Shown: piece by piece, positions 1-64,000 of the stretch
Layout: the number at the start of each line of letters is the position of its first letter
How positions within the stretch are numbered: position 1 is the stretch's first letter
Source of the DNA: Mesostigma viride
Lineage: Eukaryota; Streptophyta; Mesostigmatophyceae; Mesostigmatales; Mesostigmataceae
Length of the DNA: 64,000 bases
Assembly (NCBI GenBank): GCA_009746045.1
Contig: RPFO01001075.1
Location: forward strand, 434,501 to 498,500
Reading direction: 5' to 3'
Notes under the pieces: model-generated
Told to the model about the DNA's origin: nothing
Database searches by the model: none
The model's input: the letters and a program-made list of their open reading frames with translations, nothing else
Made by a program: the position numbers and the translations under genes

Positions 1-1
1 T

Positions 2-652
2 ATGAAAGAGTTTGATGCTCAGATGGTACGAATTAGGGATTTGTCGGGTGCAGAAGTACGTGCTCGCTTCCTCCAAGGCCTCAGTAGACCCTTATTACGT
101 GAAGTCAAGCGCCAGTTCTCTGCCTACCGTTTTACTGATCTGCCCCTCAAGCATGTGCGCCAGCATCTCTTGCGTGTAGCAGATTTCTTCACCACCCCTT
201 CTCTTCCTACCCGTTCCCGTATTAATAATATTATCCTTACCCCTGAGGAGGAGAACTCCTATGTAGAAGAATTAGATATCTGTGTTACTGACCTTTCAGC
301 CCTTGATGTCTCTCATATCACATGCTATCATTGTAAGGAAGTAGGTCATCTTAAACGTGAGTGCCCCAAGTTCCTTTCGGGTGCTCCCCCTCATCCCGAC
401 GCTCGCCCTCCTCGTACCCCTCAGCGTGCTCCTATTCGTCCTACTTCAGGACGCATTCCTTCAGCTACCCCTAGTAGGCTGAATGCTGTGCAGACAGGAT
501 CCCCAGGGTTCCCCTATGATAATCAGGCTCCCGCACCCTCTTCGCTCCCTCGTGACCCTCCAGCAGTGGCTTTTTCGCCAGGGTCTTCTTCGGGGTTAGT
601 TCCTATGGATTTGGGGGGGAGGGGGAACAGTAGGCCTGTCAGCCGGGGGTAA
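2..652 (+). CDS. gag: Gag C-terminal part with CCHC zinc knuckle (partial)
   Basis: This 216-codon open frame enters from the left edge, so the true start is upstream of the window. The first 70 residues (RARFLQGL, FTDLPLKHVRQHL) look like the helical gag core seen in Ty3 elements. At about residues 110-123 there is a CX2CX4HX4C zinc knuckle (CYHCKEVGHLKREC), which binds the element RNA during particle assembly. The last 90 residues are Pro/Ser/Arg-rich. It ends at a TAA at 650-652, and the protease is reached only after a further frame change, as expected for a decayed or frameshift-expressed gag-pol. Confidence 0.85.
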   Translation: MKEFDAQMVRIRDLSGAEVRARFLQGLSRPLLREVKRQFSAYRFTDLPLKHVRQHLLRVADFFTTPSLPTRSRINNIILTPEEENSYVEELDICVTDLSALDVSHITCYHCKEVGHLKRECPKFLSGAPPHPDARPPRTPQRAPIRPTSGRIPSATPSRLNAVQTGSPGFPYDNQAPAPSSLPRDPPAVAFSPGSSSGLVPMDLGGRGNSRPVSRG

Positions 653-807
653 CCTGGACAGGTCCTTAGATAGTACCCCAGATAAAATTTTTGCCTGCCT
701 GTTTTTATAACCTCTGTAGGAGCTGAATCTTCCCTACCACTACGTGTGCGTCCTCTTATGTTCTTGAATGGTGGTTTAACCGTCCCTCACACTGTTGTAG
801 ACCCTTC

Positions 808-1269
808 TTGCATGCTGATGAACTCTTGAATGTCTCTGTGTTGGTAGATAGCGGTGCGGCTAGCTCCTTTGTGAGCGAGGCCCTAGTTAGGCGTTTAGGA
901 CTAGTCCCTACCCCTCACACCAAACCCGTTACTGTTCATTATGCTGATGGTCGCACCAGTCATTCCCCGGGTACGGTGTCCCTTCCCATGGTTATACAAG
1001 GACGTACTGTCAACCTGACGGCCACTATAGGCCCTATCACTACCGCTGATGTATTACTAGGATTAGATTGGCACCAGGATAATAAGATTACTATTAATTA
1101 TGATACCATGGTCATTTGGTTTCCAGATAGCTCTTACTGGGTACCTGAACGTCATTATAGATTGGAAAATTTATCCTTGGTAGATATTACTCCTCCTACA
1201 CCTGTTGATCCTCCTGTAAGACCTATACCTGAAGTATTAATGTCAATGATGAGTTGCGTTCTGAATTAA
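808..1269 (+). CDS. pol: Retropepsin-like aspartic protease of the Ty3 element
   Basis: The frame carries VLVDSGAASSFVSEALV near its start, the D-S-G-A active site of retroviral-type aspartic proteases, followed by a flap-like segment and VLLGLDWH, the hydrophobic-hydrophobic-Gly element that closes the fold. Such enzymes cleave the Gag-Pol polyprotein. The N-terminal strand of the domain (SSLPLRVRPLMFLNGG, 725-775) is in another frame, so a frameshift sits just before position 830. A short open frame at 1254-1439 continues the linker toward RT but has no recognisable domain. Confidence 0.8.
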   Translation: MHADELLNVSVLVDSGAASSFVSEALVRRLGLVPTPHTKPVTVHYADGRTSHSPGTVSLPMVIQGRTVNLTATIGPITTADVLLGLDWHQDNKITINYDTMVIWFPDSSYWVPERHYRLENLSLVDITPPTPVDPPVRPIPEVLMSMMSCVLN

Positions 1270-1524
1270 AGGAATATGGATATTTATTATGTATGTTCCT
1301 TCAGTTAGAAGTACAGGAGATACCTATCACTAATAATAGTGTGGATATAGATATAAACACAGTGGATACAATAGGAGTGGGATTTACTGAAAATGAAATA
1401 GTAAGATACATGGCTGTGATAGATTCCTCAAAGTTTTGAAGAAAAGACTCCTTCTTATCCTCCTCCTCGTTCTGTTTTACACCGTGTAGTTATCAAGGAC
1501 GGTGCAGTTCCTACGCACTCTCCG

Positions 1525-3122
1525 ATGTATAGAATGGGCCCTACCGAGTTAAAGGAACTAAAACAGATTTTAGTGTCATTATTAGAAGCAGGATTGATAG
1601 AGCCTAGTAACTCCCCCTACTCAGCTGGTGTCCTGTTAGTTCCTAAGCCAAATGGCAAGTTTCGCCTAGTTACTGATTATAGGAAGTTGAATGATATTAC
1701 TGTGAAATCTAAATACCCTCTACCTCGTATTGATGATATATTTAATAAGGTTAAAGGTTCCACTTGTTTCACAGTACTGGATTGTGCGGATGGTTTTTGG
1801 CAGTTGCGGATAGCTCCTGAGGATTGCCATAAAACCGCCTTTGCTACCCCTTTTGGTCATTACCAGTTTAGAGTAGCGGCTATGGGACTCTGTAACTCGC
1901 CTGCCTCTTTTCAAATGTTAATGAATGAAGTGCTTAGACCTGTTATGGGAAATTCTCATCTTCCTCAGGTGTCCTCTGATCTAAAGGATCCTCCTTCTCC
2001 TCTGTTTCTTTATCTGAGCATGACCGTTCTTGTGCTCAAGCTTACTTAGATGATATTCTTATTTACTCTCCTGATTTTGAAACGCACCTACGTGATTTAA
2101 AGAAAGTATTAGAAATAATGGCTGAAAATTCTTTGTGGGCGCGCCGTGCTAAAGTGCGTTCGGGTAGGAGTGTCCCATTTTTAGGGCACGTTCTGTCAGA
2201 TGCCGGGGTCGCTACCGACCCGGATAAAACTAAGTCAATTCAGGAATGGCCTACTCCTACCGACGTTAAAGGTGTACGTAGTTTCCTAGGAATTGCTTCT
2301 TACTATAGGCGTTTTATCCCGCGTTTCGCAACTATAGCAGCCCCTATTAATCATTTATTAAAGAAGGATATCCCCTTTGTTTGGAGTAGTGAATGTCAGT
2401 CGGCTTTTCAGTGCCTAAAATCCCTACTCCTTTCCCCTCCTGTACTCATCCTACCGGATACTACTAAACCCTTTGTTGTGGCTACAGATGCTAGTAAAGT
2501 AGCTATAGGTGGTGTCCTTCTCCAGGATCAGGGTCAGGGCTTACAGCCAATTGAGTATATCTCTAGGACAATGCTCCCTGCGGAGCGTAACTATCCCGTC
2601 CACCAGCAGGAACTCTTAGCTGTGGTGTATTGTTGCCACGCGTGGCAGCACTTCCTTAAAGGTGCTCAATTTGATGTCTGCCTGAATGAACCCTGTGAGC
2701 TAGATCCTTATAGGTTAGTTATCCAAACGGATCATCGTCCCCTTACCCATCTTCTCTCCCAACCCAACCTTACCCCTCGGCAAGCGCGCTGGATGGAATT
2801 TTTAGCACAGTTTTCCCCTTTTAAACTTCAGTATGTCAAGGGTGTAGATAACATAGTACCAGATGCACTCTCTCGTCGTGCAGACTATTCCTTCTTCGAG
2901 GACCTTGATGTTCTCAATACTACTCTAGTTCCTACTACTATGGGTGTAACCCCTTATGGTGAACTACCTGATGATGAATCCTATGCCTACCTCTTTCATA
3001 CAGCTGTTCGCATGCCTGATCTCCTTTCTCACGTAGGACTCTCTCTCCCGTGTGAGGCCCTTCCCGTGGCCTCGGTGGGGGGGAGGGGAAAAATAAAATT
3101 TCTATACCGCTTAGCCATATAG
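1525..3122 (+). pseudogene. pol: Reverse transcriptase plus RNase H of the Ty3 element (frameshifted)
   Basis: 1525-2049 encodes the RT fingers and palm: LIEPSNSPYSAGVLLVPKPN, KFRLVTDYRKLN and TVLDCADGFWQL. The catalytic AYLDDILIYS block follows at about 2038-2070 in a different frame, after an extra stretch of about 25 codons between the usual MNEVLRP and YLDD blocks. From 2118 the frame runs on through the thumb (SFLGIASYYRRFIPRF) and RNase H: VVATDASK, the HQQELLAV Glu helix, QTDHRPL and DNIVPDALSRR. A short insertion in RNase H (about FDVCLNEPCELD) is not typical. The protein would copy element RNA into DNA and remove the RNA strand; the frameshift makes this copy non-functional. Confidence 0.88.
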
Positions 3123-3231
3123 CGACTAGGTCAGGAAAGTCTTATGAAAACGTAGTCCCTCTAGGACCTCCCCTTCTCTTGGCAAGGCGGTAGGAGATCT
3201 CTTTAAACCTGTTCTGGATACTTCTGTAGCG

Positions 3232-4758
3232 ATGCCTACCTCTGATCTTGAACGCCTTATTAGTAGATTTACGGCCACTGAGCCGGAAGCATTAGCTGCC
3301 ATTGCTGCACATCCCCAACAATTAGGCAAGCACCCTTGTAAATTTGTAGGTGGGTTTTTATATGTGCAGATAGCAGATTCTCCCCCTCAATGGCGCCTGT
3401 ATGTCCCTCCTATCTGTCGCTCCTCCTTGCTCTTTGAGTTGCATGACTTAGCTGCTCATCAGGGTGGTAAACGGGTACGGGACCTAGTAGCCCGCTCTTA
3501 TTACTGGCCTTCCCTTTATAAGGATGTAGATGAGTATGTTAGAACTTGTCAATCTTGCCAGGAAATGAAACCCAATAATGTAGGACAGATAGCAGAACCT
3601 AGGACCTTGCCTGACCCTATCATGCCTTGGGATTCTATCATGATGGATTTTGTAGGACCTTTTAGAAAGAATGATAGGGGCAATGCCCAAATCCTTGTGT
3701 TCATAGATCGTTTTACTCGTATGTGCCATCTTGTGCCGTGTCCTTTAGAACTCACCGCACGTGATTGCGCACGCCTATACCTCAATAATGTATATAGATA
3801 TCATGGATTGAGTAGGCAGTTTATTAGTGATAAGGATAAATTATTTACCTCAGATTTTTGGCAGCAGTTTTTCGCTGCCATCGGTACCAAGGTTACCTAC
3901 GGTACTGCCTACCACTCCTCCTCCTCTCATTTAGTAGAGCGTCTTAATAGAGTAGTAGAAGAAGCGCTTAGGCACTATGTTAATGGCTCGGGTAGTGATT
4001 GGGAGGATTATTTATGTTTGGTAGAGTTCTCCCTCAACAATTGTCCCCAAGCTGCGCATGGATATACGCCCTTCTTCTTAGATACTGGTAGACAGCCCCT
4101 TACCCCTACCTCTCTCTTAGCTAGTCCTCTACGGGACAAGGATGATGTGTCCCGAGATACTGTAGAAGGTGTACAGTCCTTACTAGATAGAATGAAAACT
4201 GCTCATGACCACGCGATCTCAGGGTACCAAAAAGCTCAGGCTAAGTACCTTGCTAGGTTGCGTGCCTCCTTAGATAGACGAGCACCTGAGATAGAAATAG
4301 GAGATCTAGTATTAGTAGAAGGCCCCCGTGTTGGCCGTTTTGCTCATAAGTTTGAAGCAGAACTGAAGGTCAAACTTAGGCCTGCCTTCTTAGGACCCTT
4401 CCATGTGTTGTCTAGGGTAGGAAATTTCTTGTATAAAGTCGATATCCCTACCTCTTGGCAAACGCATTCAAACACCTTCCATAGGAGCCAGCTTAAACTG
4501 TACCACCCTAGTACGTTCGCTGGCAGGGAGTTAGCGCCTGCCCCTTTAGAGCATAATCCTGACACTGGGGAAGTAGAAGACGAAGTAGAAAGCATCGTGG
4601 CCCATAGAGATATCAAAAAGGGCCGCGGTACCCAGCGTCAGTATAAAGTGAAGTGGATGTATGCTCGTAGTGAAGTAGATAAGGTTTGGTATACGGAGAG
4701 TGAGCTAGATGGGTGTAGTCGCCTTCTGCAGGAATATAAAACCCTGCACAAGCTCTAG
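3232..4758 (+). CDS. pol: Integrase with C-terminal chromodomain
   Basis: The 508-residue frame starts in the RT-IN linker. An HHCC zinc-binding module appears as HDLAAHQGGK ... CQSCQEMKP (residues about 73-110). The DDE core follows: WDSIMMDFVGPF (first Asp), FISDKDKLFTSDFW (second Asp) and HLVERLNRVVEEAL (Glu). Next comes a GPF-type module (RPAFLGPFHVLSRVGN, KVDIP). The last 55 residues (VESIVAHRD, RQYKVKWMYARSEVDKVWY) form a chromodomain, which in chromoviruses tethers the integration complex to modified histones. This is the best preserved gene of the element. A short frame break at 3122-3230 separates it from RNase H. Confidence 0.92.
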   Translation: MPTSDLERLISRFTATEPEALAAIAAHPQQLGKHPCKFVGGFLYVQIADSPPQWRLYVPPICRSSLLFELHDLAAHQGGKRVRDLVARSYYWPSLYKDVDEYVRTCQSCQEMKPNNVGQIAEPRTLPDPIMPWDSIMMDFVGPFRKNDRGNAQILVFIDRFTRMCHLVPCPLELTARDCARLYLNNVYRYHGLSRQFISDKDKLFTSDFWQQFFAAIGTKVTYGTAYHSSSSHLVERLNRVVEEALRHYVNGSGSDWEDYLCLVEFSLNNCPQAAHGYTPFFLDTGRQPLTPTSLLASPLRDKDDVSRDTVEGVQSLLDRMKTAHDHAISGYQKAQAKYLARLRASLDRRAPEIEIGDLVLVEGPRVGRFAHKFEAELKVKLRPAFLGPFHVLSRVGNFLYKVDIPTSWQTHSNTFHRSQLKLYHPSTFAGRELAPAPLEHNPDTGEVEDEVESIVAHRDIKKGRGTQRQYKVKWMYARSEVDKVWYTESELDGCSRLLQEYKTLHKL

Positions 4759-5094
4759 TCGTAGGCCTTCTCCTCTCTTATGTTATGTCTGCTGTCGACG
4801 GGTGGTTGGTTGTCCCCTCCCCTCCGCAGCCGTCATGTCAGAGCCTACCCCTCCGGCTGAGAGCCCGCTGCCGTCCCTGCCCCTACCGGACCCTGAGCTG
4901 TATTTCGAGGCCCTTCCGGGCCGCTGGGTGTCGCGATCATGTTACCCGGGTGGCGTTGTGCAGCCGGCCCTTCAGGCCCAACATGCGGGCTTAGTCAGGG
5001 CGGCCCTCTTCGGGGTCACGTGGTATGGTCCTTCCCCTGATGAGCCGCACCAGCTTGTCCTGCACGGGTTCGACGATGCCGGACACTCATTACA

Positions 5095-5866
5095 ATTCGT
5101 TCAAGTGGCCCGCCGGAGCGGCTGTACAATTTTTCCCAGTAAGCGCGCTGCCAAGTGTACTTGTGGGCAAATTTTTAGGTGCCCCGTCACTTCGAGGTAC
5201 TAAAAAATTAGGCTACGGTACGAATTCAGCGAATTTCAGCGAATTTTCAGTCGAACCAAAGGAAGTGACGCCAACTACCAAAAAGTTTCCGTTACGAATT
5301 TTCAGCCCAACACTCGCGCAAAATGAAGTGACGGCAACTACCAAAAAGTTTCCGTTACGAATTTTCACTCCCACACGTTTGCACAAAAGGAAGTGACGGC
5401 AACTACCAAAAAGTTTCCGTTACGAATTTTCAGTCCCACACTTCGCGCAAATTTTAGTAGGGCTGCACGCAAGCTACCTTTCAAAATTTTGCGCTAGTAT
5501 GGAACGCATTTCATTCGTCTGGAGGAACGCTGCCCGCCAACTACCCCCGTTCAGAAAGTTCCGCCGAAATTTACCCGAGATTTGGAAATCTGAACGTCCG
5601 CGCAAATTTTAGTAGGGCTGCACGCAAGCTACCTTTCAAAATTTTGCGCAAGTATGGAACGCAATTCATTCGTCCGGAGGAATGCTGCTCGTCAACTGCC
5701 CCCGTTCAGAAAGTTGCGCCGAACTTTACTTGAGATTTGGAAATCTGAACGTGCGGTTGGAGTTTCGCGGGGAAACCCAAGTTCCCAAGTAATTCACCAA
5801 TGACGCGCTTCGAACACTTGTCCGCTAAAACCTAAGCAGCCGCTCCGGCTGGCCACTTAAACGAAA
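5095..5866. mobile_element. TIR-bounded non-autonomous insertion inside the Ty3 3' ORF
   Basis: The left end at 5095-5124 (TTCGTTCAAGTGG..CGCCGGAGCGGCTG) and the right end at 5837-5866 are inverted copies of each other over about 29 bases with three mismatches. The 772-bp interior has no coding frame and is largely tandem repeats. It breaks the reading frame of the Ty3 3' ORF, so it arrived after that ORF. I could not find a convincing target duplication, so the superfamily is undetermined. Confidence 0.7.
5263..5750. repeat. Two tandem-repeat blocks inside the MITE
   Basis: 5263-5455 holds three copies of a unit of about 65 bp containing GTGACGGCAACTACCAAAAA then GTTTCCGTTACGAATTTTCA. 5446-5750 holds two copies of about 150 bp containing GCAAATTTTAGTAGGGCTGC and ending in GATTTGGAAATCTGAACG. 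Copies differ at scattered bases only. Confidence 0.85.
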
Positions 5867-7527
5867 CTTGATGTGTTTGTTGGGGTGTGGTTCCCGCTGT
5901 CCCGCCTTGGGACAGATAGATGCGGTTCTCCGGTGCTGCCGTGTGTTCTCCTACCTCTCTACCCCTGTGGGCCGTACCTGCCTACGGGAGGTGTTCCCTT
6001 GGCTTCCGGCTGAGGGTGATGCTGAGGTAGAGGAGAACCCCTGCGACCTTTTACGGGCCGTAGAATTCATGGAGATAGCTGATCAGGCGGCTGGACTAGC
6101 GGTTGATGGTCCTGCCCCTTCGGGCGCCCCAGCCGAGGTACATTATACTCCAGATTATTCTGCCTCGAGCGCTGCGTCCGCCTCCTCGGCGTCTGTTCCT
6201 CCCTCTCCGGTCCCGTCGTCCCCTCGGTCGACCCGGGGTGTTGCAGTGGAGCCTACCCCTTCGGGTTTGCCTGATCCTCTTTCGGCGACGGTCTCGGCTA
6301 TGCAGGCTCAGATCCAGTCCCTGACCACGGCGTTCGGGGCCTTCCTGGCGGCCCAGGCGCAGGTCCCGGCCACGCCAGCTGGATCCGCGCCTCCTACCCC
6401 TTCTGTTGCCCCGGCGACTACGGCTTCGCCCGCGCCCCCGCTTGCGCCCGCGGTCGCTGTGGTTCCGGCGGCTGCTGCGACTCCTGCTGCCTCTGCGCCT
6501 GTGACCGCTGTACCTGCGCCTACGCGCGAGTCCCCTGCCCCTGTGACCGCGCCCGCTGTCGCTGCTTCCGAGCCTCCACCAGCTCAGTCGCAGCCGTCGC
6601 GGGGCTTCTTTGGCGACACTAGCGGACTGCCCAGGCTTTGGGAGGGTGGTCCCCCGCAGAGGATTCCGGCTCCTGACTGGAGCCTGGATGGTAGTCAATC
6701 TTATGCAGGACTGCCTGTCCCTACGGGCCCCATTTTTAACATGTGGCCTGAGGGTGCACCGGCAACCGAGACCGGCGCGCCAGCTTCGGTGGCGGGTCCG
6801 TCACGGCCCCCTCTGGCTTCGGGTCAGGCGCGACCGTCTGCAGTACCAGTGTCACCTGCGTCGGTGTCGGCTCCTGCCCCTGTTTCGGTCCCTGCTTCGG
6901 CCCCTGCCCCTTCGGCCTCTCTGTCTGATCGCGGTAGAGCCTTTCCTACGCCTCTTTGCCTGCGGTTTCCTGGACTGGGCCCGGGGCCAGGTCGTTCTTA
7001 CACAGCATAGGTACTTCTGGGCCTTCCTGGGACTTTTCCCTGACGGCGTGTGGGCCGATGTTTTCCTCACTGTAGATAGGCACGACAATGCCGAGGATGT
7101 GTCTCACTACCAGGCTTACCTGGATGTCCTGCTGGCCTCCCGTGGTACCTACCAGACGGATGGCCATTAGATAGAGGGCCTTAGGCCCGACCTGAGGGTG
7201 TTGTCCCTCCGGTATGTAGAGTCGCCCTCATGTTCTGGCCAGTTGACTGGTCGTTCTTGGTCCTTGGTGCTGATTGGTTTACTCTGTGTGTCCTGCCCAG
7301 TGCCGTTCCCCCCCGGCAAGGACTTTGTTCCAGGCAGTTAGGGGAACCTACCACCAGGCTTGGTGCTGGCTAACCCTACACCTCCAGGCGTGGTGGTGGA
7401 GACCGTGTGAACTATTGGTGCCTTGTATCTTGGATGGCCTGCTGACTGTGTTAGTGTGTGCTGGGTGCATTAGGTTTCCTACCCCTTGTTTTCCTCCCTG
7501 TGCGTAGGGAGAGGGCTCCCTACCTTT

Positions 7528-7539
7528 GTGGGGGGGAGG
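7528..7539 (+). other. Polypurine tract of the Ty3 element
   Basis: GTGGGGGGGAGG lies immediately before the LTR start, the position where plus-strand DNA synthesis is primed in LTR retrotransposons. The 358 bases upstream (7171-7527) are 3' untranslated sequence with no gene. Confidence 0.8.
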
Positions 7540-8112
7540 TGTTACGTCGCGTAACAATTCGTTGTAGTTACGGACGTAAATTAGGTCTTTTGCCTCGGTT
7601 GTCCCTAGGTTTACGTTTAGGCTCCTACCGGGACATTATTGTCCTCGTAACAGTACTGTGGTACATTGGGTGCCGTTGGGCGCCGCGCCGCGTACTTTAC
7701 TAGTGGTCCTGATCCTGTGGTAGAATGTAGTGGACCAGCGTGCATCAGTAGATGTAGTGGACCAGCGTGCATCTGTAGGCGAGGGCCATGTCGGCCCGAG
7801 CGTGTTGGACCGTTGGTGACCATTTATGCGTGTTCTACCCCTTGTGTGTGCACTCGGCGTGTGTTAAATGAATTGACACATTTAGGCTTGGGTCACGGCA
7901 GTGTAGTTGTGTTTCCTTCCTCTATTCCTGGAGTAAACGGGTTTTGATAAATGGTTGTATGGCGTATTATAGTAACACTTACGTTAATGCATTGAGATCA
8001 GCTCCGTCACGTTCGTCTTTCGCCAGAGGGTTAAGTAGAGGAGGCCTGACCAGTTTAGGTAGTATCAGGCCCATTAGAGGTAGAGGTGGAGGTAGATATC
8101 CGCGGCGTAACA
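7540..8112 (+). repeat. 3' LTR of the Ty3 element
   Basis: It starts TGTTACGTCGCGTAACA directly after the polypurine tract and ends CGGCGTAACA, giving a TGTTAC...GTAACA inverted terminus over 573 bp. Inside is a short direct duplication (ATGTAGTGGACCAGCGTGCA twice, near 7725-7770). The 5' LTR is outside the window, so identity cannot be measured. Confidence 0.85.
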
Positions 8113-8209
8113 CGATGATGATGGGGCCGACGAGATGCAGGCCGTATTCGAGACTGTCTGGACACACATCGTGAAAGAACAGACTCTCAACAAGAAAGGG
8201 CAGCCGACA
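8113..8209 (+). pseudogene. Possible host exon remnant cut by the Ty3 insertion
   Basis: Directly after the LTR an open frame reads DDDGADEMQAVFETVWTHIV and continues KEQTLNKKGQPT up to GTAACT at about 8210, a plausible splice donor. The composition is protein-like and unlike the element. The gene is not recognised, and the remaining exons were not found. It may be a host gene or a piece of another transposon. Confidence 0.3.
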
Positions 8210-9300
8210 GGTAACTACTAGCTCAGTGACTTGCACACTTTTGGATGCAAAATTCTCGGGTTCTACCACCCGAGCAAGGCTAGCACCCGCCATATCATGG
8301 GCGCTACGTATGCGAAGGAGGCAAGAGTGAGCGAGTGCAAGAGGCCGCCGGAGGCATTACGTCGCAGGCTGCGGGGTATTTGGTGTGACTCGCGATGCAC
8401 ATAAATGCCTTATTTAGCCATGCAGGCTGCTGCTAGCCAGCCACCGTACCATATGTGTCAATGGTTTAGGGAAGCTGGGTCGGGTTGCTGGCATGCATGG
8501 TATCCTGCACGCTAGCCACATTGTTGGCAGCCCGTATGGATTCTTGCTTCATGTAGATCAATATTGCATGGTGGCCTACCACGAGTAGGCAAGATGTCTG
8601 TTTCTGGCACAATGTCTTATTACTTTTGGCAAGTTGGCCGACTGACCGTGTGCTGTATTTCAGTCCTAGTATATAGCAATTCCATGCTGCCAGAGATTAC
8701 GTGGTTTTAAGTTCAACAAACAGTAATGGTGGCAGCAATCTCTATACCTCTGCAAGTGTCATTGCGCATGCATATCTACTTGTGTTATTATCCTTTTCAG
8801 GTGTGCACTGATTGTGCATACAACTTTGTTATGGTGTGCTTTTAAGAGACTTAAGGGGACGTGGCGCGGCGAATATTTTCCGCGCGAAAAAATTCGCGGT
8901 ACCAGCCGTAAGTGAAAAGTGGGTGCACGGTGCGCGCGCACCCCTTGCGAAAGTGGCCATGGCGACTGCGTTTAGGCGAAACTAGCAATGTAGGGCTAGA
9001 GAAATGCCCAAAAAATGCTCGAATGTTGAAGACGATGATTTAATGATGTTGGTTTGTGGCGGCAAGTAGCTGATTTACAATATCGCTGCTTTCTTTTACT
9101 GCCATCGGCATGGGGGGTAAACTGCATTTTTTTCGTCGCGCGGAATAAAATAGAATTCGGGATAGCGGCAGTAAATTCGCAGTTTTGGGGGGATTTTTGA
9201 CCGAGAAGGATGCATTAGTATCGGTAGCATTGAATTCCAAACCGAACTGGTGCTTTTTGCTACATTTTCTGCCATTCTCGGTAAGTAATTCTTCAGGCCT
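8210..9300. other. No gene recognised
   Basis: Mixed-composition DNA without a convincing coding frame. It includes short CG-rich palindromic stretches near 8860-8940 (GCGCGGCGAA, CGCGCGAAAAAATTCGCGG). No terminal repeats or similarity to the rest of the window were seen. Confidence 0.5.
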
Positions 9301-9308
9301 CCGCAGTG

Positions 9309-9375
9309 CATGTCGGAACCTTCCATGGAAGAACGGCTGTTGTTGCGCGCCTGGGCGAGGGATCTGCGAGGGCAA
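9309..9375 (+). CDS. Possible short first exon
   Basis: ATG at 9309 opens a short frame beginning MSEPSMEERLLLRAW that runs about 22 codons to CAAG followed by GTATAG, a possible splice donor at about 9376. This is only a candidate: downstream exons could not be joined, and no family is recognised. Confidence 0.2.
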
Positions 9376-11340
9376 GGTATAGATTTGTCGCGAATGTTCT
9401 GTGCTATCAGTTCTTACTTCTATGAGCTCATCGTTCGAAGTTTTTTTCGTTCTTTTGGGGCAGTTTCCGCCAGCTAGCTCGCCGTTGCTTGCCGTGGTGT
9501 TGTCGAATACCTGGCAGCTTTAGATTGTTTTCGTTGATGTCGTGGTCAAGGCCGCTTCAGTCGAAGCCTATAGCTTCTCGGGAAGGTTTAAGGTATTTCA
9601 TGAACGTGTTCTGGCAAGGATGTTGTGCGTATGGACGCTTCTTGTTGTGTTAGAGTGACGCACCCTCTCTTCGCAGCGGCATCACAGGCTCATGCGCTGG
9701 AAGCCCGCCAATGGTTTCTTTCCATTTTATCGTGCAGGGGAGGATGTGTTTTATTTGACGATCATGTTGGAGATATTGCATTTGTGTGACTGCATGTAGA
9801 TAGCAGCCACCATTTGTTTATTTGAGCTTTCCCTTGATATGATGATGTGAAAAGACTGCAATGTGCTGAGCCAACCATGGTTGACATGGTTGACTGCATG
9901 CAAGCTTTGTATGCCATGATCTCCTTGGTTCCTTGCCCTCCATAGTTCCAGTTTGTTGCCCATCTCAGGTAGGGCAGTTAAGGAGTCGTTGCAGTGTTGA
10001 TTAGCTTGGTTGGCATAAACCTTAACACTCTAACCTGGGAGAAACATAGAAAATGCTGATTAGGCATTTTAGTGCCATCATCATTATAGCTATTCACATG
10101 CTTATAAGTCTGGCCATGCTCGAGGGACGGTGAAGGGGTATGAGGTGTGTTGCCACCCATTTGCACTTCATAACATATTCAGCATGTATTTGATGCATGT
10201 TGGATGGCATGTAAAGTGTAATTGTGTTTACTTGGTTACTGAGTGGTCCTTAGCGCCTTGTCAGGTGGTCGTCTAGGAAACCCATCAGTGCGTGCCACAG
10301 TGACCCCCGACCTTGAGCATGTGTCGTCATCAGTGTGCAAGAGTTAGAGGTGCTTTGGGTCATCGATTTGCTGAGTTCTTGGCATGGACTTTACAAGGTA
10401 ACATTGGGTTGAGTATAGTGTATGCTCTCTAGGCATGTATGCCTATAGCGATCGTGTTGCTATGCTTGCGCCGGCAAGGTTGGCCATGCCGAGGGCAGGT
10501 GAGGGCAGATGAGGTGCCTAGGCGTTTGCTTATGTTTTGTGATCGAGTAGGGCATGCTTTCAGGCTTTTTGGAGGGAAATTATCATGCCTAAGTGGCCTT
10601 GTACAAAGAAAAACCTTCTTTAGCTCATGTTCAGGTTTTAGCACACATAACCTTATAATAACTTGAGCATGACTTGTCGGAATGACCTGGGACTTGGAAC
10701 ACAGTTGTCCCCCTGTTAGACGGATTTTCGCTGCAGAAAAAAGTATTTTTTTGACGTGTTTATAAAAAGTTATTCCCGATCTCCGGTAAAAAAAGGGTCG
10801 TTTTGCGGGGAAATTAATAACTGTTCGAGGTTTTGCCCTTTCCGTGATGTAAATAGCTCAGCAAGCTACAAACTCAGGGAACTAAAAACGCTGCAGGCAG
10901 TTTTGCACATAAATGTGTGCATTGGCTGGGGCATACCCAGCCCTAATTAGCGTCTTTTGCTATTTATAGCGCATTATTGGTGTATATATGGGGGTAGTAC
11001 CCCCAACAAGTGCATGGACACCTTACTAGAGATGTTATTTAGTGCCCCCAATCATAACTTAGCGTTGTGCAAATGAATTTCAAGTGATATTACCATAGGT
11101 CAATTTTTAAGGGTTTTGGGGTGCCACCTCCCCTTAATAATCAAACAGGACAATGCTTGTACTTGTAAGCAGCAACGGTAATGCCAATGTCATGAGATGA
11201 TGTGTCACATATAGGCATGTGGTGCATTGCAAGAACACAAAAAAAACATGCCTGATTGGTCAGAATGTTGAAGAACCCCCTGAACCATGCAAAAAACAGC
11301 ATTTTCAAGAGTCCCCGTATGATTTGCGTATTATACCCCG
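9376..11340. other. No gene recognised (about 2 kb)
   Basis: Only short frames without codon-like composition are present on either strand. The sequence is A+T-richer toward 10700-11340. It could be intronic or intergenic host DNA. I saw no LTR, TIR or tandem array other than the LINE tail that follows. Confidence 0.5.
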
Positions 11341-11377
11341 TATTAAATTAAATTAAATTAAATTAAATTAAATTATA
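11341..11377 (-). repeat. (AATTT)n microsatellite tail of the LINE
   Basis: About seven copies of a 5-bp unit (AATTA on the plus strand) close the LINE. Its position at the exact 3' end of the coding strand makes it the retrotransposition tail rather than a random microsatellite. Confidence 0.75.
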
Positions 11378-11896
11378 ACATGCCTCCGTGGGGAGGTCAT
11401 GTAGCACATATTTCATGATGGATGGGGTGGAGGAAGCCGCGTGATCGAACTATCCTAACTCTATCTAGAAAATCCTAACTACACTACTCATCAAAACGCC
11501 TCCTCCGCTTGGGGGGAGGTGGCTTGCCCACAGGGTCGGGCGTGTGCGCCTTGACAATCTTCTTCCACCGCGTCTTGTCCTGCATGGCAGTCCAAAGACG
11601 GGAGAGAGAGTGGATGCGGTGCTCAAACTGGGCTGGGACCACTAGGTCGTCCAGCAACATCTGAACGTAGTTGGTGACAGGTTAATTTCCCTACCCTTTT
11701 GGGAATGTCCGCGGGGCCAGGCCAGGTCAGAATGTGCCGCCCTGGCTGTCCAAGCCGCTGGGGGCCGGCCAGACCAAGGGTGGTGTCGACCTGGCTGGTG
11801 CGGGCAAGGTGTCCTACAAATGCTATCCTACGCTGCCTAATCTCGTCCGAAACACGAGGCATGCCATGATACAAAGACTCTGATGACGGACGCTCG
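11341..11896 (-). pseudogene. LINE 3' end: C-terminal RT region, 3' UTR and microsatellite tail
   Basis: Read on the minus strand, this fragment contains SLYHGMPRVSDEIRQRRIAF followed by VGHLART, the R-R-x-x-F-x-GH block found after the RT domain of many LINEs. A second frame then gives FEHRIHSLSRLWTAMQDKT and ends in the basic tail KPPPPKRRRRF near 11480. A short 3' UTR follows and then the tail (AATTT)n at 11341-11377. LINEs whose 3' end is a short tandem repeat rather than poly(A) are known. It directly continues the fragment at 19398-19706 once the DIRS insertions are removed. Confidence 0.8.
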
Positions 11897-11911
11897 GAAT
11901 CGGATTTCTTT

Positions 11912-12346
11912 GAATCGTGGTTCTCTGAACATAGTTTCTTTTTAGTGAGATGGAAGGGTAGCCGCTATAGCTAGGTTATTGGGTTCACGTGACATACCTT
12001 TTGAGGCCGGTGCGGCCTGATCCGGATCAGTCGTGGCCAAAGCTTTGGCCAGTTTTTCTTGGCCAGGTGGCAGGAGCTACGTTGAGATATAAACCTGCCA
12101 CTGTCTAGGTTTCTTGGCTCATGGCGTAGTGATTAACTAGATCTAGATTCTTTCTCTCACGCAATATGTGACCTAATAGCCCCGGCAGCCTTACGTAAGC
12201 TGCCGGCAATTAGAACGCCACATTGCGTCATTTGTTCAGACGCAACATTTGCGTGGCGAAAAAATGCCGTCCGGGCCAAGGCCGCATGACACGCAAAAAA
12301 GGACAAAAACAAACCCACCTAGCTAAGGTCGGCCTCTTTTCTTTTC
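11912..12346 (+). repeat. PAT split repeat A1
   Basis: 435 bp beginning GAATCGTGGTTCTCTGAACA and ending CTTTTCTTTTC, matching A2 at 16817-17251 with one or very few differences (TTTTTAG against TTTATAG near the start). It contains a GCCGGCAG..CTGCCGGC short inverted repeat at about 12180-12210. Confidence 0.88.
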
Positions 12347-12433
12347 ACGAGGGCGGCGACAGCAAGCCAGGGGAAACGAACCTCTGGTTTGACGAACCTG
12401 TACTGTCGGAGCCATTTTTGGCCCTGAGCAGCA

Positions 12434-13480
12434 ATGCCGAAGGGGCGCAAAGCTACAGGAGGGCAGGCAGCGCGCGGGGAGGACGGGACGCCCACACCGC
12501 GGGCTGCTGCCGCCAGTCACGCGCCAGTCGCCTTCAGCGCCAAAAAGAAGCAGCTCGCCACTCTGCTCGCCAAGTGCATCAGCCCCGCAGAGGCGGTGGG
12601 GGCAGTCGAGCAGGTCTTCGGTGCCGAGGACTGGGTGACGGACGCCAGCTCGTGGAGCTCGAGCCAGCTGAAGTCTGTCGTGCAGTTGCTGGCCGATCAC
12701 GTTGATGTTGGCGACGTGTTGGACGCACGTGACCCAAACGGAACGTTGGTGGCAAAACTGCTGGCCGTGGCAGATCTCGCGGCGGACGAGGAGGAGGATC
12801 AGGCGCTGCCACCAACGACACCTGCGCAGCGAAAAATGGCCAAGCCGAAAGGCGCGGCCAAGGTTTCGGCAGGTGGGGGGGCTGTCGGAAAGGAAATGAG
12901 GGCGAGGTTGGCGACATTCGTTGGGGCACCTCCGGAAACCGAAAATCAGGACGACGAGGAGGACGAGGAGGGGGAGGTCGCAGCCGAGAAATTCATGCAA
13001 GGTTTGAAGGCAGCGCTGGGAGGAATGGAGGGGGCGGGAAGCCACTTCAAGGCCTCGAAAGGGGTGGCGCTGCCAAGCCGAGCCAAGAGCGTGAAATATC
13101 GGGTTTCGGAGCGGGTGCTGCCGGGGGTGTTGGAGGACGCCAGCGACAATGGGATGGGAATCCGGTCGTGGGTCATGACGGTAAAGCCTGGAAATTGGCG
13201 GAACATGGAGAACAGGAAAATTGTCATGAACATTGCATTGGCCATGGACACCCTTCTCAAGGAGCTGGGCTCAGCAGCCGGGGAGCTTGTGGGCATGGAG
13301 TACCTAATGAGGGTGGTGGCGGCCTTGCTGCAGGTGGAAGGGCAAGGAGGGGGGGGTGGAAGGTGGCCAGCCACCTCCTGCCATTGGGGGAGGAGGCTGC
13401 ACTGTCAGCCACCCCGGCTGTCAAGGCAGCTCTCCAAACTGCCATCCTCTTGGACAAGCTCAGCAAGGCTCAACAAGTAG
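12434..13480 (+). CDS. gag: Gag-like ORF1 of the PAT element
   Basis: A 348-residue frame starting MPKGRKATGGQAARGEDG. The basic N-terminus is followed by a helical segment (AKKKQLATLLAKCISPAEAV), an acidic patch (DDEEDEEGEV, about residues 170-180) and a conserved-looking domain (SVKYRVSERVLPGVLEDASD, WVMTVKPGNWRNMENRKIVM). No CCHC knuckle is present, which is usual for DIRS gag. By position it should form the ribonucleoprotein particle. Its 3' end overlaps the next ORF by about 125 bases in another frame, so the polyprotein may be made by frameshifting or re-initiation. Confidence 0.7.
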   Translation: MPKGRKATGGQAARGEDGTPTPRAAAASHAPVAFSAKKKQLATLLAKCISPAEAVGAVEQVFGAEDWVTDASSWSSSQLKSVVQLLADHVDVGDVLDARDPNGTLVAKLLAVADLAADEEEDQALPPTTPAQRKMAKPKGAAKVSAGGGAVGKEMRARLATFVGAPPETENQDDEEDEEGEVAAEKFMQGLKAALGGMEGAGSHFKASKGVALPSRAKSVKYRVSERVLPGVLEDASDNGMGIRSWVMTVKPGNWRNMENRKIVMNIALAMDTLLKELGSAAGELVGMEYLMRVVAALLQVEGQGGGGGRWPATSCHWGRRLHCQPPRLSRQLSKLPSSWTSSARLNK

Positions 13481-16400
13481 GGAAATAGAATCCCAGCGGG
13501 ACCGCTCCCTTTTCCCGCTGCCATACCCACTTAGGCCAGCGTACACCGCGTGGGGCAGGGTGAGATCGGCACGCCGGCGACAGCGTGCCACGCGCCGCCA
13601 CCGCGAGTACACACTGCAATGCAAGGTAGTGCGTTGGCTTAATTGGCTGTGGGGAGGGGGGCAAGACCCTCCTCCTAACCCTAGAGGGGCGTGCTCTAAG
13701 GGGAGGGAGGAGGCCCTTGCGAGGGTCAAGAGGCACTGCACCTGGCACAGTCGCCGCGTAGGGGGCGTTGCGACAGGCCAGGAGCAAGAAGGTGCTGATG
13801 CAATATATGGGAAGCAGAATAAGTATGAACAACTGCGCGCGGACGCGGTGAGTCTACCAAAGGCGGAGGTGGCGGGGAAGGCACGGCTGCTCGACCTGTT
13901 GGCTATGCGGCCGAGCTGGCGGGAGATATATGCCAGCGAAGAGAACTGCATCAAGCCAGCGGTCGTGGCGAGCGCAAAGTATTGGAATGTGCCCAAGCCC
14001 AGCCGGGGATGCTCCATGGCTGAATGGGGCAAGCTCATGAGCCGGGCAGCGGGCGTGGGCATGGTGGCGTTCCGGGAGAGGCGGCCCAAGTGGGTGGATG
14101 GCTGCTTTGGAGTGGCCAAGGGGGTGGGTGAGCTTCGGTTCATCGTCAACAGGAAGCTGGGCAACCTGCTGTGGGTGGACCCCCCCAAGATCCTGCTACC
14201 CCACCTGGGCATCCTCGTGGAGGTCTACATCAAAGGCTGGTGCTACTGCGCCAAGAGCGACCTCGTGTCATACTACTATTCCATCGAGGTGCCCGAGTGG
14301 TGGTGGGACTACCAAGGGCTTCCTAGTGTGTGGTCGACTAGCGTAGGTCTGGCAGGGCCCAGGCGGAAGGTGTGGCCCGTGCTCAAGGTGCTGGCCATGG
14401 GACATTCCCATGCGGTGGCGCTGGGGGAGGCCATCCATGAGATGGTGCTCTACATGACCGGTGCCCTGGATCCGAGGCGCCAGGTCAACTACCTCTCAAG
14501 CGCAGGTGAGCTCACCTTGGTGCGCGACGAGTGTGGCCAGCCACTGCGCTTGGCCATCGAGTACAAGGAGGAGCGCGCCGGGGAGCTTCAGATTGACCTG
14601 GAAAACCCCCCTGCCCCCATGCTGTCCATCACTATTGATGACTTGGTGGCCAGCAACGGGCGGACCTGCGAGGCGGTGAACCAGCTCATCACGCGCGCTA
14701 TTGAGGAAGGCTACCTCCCTAACAACCTTGTGCCGTCTAAGGAGAAGACTAAGATGGCGAGCCTGGAAGGGGACGAGCTAGAAGCCCTAGGGGTGGTGCA
14801 CCGACGGAACGGCGTGCTGGAACCAACGGTCAAGCAGCTCAACCTTGTGATCGCCCACACGCAGGCTATACTCACTCGAGGCCGAGCTACGGCCGAGGGG
14901 CTGGCTGCCGTCTTGGGGCGGTGGTTGTGGCTGCAGATGTTAAGCCGCAGCTGCTTGTCCATTTGGCAGCAATGTTTCAAATTCATCAGCCTGCAAGGGT
15001 GGGGGCAGCGATCCTGGGTGCTGTGGGCCGGGGTGCGGGAGGAGTTAGAGTGTGCCCTGGCCTTGGCTCCCATGCTAAGGGTTGACCGAAGCGCACCTTT
15101 GGCCCGTGAGGTGGTTGCATCTGACGCGTCCACCTACGGGCAAGGTGTCGTGTACGCAACCATGGAGCCGGGCGATGTGACGGAGCTGGCGAGGGCACGA
15201 GAGGTGCGGGGGTACCCGACTTTGCTCATACCAAGTGAGGTGGCCTACGCTGGCCCTAGGCCACTGAGCGCGCGGGCGCAACAAGCAATCACTAGCCAGC
15301 AATGGCGGGTTGGGGTCCGGAGTCGTTGGCGGGATCCGGGGATGCACATCAACGAGAAGGAGGTGCGGGCTGCAGTGAAGGGCGTGGAGAGGAGTGCGCG
15401 CAGCTTGGCAAACCGAGGCAAGCGGGTGGTGAGGTTGGTGGACTCCACCGCGGCGTTGGGCTGCTTGGCTAAGGGGCGGTCCTCATCCCACAAGCTCAAC
15501 AAGCAGTGCCGCCGCTTGTGCGCGCTGACCCTCGCCACGGGGAGTCGTTCCCAGTGGGTGTGGACGCCGAGTGCACTTCAACCAGCCGATGGCGTTTCTC
15601 GCGGCCAATCCATGGCGACTTTCTTGGCAGGCTGGGTGCGCGACCTGACCGCGGAAGGCATCCATCCTAACCCGGGGCCCCCTGCACCTGTTAGCTACCT
15701 TCCATTGCTAGAGGGGAAAGTAAAGCCGGCTACTTTGCTGGCCTACCGTCGTGGTCTTGATTCCCTCTTGACTTGGTGGGAGGCTGGTGGGCGGGCGGAC
15801 GGGTCATCGTCACGAGCTGACACCCTTGAGGAGACATTTTGTGCGTATGTCGCCTGGGCTCATTTTCGGGGGTACAGCCGCCAAGTGTGTGTCAATGCCT
15901 TGATGGGGTTGCAACTTTATTATCCCGGTATGGTGAAGCGGTGGGACTTGGCCCGTGGCGTCCTCGCTGGGTGGAAAACACTTGTGCCCCCCCGTGCCCC
16001 TCCTCCCATTCCATGGGAGGCGGCGTTTGCACTTGCCAGCACGATGGTCATGCAAGGTCAGCGCCTTGCGGGCCTGCTGGTTGTCATCGTGTTCCGCCAT
16101 TACCTGCGAATCTCGGAGGCGCTGAACCTCCGTGTTGGCCATGTGCGCCTCCAGCCTGACGTTCGGCTTGGGCCGGCTCAACGGGGCGCCCTACTGCTGA
16201 GGTCTACCAAGACCTCTAAGGGCAAGACTCAGTCAGTGGTGGTAGAAGATGTGATGTCTGAAACCATCCTCCGTCACTGCATCGCGGGTAAGCACGCTTG
16301 GGAGGCCGTGTTCCCTTTCACCTACCCGCAATTCCGGCGCATTTGGCAGGCTGCGAGTCAGGCCTTGGGGGTCGCCCAGATTTTCACCATTCACGGGCTG

Positions 16401-16610
16401 CGGCATGGAGGTGCCACTCACGATTTCCTCGCGGGTCGCAGCATGGGGGACATCCAGGGCCGGGGGCGCTGGCTTAGCAGCTCCACGGTTGCCCATTATG
16501 TGGGCTTGCACCGCAGTTTGGAGGTGCAGCTGCCTGAGGTTATTCTTCGGGCCATGGCCGCCTGCCCCCCTCGGGCCTGGCGGGCTATTTTGAAATTGCC
16601 CTCCACCTAA
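13356..16610 (+). CDS. pol: PAT element polyprotein: RT, RNase H, tyrosine recombinase
   Basis: 1084 codons; the true start may be downstream of 13356 because the first 80 residues look non-coding. RT motifs: LRFIVNRKLGN, AKSDLVSYYYSI (catalytic Asp near residue 301) and LSITIDDLVAS (DD pair near 427). RNase H: VASDASTYGQGV, HINEKEVRAA, VRLVDSTAALG and LQPADGVSR. The last 300 residues form a tyrosine recombinase: YLRISEALNLR (Arg), a Lys-bearing KTSKGKTQ turn, TIHGLRHGGAT (His-x-x-Arg) and the Tyr in TVAHYVGL near 1047. Recombinase replaces the DDE integrase of LTR elements. A NPGP-containing segment (GIHPNPGPP, residues about 767-775) lies between RNase H and recombinase. Confidence 0.92.
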   Translation: MEGGQPPPAIGGGGCTVSHPGCQGSSPNCHPLGQAQQGSTSREIESQRDRSLFPLPYPLRPAYTAWGRVRSARRRQRATRRHREYTLQCKVVRWLNWLWGGGQDPPPNPRGACSKGREEALARVKRHCTWHSRRVGGVATGQEQEGADAIYGKQNKYEQLRADAVSLPKAEVAGKARLLDLLAMRPSWREIYASEENCIKPAVVASAKYWNVPKPSRGCSMAEWGKLMSRAAGVGMVAFRERRPKWVDGCFGVAKGVGELRFIVNRKLGNLLWVDPPKILLPHLGILVEVYIKGWCYCAKSDLVSYYYSIEVPEWWWDYQGLPSVWSTSVGLAGPRRKVWPVLKVLAMGHSHAVALGEAIHEMVLYMTGALDPRRQVNYLSSAGELTLVRDECGQPLRLAIEYKEERAGELQIDLENPPAPMLSITIDDLVASNGRTCEAVNQLITRAIEEGYLPNNLVPSKEKTKMASLEGDELEALGVVHRRNGVLEPTVKQLNLVIAHTQAILTRGRATAEGLAAVLGRWLWLQMLSRSCLSIWQQCFKFISLQGWGQRSWVLWAGVREELECALALAPMLRVDRSAPLAREVVASDASTYGQGVVYATMEPGDVTELARAREVRGYPTLLIPSEVAYAGPRPLSARAQQAITSQQWRVGVRSRWRDPGMHINEKEVRAAVKGVERSARSLANRGKRVVRLVDSTAALGCLAKGRSSSHKLNKQCRRLCALTLATGSRSQWVWTPSALQPADGVSRGQSMATFLAGWVRDLTAEGIHPNPGPPAPVSYLPLLEGKVKPATLLAYRRGLDSLLTWWEAGGRADGSSSRADTLEETFCAYVAWAHFRGYSRQVCVNALMGLQLYYPGMVKRWDLARGVLAGWKTLVPPRAPPPIPWEAAFALASTMVMQGQRLAGLLVVIVFRHYLRISEALNLRVGHVRLQPDVRLGPAQRGALLLRSTKTSKGKTQSVVVEDVMSETILRHCIAGKHAWEAVFPFTYPQFRRIWQAASQALGVAQIFTIHGLRHGGATHDFLAGRSMGDIQGRGRWLSSSTVAHYVGLHRSLEVQLPEVILRAMAACPPRAWRAILKLPST

Positions 16611-16682
16611 TTTGGTTGTTCATTTCTCTGTCATTATGCTAGGTTCTTTGCCCCTGGCATGGATCGCCAGGGAGGGATATAA

Positions 16683-17411
16683 GGGTAAGGCTAGCCTTTG
16701 CCAAGCAATAAGTGTTCCCATGAGCATCGGCGGCCGGGATGTGGCCTGCCTTTTGTATGTGCTCCACTCATTGTTTTAATAAAGAGTCTGGTTACCCTGG
16801 AGTTCCACGGTTAATAGAATCGTGGTTCTCTGAACATAGTTTCTTTATAGTGAGATGGAAGGGTAGCCGCTATAGCTAGGTTATTGGGTTCACGTGACAT
16901 ACCTTTTGAGGCCGGTGCGGCCTGATCCGGATCAGTCGTGGCCAAAGCTTTGGCCAGTTTTTCTTGGCCAGGTGGCAGGAGCTACGTTGAGATATAAACC
17001 TGCCACTGTCTAGGTTTCTTGGCTCATGGCGTAGTGATTAACTAGATCTAGATTCTTTCTCTCACGCAATATGTGACCTAATAGCCCCGGCAGCCTTACG
17101 TAAGCTGCCGGCAATTAGAACGCCACATTGCGTCATTTGTTCAGACGCAACATTTGCGTGGCGAAAAAATGCCGTCCGGGCCAAGGCCGCATGACACGCA
17201 AAAAAGGACAAAAACAAACCCACCTAGCTAAGGTCGGCCTCTTTTCTTTTCCCGCCCACCCTCCCTGCGTGTTTGGGGGTAAGGCTAGCCTTTGCCAAGC
17301 AATAAGTGTTCCCATGAGCATCGGCGGCCGGGATGTGGCCTGCCTTTTGTATGTGCTCCACTCATTGTTTTAATAAAGAGTCTGGTTACCCTGGAGTTCC
17401 ACGGTGAATAG
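16683..17411 (+). repeat. PAT repeats B1-A2-B2 of the autonomous element
   Basis: B1 16683-16817 begins GGGTAAGGCTAGCCTTTGCC, followed without spacer by A2 (16817-17251), a 25-bp spacer, and B2 (17277-17411). B contains TTTTAATAAAGAGTCTGG, so a polyadenylation-like signal is carried by the repeat. The region has no gene. Confidence 0.85.
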
Positions 17412-17811
17412 AAAAGAGTTTCTCGAAGTGAGGCGGGGAATAAGGCCGCTCACGGGAGCCGCCTGGATGGTCGGCTGAACCGGGCGGGTTTGGCAGATGT
17501 AACCGGATTTGGCTAATGGCTGGCGACCTGGAATTGTTAGTAGGGGCAGTGGCCCTATTGTGCTACAATCTCGAAACAATCTTATGCTTAAAGTTTGACA
17601 GGGCCGGGTTTGTTGAACCGGTTTGTTGAATGATAATTAGAACCTTTCGGAAAGGGTATTTGATTGGTTGTTGTTTTTGTGGTACGGTAGGTGTCGCTAC
17701 ATTCTCAGGTTGGCGTGTTAAGTTAAGCTCGGTTGCTGATGTCAGCCCCGTGCTAGGGCAGTTTGACTACTTTGGCGGCGTAGTGACATTGTTGTGGTTT
17801 TTTTTTCTTGT

Positions 17812-18694
17812 AAACGTTGGCTGAGCGCCGACGGCTGAGGCTATGGCGGTACAAGAAGTGCCTCACCAGCCTTGCGCTCAGCATGGGTGCGGGGCTAAAA
17901 TTTGTTAACCAAATTTCCGGCATCCGTGATCCCTGGCTGCTTAAGGCGGTTGGGATTCATGGCTGCCACTGGCCCGGAATTAATGTCCGGGTGATCGGGG
18001 TTTAAATGCGAAGCGGGGGCTGATGCATTATTTAATGGCTGGTTTGTTTGAAAGAAACGGCCAGCTGGCCGGGTTGGGCAAGGGCTAGCTTGCTTGATGG
18101 TTCCGTACCTGGGGATGCTTGCGCCTCGGGTTGGGCTGTCGGCAGGCTGGCCTGCCTTTGAGTTGTCTCGTACCTGGAAATGCTTGCATTCCGGGTTGGG
18201 CTTGGCTTGAGGGCCGCCGCGGCTCGGGGGGGTAAAAAATTTAAGTCACCGTTGTGGGACACGGAGCCTCGGCGCAGGAGGCAAGGGCTGAAAACCAACT
18301 TGATTTCGTAATCAGTGGTATTTCCACTTTTTTGTACGGAAGGAGTGTTTATGTGCTCGGCACTAGGTTGGTTGCTCTTCAAAAAAGTTGTAAACTGGGC
18401 GTCGGCTGGAATCAGCGGCGCCAGTCAGCAGCTTTTGCTTTGACTTTGTGTTCCGCGACAGCACCCCTTAGCGGACCAGAGAAGAGGTCGGCAACGAGGT
18501 CAGCGGGGGCCCCCGAGTGGGGTCAAAAATGCGAGCTGTGTCGATCGACAGTGCATGAATTTTTGTGCATTCACAGTCGCTGGGAATTAAATCTGTTTTC
18601 TGGCAACGGAGAGCGCCCATCGCGACAGGACAGCTTTTGACGGGAAAGGAAATGGTGCTTCTTTAGCGGACCGGAGGGCCAGGAAGGGGAGGTT
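17812..18694 (+). other. Non-coding interior of the non-autonomous PAT element
   Basis: No RT, gag or recombinase similarity and no long frame. A diverged tandem duplication of about 64 bp with GTACCTGG(G/A)(G/A)ATGCTTGC is visible at about 18100-18210. The element must use proteins from an autonomous relative. Confidence 0.65.
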
Positions 18695-19397
18695 GGGTAA
18701 TCGCGAGCCATGCCTAAGGAGTTCTTAATAGCGGTTCTGTAACCGCTACCTGTCTGTATGCATCTACTTATTGTTTTAACAAAGATGCTGGTGACTACTA
18801 TGGTGAGCAAATGGGTGTATGAATCGGATTTCTTTGAAAAGAGTTTCTCGAAGTGAGGCGGGGAATAAGGCCGCTCACGGGAGCCGCCTGGATGGTCGGC
18901 TGAACCGGGCGGGTTTGGCAGATGTAACCGGATTTGGCTAATGGCTGGCGACCTGGAATTGTTAGTAGGGGCAGTGGCCCTATTGTGCTACAATCTCGAA
19001 ACAATCTTATGCTTAAAGTTTGACAGGGCCGGGTTTGTTGAACCGGTTTGTTGAATGATAATTAGAACCTTTCGGAAAGGGTATTTGATTGGTTGTTGTT
19101 TTTGTGGTACGGTAGGTGTCGCTACATTCTCAGGTTGGCGTGTTAAGTTAAGCTCGGTTGCTGATGTCAGCCCCGTGCTAGGGCAGTTTGACTACTTTGG
19201 CGGCGTAGTGACATTGTTGTGGTTTTTTTTCTTGTCCCACCCACCCACCCTCTTTGGTGGCCTGGTCTGCGCGGGTAATCGCGAGCCATGCCTAAGGAGT
19301 TCTTAATAGCGGTTCTGTAACCGCTACCTGTCTGTATGCATCTACTTATTGTTTTAACAAAGATGCTGGTGACTATGGTGAGCAAACGGGTGTATGA

Positions 19398-19706
19398 AAA
19401 ACCTACGTTAAGGACCTGCCGGAGCATCCTGTAAACTGTGCCGTCGAGCCGAGCTGCCAGTTTGGGTGGGAGGCTCCACGCCTCGGCGCCATAGGTGAGC
19501 ACCGTGAGGACGAGGACCTTGAAGAGCATGCGCTTGCGGTGCCCGTCCAGGCCCTTCGATCGCCAGTAAGGTGTGAGCGAACGGAGCTTGGCCCAGGCAA
19601 GGCCGATGCAGGTGTCCACATCGTCGGCGGTGTCAGGAAGCCAGCTCCCCAACAGCTTGAAGCGGTCGCGGAACGGGACCTCCGTCCCGTCGAGCAGGCG
19701 CGGCAG
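19398..19706 (-). pseudogene. LINE middle fragment: post-RT region
   Basis: On the minus strand this encodes PRLLDGTEVPFRDRFKLLGS, then KRMLFKVLVLTVLTYGAEAW and RMLRQVLNVGF. These are the FKLLG, LTYGAEAW and RRMLR blocks that follow the RT palm in LINEs. The fragment is bounded on the right by the giant transposon (TSD CGGCAG at 19701-19706) and on the left by the PAT-type element. It joins in frame to the RT fragment ending at 61143. Confidence 0.85.
19701..19706. other. Left target-site duplication of the giant transposon (CGGCAG)
   Basis: The same six bases occur at 61138-61143, directly outside the right TIR. Removing 19707-61143 restores an open LINE codon series reading KPPLPRLLDGTE on the minus strand. 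Confidence 0.92.
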
Positions 19707-19768
19707 GGTGGTCCCACGCGGAATGGGGTAGATTTTTGCAAGAAAAAAACGCTAATTTCAATCGTCCG
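19707..19768 (+). repeat. Left terminal inverted repeat of the giant transposon
   Basis: Starts GGTGGTCCCACGCGGAATGG and ends CAATCGTCCG. The first 23 bases are identical to the inverted right end; the remainder matches with a gap of about 10 bases and one further substitution. Subterminal copies of GCGCCGAAATT at about 19783 and 19839 could be transposase-binding repeats. Confidence 0.9.
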
Positions 19769-20153
19769 AAAACCGGACATTGCGCCGAAATTCTTGCCGA
19801 AAATTTGGCAGCCGAGCGAATTTTTCGCCGGACGGACTTTGCGCCGAAATTTTTTGTCTGCCGTGCTTCGAACTCAACCGACTCCTGCTGTTGCGTGCAC
19901 TTTGTCCGATGCCTGCAGGCCACGCACGAATTTTGCGACCGAAATATGACGACTAGACAAGTTTATCGACGACCTACATCGATCAATTGCCACTTTTGAA
20001 GTCCTTGGCTTGCTAGCAGCTTTTGATTATCAATGCCGGGAACAAAATTGCCGAAATTTTTTATTGAATCAGTACATATATGTGCACATGTCCGTAATTT
20101 TATCATTCTCAATTTTGACATTGTCGGAGTATTTGACAACTTAGGCATTGCGC
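19769..20153. other. Left subterminal region of the giant transposon, no gene
   Basis: Non-coding, with repeated GCGCCGAAATT and CCGGAC(G)GAC elements close to the TIR, then A+T-richer sequence. No coding frame could be supported. Confidence 0.6.
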
Positions 20154-20591
20154 CTAGAAAAAGGTGCCCCATCCGTCGATGTCAAAATCGCCGAAGGAGT
20201 ACACTCCCTGGTACTGGTCTCCCCTGTAGTTGGGAGGCTCGCCTGTATACATTTTGGGTTTCCACTTGGCCCCGCCGTTCTCCGCAGCAGCCAGGAACTC
20301 CTGCTGGGCCTCAGCCCTCAGGCGCATCATTGATACATTGGGAGAGCCCGGAATTTCCGTGCTCTCCACCACCACTCTCGCCTGATTGTCAGGCACGCAT
20401 TGGTAAGCAGGGTTCAAATCTGAATCGGGTGGCACCAGATCGATCATGCCATTGCCGAACGCAATGACACCTGCACCCCACTGTGCAGAAGGTCCGAGCA
20501 ACTCTACATCAATTCTGATGTTTGCAGCGTGCTCATTTTTGTCGACCATCACATAGGTATGCTGAGAACCGAAAATATTGCTCTGCTCCAT
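20154..20591 (-). CDS. Small uncharacterised protein near the left end of the giant transposon
   Basis: ATG at 20591 gives a 145-residue frame starting MEQSNIFGSQHTYVMVDKNE and ending GDFDIDGWGTFF. An upstream in-frame extension to 20756 exists but contains a hydrophobic segment (VLPAVITLARLAVGV) that may be intronic. The protein is soluble-looking, with an acidic Trp/Phe-rich C-terminus. It could be a separate small gene or a terminal exon of the transposase gene, which ends 0.5 kb upstream on the same strand. No family is recognised. Confidence 0.45.
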   Translation of the reverse strand: MEQSNIFGSQHTYVMVDKNEHAANIRIDVELLGPSAQWGAGVIAFGNGMIDLVPPDSDLNPAYQCVPDNQARVVVESTEIPGSPNVSMMRLRAEAQQEFLAAAENGGAKWKPKMYTGEPPNYRGDQYQGVYSFGDFDIDGWGTFF

Positions 20592-21118
20592 TTGTGACAG
20601 TGTTAAATTTCGGCAAGCTTGGCTGCTTGCAATCGACAGGAAATTGGTGACCCCGACAGCCAGACGCGCAAGGGTTATCACTGCAGGTAGAACCCAAAAT
20701 TTGTCGATAAGGAGTAATGGAAGGGCACGACCACCAGTCACTACTATTCGCTTCACCGGACACCTTTTTCAGCTTCCGGTTAAAATTCAGCAAGAGCAGC
20801 GGCGATTAGATACTAAATATTGCGTTATTGGTTCGTACCGTACCCAGACAAATATTGTACTAGTGACGCAATTGTACTAGGCGGAATGATCATTATTTAA
20901 ATATACAGCATAAAATTATGTTGCAGTAAAAAATAACTGTTAATTGAAGGCCGCAAAAAATTATCAACTACCCTTAAACTTGACCACAGAAAGATCTCGA
21001 AAAATATATACAATATATGCGGCCACCTTTTTACACCCTACTGAAGCCCCACTCTAAAGATATAATACGAGCCGAAACTAGGGCGTCGTCTACCCGCAGC
21101 GAGACCCCAATTTCTTGT
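20592..21118. other. A+T-rich spacer, no gene
   Basis: Lies between the small ORF and the transposase stop codon on the minus strand, and probably contains the transposase 3' UTR. AT-rich runs such as AAAAATATATACAATATATG occur near 21000. No repeat of other parts of the window was seen. Confidence 0.5.
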
Positions 21119-21864
21119 TTAAGTCGGTGCCGGCCCCTCCGGGGCTTCATCCTTGATCACAAGCGCAGTAAGCCACTTGTCGAGCTCCTTGCTCATCCTG
21201 ATGTCGGCACACATTCCGTCGCTGCGCACGCGTGCTTCTAGCCGGAGAGCCGGAGCGACGCAGAGATAGCAATTCACAAGCTCGGGCTGGCGTGACGGTG
21301 GCCAATCCTCAACGTTGAGCGTGAAATGCAGGGGGTCATGCTTATCCCGCTTCCAAATCCGAACGGGAAGAATGCCATTCCCGGCGAGGAACAGCTCCTT
21401 CTCCCGTCCGTTCCGGCCCTCGACCCACCTCTCGAAGTTTTTGTCTAACACGATCGGCCCGGCTTCGCTTACAACCTCAGCCAACCAGAACGGGTGGATG
21501 GGATCGTGATCCGTGTCCTTGTCCGATGGAACTGCCACATAGTCGTGGAGTCTCATCTGCCGGCCCATCGCCTCCCGCTTGTCCTTCAGCTGCTCCCCCG
21601 CGTCACCATGCGAACCGGAGGGTTGGGCTGGCTCGGTGGCAGCAAACGGACAGTTTTCATCGAGCTTCCTGCATCATTGAACTCGATGATAAACGACCAC
21701 TCGCTTAGACATCCCTCAAACCGCCCAGCCAAACAGGGCGGACAGTAGCAGGAATAGCGCCTAATCATCAAAAGGCCAGGGTCGGACTTGTCCAGTCGCC
21801 ACCAATGCGCCTTCTTGATGCCAGGCACCTCCTCCACCTCCGCGCGTCGGCCGGACTCGACGTC
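21119..21864 (-). pseudogene. Transposase gene, C-terminal exon: Cys motif and SH3-like tail
   Basis: The exon begins after TAACTATTTGATGACAG at 21865 and reads DVESGRRAEVEEVPGIKKAH, then LLMIRRYSCYCPPCL, a His/Arg-Tyr-Ser-Cys block that in related animal proteins follows the catalytic domain. After a frame change near 21600 it continues LHDYVAVPSDKD and HPFWLAEVVSEAGPIV, a beta-rich segment resembling SH3/BAH-like readers, and stops at 21119. The role inferred from position is DNA or chromatin binding by the transposase. The frame change probably inactivates it, unless it is a very short intron. Confidence 0.6.
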
Positions 21865-21935
21865 CTGTCATCAAATAGTTAGGACAAAAAGAATACCGTT
21901 CAAGTTAGCAAAATTGACCAAAAATCAATAAAACA

Positions 21936-22275
21936 GGGTATAGCTGCAGAGAGACCCCTTACAAAAAAAAAATTAACGACAAGACATACAGTCATCAAAA
22001 TTCGACACAGGGTATAGCTGCAGAGAGACCCCATTCGAATCATAATAACAACGTACGACAAGATATCAAGTGATCGAAATTCGACACAGGGTATAGCTGC
22101 AGAGAGACCCCATTCGAATCATAATAACAACGTACGACAAGATATCAAGTGATCGAAATTCGACACAGGGTATAGCTGCAGAGAGACCCCTTCATACCGA
22201 TAGAACAAGCGAAATTTCATACCTAAAAGAAAAGCAACCCATTGACAGTATATAGGGTCTCTCTGCAGAGATACC
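21936..22275. repeat. Palindrome cluster in the last transposase intron (5 copies)
   Basis: Copies at 21936, 22010, 22090 and 22168 read GGGTATAGCTGCAGAGAGAC followed by CCC; one at 22255 reads GGGTCTCTCTGCAGAGATAC. Three of them lie in a tandem duplication of a unit of about 79 bp (22010-22190). The whole cluster is within introns of the leftward gene. The 22255 copy contains the predicted splice donor. Confidence 0.85.
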
Positions 22276-22858
22276 TTTATTGGGTTTGAACTTTTGTAGA
22301 ACATCGGCAGTTGACGTCTTAAAACCTGAAATAACACAAAATTCCGTACTGGGGGTAAAAGGAAGAAGTGGCGAGTGACGTTCTCGGCCCGCGCGCGGGC
22401 CGACTCCCTGCTCGATGTCTTGCCGCCCTGCCAGTTCTGGTTCAAGTAGGCGACTAGCTGGTGGGTCTCAAGTATGTGCTGGTTTTCGGGAATCCTCTGC
22501 ATTTCCCTCAAGACGCACTTGCACTTCGCTCCTTGACCATCCACCTCCCCCTTCCCATGCTGCTCCCCCATGTAGTGGAACTCAAAGGCCTGCAGGTCGG
22601 GATCCCCCATGAGCAGACCGTTAATCTGGTTAATCACGTACCTGGACTTAAACTGCACCGCGCAGTTGTCCGAGCACATGTACAGGTTTCGCACCTCTAC
22701 CCCTACTTCTACCCGCAGGTTTTCCAGAATCTTGCGAAGAGCGTATACGAGTGCGCGCTCGCCCCGCTTGATACTGGAATCCCCCAGGAAAAAGAAGACG
22801 CGCTTTTCCAGCTCGCCGTTGAGCCGATAACGCACGATCATGGGCATCAGGATGTGGC
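22275..22858 (-). pseudogene. Transposase gene, catalytic exon 3' half
   Basis: Continues the exon broken by Copia-1: after the insertion the frame resumes exactly (KRSHILMPMIVRYRLN). It then reads VFFFLGDSSIKRGERALVYA, the catalytic-type LYMCSDNCAVQFKSR and FHYMGEQHGKGEVDGQGAKC. The D in CSDNC and the HGKGxxDGxG block match a family of uncharacterised eukaryotic proteins with an RNase-H-like fold that I know from animal genomes, where SDG..QFKNR and HGKGPCDG are typical. The DGxG motif also recalls KDZ transposases. The exon ends at a donor within a palindrome copy at 22274; a mini-intron near 22320-22345 is possible. Confidence 0.75.
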
Positions 22859-23300
22859 AGTTAGCCTCTAGTCGTGGACATAGGCTAAGTACCAGATAGC
22901 AATGTGCTATCTGGGGTTTCGCACGTGTAGGCTCGGTCAGAAGTCCCGGCTATATGTGATTCGGCAGGCTAGACTATTCGATAGCCGAGTCCTGGTGACG
23001 GACGCCAGTACCCAAGTAGGATTGGCGGTACGGCGTCGCCAGTACCCACTCGGGACTGACATTGAGGTGTCGGATGTTGGACTAAGGTCCTGAGAGTCTA
23101 GCAGTGGCGTCGCGCCACTCAGGCTGCACCACAGAGCCCAACGGCCACTGTCGGCCGCTCCAGACGTGGCGGCCAGGCAGAGCGTTGCTTGTCGACAATG
23201 CTAAATGCCCTTGTGCACGTTGGGTGCGGGGCTTGTGATTTATTGTAATAAACACATGCGTTAGGCCATTGAGCATTGAGAGGTCCATCGTTTATTAACT
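22859..23300 (+). repeat. Copia-1 5' LTR
   Basis: 442 bp with AGTTA...TAACT inverted termini instead of the usual TG...CA. TTGTAATAAACACATG near 23245 is a possible polyadenylation signal. TGAATT follows the LTR, also found after the Copia-2 LTR, and may be part of the primer-binding site. Confidence 0.93.
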
Positions 23301-23331
23301 TGAATTAAAGTCGTTTACCATAGACAAAATC

Positions 23332-26300
23332 ATGGGAGATCCTATTATGCCAGGCCTGAAATTCAAAAAGAAGCGGATAGATGATGCTGGCTGGCAGACG
23401 GTGCCAACAGTAGAGGAGAAGGCTGCGGCCAAGAAAATTAAAAAAGCAAGAAGGGCGCAGGCGGAGCAGGAACAGCTAGTGGCTAGGCAGCTAGCGACAG
23501 CGATGGCTCAGCAAAGCGTCAAGGCAGCCGCCCAAGAGCGGCAGCTGGCAGCCCTGCAAAAACAGGTAACCTCCTTGGCCGAACAGGCCGAAAAATCTGT
23601 TTTTTCTAGCCCAGCTAGCTCGCAAAAATCCGTAAGCAGTATGCGGTCCCCCAGCCCTCAGGCAAGCCCCGCTGACCTCCCCGCTAAGGCACCGTCCCAA
23701 CCTCCTCAGGAGGAGGGCGGAATAGCCAAAAGCGGTGGAGAACAAGCGGGGGTGCCGATCGTCCCCTCATCCGCTCAGAAAGCGGGGGGGTACGAGAGGA
23801 AGCTGAAGAGGGACGCATACATGTTCAAAATGCGGACCAAGAAGGTCCCAGGACCCGTCATCGGCAGCATTCAGCTGTCTGATGACGAGGTCACCCTCTC
23901 CCCAGGGGTTTCTGATGGGGAGATTGAGATGAATCCACTCAATCAGGCGGTCGAACAGGCCGCCGCCCAGTTTGTAGAGGCACGCCGTCTTGCACAGCAA
24001 GAGCGGGACCGCAAAAAGACAGCGGCCCGCAACATGACTGCTGAAAAGCAGCTGGCTGCCATGCAAGCTGGAGAGGTGCTCCATGAGCGCCTCTTCAATG
24101 AGCTGGTTGTTGCACAGGGGGACGAGGGGGTCACGCTAACAGCGGACCAACTCAATTCCCTCCTGTTGCAGCTGACCAAGCTGCAGGAGAAGATGCAGGC
24201 AACAGAAACGCCTGCACTCCCTGCACATACCCTCCCCACCCCTGGCACTGATTTGAGCCAAAGGGTGGTTGGAGGGGCCGTGTCACCAAGGGTGCTGCAG
24301 GGCAAGAGCCAGGGCACTGTCCCCAGCTCCCCCAGCAAACCCCCAAGTGACCCGGATGCCCAGGAGCTCCACCGCCGCAAGGTGGTGGAGAATAAACTCC
24401 TAGAGGCCATGATAGCCCGTGAGGGCGGCCTGGCAGCCCAAGCAGCAGCGCTGCAGCAGCTTGGCCAGGCCAAGGGTTTTCCTACCAGCAGTGGAGTAAG
24501 GCAAGGGGAACAAGACCCTGCGCCTGCAGCTGGAACACCACCAGCCACTGCACTAGCACAGCAAGCTGGAACACAACCACCTTCTGCGGAGGCCCAGCAG
24601 ACTGCACCCACACCAGGGCAGTCAGATAAGAGCAAGGCGGTGGCAAAAGGGACCCCAGTGGACCCAACCCCACCCACCCTTAAGGGGGACGTCCAAGAGC
24701 TGCTTGCCATACTCACGGCACAGCTCAAGACCATGGCCACCAACCCCATGGACGACCTGTCGCGCACCCAGCTGGATGGCCTCCTGGCCAGTATCTCCCA
24801 GCTGGAAAGGGGCAGGGCGAACATGGAGGAGGCTGATCTTCAACAAGCAGTCAAGACTTTCTTGGCTGAAAAGAAGGACCCGGTCAAAGGTACGTTTAAC
24901 CCAAAACAAAAAGAATCTAAAATAGAAATCCCTGGCTTACCTGAGGGTTACACCCAGGAACAGGCCAAGGAATTTTTGTTTAGCCTGAACTACTGTTTTG
25001 AGTCTCTGAATGTCCAGAACTGGTTCAGTGCCTTGCGTGCATCCACCACCATCCATAGGTCAGCCCCAGCCATTAAAACCTTGGTCCAGATTTACCAAGA
25101 AAAGGCTGGGACACCTAACCTAGCAATTGCATTGTGGCCAGCCTTCATGGATGAGCTTAAGCACTTGCTGGTGGATAGGACACAGTTTGAATCCATCCGT
25201 GGTTTCAACTGGCTTAATGCTTACCAGGTCAACAAGCAAGACTATGCCACTGATTGCAAGAATTATAGGTTGGCTGTAGAAAAGGACCCTGATCTCAGGG
25301 GTCTGCCTGCTAGCTACCTGCTGTATTCATGGTTGTCAAATGCTAACCTGGACAAAGCTGTGTACGCCACTGTGGTTGCAGGTCTCAAACCTCTGTGGAA
25401 CGATTTCCGGGCGGGGATGAACCATATCCAAGACTGCCTGACTCCCCTGGCTATAGGTGCTCCGTCTGCAACCCCAACCCCCAAGGTCCAACAGACCCAA
25501 GGGAAGGGGCAAGGAAAAAAGCGCCAGCTAGGGGGGCAGCAGGGCGGCCAGTCCAAGAAGGCCAAGGGCAACCAGCCCCAAGGCCAGCCGGGACAGCCTG
25601 CTCAGCTCAAGCCAAACCAGTGGAGGCGGCCCACCCCCCCCACACCTGCCCCACCCACCCCTGCACCCACTGCTCAGCCCCCCCATGCAGGTCCCAAGAA
25701 CAAGTGCACCCGGTGTGGCACCAAGGGACACCAGCGGGCGGACTGCAAGTGGAACCCCGCAGTAGGCGACGTGGACCTCTGCTTCGGTTGCAAGCACCCC
25801 CGCCATCTGCCCCCCGGCACGTGGTGCGACCGGCAGGACAAGGCTCCAAAAGGATGTACGTCCTCACAGCACGCCTATGTGGATTTATATGATCTCATTA
25901 TCATTGGGGATAAAGACAAGGGACTGCTAGATTTTGAGGCAGCTCAGAAAATCTCCTCCACGTATAATGTGATACTGCCCTACCTCAAAGCTCTTACCCC
26001 AGCTGCTGTTGACACAGTAGACTTAAGGGAACTAGCAACCCAGCTCCACATAGCCATGGGTCATGAGGTGGTGGCAGAAAAGATTGCCAGAAGAGCAGGA
26101 GGTTCACGACTCAGGAATGCTGTCAGGTTGGCTAGAAAACACTGCCAGCAATGTCAGTTCCATGGCCCAAAACCTCCCAAATGGCATGTCGCAACACCAC
26201 CCACCCAAAGGGGAATAATTGTGGGTGATGTCGTGCATATCGATGGTGAACAATATCTGATCCTAAAAGACACATGGTCCAGATTCACTGTCATGGAACC

Positions 26301-26718
26301 CCTACCTGGAATGGCTAAAGAGCAACTGCGTGCAGCACTTGTGATAGCATTGCCCAGATTCTACCCAGTTGACACTATACTGCTTGATCAACAGTTTAGC
26401 TGTCTGGCTGAGTGTGAAGGATGGGATGCTAATATTGAGATTGCTGGATTGCAAGATCATGAAGGGCAGGGTGTCATTGAAAGAACCATCAGGTCAGTCA
26501 AAACTTTAGTGGCGAAATCCACTGACCTGAAAGCCACATCTGGAAGCTATGCTGACAGAGCACTGTGGTGCAGTGAAATCTGTGCTACACTTAACCTTAG
26601 ACCTGTGTTGCATGCACCATGGGGGGAAATCCTTCCCATTGGCTTACAGGCAGGTGTGTACCCTCCAGAGGTATTAGCTCTGTATAACACAGTAAGGCTA
26701 AAGTGGCTGATAAGCTAG
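23332..26718 (+). CDS. gag-pol: Copia-1 gag and integrase core
   Basis: 1128 codons from ATG 23332. Residues 1-500 are Ala/Gln/Lys-rich, largely helical and low-complexity. A gag core follows (FNPKQKESKIEIPGLPEGY, FNWLNAYQVNKQDYAT). A CX2CX4HX4C knuckle, CTRCGTKGHQRADC, lies near 791-804, followed by a second Cys/His cluster (CFGCKHPRHLPPGTWC). The integrase HHCC module (LHIAMGHEVV ... HCQQCQF) is near 904-941. The core has VGDVVHIDGEQYLILKDTW, ILLDQQFSC and GQGVIERTIRSVK, the D,D,E residues of a Copia integrase in altered contexts. The frame closes after YNTVRLKWLIS because of an indel; Copia-2 is continuous at this point. Confidence 0.9.
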   Translation: MGDPIMPGLKFKKKRIDDAGWQTVPTVEEKAAAKKIKKARRAQAEQEQLVARQLATAMAQQSVKAAAQERQLAALQKQVTSLAEQAEKSVFSSPASSQKSVSSMRSPSPQASPADLPAKAPSQPPQEEGGIAKSGGEQAGVPIVPSSAQKAGGYERKLKRDAYMFKMRTKKVPGPVIGSIQLSDDEVTLSPGVSDGEIEMNPLNQAVEQAAAQFVEARRLAQQERDRKKTAARNMTAEKQLAAMQAGEVLHERLFNELVVAQGDEGVTLTADQLNSLLLQLTKLQEKMQATETPALPAHTLPTPGTDLSQRVVGGAVSPRVLQGKSQGTVPSSPSKPPSDPDAQELHRRKVVENKLLEAMIAREGGLAAQAAALQQLGQAKGFPTSSGVRQGEQDPAPAAGTPPATALAQQAGTQPPSAEAQQTAPTPGQSDKSKAVAKGTPVDPTPPTLKGDVQELLAILTAQLKTMATNPMDDLSRTQLDGLLASISQLERGRANMEEADLQQAVKTFLAEKKDPVKGTFNPKQKESKIEIPGLPEGYTQEQAKEFLFSLNYCFESLNVQNWFSALRASTTIHRSAPAIKTLVQIYQEKAGTPNLAIALWPAFMDELKHLLVDRTQFESIRGFNWLNAYQVNKQDYATDCKNYRLAVEKDPDLRGLPASYLLYSWLSNANLDKAVYATVVAGLKPLWNDFRAGMNHIQDCLTPLAIGAPSATPTPKVQQTQGKGQGKKRQLGGQQGGQSKKAKGNQPQGQPGQPAQLKPNQWRRPTPPTPAPPTPAPTAQPPHAGPKNKCTRCGTKGHQRADCKWNPAVGDVDLCFGCKHPRHLPPGTWCDRQDKAPKGCTSSQHAYVDLYDLIIIGDKDKGLLDFEAAQKISSTYNVILPYLKALTPAAVDTVDLRELATQLHIAMGHEVVAEKIARRAGGSRLRNAVRLARKHCQQCQFHGPKPPKWHVATPPTQRGIIVGDVVHIDGEQYLILKDTWSRFTVMEPLPGMAKEQLRAALVIALPRFYPVDTILLDQQFSCLAECEGWDANIEIAGLQDHEGQGVIERTIRSVKTLVAKSTDLKATSGSYADRALWCSEICATLNLRPVLHAPWGEILPIGLQAGVYPPEVLALYNTVRLKWLIS

Positions 26719-29354
26719 CTGAAAAGGACATAACACACCCCAGAACAGTATTCCAACTGGGTGAACAAGTCCTATATTTCAAAGAAACCAAACATGGCAA
26801 GACAGGCATGTGGTATGGTCCGTGCACTGTTCTAAGAATGACCAAAAAAGGAAAAAATATGGATATTCGAAGTTTGGAAACAGGGAGAAAACACAGGGTG
26901 AGCAGTCATAGAGTTAAGAAGTATTTCCCTCCTTTGGCAGACGTGCCAGGGGAAGAGTCCTTGAACATGGATTCCCTCCTTAACTCTGGTGAGCAAGCAG
27001 AACCACCCAGCATTCCAACACCAGGAGCTGATGATGGCACTACCACACCCTCTGTCATTCCTCCACCCCTCAGTGAGGTACGTGTCACCCCACAACCTGG
27101 TGTAAGTCCCTCTGGGCAGAGTTCAACCAGGCATGAGGTACCAGAGCAAAACAAAGGCAATCCAGCTGAGTTCAAATCCAAGCTAGAAAAAGCCCTGGCA
27201 GCTCTGCATAAGGCTCACAAGAGCAAGGCTAAACAAGCCTCAGGTTTGGCCAAGGTCTCTGCTGTGTGCTCCGATTATAGCCAGGAATCCTGCATCCTAG
27301 CTGTGGACACTCAGGCACAGGTCAGTGTGATCAGTGCACAAGCCATTCCTGGTCTGCAACTTGCACCCTCACCATGGACACAGGTGCAAGATTTTTCAGG
27401 CAAAACAACCTTAGATGTGTTGGGTCAAGTAATGATCCCCATACTTGGCATCCAGACACCTTTCCAGGTAGTGGAAGGGTACATGGGCAATGCTTTGTTG
27501 GGAGAACCCTTTATCTCTTACCCAGGTGTCACCATCACTGCTAGCCAGCTGCGTGTGACTGGGGTAGGAGCCATTCCCTTGGATCACTACAAGATTCCAT
27601 TGTCCCAACTGGTTCATGGATTAGATGCCTATATCAAGGCCATTAACATCAAATATGGGCCAGGTGAAATCCCTGACCTAGAGAAAAAGGTGCACAATCA
27701 AAGGCCACACCCGCAGTCCTTTGGGGTTGGAAAGTGGGACTTAGCCATGCACTCTCCTCACAACTATGATGCTCTAATCCAACAATGCAAAACACAAAAA
27801 GGGTTTCAAAAATGGATCCAAGCCATTAGGCACCAAGCCCGCGAAGAGTGGGTGCTGCCAAACCCTAAGCATCCTGACTATAAGCCACCTGTCACTCCTG
27901 TCTGGGAAATTCCAGAAGGTGCCAAAAAGTTGAGACTCAAGTTTGTGCTAAAACACAAGGCACAGCCAGTAGGCTCACCTATATATCATGCTAGGCCATG
28001 TGTGACAGAATTAAAAGGCATGTCAAAACTGTCCAAGGGTGAACTCTACACTCCTGGGCTGCAGCAAACATCCCTCAGGATACTGCTCTCTGTCTTCCTC
28101 CACCATCTCAATGCTGGCCAAGATTATGCCTGCAAAGCTACTGATATCAAAAGGGCTTTCCTTAGAGGGGACCCTGATAAAGCGCAAGATGTGTGGAAGG
28201 GTCAGGTCTATGTGGTTCCCACCCCTGCTGCATGGGCACATGATATTGATGAGCCATATCTACTCCTAAATCTAGGGGTGGAAGGTTTGCAAAGTGCTCC
28301 CACTATCTTCAGAAAATCAGCAGAAGAGGTGTTCAAGAAACTTAATGCCACTTATGATGATCTGGACCCTTGTCTCTTTGCTGTGCCCACACCCTCTGGC
28401 TTGCTCCTGTTTGTGTGGCATGGTGATGACCAACTGATTTGTGGACCAAGAGCTGAAGTTGACAAGTTCATTCAGCAGGTTCAGCAGTCATATGAGATTG
28501 GAAAGCAGACAGAGCTGGGGCCAGAACCCCTACAGTTCTGTGGCATAATGCTAGCACTGGAAGAGCAACAGGAACAGTGGGTGTGTACTCTATCCCCGCC
28601 TGCCCAGTACTTAGAAGAATGCCTAGAGCTGCTTGATATTCCGTGCATTCCTGCTCACATGTGTGCTACTGTCAAAGGAAAATTAGGGTGGCTGAGTGCT
28701 ATCTGTGCACCTCATCTGGCAGTGGTCAGCAGGATTGATGACACAGTATTACAAACCATGAAACCTAAGGATCTCCAGAAGCTACTAAAGGCTGGACCTT
28801 CCCTTGTCATTCATCCACTCAACCTCATGGAAGATATTCACATTAACTGTCTGATGGACAGCTCCATGGAGAGTAGGGTAATAACAAAAATGGATGCCAG
28901 GGAGGCTGGGGTGTTCTTCCTTACCAACAAGGGAGACTATATGTCCATGGTGTCGTGGTACAGCAGATTGCATCGCAGAAAAGCTGTTGGCAGTAACTCT
29001 GCTGAGTGCCGTGCTGTGGTGTCTGCTGTGCAGCATGCTCGATCCCTTCAGCACATACTAACCTGGTTGCAAACTCAGGCTGGCAGCAAGGCTGATGTGC
29101 ATGCTCACTTACACACTGACAGTCAGTCAGTCATTAGTTTCCTTAACAAGAAATCTGTGACTGCTGCTGTGCATACTGATCTGGACTGGGTGATTTTGAA
29201 ACAGGAAACAAGCTATTTTTCCAGCTGGCAGCATCTGCCAGACGAGGAGAACCTGGCTGACGCATTGACCAAGATTCCGTCATTAGCAGCAACCCAGTAC
29301 CAGCTTCTGTGTGATGCAATGAATCCCTATCTGTCTAGTCAGACAAATGGATGA
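26703..29354 (+). CDS. pol: Copia-1 integrase C-terminus, protease-like domain, RT and RNase H
   Basis: 883 codons. N-terminal GPY/F-like module (MWYGPCTVLRMTKKG). At about residues 197-275 there is an aspartic-protease-like domain: LAVDTQAQVSVIS, then VLGQVMIPILGIQ and NALLGEPFI. The usual D-T-G reads D-T-Q here. RT follows: CKATDIKRAFLRGD (near 478) and LFVWHGDDQLIC (near 569), where the normal YVDD is HGDD. RNase H: CLMDSSMES, NSAECRAVVSA, LHTDSQSVISF and NLADALTK. Protease after integrase is not the textbook Copia order (gag-PR-IN-RT-RH). It encodes the replication enzymes; a single upstream frameshift is the only lesion seen. Confidence 0.9.
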   Translation: MADKLAEKDITHPRTVFQLGEQVLYFKETKHGKTGMWYGPCTVLRMTKKGKNMDIRSLETGRKHRVSSHRVKKYFPPLADVPGEESLNMDSLLNSGEQAEPPSIPTPGADDGTTTPSVIPPPLSEVRVTPQPGVSPSGQSSTRHEVPEQNKGNPAEFKSKLEKALAALHKAHKSKAKQASGLAKVSAVCSDYSQESCILAVDTQAQVSVISAQAIPGLQLAPSPWTQVQDFSGKTTLDVLGQVMIPILGIQTPFQVVEGYMGNALLGEPFISYPGVTITASQLRVTGVGAIPLDHYKIPLSQLVHGLDAYIKAINIKYGPGEIPDLEKKVHNQRPHPQSFGVGKWDLAMHSPHNYDALIQQCKTQKGFQKWIQAIRHQAREEWVLPNPKHPDYKPPVTPVWEIPEGAKKLRLKFVLKHKAQPVGSPIYHARPCVTELKGMSKLSKGELYTPGLQQTSLRILLSVFLHHLNAGQDYACKATDIKRAFLRGDPDKAQDVWKGQVYVVPTPAAWAHDIDEPYLLLNLGVEGLQSAPTIFRKSAEEVFKKLNATYDDLDPCLFAVPTPSGLLLFVWHGDDQLICGPRAEVDKFIQQVQQSYEIGKQTELGPEPLQFCGIMLALEEQQEQWVCTLSPPAQYLEECLELLDIPCIPAHMCATVKGKLGWLSAICAPHLAVVSRIDDTVLQTMKPKDLQKLLKAGPSLVIHPLNLMEDIHINCLMDSSMESRVITKMDAREAGVFFLTNKGDYMSMVSWYSRLHRRKAVGSNSAECRAVVSAVQHARSLQHILTWLQTQAGSKADVHAHLHTDSQSVISFLNKKSVTAAVHTDLDWVILKQETSYFSSWQHLPDEENLADALTKIPSLAATQYQLLCDAMNPYLSSQTNG

Positions 29355-29719
29355 TGAAATAGGGCACTCCAGACTAATGGTGCAGACTATGGTCTTTCCC
29401 AGCTGGTGGCAACTTGGCAACAAACATAATAATTTCTTGATGTGCCCCCTGGTTTTTCCATAGCCACTCATCACTCCACTGACTTGTACAAACAGGGGAT
29501 CCTAGGTTCAGAAACCTCAAAGACACTGTCAGATTTAAAGGCAATGGGGTCTGTGGGCGCTTTAATTCACAACGTCCATTGTGGTCTGATATGAGTTTTC
29601 CTGTACCAATGTCTTATTCATGATATTGCCAAGTACCTGAAAAAAACAAAAAGGAATAAAAACTGGAGGTGCAGCACTGATGCCTTAAAAAAAAAAAAAA
29701 AAAAAAAGAATAAAACTGG
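29355..29719 (+). other. Copia-1 3' UTR and A-rich polypurine tract
   Basis: No gene. It contains two copies of an A-rich block ending GAATAAAA(A)CTGGAG, at about 29655 and 29705. The second is preceded by a run of about 23 A's and directly abuts the LTR, so it is the likely polypurine primer. The duplication with poly(A) looks like a copy-and-join event at the 3' end. Confidence 0.7.
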
Positions 29720-30162
29720 AGTTAGCCTCTAGTCGTGGACATAGGCTAAGTACCAGATAGCAATGTGCTATCTGGGGTTTCGCACGTGTAGGCTCGGTCA
29801 GAAGTCCCGGCTATATGTGATTCGGCAGGCTAGACTATTCGATAGCCGAGTCCTGGTGACGGACGCCAGTACCCAAGTAGGATTGGCGGTACGGCGTCGC
29901 CAGTACCCACTCGGGACTGACATTGAGGTGTCGGATGTTGGACTAAGGTCCTGAGAGTCTAGCAGTGGCGTCGCGCCACTCAGGCTGCACCACAGAGCCC
30001 AACGGCCACTGTCGGCCGCTCCAGACGTGGCGGCCAGGCAGAGCGTTGCTTGTCGACAATGCTAAATGCCCTTGTGCACGTTGGGTGCGGGGCTTGTGAT
30101 TTATTGTAATAAACACATGCGTTAGGCCATTGAGCATTGAGGGGTCCATTCGTTTATTAACT
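29720..30162 (+). repeat. Copia-1 3' LTR
   Basis: 443 bp, matching the 5' LTR except for GAGGGG against GAGAGG and one inserted T near the 3' end. Followed by the GTGGC target duplication and then transposase coding sequence on the minus strand. Confidence 0.93.
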
Positions 30163-30511
30163 GTGGCTGCGCTTGTGGAAGTACTGCGACTGCAGTTGGA
30201 CGTAGCTGCTGTTCTCGTAGTTCTCGGCCCAGTCGCCGTGCACGAGCACGTCCCCCTCTCTCAGATTCTTCTCCCGATCCTTGATTGTATCCGCCTGCGA
30301 CCAGGCCGTAAAGCAGTGCACGGTGAACTTGTCCCACCTCTTAAGAATCTCGTCCCGCAGCTCAGCTGGGGTGGACCTCATTTGGACTTGCTCGGGCCGC
30401 TTCACCTTCTTCGCCGCCCTGCCATCGGTCTCGCCCTGTTTCGCAAAGGTCCGCAGACAGTTTCGATTTGCAATAAAATCGCATTTCGATCAGATAACTG
30501 CAACTCACAAA

Positions 30512-30532
30512 GGGTCTCGCTGCAGCTATAGG
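30512..30532. repeat. Palindrome copy in a transposase intron
   Basis: GGGTCTCGCTGCAGCTATAG on the plus strand. It lies in the short intron between the Cys-rich exon and the HGDWAENY exon, about 30 bases before the 3' splice site. Confidence 0.8.
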
Positions 30533-32173
30533 TCACAAAAACAAAAAGTCAACAACATTTTAACGGAGAAATAAAATCGAAACCTACTCACCCTCACCCC
30601 TCGGGTCACAGTCTGCTCCACCATCTCGAACTTGAACCAATTCAGAATCTCCGTGGAATTCTTGTCCCGATCACACTGCACCCAGTTATTATGGATGCCG
30701 CATGATTCCTCAGGACAGAACCCCTCCACACACGCCATCTTCAGTATGCGGTGAACCCTCTCCGTCCTCGGCACCCCATCTTCGTCCTCCACCAGCCTCT
30801 CAGAAATGTCGAGGTCTTCCAGGTCCCGTCCCCGCCATTCATCTTCCCCCTCCCCTCTTCCATCCCCCGCCCATTCCGCCCCCTTCACGCAGCCCGTTAT
30901 CCCTGCCGTCTGACAGTCTCGGCGGACACCGGGCAGTGAAAGTGCTTGATCCAGTCCGTCGAGTGAATGGCTTTCCACATTCCGCAAGTACCGTCCGGCA
31001 GTCTGTACTTGGAGCATCCCGCACACTCCGCGCCACACTTGCAGTTCTTGCCGTGGTTCGCATTGCAGTGCTTGGTCCACGCCCCCATGGCCGACTGCAT
31101 GGTGACGTGCTTCTCACACGCGCACAGGTTCCTCTCCTTCCACTTACCCTTGATGCAATCGGGCGCGTATTTGCAGAAGGTCGTGTAGCCCACGTGAATG
31201 CCCACGTCCTTATCATACTGGTCACTCCTTTTGTTCCAGTACGCGTGCTTTTCGAGAAAGTGATTGTACATGTCCTCCTTGGAGGTCATGTAATAGCGCG
31301 CTCCCTCAACGGCGACGAGCACCCCGCGATTGCCATGACCCTCCCTGCTGTAAGTGCGCTTGACATCCTTCATCTGGGAGGAGGCGCGCGACTCATCATC
31401 GTGCATCCACGCGTCCACTATCGCGTCAATCACGAATTGCGGCAAAGGGCGCCCCTTGCGAGCCTGCGCGTGTCTGAGGTAGTCCAACTTCTGCTGCCTT
31501 CGAATCGCGCGAATTCCGCGAATCTTCTTGGCGTCCATCCCCGTCAGGTTCTCCAACTCCGCGGCCGAAAACTCCTTCTCCAAGTCGTCACCACAGTAAA
31601 GCGTGGACATCAGCACCATCCTGACGTCTCTGTCTGCGTCGCTTTTGGTCAGACCATCAAAAAAGCCGTTAATCCGAGCCACCCAGAACCTGTTCAGTTC
31701 TGCCATCCGCTCCTGATTGTAAAGCTTTTTCGCCTCATCATGATACAGCCCGTGACCTAGTTCAGCGGCCCTAGAGTTAAAGCCAGCAATCATCTGGTCG
31801 AAAGCCGGCCCCCGCCCCTCGGGTTTTGTCATCGCCTGAGCCGCTTCAAACGCCTTGTCAGCGAAATATTCCCCAATAACCCTCTTTGCTTTCGAGTATT
31901 CTCCCGGCCGCTTGACTTCCTTGGCTTCAGGCTGCGCTGGATTCTGGTTCTCATCTCCGAAAACCCTTTTTGCGCCAGTTGGCTGCTTCGTCCCGGTGTT
32001 CAACTTAATTGCACTGAATCCTGGACGACCGGACGCAAGGGCGAAAACTCCCACCCGTTCGCGTGCTGCATGCCATGACGACCGGCATAACGAAATCCAT
32101 GCAAATCGAGTATCGTTGGGAAAAGCGACAATTACAGACAAAGTTCGAAAGTGTATCATTTTTTACCACGATT

Positions 32174-32433
32174 GGGGTCTAGCTGCAGCTAGAACCTTAG
32201 AGGGGCTTTTTCCGTTAGACGAAAAGATTACCTGATGTGGTGAACTTAGCATACCCCGACCAAGATTGGGGTCTCGCTGCAGCTAGACCCTTCATTGCGG
32301 CGTGCGATTGTTAAATCACAGACTTCTGATTTATTAAATTTATAGCAACCATAAAGAGGGTCTAGCTGCAGCGAGACCCTTGAATTTAAGCTATTGCTTG
32401 TGGTTATAAATGGTCTAGCTGCAGAGAGACCCC
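32174..32433. repeat. Palindrome cluster in the first transposase intron (4 copies)
   Basis: Copies at 32174, 32268, 32358 and 32411, spaced 53-94 bp. Arms vary: the first pairs TCTAGC with GCTAGA; the third pairs TCTAGC with GCGAGA; the fourth pairs TCTAGC with GAGAGA. All keep the central CTGCAG. Confidence 0.85.
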
Positions 32434-32518
32434 AATAAGGACGAAAAGATTTCAGGTTTTCCTCACCTTCGCGGCTCATTCTCTTATTAGTTCTCCCAGA
32501 ACACTCAGATACCTGCAT

Positions 32519-33986
32519 GGCGAGAATAACAAAAATAACACAGTAGCATTGATAAAATTGTTTATCAGAAAATATATATACTAATTACAGTATATTTTGC
32601 AAAAGATTTTATAATATATTGTGAATAGCATGGATTAATTCCACATACTTTAATAATATGGTATGTTAAAGTATATAGAATCATTATTTAGTAAATCATT
32701 TACAAGAAAAAGTGGTATAGACTATTATTATTATATAGTTCGGCAATCTATGATAGTAAGACATACCGGATGTCAGGTTTATCAGCGGCCTCCAGGGCTA
32801 TAGCGTCTCGCTGCAGCGTGACCGTTTGGTGCTATGACTGATTTCAGTAGATGTGCAGAAAAAAATTTATTTCCATGACCACACCAGGAATCGAACCCAG
32901 AACCTCATTGTACATTTCTGCATGGTAACGATGTCAGCCAAACATCCGAATGTTCCCAGGTAAATGGGCTGGAGGTCGTCTCTTTTTATACCTGCGGCCA
33001 CAAGCACGGGTGACGGCATATTGGATGTCGTCCAATCCGCTAGCTTGGTTCCAAAAGATGGGATCGAGCTTTTGCACCAGCGCCGCGCTTCCAGTTTTCA
33101 GTTCCGTGGGGAGGAACGAGGATGCCACGTTTCCAATTTTTTCAATACCGTTCAGCCCTGTGACGCCGCGTCCGGTTTGCGAATTGCGACCGTCCCATCG
33201 CCCATCGAAAAAGAAGCGCAGCCGCAGAGAGACCCCATAGCTAATAGTAACCAGCTGCAACCGTTTGCATGCTACCTGCTTTTTTACAACATCGCTTTGC
33301 TACCTGTGCATAACGAAAGGAAATCGGTCTTCAAGCAATTAAGGCAATCGGTCTTCATTTTCCCGCATAAAGAAAAAAGGTGAGCTTTTGCCGCATCGTG
33401 GATGGTAGGCTGACAAAGTTTGTTCTATCAAAAACGGCAACTAAACAGCGCATGCACGCCGACGACACACTTAGCCAGCTGGGCGAAGACATGTCCTTGC
33501 TGCCATCGCAAGAAACTCTATGTTGCAGCAAGAGTGATAAAAATGTCTGGCTTCCTTCTTTTCGTTGCTAGCTAAACCCTGCAGACATCTCGGTAGAGTC
33601 AGCTAAGCCGATCCTAATCCACATCTGGCATCCATCCCTTTAGTCTAGTTGCCATGGAGCGTTTCTTGGTCTCGCACATGTCGATCATGGTGGTGCTAGG
33701 CTTTCACTTGGGTCACCCTTTCCATGTTTGCTATGCCTTTGGTCTGGTTAGGTTATAGGTGTAGATGTGCACATACTGCATTTGCTGCGTTTCTAATCGG
33801 TGCTCCTGTTTGATGCTTTTTTTCCCCTTCATATCGTTTCGACGTTTGCATGCTACCTGCCGGATTATAACATCGGACGTTGCTACCTGCCTGCATAACG
33901 ATAGTTTGCAAGAAATCTTCATTTTGCCGAAACACAAAAAAAGGTGATCTTTTGCCGCAACGTGGATGGTAGGCTGACTAAAATTG
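32519..33986. other. Central divergent spacer, no gene
   Basis: A+T-rich from 32520 to 32760, with a palindrome copy at 32803-32822 and a half copy ending at 33236. A diverged direct duplication of about 150 bp, 33263-33420 and 33843-33982, shares TTTGCATGCTACCTGC, GATGGTAGGCTGAC and an intervening AAAGGTGA(G/T)CTTTTGCCGCA. The leftward and rightward genes start on either side, so promoters are expected here, but no TATA-type box can be fixed. Confidence 0.6.
32880..32945 (-). other. tRNA-like B-box segment
   Basis: The minus strand reads CTGGGTTCGATTCCTGG, a T-arm-like stem-loop containing the RNA polymerase III B box GGTTCGATTCC, preceded about 35 bases upstream by TGGCTGACATCG, which resembles a weak A box. 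The spacing is too short for a complete tRNA, and the acceptor stem does not pair well. It may be a tRNA-derived SINE relic or chance. Confidence 0.3.
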
Positions 33987-35980
33987 TGCTGCTACGTATC
34001 AATACATGTGGGGGGGTGCTGCTACGTATCAATACATGTGGGGGGGTGCTGCTACGTATCAATACATGTGGGGGGGTGCTGCTACGTATCAATACATGTG
34101 GGGGGGTGCTGCTACGTATCAATACATGTGGGGGAGTGATGCTACGTATCAATACATGTGGGGGGGTGCTGCTACGTATCAATACATGTGGGGGGGTGCT
34201 GCTACGTATCAATACATGTGGGGGGGTGATGCTACGTATCAATACATGTGGGGGGGTGCTGCTACGTATCAATACATGTGGGGGGGTGCTGCTACGTATC
34301 AATACATGTGGGGGGGTGCTGCTACGTATCAACACATGTGGGGGGGTGATGCTACGTATCAATACATGTGGGGGGGTGCTGCTACGTATCAATACATGTG
34401 GGGGGGTGATGCTACGTATCAATACATGTGGGGGGGTGCTGCTACGTATCAATACATGTGGGGGGGTGCTGCTACGTATCAATACATGTGGGGGGGTGCT
34501 GCTACGTATCAATACATGTGGGGGGGTGCTGCTACGTATCAATACATGTGGGGGGGTGCTGCTACGTATCAATACATGTGGGGGGTTGCTGCTACGTATC
34601 AATACATGTGGGGGGGTGCTGCTACGTATCAATACATGTGGGGGGGTGCTGCTACGTATCAATACATGTGGGGGGGTGCTGCTACGTATCAATACATGTG
34701 GGGGGGTGATGCTACGTATCAATACATGTGGGGGGTGCTGCTACGTATCAATACATGTGGGGGGGTGCTGCTACGTATCAATACATGTGGGGGGGTGATG
34801 CTACGTATCAATACATGTGGGGGGGTGCTGCTACGTATCAATACATGTGGGGGGGTGATGCTACGTATCAATACATGTGGGGGGGTGATGCTACGTATCA
34901 ATACATGTGGGGGGGTGATGCTACGTATCAATACATGTGGGGGGGTGCTGCTACGTATCAATACATGTGGGGGGGTGATGCTACGTATCAATACATGTGG
35001 GGGGGTGCTGCTACGTATCAATACATGTGGGGGGGTGCTGCTACGTATCAATACATGTGGGGGGGTGCTGCTACGTATCAATACATGTGGGGGGGTGCTG
35101 CTACGTATCAATACATGTGGGGGGGTGCTGCTACGTATCAATACATGTGGGGGGGTGCTGCTACGTATCAATACATGTGGGGGGGTGCTGCTACGTATCA
35201 ATACATGTGGGGGGGTGCTGCTACGTATCAATACATGTGGGGGGGTGATGCTACGTATCAATACATGTGGGGGGGTGCTGCTACGTATCAATACATGATG
35301 TGGGGGGTGCTGCTACGTATCAATACATGTGGGGGGGTGATGCTACGTATCAATACATGTGGGGGGGTGCTGCTACGTATCAATACATGTGGGGGGGTGA
35401 TGCTACGTATCAATACATGTGGGGGGGTTCTGCTACGTATCAATACATGTGGGGGGGTGCTGCTACGTATCAATACATGTGGGGGGGTGCTGCTACGTAT
35501 CAATACATGTGGGGGGTGCTGCTACGTATCAATACATGTGGGGGGGTGCTGCTACGTATCAATACATGTGGGGGGGTGCTGCTACGTATCAATACATGTG
35601 GGGGGGTGCTGCTACGTATCAATACATGTGGGGGGGTGCTGCTACGTATCAATACATGTGGGGGGGTGCTGCTACGTATCAATACATGTGGGGGGGTGCT
35701 GCTACGTATCAATACATGTGGGGGGGTGCTGCTACGTATCAATACATGTGGGGGGTGATGCTACGTATCAATACATGTGGGGGGGTGCTGCTACGTATCA
35801 ATACATGTGGGGGGGTGCTGCTACGTATCAATACATGTGGGGGGGTTCTGCTACGTATCAATACATGTGGGGGGGTGCTGCTACGTATCAATACATGTGG
35901 GGGGGTGCTGCTACGTATCAATACATGTGGGGGGGTGCTGCTACGTATCAATACATGTGGGGGGGTGCTGCTACGTATCA
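33987..35980 (+). repeat. 30-bp G-rich satellite, about 66 copies
   Basis: Head-to-tail units with core CTACGTATCAATACATGTGG followed by six or seven G and TGCTG or TGATG. Copies are nearly identical; the main variant is C/A in TGCT/TGAT, with rare changes (GGGGAG, CAACAC, one TGA insertion at about 35296). Some copies have six instead of seven G, which changes the phase. Because 30 is divisible by three, long false ORFs appear in several frames on both strands. They are not genes. Confidence 0.97.
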
Positions 35981-36874
35981 TTTAATAATTCATGCCATCA
36001 CCCCCCACATTTAATTTTTAATGCCAGCACCCCCCAACATTCATTTATTCATGCCATCACACCCCCACATTCTTTTATTCATGGCAGCACCCCCCCACAT
36101 TTATTTATTCATGCCATCACCCCCCACATTTAATTATTAATGCCAGCACCCCCAACATTCATTTATTCATGCCATCACACCCCCACATTCTTTTATTCAT
36201 GGCAGCACCCCCCCACATTTATTTATTCATGCCATCACCCCCCACATTTAATTATTAATGCCAGCACCCCCAACATTCATTTATTCATGCCATCACACCC
36301 CCACATTCTTTTATTCATGCCAGCACCCCCCCATTTATTTATTCATGCCATCACCCCCCACATTTAATTATTCATGCCAGCACCCCCAACATTTATTTAT
36401 ACGTAGCAGCACCCCCACATTTAATAATTCATGCCATCATCCCCCACATTTAATTATTCATGACAGCACCCCCCACATTTAATTATTCATGCCAGCACCC
36501 CCCAACATTTATTTATACGTAGCAGCACCCCCCACATTTAATAATTCATGCCATCATCCCCCACATTTAATTATTCATGACAGCACCCCCCCACATGTAT
36601 TGATACGTAGCAGCACCCCCCCACATTTATTTATTCATGCCATCACACCCCCACATTCATTTATTCAGGCCAGCACCCCCCACATTCATTTATTCATGCC
36701 AGCACCCCCCACATTCATTTATTCATGCCATCACCCCCCACATGTAATTATTCATGCCAGCACCCCCCCACATTAATTTCTTCATGCCAGCACCCCCCAC
36801 ATGCATTTATACATAGCATCCCCCCCCACATGTATTTATACGTAGCTTCCCCCCCCACATGTATTTATTCGTGG
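35981..36874 (-). repeat. Opposite-orientation satellite with higher-order units
   Basis: C-rich units CAGCACCCCCCCACAT plus (T/G)(T/A)ATTTATTCATGCCATCA. At 36590-36625 the unit equals the exact inverse of the neighbouring 30-bp satellite (CACATGTATTGATACGTAG). A higher-order repeat of about 118 bp is present three times (about 35992-36340), and another of about 113 bp twice (about 36374-36590). With the preceding array it forms a large imperfect inverted repeat centred at about 35985. Confidence 0.9.
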
Positions 36875-36880
36875 TCGTAA

Positions 36881-37344
36881 GGGTCTCGCTGCGGGTAGAC
36901 CCTCGGAATTTTGTTTTTGTATTGACGTTAGGGTCTCGCTGCAGCGAGACCCCAAGGAATGTCAATTTTTCATGTTTTCATGATGGGGGGTCTTTCTTTT
37001 CTTACCCTTAAAATGATTTGTTTTTGTATCGGCGTTAGGGTCTCGCTGCAGCGAGACCCCTACGAATGTCGACTTTTAATGTTTGCAAGATGGGAGGGGG
37101 CTTTCTTCGCTCACCCTAAAAATGATTTGTTTTTGTTTGACGTTAGGGTCTCGCTGCAGCGAGACCCCAAGGAATGTATACTTTTTTATGTTTGCATGAT
37201 GGGAGGTTGCTTTTTTTCGCTCACCTTAAAAATGATTTGTTTTTGCTTGAAGTGAGGGTCTCGCTGCAGCGAGACGCCAAAGTTTTGCATTAAAGTAAAT
37301 GTCCCTTTTAGAATCCACGAAAGGGTCTAGCTGCAGCGAGACCC
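36881..37344. repeat. Palindrome array upstream of the rightward gene (6 copies)
   Basis: Copies at 36881, 36931, 37038, 37146, 37256 and 37323. Four are spaced 107-110 bp because they belong to a tandem repeat that also includes AAAATGATTTGTTTTTG. Those at 36931, 37038 and 37146 contain the perfect palindrome GGTCTCGCTGCAGCGAGACC. The array lies directly before the first coding exon of the rightward gene. Confidence 0.92.
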
Positions 37345-37421
37345 TCCCCATCGTTTTTCTGCCGGCGATTCAGATTCTGAATGACATTTGTGAAACTGGC
37401 TTTTTTGATATTGTTCTGCAG

Positions 37422-38090
37422 ATGTCGTCCTCCTATTCCGATTCTGTCAAGGCCACTCCCGTTTCACCCAAGATGACGTCGAACACCTCGCCGGACCGAA
37501 CGGCAACAGAGGCGTTTCCTCCGTTGCCGGTCGGTCCCGTAAATGCTCTGGCGAGGTCCCCCCCACCGAGTCCCCCTCGCCCTCCAAGTCCAACTTGCCC
37601 CCCAGCGAGTTGGACAGAATTTTACCCCCCAACTCTCTCGCTGCTGCGTCTCGCGCTCCGTCCCGCTCTCCGCCCCGTAAGTCTCCATCGCCGCCCCCCA
37701 AGTCGGCCGGAGCTACTGCGTCCCGCTCGCCGCCCCGCAAGTCCCCCAAGTCCCCGCAACTGCGACCCGTTCGCCGAACCGCAAGTCCCCCTCTCCGCCC
37801 AAAGTTCCCCCCGCTAGCGCGTCACGCTCTCCTTCTCGCAAGTCCCCCTCGCCGTCAACCAAGAACCCCGCAACTGCGTCCCGCTCGCCGTCCCGCTCTC
37901 CTTCCCCCAAGTCCCGCTCGCCGCCACCCAAGTCCCCCGCTTCTGCGTCCCGCTCGCCGCCACCCAAGTCCCCCGCTTCTGCGTCCCGCTCGCCGTCCCC
38001 CAAGCATTCCAGTTCTAAGCGTAAGCCTGCGCCCGAGTGGGTGGAGGAAGACGACCGCACCAAAGAGCTCAGGAAGCTGAGGAAGTCTAT
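37422..38090 (+). pseudogene. Rightward giant gene, exon 1 first half (RS-rich)
   Basis: ATG 37422 follows a CTGCAG acceptor-like sequence, so a non-coding first exon upstream is possible. The product starts MSSSYSDSVKATPVSPKMTS. After frame changes near 37560 and 37740 it becomes a long Ser-Arg-Ser-Pro repeat (ASRSPPPKSPASASRSP) ending KPAPEWVEEDDRTKELRKLR. RS/SP repeats of this kind occur in splicing factors and chromatin-associated proteins. Copia-2 interrupts the exon at 38091, and the frame resumes at 50172 with no loss apart from the TCTAT duplication. Function unknown. Confidence 0.6.
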
Positions 38091-38561
38091 AGTTAGTCTC
38101 CATGCTTTGCTGTAGACTAAGTCTCAAAGGCATTGTGAATACAACGTATGAATAAGCCTTGTAAACCCACGTTGGTATGTGAATATAAATACCACGTGGG
38201 CTATGCAGATAGGGATGCTAGTCGAGTCGCATACGTTTCCCTAGATAGGTACTTTGGGTACTGAGGTACGTGACAGATGTCAGTACCCAGTATACGTAGT
38301 GTCCTGTCATTGGACGGTACTAGAGTATCCTAGATAGGGACCGTACTGCAGCGTGCATTGATTTGTGATCGCACGATGCAGTGACTAGGCAGCTACCTGT
38401 CATCGTGCGGCCTCGGGCCAACGGTCTGCACCCAACGGTCACTGGCGGCGCAGCCGGTGAGAGGAACGTTGATAAAGGGTAAACCTATTTTCTAATGAAC
38501 CAAGCAATTCATTGCTCCAGCTTCAGTGTTCTCAAGCAATATATCCCACCGCATTCTAACT
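38091..38561 (+). repeat. Copia-2 5' LTR
   Basis: 471 bp beginning AGTTAGTCTCCATGC and ending CCGCATTCTAACT. TGAATT follows, the same short sequence that follows the Copia-1 5' LTR. ATATAAATACCACGTGGGC near 38183 could be the promoter region of the LTR. Confidence 0.93.
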
Positions 38562-38579
38562 TGAATTTTATTTGCTACC

Positions 38580-41373
38580 ATGGCTATCACGAACAAGAAT
38601 GTCGCTAAGAAGCTTACCTACAACGAGGATGATGATGGGCAGGATCGGCGGATGCCCAGAGACAACAACAAGAAGCCGGCTGGCGATGCGGCCATTTCCA
38701 AGAAAAAGAAAAAGAACAAAAAGACTCACAATGGTTGCCAGGACGAGGGGACGGCGGCTGCAAAGCCGACCGACCTACCCCCCTCCCCTGCGAGGCCGGA
38801 GGCCGAGACGGCTCCCCCCGGGGAGACCGGCTTACCCTCGACTCCGGCGGCCGCCCCAGCCGCAACCACGGCTGGCGCGGCCATGGCTGCGGAGACCTCG
38901 GTGGTAAACCCCACTGAGGCTCCACAGTCCGGCCCCACGTTGCCATCTCTTCGGGAGCGTATGCCCCGTCAGACGGCCTCGGTGGCACCGGACGGGACGA
39001 TTACCTTTCGTCCCGCCACATCAAACCTTAATGTCCCTTTCGCCCAGGGACATAACCACATTGAGCTAACGTTTGGGCGACCCTCTGCGTCCCTTCTTCG
39101 CAAGAAGAAGGACATGGAGAGTATTAAACTCGCACGGGTGGTGCGAAAACCTGTGGAACCCATCGCCGGACAACCAATGTCCGACGATGAGGTATCCGAC
39201 ACTGCCAGTCTCCCCGATGGGGAGACTGAGATCAATCTTACCCCAGCGCTCCTGGCGGTCGAGCAGGCCGCGCTGGTGGCAAATGAAGAACGCCGAGCGC
39301 GGCAGCGGGACCGAGAGGTCCGCCGAGAGGCGGCTTTTCGGCTCGCCGCTAAGCGGCAAGAATATGAAGAGGAAGCCGCCCGTCGCCTGGCTACCCACCA
39401 GGCGATGGCGGACGCGTACCGCGAGGCCACCCAGCGGTTACGTGACCTCTTAAAAAATGCTGACTATCCCATGGACTATGCGGACAGTCAAGACCTGGCC
39501 GAGCTTGCTCGGTCAGCACACTTTAAAACCATGTCCTCCATCACCCAAGCCAGGGTCACGGAGGCCATCTTGGCCAAACATGGGGTGGTAGCTGAAGAAG
39601 CCCCCCCGCTGGAAACCACCAGCAAGAAACCCTCTCCCCCCAACCCCTGCAGTACAAGGAGGGACTGCTGGCCCTGGGTGCGAGGAAGGGCAAAGAGGCG
39701 GACTGTCCAGTCCGGCCTGCTATGATCATGGGAGAACCACTCCCTGACATACCCGAGGATGAGGCTGCCTTTCAGGCAGCCCTCCGGGAGCATGAGGTAC
39801 GCAAGGAGATGAAGCGTCTCATGCGGGAGGAGGCCAGGAGGAGAGCAGAGGCAGACACCCCTGCCCGCCCCTCCACCGATGGGGCTGGACCCAGTGGGGT
39901 TACCCGGACACCCCCGGGCTCCCCCAGGGCCACCATGACCCCCCCTCCCCCTCCCCCACCACCCCAGGTTCGCCCTGTGGGTTGGGGCCCCCTCCCAAAC
40001 CAGGGGGGGTGGCCAGGACCCCAGGAGGCCCTGGGGGGAGGTGCAGAGGTGCCACAGGCACCCAACAGGCCTGCTGAGGCCCCCCCAAGGAGCGGGGATG
40101 TCCTGGAACAGCTCGCCATTCTCCAGGCCCAGCTGGCCTCGTTGCAAGATCAGCAGTTAACAGCTAACCAGCTGCAAACTGTCGAGGGCCTGCGCGCCCT
40201 GATGTCGCGGTATGAGCGGGGGACCATCAACCTGGACCCCACCCGCCTGCAACAAGCAACCGACGCTTCTTGAGGGCCAACCCCCCTCTCACAGGTGTGT
40301 TTAACCCTCATAAAAAGGAATCCAAAATCAATATTGCTGGCTTGCCTGAGGGTCACACTGTTGAACAAGCTAAGCAATTTGTTTTTGCTTTGGAGTATGG
40401 GATGGAAGGTCTTAACCTTAGACATCAGTTTAAGGCTCTCAGGGCCTCCTCCACATTCCATCAATCATCTCCTGCAATCAGAGCATTGATTCAAACCTAT
40501 CAGGAACGTACCCTGACACCTGAAGCAGCCATTGAACAGTGGCCTACCTTTATCACTGATCTGAAACAGCTAGTGCTTACCAATAACCACATGGAAGCAG
40601 TAGAACGTTTCAACTGGCTTGCTGCATATAAGGTGAACAAGAATAACCTCTCTGGGGATGCAAAAACATACAGGGTAATGATTGAGAAAGACCTTGAGCT
40701 TCTCAAGCTCCAACCAAGGTATCTCATCCACACCTGGCTAACAAAAGCTAATTTGCAACCTTCTGTCCTGGCTACCCTGCTTACAGGCCTCAAGTCCCTC
40801 TGGGACAACTTCAGAGCTGCCATGCTCTATATCGAGGAGGCAGTGGACCCCCTGGGTACTGGCAACAACCAGGCCCAGGACCCCAAGGTCCAGGGTGTCC
40901 AAGGCCACAAACGCAAGGGGCAGGCCAGCCAGGGGGGGCACCCAAGACCCACAAGTCCTCCCACCAAGGGGGCAGTGGCTCTCAGGGGCGTGGCAACACG
41001 TGGCACCGTGTGCCCCTGCATGGCAACCCCAACAACAACAACAACAACAACAACAACAGGTCCCAGCAGGGCAACAATAACAACAGGTCCCAACAGGGCC
41101 AAAACAACAACAACAACAGGTCCCAGCAGGGCCAGAACCGGTCCCAGCAGGGAAACAACAACAACAACAACACAACAACAACCAGCCTGGCAACCCTGGG
41201 GGGTCCATAAGGTGCCTGAGGTGCTTCCAACGAGGGCACGCACGGCACAACTGCCCCAACAACGACTCCCTGGCCAACGGGGTGGATCTCTGCCCGGGCT
41301 GCTGGCACGCACGTCATCCCCTGGGGCCTCCAGGCAGCCGTTGCAACAGGCCTCGCTACCCAAATCAATGTGA
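38580..41373 (+). pseudogene. gag: Copia-2 gag region (frameshifted)
   Basis: Four overlapping frames together cover gag. 38580-39725 starts MAITNKNVAKKLTYNEDDDG and has a coiled, Arg/Glu-rich part. 39722-40273 is Pro-rich. 40270-41373 carries the conserved gag core (FNPHKKESKINIAGLPEGHT, FNWLAAYKVNKNN), which closely matches the Copia-1 gag. The zinc knuckle CLRCFQRGHARHNC (about 41210-41255) is in yet another frame. A CAA/AAC-rich microsatellite at 41030-41180 encodes Asn/Gln/Thr runs and is a likely source of indels. Confidence 0.8.
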
Positions 41374-44300
41374 GTTCACTCACCTTATGTACTCTGAGGA
41401 TGATGATCTCATTACCATTGGGGATGGCAACCAGGGCATAATTGATTTTGAGGCAGCAACCTTACTGTCCTCCCAACACCCTGTTCTGGAACCTTACATA
41501 AAAGCACTAACCCCTACTGTTGACAACTCCATAGATATCAAGGAGCTTGCTCATCAGCTGCACCTAGCCATGGGTCATGAAACAGTGGCTGAGGAACTGG
41601 CCAGACGGCTGGGGGGTAGTAGCATGGGAAAACAACTCAGGAATGCAGTAAAACTGGCTAGACAACACTGTCAAGAATGTCAGTTCAATAGCCCCAAACC
41701 TCAAAAATGGCATACTGCAACTCCTTCCACCAATAGGGGCATGATAGTGGGGGATGTGATGCACATCAACAAAGATGTCCAACCCTACCTGATCCTAAAA
41801 GACTCATGGTCCAGGTTCACAGTAATGGAACCCCTACCTGGCATGTCTGCAGGGCAGCTACGTGTTGCACTCATGATTGCTTTACCCAGATTCTACCCAG
41901 TTGACAGAATTTTGCTTGATCAACAATTTTCTTGTCTGACTGACCTGGAAGGGTGTGAAGCAATAGAGATTGCTGGGCTGGAAGATCATGAGGGTCAGGG
42001 GGTCATTGAAAGAACCATCAGATCTGTCAAAACCCTACTAGCCAAAAATCCTTCCAAGGATGCTACTTCAGGGGTCTATTGTGACAGGGCACTCTGGTGT
42101 CATGAAATGTGCACAACCCTAAACATGAGACCTGTCTTGCATGCCACGTGGGGTGAAGTAATCCCAGCAGGCCTGCAGGCAGGTGTATATCCCCCAGAGG
42201 TGATAGCACTGTACAACACTGCACGTGCACAAACCTCAGCAAAACTGGCAGAAAAAGATAAAACCCATTCCAGGCCAGTATTCCAAAAAGGTGATCAAGT
42301 TCTCTATTACAAGGAAAACAGCTTTGGTAAGGTTGGAACTTGGCTAGGTCCAGTTACCATCCGTGGATTTACCAAAAACAGCAAGACCGTGGAGGTCAAG
42401 CACAATATCAATGGGAAGCGTCACAGGGTGAGCTGTCATAGAATTAAGAAGTATTATTCTCCCATGGCAGACGTGCCTGGGGAAGAGTCTTTAAGCATGG
42501 ACTCACTACTTCTATCTGGCAACTCCAGCATGCCCAGCAGTAGCTCTGAGCCACCAATTACTGCTGTTGACAGCACCACAGCACCCTCTGTGAACCCTTC
42601 CACCCTCAGTGAAGCCAGGCCCACTTCACAACCTGGGGATTGCTTAACCAGGCACGAGGTAGCTGGGTTGGAAGCATTAGCTCAGCCCCAAGGCACCAAA
42701 TTGTCTGCCAACCCTCCCGCTCTGAGGTCAAGATTGGCAGTCGCCTTGCAAGCATTACACAGGTCACATAAGCAACAAGCTGCTGTGGCCGCAGGGTTGG
42801 CAAAAGTCTCAGCTGTGTGCACTAGTCAGGACCCCTGGACCCTGGCAATAGACACTCAGGCACAGGTCAGTGTGATCAGTGCACAAGCCATCCCTGGTCT
42901 TGAGATTGCACCTTCATTTTGGGCACGGGTGCAGGATTTCTCAGGCCAAAGCTCACTGGATGTAGTGGGACAAGTGATGCTCCCTATACTTGGTATTCAG
43001 ACACCCTTCCAGGTGGTGGAGGGGTACTCTGGTAACACCTTGTTGGGGGAACCTTTTGTATCCTATCCTGGGGTGCTTATCTCAGCTAATGAGCTCAGTG
43101 TCACAGGGGTGGGTGCAGTTCCTCTGGACCACTTTAAAATCCCTCTCTCCAGTATTGTCCCTGGTATGGATGCTGTCATCAAGGCAGTCAACACTCAGTA
43201 TGCACCAGGGGAGATCCCTGATCTGGACAAGTTAGTGCACAGCCAGTTCCTCCATCCCTCAGCCTTTGGGCTGGGTAAGTGGGACATAGCCATGCACTCA
43301 CCCCACCAAATCTCCCACGTCATACAAGAATGCAAAACACAAAAAGGGTTTACCAAGTGGCTGATGGCCATTGTCCACCAAGCCAGGCAGGAATGGGTCC
43401 TGCCCAACCCCAAAAACCCTCAATACAAACCGCCTGTCACCCCTTCATGGGACGTGCCAGAGGGAGCCAAAAAGCTCAGATTAAAATTTGTTCTCAAACA
43501 AAAACCACAAAAAGTGGGCTCCCCAATCTTCCATGCCAGACCATGTGTCACAGAATTAAAGGGGACCTCCACACTGCCAAAAGGGGAAACATACACACCT
43601 GGGCTGCAACAAACCTCACTCAGGATCATGCTCTCCCTCTTCCTCCACAACCTCAATGCAGGCCAAGACTATGTCTGCAAAGCCACTGATATTAAAAGGG
43701 CCTTCCTCAGGGGGGACCCAGAAAAGGCTGAATCTGTGTGGAAAGGGAAGGTGTACGTGGTAGACACCCCAGCTGTGTGGAAACCTTATATTGATGAGCC
43801 CCACCTTATCATCAACATTGGGGTGGAAGGGCTTGTCAGTGCCCCAAAAATTTTCAGAGACTCAGCAGAGGAAGTATTCAAAAAGCTCAAGGCCACGTAT
43901 GATGACCTGGACCCATGCTTTTTTGTTGTACCCACCCCCTCTGGACTGCTGTTCTTTGTGTGGCATGGAGATGACCAACTCATTTGTGGGCCTAGAGCTG
44001 AGGTGGAAACCTTTATTCAGCAGGTCCAGGAATCATATGAGATTGGCAAACAGGTGGAATTGAGCACAACCCCCATCCAGTTCTGTGGCATCATGTTGCA
44101 GCTGCATAGGCAGCCAGATCAGTGGGTCTGCTCTCTCTCCCCTCCTGCAGAATATATCCAAGATTGTCTAGATCTGCTGCAGGACAACTACCTCCCCTTA
44201 CATATGTGTGCCACTGTTCAGGGCAAACTGGGGTGGTGGTCAGCCATCTGTGGGGCTCCCTTAGCTGTCATCAGCAGGGTCACCCATGATGTTCTAGTCA

Positions 44301-44896
44301 AGATCAAATGCAGTCACATCAGGAAGTTGGTCAATGACTGTCCCCCCCTCATCCTCCATGGCCTGAATCTGATGGAAGACATCCACATCCAATGTGTCAT
44401 GGACAGCTCCATGGAGAGCAGAACAATCAATCAGATGGGGGCACGGGAATCAGGGCTGTTTTTTCTCACCAACAGGTCAGATTACATGTCCCTCACTTCC
44501 TGGTACAGCAGGCTACACCGCAGAAAACCTGGCAGCAGCAACTCAGCTGAATGTCGTGCTGTGGTGTCTGCTGCATTGCATGCTCGTTCCCTGCAGCACA
44601 TGCTCACCTGGCTACAAACCCAGGCAGGCAGCACATGCAATGTCATCTCACATCTCTATACTGACAGCCAATCTGTGATCAGCTTTCTAACCAAGAAATC
44701 TGTCTCTGCTGCTGTCCACACTGACTTGGATTGGGTGATCCTCAAACAGGAGGCCACCTATTTTTCCAGCTGGACTCATGTGGATGATGAGGACAACCCA
44801 GCAGACGCTCTCACGAAGCTGCGGGATGCTGCTGGCCAACAGTACCAGCTCCTCTTTCAGAACATGAACCCCTATGATATCAGAGTCAGTGTTTGA
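41282..44896 (+). CDS. pol: Copia-2 polyprotein: integrase, protease-like domain, RT, RNase H
   Basis: 1204 codons in one frame. Cys cluster at the start (DLCPGCWHARHPLGPPGSRC), integrase HHCC (LHLAMGHETV ... HCQECQF), core motifs (ILLDQQFSCLTD, GQGVIERTIRSVK) and a GPY/F-like block (TWLGPVTIRGFTKNS). The protease-like domain lies near residues 518-600: LAIDTQAQVSVIS and TLLGEPFVSYPGV. RT: CKATDIKRAFLRGD (about 800) and FFVWHGDDQLIC (about 893). RNase H: CVMDSSMES, LYTDSQSVISF and NPADALTK. This confirms the Copia-1 order IN-PR-RT-RH in an uninterrupted frame. Expression probably depends on its own initiation or on frameshifting from gag. Confidence 0.93.
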   Translation: MDLCPGCWHARHPLGPPGSRCNRPRYPNQCEFTHLMYSEDDDLITIGDGNQGIIDFEAATLLSSQHPVLEPYIKALTPTVDNSIDIKELAHQLHLAMGHETVAEELARRLGGSSMGKQLRNAVKLARQHCQECQFNSPKPQKWHTATPSTNRGMIVGDVMHINKDVQPYLILKDSWSRFTVMEPLPGMSAGQLRVALMIALPRFYPVDRILLDQQFSCLTDLEGCEAIEIAGLEDHEGQGVIERTIRSVKTLLAKNPSKDATSGVYCDRALWCHEMCTTLNMRPVLHATWGEVIPAGLQAGVYPPEVIALYNTARAQTSAKLAEKDKTHSRPVFQKGDQVLYYKENSFGKVGTWLGPVTIRGFTKNSKTVEVKHNINGKRHRVSCHRIKKYYSPMADVPGEESLSMDSLLLSGNSSMPSSSSEPPITAVDSTTAPSVNPSTLSEARPTSQPGDCLTRHEVAGLEALAQPQGTKLSANPPALRSRLAVALQALHRSHKQQAAVAAGLAKVSAVCTSQDPWTLAIDTQAQVSVISAQAIPGLEIAPSFWARVQDFSGQSSLDVVGQVMLPILGIQTPFQVVEGYSGNTLLGEPFVSYPGVLISANELSVTGVGAVPLDHFKIPLSSIVPGMDAVIKAVNTQYAPGEIPDLDKLVHSQFLHPSAFGLGKWDIAMHSPHQISHVIQECKTQKGFTKWLMAIVHQARQEWVLPNPKNPQYKPPVTPSWDVPEGAKKLRLKFVLKQKPQKVGSPIFHARPCVTELKGTSTLPKGETYTPGLQQTSLRIMLSLFLHNLNAGQDYVCKATDIKRAFLRGDPEKAESVWKGKVYVVDTPAVWKPYIDEPHLIINIGVEGLVSAPKIFRDSAEEVFKKLKATYDDLDPCFFVVPTPSGLLFFVWHGDDQLICGPRAEVETFIQQVQESYEIGKQVELSTTPIQFCGIMLQLHRQPDQWVCSLSPPAEYIQDCLDLLQDNYLPLHMCATVQGKLGWWSAICGAPLAVISRVTHDVLVKIKCSHIRKLVNDCPPLILHGLNLMEDIHIQCVMDSSMESRTINQMGARESGLFFLTNRSDYMSLTSWYSRLHRRKPGSSNSAECRAVVSAALHARSLQHMLTWLQTQAGSTCNVISHLYTDSQSVISFLTKKSVSAAVHTDLDWVILKQEATYFSSWTHVDDEDNPADALTKLRDAAGQQYQLLFQNMNPYDIRVSV

Positions 44897-45270
44897 ATAA
44901 ATGACTGGCCATAGCACAGTACACAACCACCACACCCCCTTACCACAGCGATAGCTGCTGGGCGCCATAAAATTCAACACATTCGTTGTGGGGTGTGAGT
45001 GCTGGCTAGGTCAGATTTGTATCCATTTGCAGCTTGAGGACACAAGCTTTGTATCCATTTACTTAATGTGTGCTTCAGTACCTGGCCAAACCAGCCAGCT
45101 GTGTACACCTTATTTAATGTGCAATATAACACCTGGCCAGAACAGCCAGCTGTAACCAACCTGGCTCAACCAGCCATGTCTCTTTTGTACCCCTAATCAA
45201 CTTAAAAACAATAACAATAATGTTGGGGGTGCAGACCTGCATTAAGAAATAAATAATAAAACAATACTGG
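44897..45270 (+). other. Copia-2 3' UTR
   Basis: No gene. Contains repeats of ACCTGGCCA(A/G)A(A/C)CAGCCAGCTGT. Ends in an A-rich tract AATAATAAAACAATACTGG that abuts the 3' LTR and is the probable plus-strand primer. Confidence 0.7.
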
Positions 45271-45436
45271 AGTTAGTCTCCATGCTTTGCTGTAGACTAA
45301 GTCTCAAAGGCATTGTGAATACAACGTATGAATAAGCCTTGTAAACCCACGTTGGTATGTGAATATAAATACCACGTGGGCTATGCAGATAGGGATGCTA
45401 GTCGAGTCGCATACGTTTCCCTAGATAGGTACTTTG
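45271..45436 (+). repeat. Copia-2 3' LTR, first part
   Basis: Matches 38091-38256 of the 5' LTR. It ends at CTTTG (45432-45436), the target duplication of the nested LTR element. The rest of this LTR resumes at 49855. Confidence 0.93.
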
Positions 45437-46052
45437 TGTCAAAAATGTCATGCTGTGACCATGGGAGGTTGTTGATATTACATTAATAATGATGACCTCA
45501 TTTACGACTTTGTCATGATGGAAATATTTTGTCAACCACCATGGCTGAAAGGTGCCATTTTCTAGAATAGTGGTGGTCAGAAAAGATGAACTGGCGTGTA
45601 GCCCAGCCACCACCTATATGGCTGGTCGGCAGGACCACAACATAATTAACTTAACATGACAGCTAGGCAACACTTAACCAGTGCTAGATGCTGCCTGCTG
45701 GCAAATCATGGTTGTACCATGGCAGACAGAATTAGGTACGCCTAGCTGACGGTCCAGGTACCACGAATTGAATTATTGGCGCCTGTCCTATATGGGCCAT
45801 GCGCCACATGACACGACATGGATTGTACTACAGTGCCGTATAGTGACCAGGCACATATATATGAAAAGACTCATAACTTTCTACCTAGAGCTCAGATCAA
45901 GGTGATTCTAGTGGCAAAGTTGTAGCCAAACATGAGCTCTACGCAGTCATACTGGCGTTGTAGGTTGTTCTGACTTAACTACGGACTACCCGAACTTTAT
46001 CTAGATTAGTAAGTGCTAGACTTGTCAGGCATATTGGGGCATATTCCTGACA
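45437..46052 (-). repeat. LTR of the non-coding LTR element (left copy)
   Basis: 616 bp, TGTCA...TGACA termini. Appears identical to the right copy at 47535-49854 once the TTAA-flanked MITE is removed. Confidence 0.92.
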
Positions 46053-47534
46053 TGCCCCTTGCACCAAATGCCGTATACAAGCTCACCCCCCTGGCAAGTA
46101 ACACATGGATAGTGAGGGTAGTCGGGTATAAAGAAACCCAAGCTCTCCCCCCCTTACACGGCTAACCCGGTCATGCTGAAAGGAGAAATAGGCAAGAGTA
46201 GCAGTTGGAGCTAAGGGTCACATGGCCCCCAAGTGGCCCTGGGAGTGCGCCAGGTGAAGAACAGGGTGCCCCAGGTCACGTAGAAATACTGGGAAAAAAA
46301 ACAAGGACTGGATCCAGCTCGGCCCCGTGTGTAGATGCCCCTGGAAGGGTGCCCCCCTTGGAGTAATAATCAGCAGAAATCGTGGACGTAAAAGCTGGTA
46401 ATGGCAGGAGTCGCTCTGGAATCATTTATCAGGAGCTGGCGACGACCGCAGTGGGTGTGAGCAGCTACAGGCACCTAGCTGCAGTGACTACTAACCGCTG
46501 ACTAGACGGCTGCGTACTGCTGGCTGGTGGCATTGATGCTGGTCTGAAGTGGCGATTTGGCTGGCAGGTACGTGCAGCTGGCTGCAACTACTACTAAGAG
46601 CTGATCAGGCTGCTGTGTGTTGCTGGCTGCTGCGACTGTGTGCTGCCATGCTGATGGGGTGCTGGTAGGTATCTGCAGCTGGTTGCAACAACTACCACAA
46701 GCGAGTCAGGCTGTGGTGTGTGGCTGACTGCTGCTACTATTTCCTATCATGCTGTATGGCGCGTGCTGGGTACTGCACTACGGCTGCGTGCGGCAGTTGG
46801 CTGTCACTGGCCACTTAACTAATGACGGCTGCTGCGGCTGGCGAGCGGCATTTAAACGAGCTGTTTCCCATTGAAGAAAAGCCAAGGGTGCGAGAGGAGA
46901 ACCAGGTGGATGCTGCAAGATTTCCCCGCACCGACGTGGGATGGAGCATTGTAGTTGATGCCGTTGTAGTGGTCCGTGCATAGCTGCTCTTGTACGATGG
47001 TGCTTCCAAACCATGGCGACTGGCAAAAAATCTGAATAATGCTTGGCTGGAACTAGGAAAAAGAAACCCCATGTCGCCTGGAAGGTGGCCCACCGTTTAA
47101 AACATTTGTGGTCGCTTTATATAGGCGCCATCAAGCTCGTTGTATTCTCAGAAGAACAAAGGGGTCTTGGGCTTTGCAAGGCTGGTCACGGCTGGCAACC
47201 GGTAGTCACCCAGGGTAATAAAAATAAAGCGTGAACCGCTGCGCCCAAGTGCCGACAATGTAGAAATCTGAATGTTTAGTGAAGCTCATGCAAGAGGTCG
47301 TTTAAGGTCGAAATTCGGAGCAAACAGGGCCTGCCGCAAGAAAATTCGTAGCCGACGCAATACTCCACGGAATGACGCCGGACTTGGTTCAATAGATGCG
47401 CAATTTGATGCTGATTCCGTGGACATGTTGAGTGGCACCAACGGATTAGAATTCCGAAAGTTCTTGCCGAAATGCTGCCCAGGCAAAAATTTGCCCGATT
47501 TGGAAAGATCACAACCCCCCTCATTCCGATGCCA
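46053..47534 (-). other. Interior of the non-coding LTR element, no gene
   Basis: No coding frame on either strand. Several imperfect repeats of a unit with GCTGGCTG(C/G)...ACTACTA and GGTACGTGCAGCTGG occur at 46480-46800. The interior should be copied by enzymes of an autonomous relative. Confidence 0.65.
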
Positions 47535-47584
47535 TGTCAAAAATGTCATGCTGTGACCATGGGAGGTTGTTGATATTACATTAA

Positions 47585-49284
47585 CCCCTAAATGGGCAGA
47601 AATACTGCCGATGCATCGGCTGTAACTTCACAATTTTGCAAACCAGATGCCATCCAACCCACCCATATCCAATGGCTGTCCTTGGGGGCCAAGCATGTCC
47701 ATGAGTTGCCCTTCGGGTTGGTATATCACAACCTTACATATGTGCAGGGTAGGCCATGTATAACTGCCGTCAAAGTCAGGGGGGTCAAGACGAGCGTTTT
47801 CATTTTTGGTAGAATGTGCATTTTGAATTATGTTGTAAGAGCTAGGCACCTACCACTTCAGGGATGATAAACAATTAGTTGCTGAACAGTTTGAGCCATT
47901 GGGGTCATCATTTGGGTGGGTATACTAGCAGTTACACCCAGTACAGCCCATAGGGGTACCGTTGGTAAAAAGCAGCCAAGGGGGTAGGGGTGGGCATACT
48001 ACCTACTAATACCTACTAAAAATGTCCCCCAACCATGCCACACAATACATTTCCCTTCCACAATGATGGGGAAACATAACTGCATCATCACACTGCCCTT
48101 ACATGGCACCTATGTGCAGGTGCCACCTTGTCCATGCACGTAGGTAACGTGGTACGGATACCCGACGCAAGGCATGCATTCTAGGAGGCAGCCACCAACA
48201 AACTAGTGATTTCAAGCCTATTTCAGCTTGCCCTAGCAAGGATAAACTAGGCCTAAGCTGCTATAGCTTGCCAGGTGATAGCCAGCACACCTGGTGGCAC
48301 ATGCTGACAATGGGAAGCTTCTACTCACCGGGTACATGCTTGATGATCCCACAGAGACCAGCCAACTGCCTCACACTCATGCAATATGTGTGTGGGAAAT
48401 GTATAACAAACATATATGGAGGTATTCAAACCCATACAGCCTCTAAAACTTATCACCATCACACTATGGCAGGTCAACTGACTGAGGGAAGCATCTAAGA
48501 ATGGTGTTTTAGGAAGGGGCCAGGCCATGGTCAAGAAAGAGCATGAATAATGAAGAAAGAATGTGCTACACAAGCTAGAACATATATATAAACGTCAAAC
48601 ATCGACAAGAAAACGATAACTCAGCTTTACCTGGCATGGCTGGCATTACCTTGGCCCAGGCGGTGGCCGCAAAATGGCGCATTTCGGCACACCAAAGTTG
48701 TGCAGCATGGTCGCTAGATTCGACGATTTCTGGCCACCCTTGCACGTTTACGACTACAAATCATCATAAAAAGTAAAAAGAAACCGATATATCCTTTAAA
48801 ATACGCCGGAAAGGTATTGCTGTCAACGTTTCTATCGACCGGCCTGATCGCAGTTTTTTCCAGCAAGAACGCTGCCGACACCTATCAAATGGCATTCCCG
48901 CGAACCAAAAATTGGCCTGTATCATCTTTAGGACGTATAAAATCAATTCCCTGAGTTTGGTCAGAAAATTCGAACGAAAACGTAAATGCCATGCGTGGGC
49001 GCAAGCCGCCATGGCCAGGTCGTCGTTTTCCGGAATGCACGTTGTACGTGAAAAAGTACCCTGACCCCTTGTACTTTGACCGGCCAGAACACCTCTATAA
49101 CTTTGTCAGAAGTATGCAAACCCTAGTACCATGCTGTGAGGAAAATTATAAACTTTCGATCTTCTCAGCTAAACTTTTCCTAATTCTCAATAGTTTTCGC
49201 GGCATTTGGTCCCCCGAGAAGGGGCCGACGTGTCGGCTGTAACTCAGTTTTAGGCGGAAAATCGGCAGCCAGACCATTTAGGGG
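47585..49284. mobile_element. piggyBac-like non-autonomous MITE (TTAA target)
   Basis: 1700 bp bounded by CCCCTAAATGG and its inverse CCATTTAGGGG, flanked by TTAA on both sides (47581-47584 and 49285-49288). Next to each end is a short palindrome followed by TGTAAC (GCCGATGCATCGGC on the left, GCCGACGTGTCGGC on the right), a possible transposase-binding feature. TTAA duplication and a C-rich terminus are typical of the piggyBac superfamily. No transposase is encoded. The element lies inside an LTR whose partner copy shows the empty site. Confidence 0.85.
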
Positions 49285-49854
49285 TTAATAATGATGACCT
49301 CATTTACGACTTTGTCATGATGGAAATATTTTGTCAACCACCATGGCTGAAAGGTGCCATTTTCTAGAATAGTGGTGGTCAGAAAAGATGAACTGGCGTG
49401 TAGCCCAGCCACCACCTATATGGCTGGTCGGCAGGACCACAACATAATTAACTTAACATGACAGCTAGGCAACACTTAACCAGTGCTAGATGCTGCCTGC
49501 TGGCAAATCATGGTTGTACCATGGCAGACAGAATTAGGTACGCCTAGCTGACGGTCCAGGTACCACGAATTGAATTATTGGCGCCTGTCCTATATGGGCC
49601 ATGCGCCACATGACACGACATGGATTGTACTACAGTGCCGTATAGTGACCAGGCACATATATATGAAAAGACTCATAACTTTCTACCTAGAGCTCAGATC
49701 AAGGTGATTCTAGTGGCAAAGTTGTAGCCAAACATGAGCTCTACGCAGTCATACTGGCGTTGTAGGTTGTTCTGACTTAACTACGGACTACCCGAACTTT
49801 ATCTAGATTAGTAAGTGCTAGACTTGTCAGGCATATTGGGGCATATTCCTGACA

Positions 49855-50166
49855 CTTTGGGTACTGAGGTACGTGACAGATGTCAGTACCCAGTATACGT
49901 AGTGTCCTGTCATTGGACGGTACTAGAGTATCCTAGATAGGGACCGTACTGCAGCGTGCATTGATTTGTGATCGCACGATGCAGTGACTAGGCAGCTACC
50001 TGTCATCGTGCGGCCTCGGGCCAACGGTCTGCACCCAACGGTCACTGGCGGCGCAGCCGGTGAGAGGAACGTTGATAAAGGGTAAACCTATTTTCTAATG
50101 AAGCAAGCAATTCATTGCTCCCAGCTTTCAGTGTTCTCAAGCAATATATCCCACCGCATTCTAACT
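49855..50166 (+). repeat. Copia-2 3' LTR, second part
   Basis: Continues the LTR after the nested element and its CTTTG duplication; matches 38252-38561 of the 5' LTR apart from three small differences near the end. Followed by the TCTAT duplication of Copia-2. Confidence 0.93.
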
Positions 50167-50171
50167 TCTAT

Positions 50172-50704
50172 CAATGAGCTTGTTGAGGAGGACGAGCGCG
50201 ATAAGACTAACGGGAGGCCTGAAGACCCGGACTCGCCGGTTCGGGAGTCGCGTCGGCAGCGGTTGTCCGATTTGTTAGCAATGGCCGCAACATTTGCTGA
50301 CGACTACGCGGTTCTCGACAAGAAGGACAAGGAGAAGGAGAAGGCGGAGAGGGAGGCCATCGAGAAGGCGGAGAGGGAGAGGGTGGAGAGGGAGGAGAAG
50401 GAGAGGCTGGAGAAGGCGGAGAGGGAGGAGGAGGAGAGGGAGTACAAGGAGCGTAAGGCTGCCCAGGAGAGGGAGCACAGGATCCTGGTGGCGAAGCAGA
50501 AGGAGGAGGCGAAGAAGAAGACGGAGGCGGCAGCGAAGGAGCTTCGTGCGGAGGAGGCTGCTGTTTTTGCAGATGCGACAGGAGAAGATGAAGGCGGACG
50601 AGGCTGCGAGGAAGGAGGAGGAGGCTGCGAAGGCGGTTGAGGGGGAGAAGGACGGGAACGTGAAGAAGGGGTGGGCTCCCGAAGGATGTTCAGTCGATTA
50701 TCAG
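50172..50704 (+). pseudogene. Rightward giant gene, exon 1 second half (Lys/Glu coiled coil)
   Basis: Resumes after Copia-2 as INELVEEDERDKTNGRPEDP, then a charged Lys/Glu/Arg region of over 100 residues (KAEREAIEKAERERVEREEK) that should form a single long helix or coiled coil. A frame change occurs near 50565. The exon ends APEGCSVDYQ followed by GTATGT at 50705. Together with the RS part this resembles a nuclear scaffold-type N-terminus; no catalytic motif is seen. Confidence 0.6.
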
Positions 50705-50804
50705 GTATGTTTATTTATGTGAGACGTACATTTCTCAGATGGCTTTTGAACGGTGTGTGTGTATCGTAGAAAGGGTGGGATTTTATGTCATACATTGATC
50801 GTAA

Positions 50805-50824
50805 GGGTCTAGCTGCGGAGAGAC
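50805..50824. repeat. Palindrome copy in intron 1 of the rightward gene
   Basis: GGGTCTAGCTGCGGAGAGAC, with CTGCGG instead of CTGCAG at the centre. Confidence 0.75.
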
Positions 50825-50899
50825 GTTGACCTAGGAGTTAAGGTTGTTGACGACGACGACGACGATGTGTGGCCTTTTTTTTACTCTTGTTGTCTGCAG

Positions 50900-51949
50900 C
50901 CCTCCACGGTGGCCATTCTGAAACAGTACCTGGCTCAGGCTGAGTCTGAGTCTGGGGCGAGTCGTAAAGCCGAAAAGGGCTTGATCGGCTTGATCCGCTT
51001 TCTTTCGGCCGAGATAGCGTTTGCAGAGAAGTCCGGTGTCGTCGTGGACCGTCCGGCGTCGCCAGACATAATTTGGAAGAACGACCGCCTGGGCCGTCTT
51101 GCATTGTTCGAAGCCACACAGCGAGCCATTCATGGGAAGAGGGTCGTTGGTGACGACATTTATGAGGTTTTGAAGATCGCGCAGTCGTGCATCCTTAATC
51201 TGAAGGAGGATGTCGGACGTTACTTTCCCCGTCGTGCTTTAATATGGTCGACGCTCTTTGATGAGGTTGAAAAGTTCGAGGTCCACATTGGCTTCACATG
51301 CATCGAGGCTTCCTATATGGAAACCTTGAAAATCACTGCGTTGCATCAGCTCTTTAAACTCATGACTGGAGATATGAAAGCGGATTCGAGGGCTTCACTG
51401 TCGGAAGATGAAGTGTTTGATATTGTCAGGCAAGGATTTGTTGACACGTCCAACAGTGACTTTATCGTAATTGTGCCGGGAAGAATGAATGACGTAGGAG
51501 GATTGGAGGAGCGCGCACATGAAGTGATCGCGCATTTGGACATGGCAAGAGACCACTTACTGCAATCTTTTGTTAAGTGGCGGACTGACTTTCTTGTCAG
51601 CCCGGACGCCAGCCTTTCGCGGGAAGCGGTCGCTTTCTTTTTGGATTGGGCTGGACAGGTGATCCAAAGTTTCCGGCACCGGGAGGACTTCCATGTTATT
51701 CAGACATATAAGCCACACCGGGAAGTCGTCCAGGAATGGTTGGATCAAATCTCGTTGGTTGATTGTCTCCAGAGTATCCGAACCAAGACAGACACGGAGT
51801 GGTCTGATTTAGAGGCGGGAGGCCATTGGCAGTCCCTCGAGTTGTTCTTCGAGGCGGAATTGAGGCGGCAACTGGAAAAGGAGAGAGCCCATCAAGTGCC
51901 GATATGGCCTTTGGGGAAGATTTTGAGGAGGTGGAAGTTCTACGTTTCG
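50900..51949 (+). CDS. Rightward giant gene, exon 2 (unrecognised globular domain)
   Basis: Bounded by TTGTCTGCAG and GTACGTTAAC. The 350 residues are open throughout and have ordinary globular composition: KGLIGLIRFLSAEIAFAEKS, VGRYFPRRALIWSTLFDEVE, DFIVIVPGRMNDVGGLEERA and FFLDWAGQVIQSFRHREDF. Mostly helical by inspection, with no metal-binding or nuclease motif that I recognise. Its intact frame contrasts with the frameshifts in other exons of this gene. Confidence 0.6.
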
Positions 51950-52056
51950 GTACGTTAACTTGCCGATATCGTTTATCGATTTGGGTTGTTTCCATTCCCT
52001 GAATAGGGCTCTATATGCTGACCAACCTTCATGGTTTGTCCTGTCATATCATGCAG

Positions 52057-52572
52057 GGGGGCTCCATGCCAGGGGACGTATCGGAGGATGTAACGAATTT
52101 GTCAGACTTGGTTGATAAGGTGGGTGCTTGTCCGTCGAGTTTCCACGAGCATCTTACATGGGGTCTAGCTGCAGGTAGACCCTCACCCTTTTATTGAGAC
52201 TGACATGTTCGGCTAATTTCAACGGTGCCCCCAACCAATCTGTTGTCTTTTTTCAGGGGGCGGCTGCGGCGATGGCTGTTGACAGTGCTGGTATTTGGTC
52301 TGGACTCGAGATGGAAATGGTAAGCATTAAACGATATCCGGATGTCTGCATTTCGCCTGAAGTTTTAGTGAGCGCATTATGCGAAATATACAAATGTCGA
52401 CTAATTTTGATTTCCAATGAGCTGTCGTATTCGGTGTTGACAGGCGGGGGGTTTGGCCTCAGCAGGCGCTGCCGGAGAGGAAGAAAACGCTGGAGGAGAT
52501 GAGGATGGGGGGGATGAAAACGCTGGAGGAGATGAGGATGGGGGAGACGCTGAGGGAGAAGTGGCTGTGCAG
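52057..52572 (+). CDS. Rightward giant gene, small exons 3-5
   Basis: Three short exons with GT-AG introns. 52057-52119 (GGSMPGDVSEDVTNLSDLVD), 52257-52319 (GAAAAMAVDSAGIWSGLEME) and 52444-52572 (two repeats of ENAGGDEDGGD). All are multiples of three bases, so they can be skipped or included without changing frame. They encode a flexible acidic linker. A palindrome copy lies in the 52120-52256 intron at 52161-52182, and another copy follows at 52617-52637 in the next intron. Confidence 0.55.
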
Positions 52573-52698
52573 GTACGTTCATCCGCCGCGAGTTCGTGTG
52601 ATTTTTTTCGTGCTGAGGGGTATCTCCGCAGAGAGACGATGGTGCAACAATCGAACTGAGGTCAAGTCCCTTCTTGTTCGTTTTTTTTTGTCATGCAG

Positions 52699-53241
52699 GC
52701 GGGGGCTGTCGCTGGGGGTACTGCGGGGGGGAAGGCGGCGAAGCCCGCATTGACTGAGCATGAAAGGGAAAAGCTGGATTCCCGCAAGAAGGTTGCGAAG
52801 GATCATATTATTGCTGTTGGCCTGATCATGCTTAAGTCTCCGCCCGATGGCGTCGATTCGGAGGGACCTGCGGGGTCCGAGTTTCGCAAGTACCTGACAC
52901 GACTTGAGGCGGAAGTCGATGCCGATTTCGATACGGAGGTGTTGGGTGCCGCTACCTTTAAGAGTGAATTGGCATATGAATTTGTAAATCTGGTGAAGTC
53001 GAAAGCCACCAAGAATTTCAAGTGGCAGCCTAAGGAGTACTCAGAGGCAAAGGTTGACAAGATCGAGAAATTCATGAAGGCTGATTTTCGTCGTCGGGCC
53101 GCTGAGGGAAAAAGGGCGCTGAATGCGGTGGCAAAGGCCAACAGTAAGAAGAACGCGGAGGCGAAGGCGGCGGAGAAGGAGGCGAAGAAGGCGGAGAAGG
53201 AGAAGGCTAAGGAGGCCAAGAAGCAGCAGAAAACTGGACAG
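52699..53241 (+). CDS. Rightward giant gene, exon 6
   Basis: 181 residues between TTTGTCATGCAG and GTACGATTG, also a multiple of three. A Gly/Ala-rich start is followed by a helical domain (LTEHEREKLDSRKKVAKDHI, FRKYLTRLEAEVDADFDTEV, EFVNLVKSKATKNFKWQPKE) and a Lys/Ala/Glu tail (AEKEAKKAEKEKAKEAKK). Such tails often bind nucleic acid non-specifically. The following intron holds a degenerate palindrome at 53266-53283. Confidence 0.55.
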
Positions 53242-53431
53242 GTACGATTGTTGTGAAAATTTAGACCTCTCGCTGCGGGTAGACGCTGACTGGCTGCGGG
53301 ACTTGGTGTTTAGTGTCAGTAAGGTATTATTCCAACAGAACTTTGTTCGTCCCTGAACAGGATGTCGTGGTCGGCCTAAATATTACTGACTTGAGCAAAT
53401 CCTGCGGTCCTTTTCGATTTTTTACTTCAGG

Positions 53432-54597
53432 ATGACGGGGGGGACGAAGACGCCACGGTGGAGAAGAAGTTACCTGGTCATGACGCCGTGTTCGCGCTGG
53501 TGAAGGATATGCTCAAGTACTGCTCGAGTAGGCGGATGGCGGACGTCGATGACCTGCCAAACTGGCCCGAGTTCTCCCCCTTTCTTGAGCTGCTCCGGTC
53601 ACTCAACAAGCTTTTTAAGGAGGGGGTGCTCACGAGCAGTGGGAACCCGGACACCGACCCTATCATTGAAAGCTGGAAGCCTTCGAAAAAGGTCGACTCG
53701 AACAAGGAGGTCAGGGACCAGAACATCCGGAAGGCCAATACTCTCAGGGAAACGCGTTGGATTCGGCCGGCCGATTTTAAGCAGACCGGATGTTTCAGTA
53801 TGCGGATCCAGACGGTCAACGCGCTTATTTTGCCAGAGGCTTTGAGGCAGCGGCGTTTAAACCTTGAAACCATTAAGGAGAACGGCCGCATTCTCCTCAA
53901 TGCGCGGGACAACGCCTTGCACTTCAAGGTTGTTGTCCCGGTCTGGCAGTTCCCTTTCCAGGCGCTTGCCGAATCTCAACCTGACCTGTTCGACAAGCAA
54001 ATCTTGTGCATGCCGGATTTCGTCAAGTGGCTGAAGCATTCACCACGGCGCCAAGATTGACGCGGAGGATGTGGGGTCCAGGTACTTCCGGCCCCTTTCG
54101 GATACTGAAGTCGACGTGTGGCTTAACACGGAGTCCACCACCTCTTTCCTCGCGAGAGGACTTGAGTGGCGTACCTACGCCAGGTGGACGAGGTGGAAGC
54201 AGTTTTGCCTCAGGAGATCGAGGGCAGTCGGCAAGTTTTCAACCTGCTGTGCAATACTGCGATGAAGTCCTACGATCCGAAATTTTTTGAGGAACGGGTA
54301 CCGGTACCGTATCTGGTTCTCCGGTACGCGGTGGTGGATGGGAACCACTACTTTAAGGGGTTAAAGTCGTTTCTCAGGGGGCCGGATGGCGGGTGGGGAG
54401 AGGTTCGGGCAATGATGTGCGAGGGTGGGGCGGAGTCCAATTTCGCAAATACTCCTAAGGAGGCGGAGCACGCCTTCCAGGACCTGTTGCGGAAATTCCG
54501 TGGTGGTTACATGGGTACGAACGTCATTCTTCTCAAGGGTGGCGACCTGCTCCCGTCGTGGAGTGAGCTGCGAAATCTACCTAAGGCAAAAGAAGAT
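53432..54597 (+). pseudogene. Rightward giant gene, exon 7
   Basis: Starts DDGGDEDATVEKKLPGHDAV and has a clear globular part (DLPNWPEFSPFLELLRSLNK, RWIRPADFKQTGCFSMRIQT, FKVVVPVWQFPFQALAESQP). Frame changes near 54045 and 54175 are followed by QVFNLLCNTAMKSYDPKFFE, VPVPYLVLRYAVVDGNHYFK and GGYMGTNVILLKGGDLLPSW. The VVDGNH segment faintly recalls the DGxHR motif of ParB/sulfiredoxin-fold proteins, but the match is too short to name the domain. Donor GTAAGC at 54598. Confidence 0.5.
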
Positions 54598-54617
54598 GTA
54601 AGCTATCTATTTTGGCA

Positions 54618-54796
54618 GGGTCTAGCTGCGGGTAGACCCTCGGAATTTTCGTGGTTGTTTTTTGTGTGCGCTTCAAGTTTTTTGCGAGGGTCTCGCTGCA
54701 GCTAGACCCTCTCCTTTTTTTTGTTGGAATTTTCGTTGCGTATTGTCGGCCGTTTCTTTTTCGAATTTTGTTAGGGTCTATCCGCAGCTATACCCC
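54618..54796. repeat. Palindrome cluster in intron 7 (3 copies)
   Basis: Copies at 54618, 54688 and 54774. The first is followed by CCTCGGAATTTT, as is the copy at 36881, so a longer unit than the palindrome has been duplicated between the two places. Confidence 0.85.
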
Positions 54797-54852
54797 TCGC
54801 CTTTTATGACTGAGTTTTGTCGTTGCTCGCTCGATGTTAATTGATGTCGCAG

Positions 54853-56948
54853 GCGGTGCTGACCGGCAAGCTGGAGAAGCTGTTCGACATCGCCAAGGGG
54901 GCGAATTCGGAGGACTTAGCCGTGGCGGATCGTACGCTGGGCCAGGCGTTGCTTGACGTGTGGAACTACAACAAGCTATATCTATACGGCAAAGTCACGC
55001 GTGGGAAGGGCCACTATATTGCGGATGGCCACTATACCAATCTGCTCACGTACATCCTCCCGGCTATGCGGCAAGCGGGGGGAAGGGAAGGGAATGTGGA
55101 GCCGGCAGCGGTGGATGTACACGAGGAGGAAGCAGAAGGAAAGAAAAAGCCGGCCCACAGCATTGCTTCAGTGCATTCCGCTTACAGTCGCACGCTGGCC
55201 AACACGTTTCTCCGTCTGACACAGGAGCAGACTGATGATCCTGCCTCAACGAAACCCGCGCCTGAGGAGGTGATGATGCAAAGGTGCAAATTCGCGAATG
55301 CAGAGGGGGAGAAGAAAGGCCAGAAGGTCTCTTGGACTTCTTTCAGGAACTTGGCCAGCCTTCCTATGATGGACGCCGTGATCGATTGCATCATGAGCTG
55401 CCAGGTTGGACCGGAAAAGCTCACCAAGTTGGTGGAGATCGCCAAGGATGTGCTGGAGTGCCTGCGGCTGACCATTTGCGCCAGATTCAAGGAGGATGTG
55501 ACGCTGGAAGCGCGATGCAAGGACGCAAATGGCAAGGAGTTTGTGGCGTCTCATATTTTCGAACTCGTCTTCAATCTCCATCCTCTCCTCGGCCGGTCGG
55601 CAGGAGGAGATTGTGGCCAGATACCGGGAATTTTGGGATGTGGCCGTCATCATAACGAGGAACATCGCCTACCTTCTTAAAGCCAAAAAACACGCCGCAC
55701 ATCTGAGGATTCCGAGAAAGGATCTCAGTAATGGCAAGATCGACTTTCAGGAGATTCTGCTAAAAGAGAGCGAGGACAAGACGGTGGGTTTGGCACTTTT
55801 GGCTCCGGAAGCGTTCAGGAAGTACGCTCCAAAAGTTGGATTACTCGAAGGGGGGGTGAAGGAGGCGGCGATGAAGGGGCCGGTGAAGGGGCTGGAGAAG
55901 GGATCGAAGGGGAAGGGGAAGGGGAAGGAGACGGAGGCGAAGGAGGAGGAGGAGTGGGACGTGAAGTATGAGTGGCAGAGTGTGGACTGGGGCCGTCGCC
56001 GGGTCTGGTTTTGCTGTCAGGAACTAGACGGTGATGATGATGACAAGTCGCTCGTCAAGCAGGTGGCAGGCGAGGTTGCCTCAGCTTCAGCCCGCCCCTT
56101 TCCCTTGGGCAGGTCCCTTCCGTGCCTGAGCCTGCTGAACTTGGCGAACATTTGGGGTGATAAGTGGAGTAACTTTCAGAGAGGGTGGTGGGCGTTCGGT
56201 CCTTGCCCGAATCGTACATTCCCCAACCGGGCGGGATCTACGATCATGTGCTGAAGGCTTGCGCCCACGAGTTTTTCTCCAGGTTCGAACCGATGGTGAT
56301 CGTGTTTGGTACCGAGACGGAGATTAAGGGGTTTCAAGAGATAGTGGAAAGGATCGGGAAAGGGAGTGAATTGTGGGAGCGGCTTGAACAGGGGGAAGGT
56401 GATGGGGGGCCTAGGCTCGGAAGGGCGAAGAAGCGAAAAGCTTCCCACGAAGCTGGGGGATTGTCCGCCGTGGTGGAGAGGGATGACCAACAGTTGTTGG
56501 AGGGAGGGGATGGAGGGGATGGAGGTCCGGCAGGAGGGTCTAACCGCGGAGAGACCCCCGTCGAGGTCAGAACGCAGCAGGCCGAACAGATGACGGGGCC
56601 TGAAGGTGATTCGGATCCGCCTGCGGCGAAGAAGCCCGCTTCTCAAGTGACTCGACGGGCAGTCGTGTCACTTGTTGAGGATGATGGAGGTGGGCCTTCC
56701 AAGCCTGCCGCGCCGCAGCCCGTTTTTCAGGTTCCGAAGAAGCAGCTTCGGGTTCCCTTGCCGACTCTGCCCACCCCGGCGCCTCTGCCCAGTTCTCAGT
56801 ACCGAAGAAGCAGCTTCGGGTTCCCCCGCGACTCTGCCATTTCTCAGGTACCGAAGAAGCAGCTTCGTAAGCAACTTGTGGCAGTGGCTGATTCGGACGA
56901 CGATGCTGAGGAGGAGGAGGAGGAGGACGACGATGCTGAGGAGGAGGA

Positions 56949-56979
<31 letters not shown>

Positions 56980-57358
56980 GAGCAGCACGTTGCTACCAAG
57001 AAATCCGCCAAGGGTGGGAAGGCTGCGGAGCACGTTGCTTCCAAGAAATCGGCCAAGGTGGGGAAGCTCCCAAGCCTGCCCTGCCTCAGAAACGGCGTCG
57101 AAAAGCAGTTGTGCTTTCAGATTCGGACGATGAGGAGGAGAAGGAGGAGGAGGATGGCGGCGGAGAGGAGGAGGACGGGGGAAAGGAGCGCGTTGCTTCC
57201 AAGAAGTTACCCAAGACCGCGAAGACTGCCAAGGTTGCCGAGCCCGCCAAACCCGCCCCGGCGCCTGCCCCCCACCCCCAGACGGGGTCTACCTGCGAGC
57301 ATCTGAGGTCGAAGGAAAAGGCCAAAAAGGGTAAGAAAAAATCTGCGAGTGAATTCTG
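54853..57358 (+). pseudogene. Rightward giant gene, exon 8 (large, acidic/basic C-terminal region)
   Basis: Begins AVLTGKLEKLFDIAKGANSE and YNKLYLYGKVTRGKGHYIAD, continuing SLPMMDAVIDCIMSCQVGPE. Frame changes near 55600, 56180 and 57080 separate later parts: EIVARYREFWDVAVIITRNI, then PQPGGIYDHVLKACAHEFFS and MVIVFGTETEIKGFQEIVER. The last 350 residues are disordered, with KKQLR repeats (VPKKQLR three times), Glu/Asp runs and Lys/Ala/Pro tracts like histone-chaperone tails. A palindrome copy falls inside the open frame at 56536-56557. The first frame change could be a 40-50 base intron. The exon ends KSASEFW at a GTATG donor, where the gag-only LTR element inserted. Confidence 0.5.
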
Positions 57359-57363
57359 GTATG

Positions 57364-57857
57364 TGTCAGAATTCCAGACTGGTGGCAAGGCTTAAAGATC
57401 GAAATGTATATTGCTTTACTGATTTATATTAATTGACTTTGCACCTCAGACCAAACCGGTGCATTGTGCCGCCGCCATATAAGCTGTTGGTCGGCAAGCA
57501 CTTGACACACGTTGACACAATGTGGAGTCGATTGACCCACGGTTGACACAAGACTTGACGCATTAATAACGACCACAAACACACATGGATAACATGGGGC
57601 GCCAAGGCGCCGACACACGGTACAAATATCGAATACACGGAAATTAATGCTGTCGACTAATTGTCCCGCCGGCTGAACTGCCGACCGGAACACTATATCC
57701 GTTGCATTCCTTGGCCAAATACGGCGGGACCAAGTTCTATAGAAAGGTTACAACTAGGCTGATATGATAGTAAGGTTGCATAATTAAGTTCCGGCATACC
57801 CGAAACTGGCCACACTCATTAAGAAGACTGTCAGGCATATTGGGGCACATCCTGACA
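57364..57857 (-). repeat. Gag-only element LTR, left copy (3' LTR)
   Basis: 494 bp. Differs from the right copy at one position (CTCATTAAG against CTCAATAAG near the end). Begins five bases after a splice donor of the giant gene. Confidence 0.92.
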
Positions 57858-58499
57858 CCCCCCTTGCATACAATGTGCCTGTTCCCCCCTTGCTCAGAGA
57901 GACCTATAGCTAGTGAGGGTATAGCCGGGTACACTGCCCTGGCACCCCCCCTTACACGGCTATCTGGGTGGTACTGAGAGGAGACTTGATGACTGTAGCC
58001 CCCAGGTGTCCCTGGGAGTGCGCCACAGTGGCTGTAGCGTGGAGAATGCCGGTGACCTTAGAAAACCTCCTGTAGCCCCCAGGTGTCCCTGGGAGTGCGC
58101 CACAGAAGAAAACAAAAAACACTGGTGAACTGGTTGTCGTTGCTGCTGTTGCTGGGCAATGCTGGAAAATGCTGGAATCTGTGAAAGACACCGGTGGCCC
58201 CCAGGTGTCCCTGGGAGTGCGCCACAGGAGGAAATAACACAGGTTGACTGGTTGATGCTGGTACTGCAGTACTGGTCACTGCTGGCTGCTGGCATGGAGA
58301 CCTGCCTCCTGTCACGTCTGGCAGGGCGGGCTACTAGCCGCTAGCGATGCAGGAGGGCCAGGGGACGGGTTGGGGGGGCTGGCTGCTGTCGCCTGCTGCA
58401 GTGCAGGTTGAAAAGCTCCAGGGCCCACGTCTGGTGCTAGCTGGGCCCAGCTGGCTGCTACCCCTTGTTCCCGGTCCCGGGGGGAGCTGGATAAGACGT
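57858..58499 (-). repeat. Interior 3' region of the gag-only element with a triplicated segment
   Basis: No gene. CCCCCAGGTGTCCCTGGGAG followed by TGCGCCACAG occurs three times (about 57999, 58076 and 58199). The same GGCCCTGGGAGTGCGCCA word occurs at about 46235 in the non-coding LTR element, which links the two families. Confidence 0.8.
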
Positions 58500-59381
58500 T
58501 TAGAAGCAGAAACCGGGGGGGAGGTCCGGGGCCTCCTGGGAGGGCGCCGGGGTGTCGGTGGTGTGGTGGACGCCGGTGTTGCCGCGAGTGTTGCGCAGGT
58601 GGGGATACTTCCACCAGCAGGTCGGCTCCTGGTGGGAGGTGCGACCGCAGTGGGTGCAGCTGGGCCGCTGGGCCCCGCCATTGTGACCGCCACGCCCCCT
58701 GCCACGGCCGGTTCCACGGCCACCGCGTCCAGAGTGGGAGGTATGATACACCCCGGTGGCCTCCGTGGAATCTTTGTTACCGTGAACGAGGTCCCATGCC
58801 TTAAGAAGTGCCGCCTTAGTTTCCTGTAGGGTGATACCGTCCCCGAGGTTTAATTGTGCAAGAGACGGAAGCAAATCCTCGGTCACGCCGGCGAGCAGAT
58901 TCTCGGCCAGATCCTCGGGTGCCATTTTAGCGCCGGTGGCAATCAGGTCGTTATAAGTTAATTCCCCGTCGGTTATATATTGCCGCATTGTGACGCCGGG
59001 TTCCAGTTTCATTCGATTGAGCTTGCGGCGTAGTGCTCGCCGGTTGCTCATCTGCAGTTTGAGATGCTCATATTCTTCACAGATGCGATGATATGCCACG
59101 CTGCCAGTTTTCTGAGTAACACTGTTTGCCACTTTGAGTGCCGGTCCAATGAGGCACTGACAAAGGGCAGCAAAAAGAATCAGGTCGCGTTCCTCGTTGA
59201 CCTCGGTGCCAAGCAGGACAGACAGCATCCCGAATGCTGTCACTACGGCCAGAAAAGGAATCTTCGTGTTATCCCACTTTACTGGGTCGAGGCCGTCGAA
59301 CTGTGTAATATTTTTGCAGGCCTGTAAGATGTTGAGATCTTTCGTCGCTTTCGTAGCTGCTGCTGTCGCGGCTGCGGACAT
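58500..59381 (-). CDS. gag: Copia-type Gag with zinc knuckle, alone in its element
   Basis: 293 residues starting MSAAATAAATKATKDLNILQ. FDGLDPVKWDNTKIPFLAVV and LRRKLNRMKLEPGVTMRQYI are the regions that in Copia gag (UBN2/RVT-gag type) form the capsid fold; LTYNDLIATGAKMAPEDLAE follows. An Arg/Gly-rich stretch leads to CTHCGRTSHQEPTC, a CX2CX4HX4C zinc knuckle. The frame is intact and the flanking LTRs are nearly identical, so the protein could be made and could package the RNA of this or related elements. Confidence 0.88.
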   Translation of the reverse strand: MSAAATAAATKATKDLNILQACKNITQFDGLDPVKWDNTKIPFLAVVTAFGMLSVLLGTEVNEERDLILFAALCQCLIGPALKVANSVTQKTGSVAYHRICEEYEHLKLQMSNRRALRRKLNRMKLEPGVTMRQYITDGELTYNDLIATGAKMAPEDLAENLLAGVTEDLLPSLAQLNLGDGITLQETKAALLKAWDLVHGNKDSTEATGVYHTSHSGRGGRGTGRGRGRGGHNGGAQRPSCTHCGRTSHQEPTCWWKYPHLRNTRGNTGVHHTTDTPAPSQEAPDLPPGFCF

Positions 59382-59684
59382 GATTGTCTCGGCAAGGTTA
59401 AAATCTGGTCACAACCGAGAAAACCGGAGACGCTCAATCCGTAATGGTAAAGATTAATATTAATATGCGACGATGGTTGAGAACAGCGAATACTAGATAG
59501 AGACGATCGTCCAAATACTGGAGTTCTTGAATTTCGATACAGGGAAGCCCTTCAAGAATATGCACGACTGGCATAAAGTGCCGTCGGATTCAGGGAGTCA
59601 ATTTGCCGATAATTTGGCCAGGTTGACGGACCAAATTGTCGGATCAGTTTGTAGCAATTTACGAGGCCACCCCGACCGATACCA
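59382..59684 (-). other. Leader of the gag-only element
   Basis: Untranslated region between the 5' LTR (right copy) and gag on the minus strand, including the primer-binding-like TGGTATCGG next to the LTR. No gene. Confidence 0.7.
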
Positions 59685-60178
59685 TGTCAGAATTCCAGAC
59701 TGGTGGCAAGGCTTAAAGATCGAAATGTATATTGCTTTACTGATTTATATTAATTGACTTTGCACCTCAGACCAAACCGGTGCATTGTGCCGCCGCCATA
59801 TAAGCTGTTGGTCGGCAAGCACTTGACACACGTTGACACAATGTGGAGTCGATTGACCCACGGTTGACACAAGACTTGACGCATTAATAACGACCACAAA
59901 CACACATGGATAACATGGGGCGCCAAGGCGCCGACACACGGTACAAATATCGAATACACGGAAATTAATGCTGTCGACTAATTGTCCCGCCGGCTGAACT
60001 GCCGACCGGAACACTATATCCGTTGCATTCCTTGGCCAAATACGGCGGGACCAAGTTCTATAGAAAGGTTACAACTAGGCTGATATGATAGTAAGGTTGC
60101 ATAATTAAGTTCCGGCATACCCGAAACTGGCCACACTCAATAAGAAGACTGTCAGGCATATTGGGGCACATCCTGACA
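59685..60178 (-). repeat. Gag-only element LTR, right copy (5' LTR)
   Basis: 494 bp with TGTCAG...CTGACA termini, followed by the GTATG target duplication. Confidence 0.92.
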
Positions 60179-60273
60179 GTATGTAGAGTGTTTTGATTTT
60201 TTACGGTTGGCAGTCCGATTTCTACTAACTCGATTTTAGTCATGCGTTGATGGCATGATCGGTTTGCTCGCAG

Positions 60274-60844
60274 GTAATGAGGATGTGCATGGAGCAGTTA
60301 CTTCGCTTGGCTAATGTGGCGGTGGGCTTCGGACCAGCGGCTGTACATGCTGACACTTCCGGACGGGAGGAGCCTAAGGGGGCGGAAGACAGTCAGGCGG
60401 GCGATGAGGATGATGACAAGCCCACGTTGGAAATGAGACTTATGGACGGGGAAATGGGGTTCGGAGCACCAGAGGCCTTTTGGTGTGATGGGTGGACTGC
60501 AGCCATTATGCAAGCAGGGAACAAGGATACGGCTACGCCAATGTATGCCAAGCTAGAAGACGTCATGCTTTATGGGCAGGTGTCTGGATACGACACCAAG
60601 TGGAGGGACGTCGCATTTAAGTTTTTCGCTGAGGGGGAGAAGGGAGGGAAGTTGATTGAAGAACAAGTTGTGGTGGATGCCGCTGGACTACGCGATGAAG
60701 GTGGTAAAGCTGACGGATGGCAAGAGCTGGAAGGATGTGGAAGTCTGGGCGCCTGCAAAGGAGATCGATAAGAAGAGGAGGAACTCGAAAACGGAACAGC
60801 AGATCGCGGAAGCGAAATTACGGAAGAGGCCCTCGAAAGTGTGA
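60274..60844 (+). pseudogene. Rightward giant gene, last exon
   Basis: An intron with TACTAACTCG branch-point-like sequence and GTTTGCTCGCAG ends at 60273. The exon reads MRMCMEQLLRLANVAVGFGP, LEMRLMDGEMGFGAPEAFWC and MYAKLEDVMLYGQVSGYDTK. Near 60650 the better coding frame shifts to NKLWWMPLDYAMKVVKLTDG and KSWKDVEVWAPAKEIDKKRR, stopping at 60844. The tail is Lys/Arg-rich. By position it is the C-terminus of the giant gene, joined across the gag-only element. Function unrecognised. Confidence 0.5.
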
Positions 60845-61066
60845 GGGAAAGTTAGCACTTGGACATGCGCTGGCAATGCTCGTCCTATGGTTAATACAAA
60901 GGTTAGGATGATGTCGAGTCTCTCCACGTAAAATTTACATGAATTACTAACTTTCAAGCCTCTCGATGTGGAATGTACGCTCAAATTGACATGAATTAAG
61001 CATTATGACACCAAATTAGCTCGAAAATACGCGATCGGACGCCAAATTCGCGCGAAAAAAAGATAT
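60845..61066. other. Right subterminal region of the giant transposon
   Basis: No gene; likely 3' UTR of the rightward gene. Contains CGATCGGACGCCAAATTCG and TATCGGACGATTG, echoing the CCGGAC motifs near the left end. Confidence 0.6.
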
Positions 61067-61137
61067 CGGACGATTGAAACTAGCGTTTTTTTCTTGCAAA
61101 ATGCGCCAAAAATGACCCCATTCCGCGTGGGACCACC
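61067..61137 (-). repeat. Right terminal inverted repeat of the giant transposon
   Basis: Inverse reads GGTGGTCCCACGCGGAATGG then GGTCATTTTTGGCGCATTTT and ends CAATCGTCCG, matching the left end. Flanked outside by CGGCAG at 61138-61143. Confidence 0.9.
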
Positions 61138-61143
61138 CGGCAG
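61138..61143. other. Right target-site duplication of the giant transposon (CGGCAG)
   Basis: Identical to 19701-19706. It falls in a LINE codon series, where the two copies are the only sequence gained besides the element itself. Confidence 0.92.
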
Positions 61144-63480
61144 CGGTGGTTTACTGGATGCCCCTATCACCATCGCCTCAGTTTTGACACTAATCTCCAG
61201 CCCCACCGCCCGCGCCTCCAGGCCCAGGCAGTCCAGCCAGGTCTGAATGTGCTCGATCGGGGCTCTCGATGAGGGTGGTATCATCCGCATAAATCAGGTC
61301 GGCAAGGCGGTAACCAGGTCTAACCCCGCCGTGCTCTTTCACGTTAAGGATGTCCAAGCCTGGCTCGAACCCCTTAAGAGCAGTAAAGCGCGCACGTGCC
61401 CGGCGCATGACGTGATCCACGACAATGATGAACAGGTATGGGGACAGGACACAACCTTGCCACACCCCGTGGTGAAGGGGGAATGGTGGAGTGGTGCCCT
61501 CCGCAGTCCGCACTACTGCCTGTGAGCCCTCATACAGTCGGCGAATGGCAGCAATAAACGCAGGTGGTACCCGATCCAGAGCTAGGATGGCCCAAAGAGC
61601 CTCCCAGAGAACCGTGTCAAAGGCCTTGATATAGTCAACAAAAATGAAGACCAGCGGCAAACTGTCAGGGGGAAGTCGACGCACCTCCTCCATCAACCGG
61701 CGCGCGACAAACACAGCCATGACAGTGTTACGACCACGACGGAAACCCATCTGAGACTCACCCAGGTGTGGGTCCAGCGCAGCGCGGCGCATGATCCTGT
61801 GCAGCATCATGCATGCGCATGAAGACCTTCAGCGCGGCGCTCTGGAGGCAGACACCCCGGTAGTTGCCGGGGTCAGCAGCAGAGCCCTTCTTGTACAGCA
61901 TCACGCGGATGGCCGTCTGCCACTCAGCAGGCGGAGGCTCGTCAGAGAGCAGGACACGGTTGCAGAACGCCAGCAGAAGATCCCTAACCGCCAGATCAGG
62001 GGTCTTCAGCAGCTCAGCAGAAAGGTGGTCGGCACCGACCGCCGCGTCGTACCGCAGGCGAGCAAGGGCGCCGTCCAATTCCTTCAAAGTGAAGGGGTGG
62101 ACGACGTCGTCAGTGGCAAGGCAGCCCTCCTGCAAGGCGGGGACTTGGTAGTCCGCGGCCGAGGAGGGGGGCGCTGGCGGCGGCGGGGGTCCGGCGACCC
62201 CGAGGCGGGCGGCCGTCTCGGGGTGCAGCGGCGGGGGGGGGGCGCGAGCCCCACCGGTCAAGGAAACATTGTGGGCCAACCAGCGGTCAAGGCTGACCGG
62301 CGCCGTGCCGTCCCCCGTGTGCTCCACCGGGGTGCGCTGCCGCCGGCCGCCGAGCCGGTCGAGGTGGTACCACATGTCCTTGCCCTGGTTGCGGGCCTGG
62401 CAGGCCTAATTGGCATCCGCGATGCACTGGGCCGCCTCCGCGTCCTGAGCGTGCTCGTAGGCCTCCACAAGGGCGACCTGGAGCAATGGTTTCTGCAGCG
62501 GGTCCCGGTTACGCTTGAGGCGGTGCCGGGCGGCCAAGACCTTGGGGTCCTGGCGGTAGAGCGGGCCGGGGCGGCGGCGGGGCATGACCGGCAGGTGCCG
62601 GGCCGCCAGCAACGGGGCACGGGCCGCAAAGCCCGCAAAAATGGCTGCATTGGGGGCACCCTTGTCCAGCTCGTCGACGTCCGCCCGGGCGTCCAGGGCC
62701 GACAGGTACTCCTGGCGGCACCGGTTCCGCTCGTGCTCGGCGTCCGTCCAGTCCTCAGGATCTCCCTTGACCGGACGTAGAGCAGACCAGTCAGGGCGGA
62801 CCAGTGCGGCGCGGCGCGCGGGGACGTGGAACCGGAGCCGAAGGGTCGCGCGCACCAACCGGTGGTCAGAGCACACCGTGGGCGTGTCAAACACTCGGGC
62901 GTCCAGAACCGAGGTGCACCTGGGCTGCCGTACCACCACGTAGTCCAGACAGGCCTGACGGCCGTTAGGGCCACGAAAAGTGACCAAGTCCTGTGAGGGA
63001 CGTTGGAATTGGCAGTTGACAGCAACCATCCCGCTATCCCGCAAAAAGGCAGAGAAAAGGGGAGTGTTGGCGTTAGCTTCCGTGTCAGCAGGCGCAAAGC
63101 GACTGCCAGCAGTGCCCACGGGGAGCGTAGCATTCGCGTCGAGCAGCATAACCAAAAAGTGGCGGGCCGGAGTGACCCCCTCAAGGTCATGCAAAGATTC
63201 GAAGAACTCCTCACGGGCCGGCTCAGGTAGACCACTGTGGGGTGCGTAGCCCACCCCCACCGTGAGGTGGTGTTTAGACCGCCCCTCGACAGAGGTGAAA
63301 TGTGCTACCATAAGGCGTGGGGTTAGAAACTTAAGCGTGCTGAGGCTAGCAACTGCCAGCGGCGAACACAAAAGACCAACACCACCTTGGCCAGGCGTAC
63401 CGCTGCCAGCGAAGTAAAACCGCCAGCCACCCGCCAAGCGAGTGCTCAGTGCTCACCAGGCCAAGTGGCACCGTGCGGCG
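61138..63480 (-). pseudogene. LINE 5' part: APE endonuclease and reverse transcriptase
   Basis: On the minus strand the AP-endonuclease domain comes first (63460-62800): VGVGYAPHSGLPEPAREEFF, VMLLDANATLP and TVCSDHRLVRATL, the last with the SDH catalytic block. After an in-frame TAG at 62406 the RT follows: WQTAIRVMLYKKGSAADPGN, YRGVCLQ, GESQMGFRRGRNTV, FIFVDYIKAFDTVLW, VWQGCVLSP and LADLIYADDTTLIE. Frameshifts lie near 61800 and 61230. The first 60-100 codons of the endonuclease are missing, so the copy is 5'-truncated near 63480. It continues at 19706 beyond the giant transposon. At least three lesions make it inactive. Confidence 0.9.
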
Positions 63481-64000
63481 GTGTTCCTGGACGCCTAATA
63501 TATAGATACACGATGCTCAATGCAAAATGCGACTAGCTCGATCCTCGATCCGGCAGCTATGGTCGTCATCTACTAGCAATGTGCGGGTGTTAAAAGTGGC
63601 AAGGGCGTATTATACACCACCCCGTATGGGCGACGTATTATACACCATACCCATGGGCCCCGTACGATTGCGTATTGCGTATATGGCTGTACACTGTATA
63701 CGTCATACGCAAGACTTGCGTATTAAAGTGGGCAAAAAAATACGCACGGCGTATTTTTTGCGTATTTTTTGCGTATTTTTTTGCGTATGAACCGTGTTCG
63801 AAGTATAGCTTCTGGCATCATTTTGGACGGCACGTGGTGGACTCAGCCGGAACTAGACTGAGGCGACCTCTAACTCCGCGACAATAAACGGGCGTGCAGG
63901 TGCCAAGCTGGCCGTGTACGACTGTACTTTTACGTGCATTGCTGCAGATTGCTGCGTGTCGGACTAGGGTCTAGGAGACGAAGGACGAGGAAATTAGGTG
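63481..64000. other. Flanking DNA, no gene; GCGTATTTTTT simple repeat
   Basis: No coding frame. Several TACGCA/GCGTAT words, including three tandem GCGTATTTTTT units at about 63748-63785. GCGTATTATACACC at about 63605 resembles GCGTATTATACCCC at 11326, directly beyond the LINE tail on the other side. Confidence 0.55.

What the first reader, a model, noticed from the sequence alone, without database searches (positions are those of the whole stretch)
19707..61137. A giant TIR transposon with a 6-bp target duplication, hidden by 22 kb of later insertions
The two LINE fragments 41 kb apart end at matching inverted repeats (GGTGGTCCCACGCGGAATGG) flanked by CGGCAG on both sides. Deleting the interval plus one CGGCAG restores an unbroken LINE reading frame, which is strong independent evidence for the exact boundaries. 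After removing nested retroelements about 19 kb remains, with two divergent intron-bearing genes, an inverted satellite and a private palindrome family. A DNA transposon of this size with introns and a 2,000+ residue partner gene does not match a superfamily I can name. A 6-bp duplication is also used by Polintons, but the gene content here differs completely.
Basis: partly seen in the sequence, partly recalled or inferred. Interest (0 to 1): 0.95.

Follow-up and report, generated by a model that had tools for sequence, protein, structure and literature searches.

The report
Giant 19-kb algal cut-and-paste transposon family
A very large jumping gene, apparently of the green alga Mesostigma, is present in many almost identical copies; it carries its own enzyme, a second large gene and a private palindromic DNA signal that small derivatives also keep, which suggests a self-recognition system.

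Summary
24-bp inverted repeats at 19706-19729 and 61115-61138 bound a transposon of 41.4 kb here, about 19.1 kb without three LTR insertions. The host genome, apparently Mesostigma viride, holds 473 matching ends. Two LINE paralogs read base by base show the empty site exactly. The left gene encodes a ~1000-aa DDD-type transposase with a predicted RNase H fold, under purifying selection against a second family (dN/dS 0.26-0.29); no Pfam model reaches its cut-off. Right ends of 20 copies have a median identity of 99.7%. The 10.3-kb and 0.6-kb derivatives examined keep the ends and, in otherwise unrelated interiors, a private palindrome, GGGTCTNNCTGCAGNNAGACCC; the second family has a variant. 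I infer that an element-encoded protein binds it, as VANC does in VANDAL elements. It is a new giant DNA transposon, perhaps Sola-like; superfamily membership could not be tested.

The parts
19702..19705 (.). 4-bp target duplication GGCA, left
19706..19729 (+). left 24-bp TIR GGGTGGTCCCACGCGGAATGGGGT
61115..61138 (-). right 24-bp TIR
61139..61142 (.). 4-bp target duplication GGCA, right
19706..61138 (.). whole element, 41,433 bp with nested insertions, about 19.1 kb without (subtraction of the three intervals below)
21119..21833 (-). transposase gene, last predicted exon (Cys-rich C-terminal part)
   Evidence: model of copy C323 mapped to the window
22349..22858 (-). transposase catalytic exon, downstream part, cut by a nested copia
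30162..30435 (-). transposase catalytic exon, upstream part
30591..32020 (-). transposase large N-terminal exon (Cys cluster); the window copy has indels in exons 1-2
32467..32479 (-). transposase first predicted coding exon (MSRE)
22859..30161 (.). nested copia-type LTR element inside the catalytic exon
33986..36870 (.). 30-bp and 29-30-bp satellite arrays in inverted orientation between the two genes
37473..60844 (+). partner gene, about 13 predicted exons, about 2149 aa, acidic; no Pfam domain above cut-off in the exon-size frames scanned
37969..50166 (.). nested LTR elements (apparently one inside another's LTR) within a predicted exon of the partner gene
57365..60178 (.). nested LTR element with a copia-type gag only
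21936..22276 (.). five palindromes in a transposase intron
32175..32432 (.). four palindromes in the first transposase intron
36881..37344 (.). six palindromes upstream of the partner gene, several at 107-110 bp spacing
54618..54795 (.). three palindromes in a predicted partner-gene intron

Best explanation
This is a degraded copy of a young, high-copy giant DNA transposon, apparently of Mesostigma viride. Shown: ends, 4-bp duplication, empty site, near-identical copies, derivatives of three shorter sizes, a gene with conserved acidic blocks on a predicted RNase H fold, and a palindrome present in each size class examined. Inferred: the transposase cuts at the 24-bp TIRs and pastes into staggered 4-bp targets; this copy, with its catalytic exon split by a copia, can move only in trans. 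The confidence below is for this part. Inferred at about even odds: an element-encoded DNA-binding protein, most likely the ~2100-aa partner product, recognises the palindromes scattered in introns and intergenic DNA and either assembles the transposition complex or relieves host silencing, as VANC does in VANDAL elements.
For: Mobility: 473 ends; 24 of 27 end pairs with perfect 4-bp duplications and 5 of 5 independent small derivatives; empty sites; right ends of 20 full-type copies (19 independent) at a median 99.7% identity; transposase exons 1-2 of C557, C382 and C100 without a difference from C323. Transposase: AENY, SDNC and HGKGxVD blocks shared by P0001, P0002, P0004 and the stick-insect P0005 (hhalign 98.1%); b1-b2-b3-a-b4-a-b5-a topology, pTM 0.69, the first two Asp directly after b1 and b4, the third in the following helix; dN/dS 0.29 and 0.26 against the second family. 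Palindrome (up to 5 mismatches): 24 in the full copy, 22 in the 10.3-kb copy checked, 2 in each of two small derivatives checked, 0 in nested elements and window flanks; 2951 places genome-wide (up to 3 mismatches) against 0 for the control; 50 of the 54 exact ones listed lie inward of a listed TIR within 45 kb, against at most about 5% expected; 22 of 24 lie outside predicted exons, which by hand sum make up 48% of the copy; two loci of the second family have the variant GGTCGCGCTGCAGCGCGACC.
Confidence: 0.9

Rival explanations
1. The palindromes are bound by the transposase itself as internal sites for synapsis, bridging ends 20 kb apart; the partner protein does something else.
For: Derivatives of 0.6 kb, too short to encode a transposase, keep two palindromes together with the TIRs (L004); the palindrome of the second family differs as its transposase differs.
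Against: In the full copy the palindromes lie well inside the ends, many in tandem between the genes or in introns, which fits regulation better than synapsis.
Confidence: 0.3
2. The palindromes are selfish or structural repeats (cruciform-forming satellites) that ride along without a role.
For: Many occur in tandem arrays, as unequal crossing-over would make.
Against: They recur in interiors that blastn finds unrelated beyond the terminal regions, including a 0.6-kb derivative, and nearly all listed exact copies lie within this family.
Confidence: 0.2
3. A Polinton/Maverick or other virus-like element.
Against: The duplication is 4 bp; the frames scanned gave no Pfam polymerase, protease or capsid hit above cut-off outside the nested LTR elements; a two-pattern scan of viral contigs found no relative of the transposase.
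Confidence: 0.02
4. Misassembly joined two LINE fragments around foreign sequence.
For: The assembly seems to contain redundant haplotype contigs (C224 and C323 hold the same insertion).
Against: 24 of 27 end pairs carry their own perfect duplication, at different places but for that one allele pair.
Confidence: 0.01

Closest known systems
Sola1-1_Ec32 of Ectocarpus (PMC12477816, passages read)
   Same: [quoted passage not shown] giant algal elements there also carry nested TEs and are thought to move in trans.
   Different: Its accessory protein is 1104 aa with ParB-like and DNA methyltransferase domains; the partner here is about 2149 aa with no recognised domain. Transposase homology not tested.
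Sola2 elements of slime moulds (PMC3627910, passages read)
   Same: 4-bp target duplications; transposase of similar size (888 aa).
   Different: Their duplications are AT-rich (AWWT) and the elements encode Fanzor; here the targets show no obvious consensus, and no Pfam hit pointed to Fanzor.
VANDAL elements of Arabidopsis with VANC (PMC5735166, passages read)
   Same: Family-specific short motif, dense in introns and upstream non-coding DNA, partly as tandem repeats, differing between related families; bound by a non-transposase protein that often has tandem peptide repeats.
   Different: The VANC21 motif YAGTATTAY is shorter and not palindromic; no sequence relationship was tested.
Giant KDZ elements (PMC12477816, passages read)
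   Same: Giant algal elements; KDZ transposases can exceed 1300 aa, and a 31.7-kb KDZ element is reported to have moved in Chlamydomonas.
   Different: No Pfam model matched the transposase above cut-off; the 8-bp duplication of Zisupton is recalled, not read.
Uncharacterised protein LOC134529494 of the stick insect Bacillus rossius (P0005)
   Same: Shares DFAENY / SDNCSSQFKSKY / HGKGAVD blocks; E 3.2e-12, hhalign 98.1%.
   Different: 542 aa, 27% identity, animal; whether it lies in a transposon is unknown; sub-threshold match to DUF7869.

Membership tests
Cut-and-paste DDE/D transposon | TIRs with a fixed-length target duplication | tested here: met
   24 of 27 pairs with perfect 4-bp duplication, terminal G/C in 27 of 27; 5 of 5 independent small derivatives
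Cut-and-paste DDE/D transposon | RNase H-fold transposase with three acidic residues | tested here: met
   predicted only: topology and D74/D160/D203 in P0004; conserved blocks in 4 of 5 aligned proteins, the marginal P0006 departing
Sola | 4-bp target duplication | tested here: met
   the feature was read for Sola2 in PMC3627910
Sola | homology to a Sola transposase | not testable with these tools
   no Sola sequence was at hand; the two papers asked for by id are not held
Polinton/Maverick | 6-bp target duplication | tested here: not met
   6-mer match in 4 of 27 pairs, explained by 4 bp plus chance
piggyBac / Kolobok | TTAA target (recalled) | tested here: not met
   none of the 24 duplications is TTAA
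hAT / MULE / KDZ-Zisupton | duplication of about 8-10 bp (recalled) | tested here: not met
   with the corrected end, 8-bp match in 0 of 27 pairs
[quoted passage not shown]
   by eye in alignment A3: no CxxC between SDNC and HGKGxVD in P0001, P0002, P0004 or P0005; the third catalytic residue is a prediction
VANDAL-type anti-silencing (as mechanism, not membership) | family-specific motif clustered in non-coding DNA of the element | tested here: met
VANDAL-type anti-silencing (as mechanism, not membership) | element protein binds the motif and lowers methylation | not testable with these tools
   needs ChIP or gel shift and methylation data

The most novel reading that the evidence does not exclude
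A new superfamily-level lineage of DDD transposons with giant members in a basal streptophyte alga, in which a large element-encoded protein co-evolves with a private palindrome and uses it to find, assemble or de-repress every copy, including 0.6-kb derivatives.
Probability: 0.3. Interest if true: 0.8.

Novelty: new variant of a known kind. Interest (0 to 1): 0.62.

Why it matters
Near-identical copies of about 20 kb imply that such a large TIR element moved very recently in what appears to be an early-diverging streptophyte. The palindrome, kept by derivatives with otherwise unrelated interiors and altered in the sister family, makes a question testable: how does a transposon mark its own DNA as self? 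If the partner protein binds it, this would be an anti-silencing or synapsis system outside the VANDAL and En/Spm lineages, in a cultured alga.

Tried and rejected
A 6-bp duplication: rejected on 27 pairs. Polinton identity: rejected. Transposase by sequence in Pfam, NCBIfam and PDB: nothing above a cut-off or significant; a weak DUF7869 match (E 0.12 in P0002, 2e-4 in P0005, both below Pfam's cut-off); no paper in the library holds the term DUF7869. Relatives of the catalytic exon in viral contigs and GTDB genomes: none, but the scans rested on two and one short patterns. Structure of the whole protein: failed (pLDDT 31). Fold search of the catalytic model: Argonaute PIWI, RNase H, RuvC, terminase and retroviral integrase cores among unrelated proteins, low TM-scores, no particular transposase listed; an absent family is not excluded by this. 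Selection among copies: too few differences to be informative. Not obtained: ends and duplication of the second family, a partner gene in that family, counts of the size classes.

Papers: searches. For novelty I searched 'Mesostigma viride' + 'transposon' (21 papers, 20 listed) and 'Mesostigma' + 'terminal inverted repeat' (5 papers); by title none listed is about Mesostigma transposon families, and the passages seen of the two genome papers describe none, though their repeat tables and supplements were not seen. Passages only were read of PMC6947507, PMC7027972, PMC4455052, PMC3627910, PMC10294476, PMC5735166, PMC12477816, PMC12730594 and PMC6431247; none was read whole. Recalled and from no call: duplication lengths of hAT, MULE, KDZ, piggyBac and Kolobok, and the En/Spm comparison.
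Full report
Boundaries. In the host genome (439.9 Mb, 2243 contigs) it has 239 forward and 234 reverse matches with up to 2 mismatches, against 1 and 0 for the reversed control. From the roughly 100 places listed I fetched both ends of 26 pairs and added the window, 27 in all (26 independent, as C224 and C323 appear to be two haplotypes of one insertion); unpaired ends and one pair 58 kb apart were not examined. The outer base is G on the left and C on the right in 27 of 27. With that base in the repeat, the next 4 bases match in 24 of 27; the 6-mer reading matches in 4 of 27. The three misses are C100, C310 and C382, on contigs of 41, 34 and 32 kb; rearrangement or chimeric assembly may explain them.

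Empty site. The flanks joined without the element matched the 40 scored paralogs (of 2817 first-look candidates) at 98-99%, 39 over all 400 bases and one over 399. Two were read: no difference across the junction, and a 4-bp gap 110 bp away where the window's LINE has four extra bases. The right flank carries a reverse transcriptase domain (RVT_1, E 2.6e-14), so the host sequence is a LINE; the junction peptide itself had no Pfam or PDB match.

The family. Copies C446, C557, C382, C224/C323 and C100 (partial) align along the interior; the alignments listed pass the three nested LTR sites without those insertions (third site not covered in C100; C557 has a related LTR piece elsewhere), so these are later events of the window copy. 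Without them about 19.1 kb remains; copies C323 and C382 measure 19,535 and 20,976 bp. The copia at 22859-30161 splits the catalytic exon, and the LTR elements at 37969-50166 split a predicted exon of the partner gene. Shorter members share the ends: 10.3 kb (C36 and C80 fetched whole; about 140 bp at the left and pieces over the last 0.9 kb at the right are related at 82-95%, the rest is not), and 585-586 bp and 1340 bp (five independent ones among the first eight listed loci, 5 of 5 with a 4-bp duplication). Right ends of 20 full-type copies have a median pairwise identity of 99.7%; C47 (66%) and C310 (98%) stand apart. Transposase exons 1-2 of C557, C382 and C100 show no difference from C323; C446 has 6 non-synonymous differences and a gap; the window copy has 20 differences in 647 codons compared, plus indels. 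This points to very recent movement.

Host. Of the two homologues found first, both are EukProt models of Mesostigma viride (P0001 98%, P0002 65%), and the assembly resembles in size the published NIES-296 genome (442 Mb, 2363 scaffolds; PMC6947507, passages). The identification is an inference.

Partner gene. On the plus strand, about 13 predicted exons and 2149 aa, acidic, with repeated QVPKKQLR peptides; an open frame with SRSPPRKSP-like repeats overlaps a stretch that the model treats as intron. Exon-size frames gave no Pfam hit above cut-off. It was not searched against the large protein database, and a genome search for one of its exons did not complete.

Palindromes. GGGTCTCGCTGCAGCGAGACCC with up to 5 mismatches occurs 24 times in the 19.5-kb copy C323, 22 times in the 10.3-kb copy C36, twice in each of the two small derivatives checked (L002, L004), and never in the nested elements or window flanks; five block shuffles of each gave none. 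Genome-wide there are 2951 places with up to 3 mismatches against 0 for the control. Of the 54 exact ones in its capped list, 50 lie inward of a listed TIR within 45 kb (19 of 21 clusters); of the two other clusters, C1:685719 aligns to the element and C58:518004 was not checked. In C323, 22 of 24 lie outside predicted exons; of the other two, one straddles a predicted splice site. Two loci of the second family have three related sites in the 4.5 kb read, one a perfect 20-bp variant, GGTCGCGCTGCAGCGCGACC. VANC21 of Arabidopsis binds a family-specific motif dense in introns and upstream DNA of VANDAL21, arising by tandem repeats and changing with its protein (PMC5735166, passages). By analogy I propose that an element-encoded protein reads the palindrome; whether for silencing relief or for synapsis is open.

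Place among known elements. Giant algal DNA transposons are known: KDZ, EnSpm and Sola-1 of Ectocarpus, among them a 21.5-kb Sola1 with an opposite-strand accessory gene (PMC12477816, passages). Sola2 makes 4-bp duplications (PMC3627910, passages). A Sola-like position is my best guess, perhaps even odds, but no Sola transposase could be compared. I therefore call it a new variant of a known kind and keep a new superfamily as the novel case.

Noticed in passing
window 13311-16610 (+): Open frame of 1099 aa with a tyrosine-recombinase (Phage_integrase) match, E 6.7e-7; perhaps a DIRS- or Crypton-type element.
   Followed up: no
window 1980-4758 (+): Chromodomain-bearing gypsy-type LTR element: RNase H, integrase zinc-binding, integrase core and Chromo domains.
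   Followed up: no
L018-L019 (C36): The 10.3-kb derivative holds large minisatellites, with palindromes in two arrays at about 2.0-2.7 and 7.0-7.6 kb.
   Followed up: partly
L007/L008 (C1 near 7,893,000): A 586-bp derivative sits about 100 bp from the end of a full-type copy.
   Followed up: partly
L022-L023 and L024-L026: C224 and C323 appear to hold the same insertion on two haplotypes; the C224 stretch has 1107 N.
   Followed up: partly
L069-L080: A second high-copy family with a 65% identical transposase; none of its listed sites seems near a TIR listed (compared by eye, both lists capped), so its ends probably differ.
   Followed up: partly
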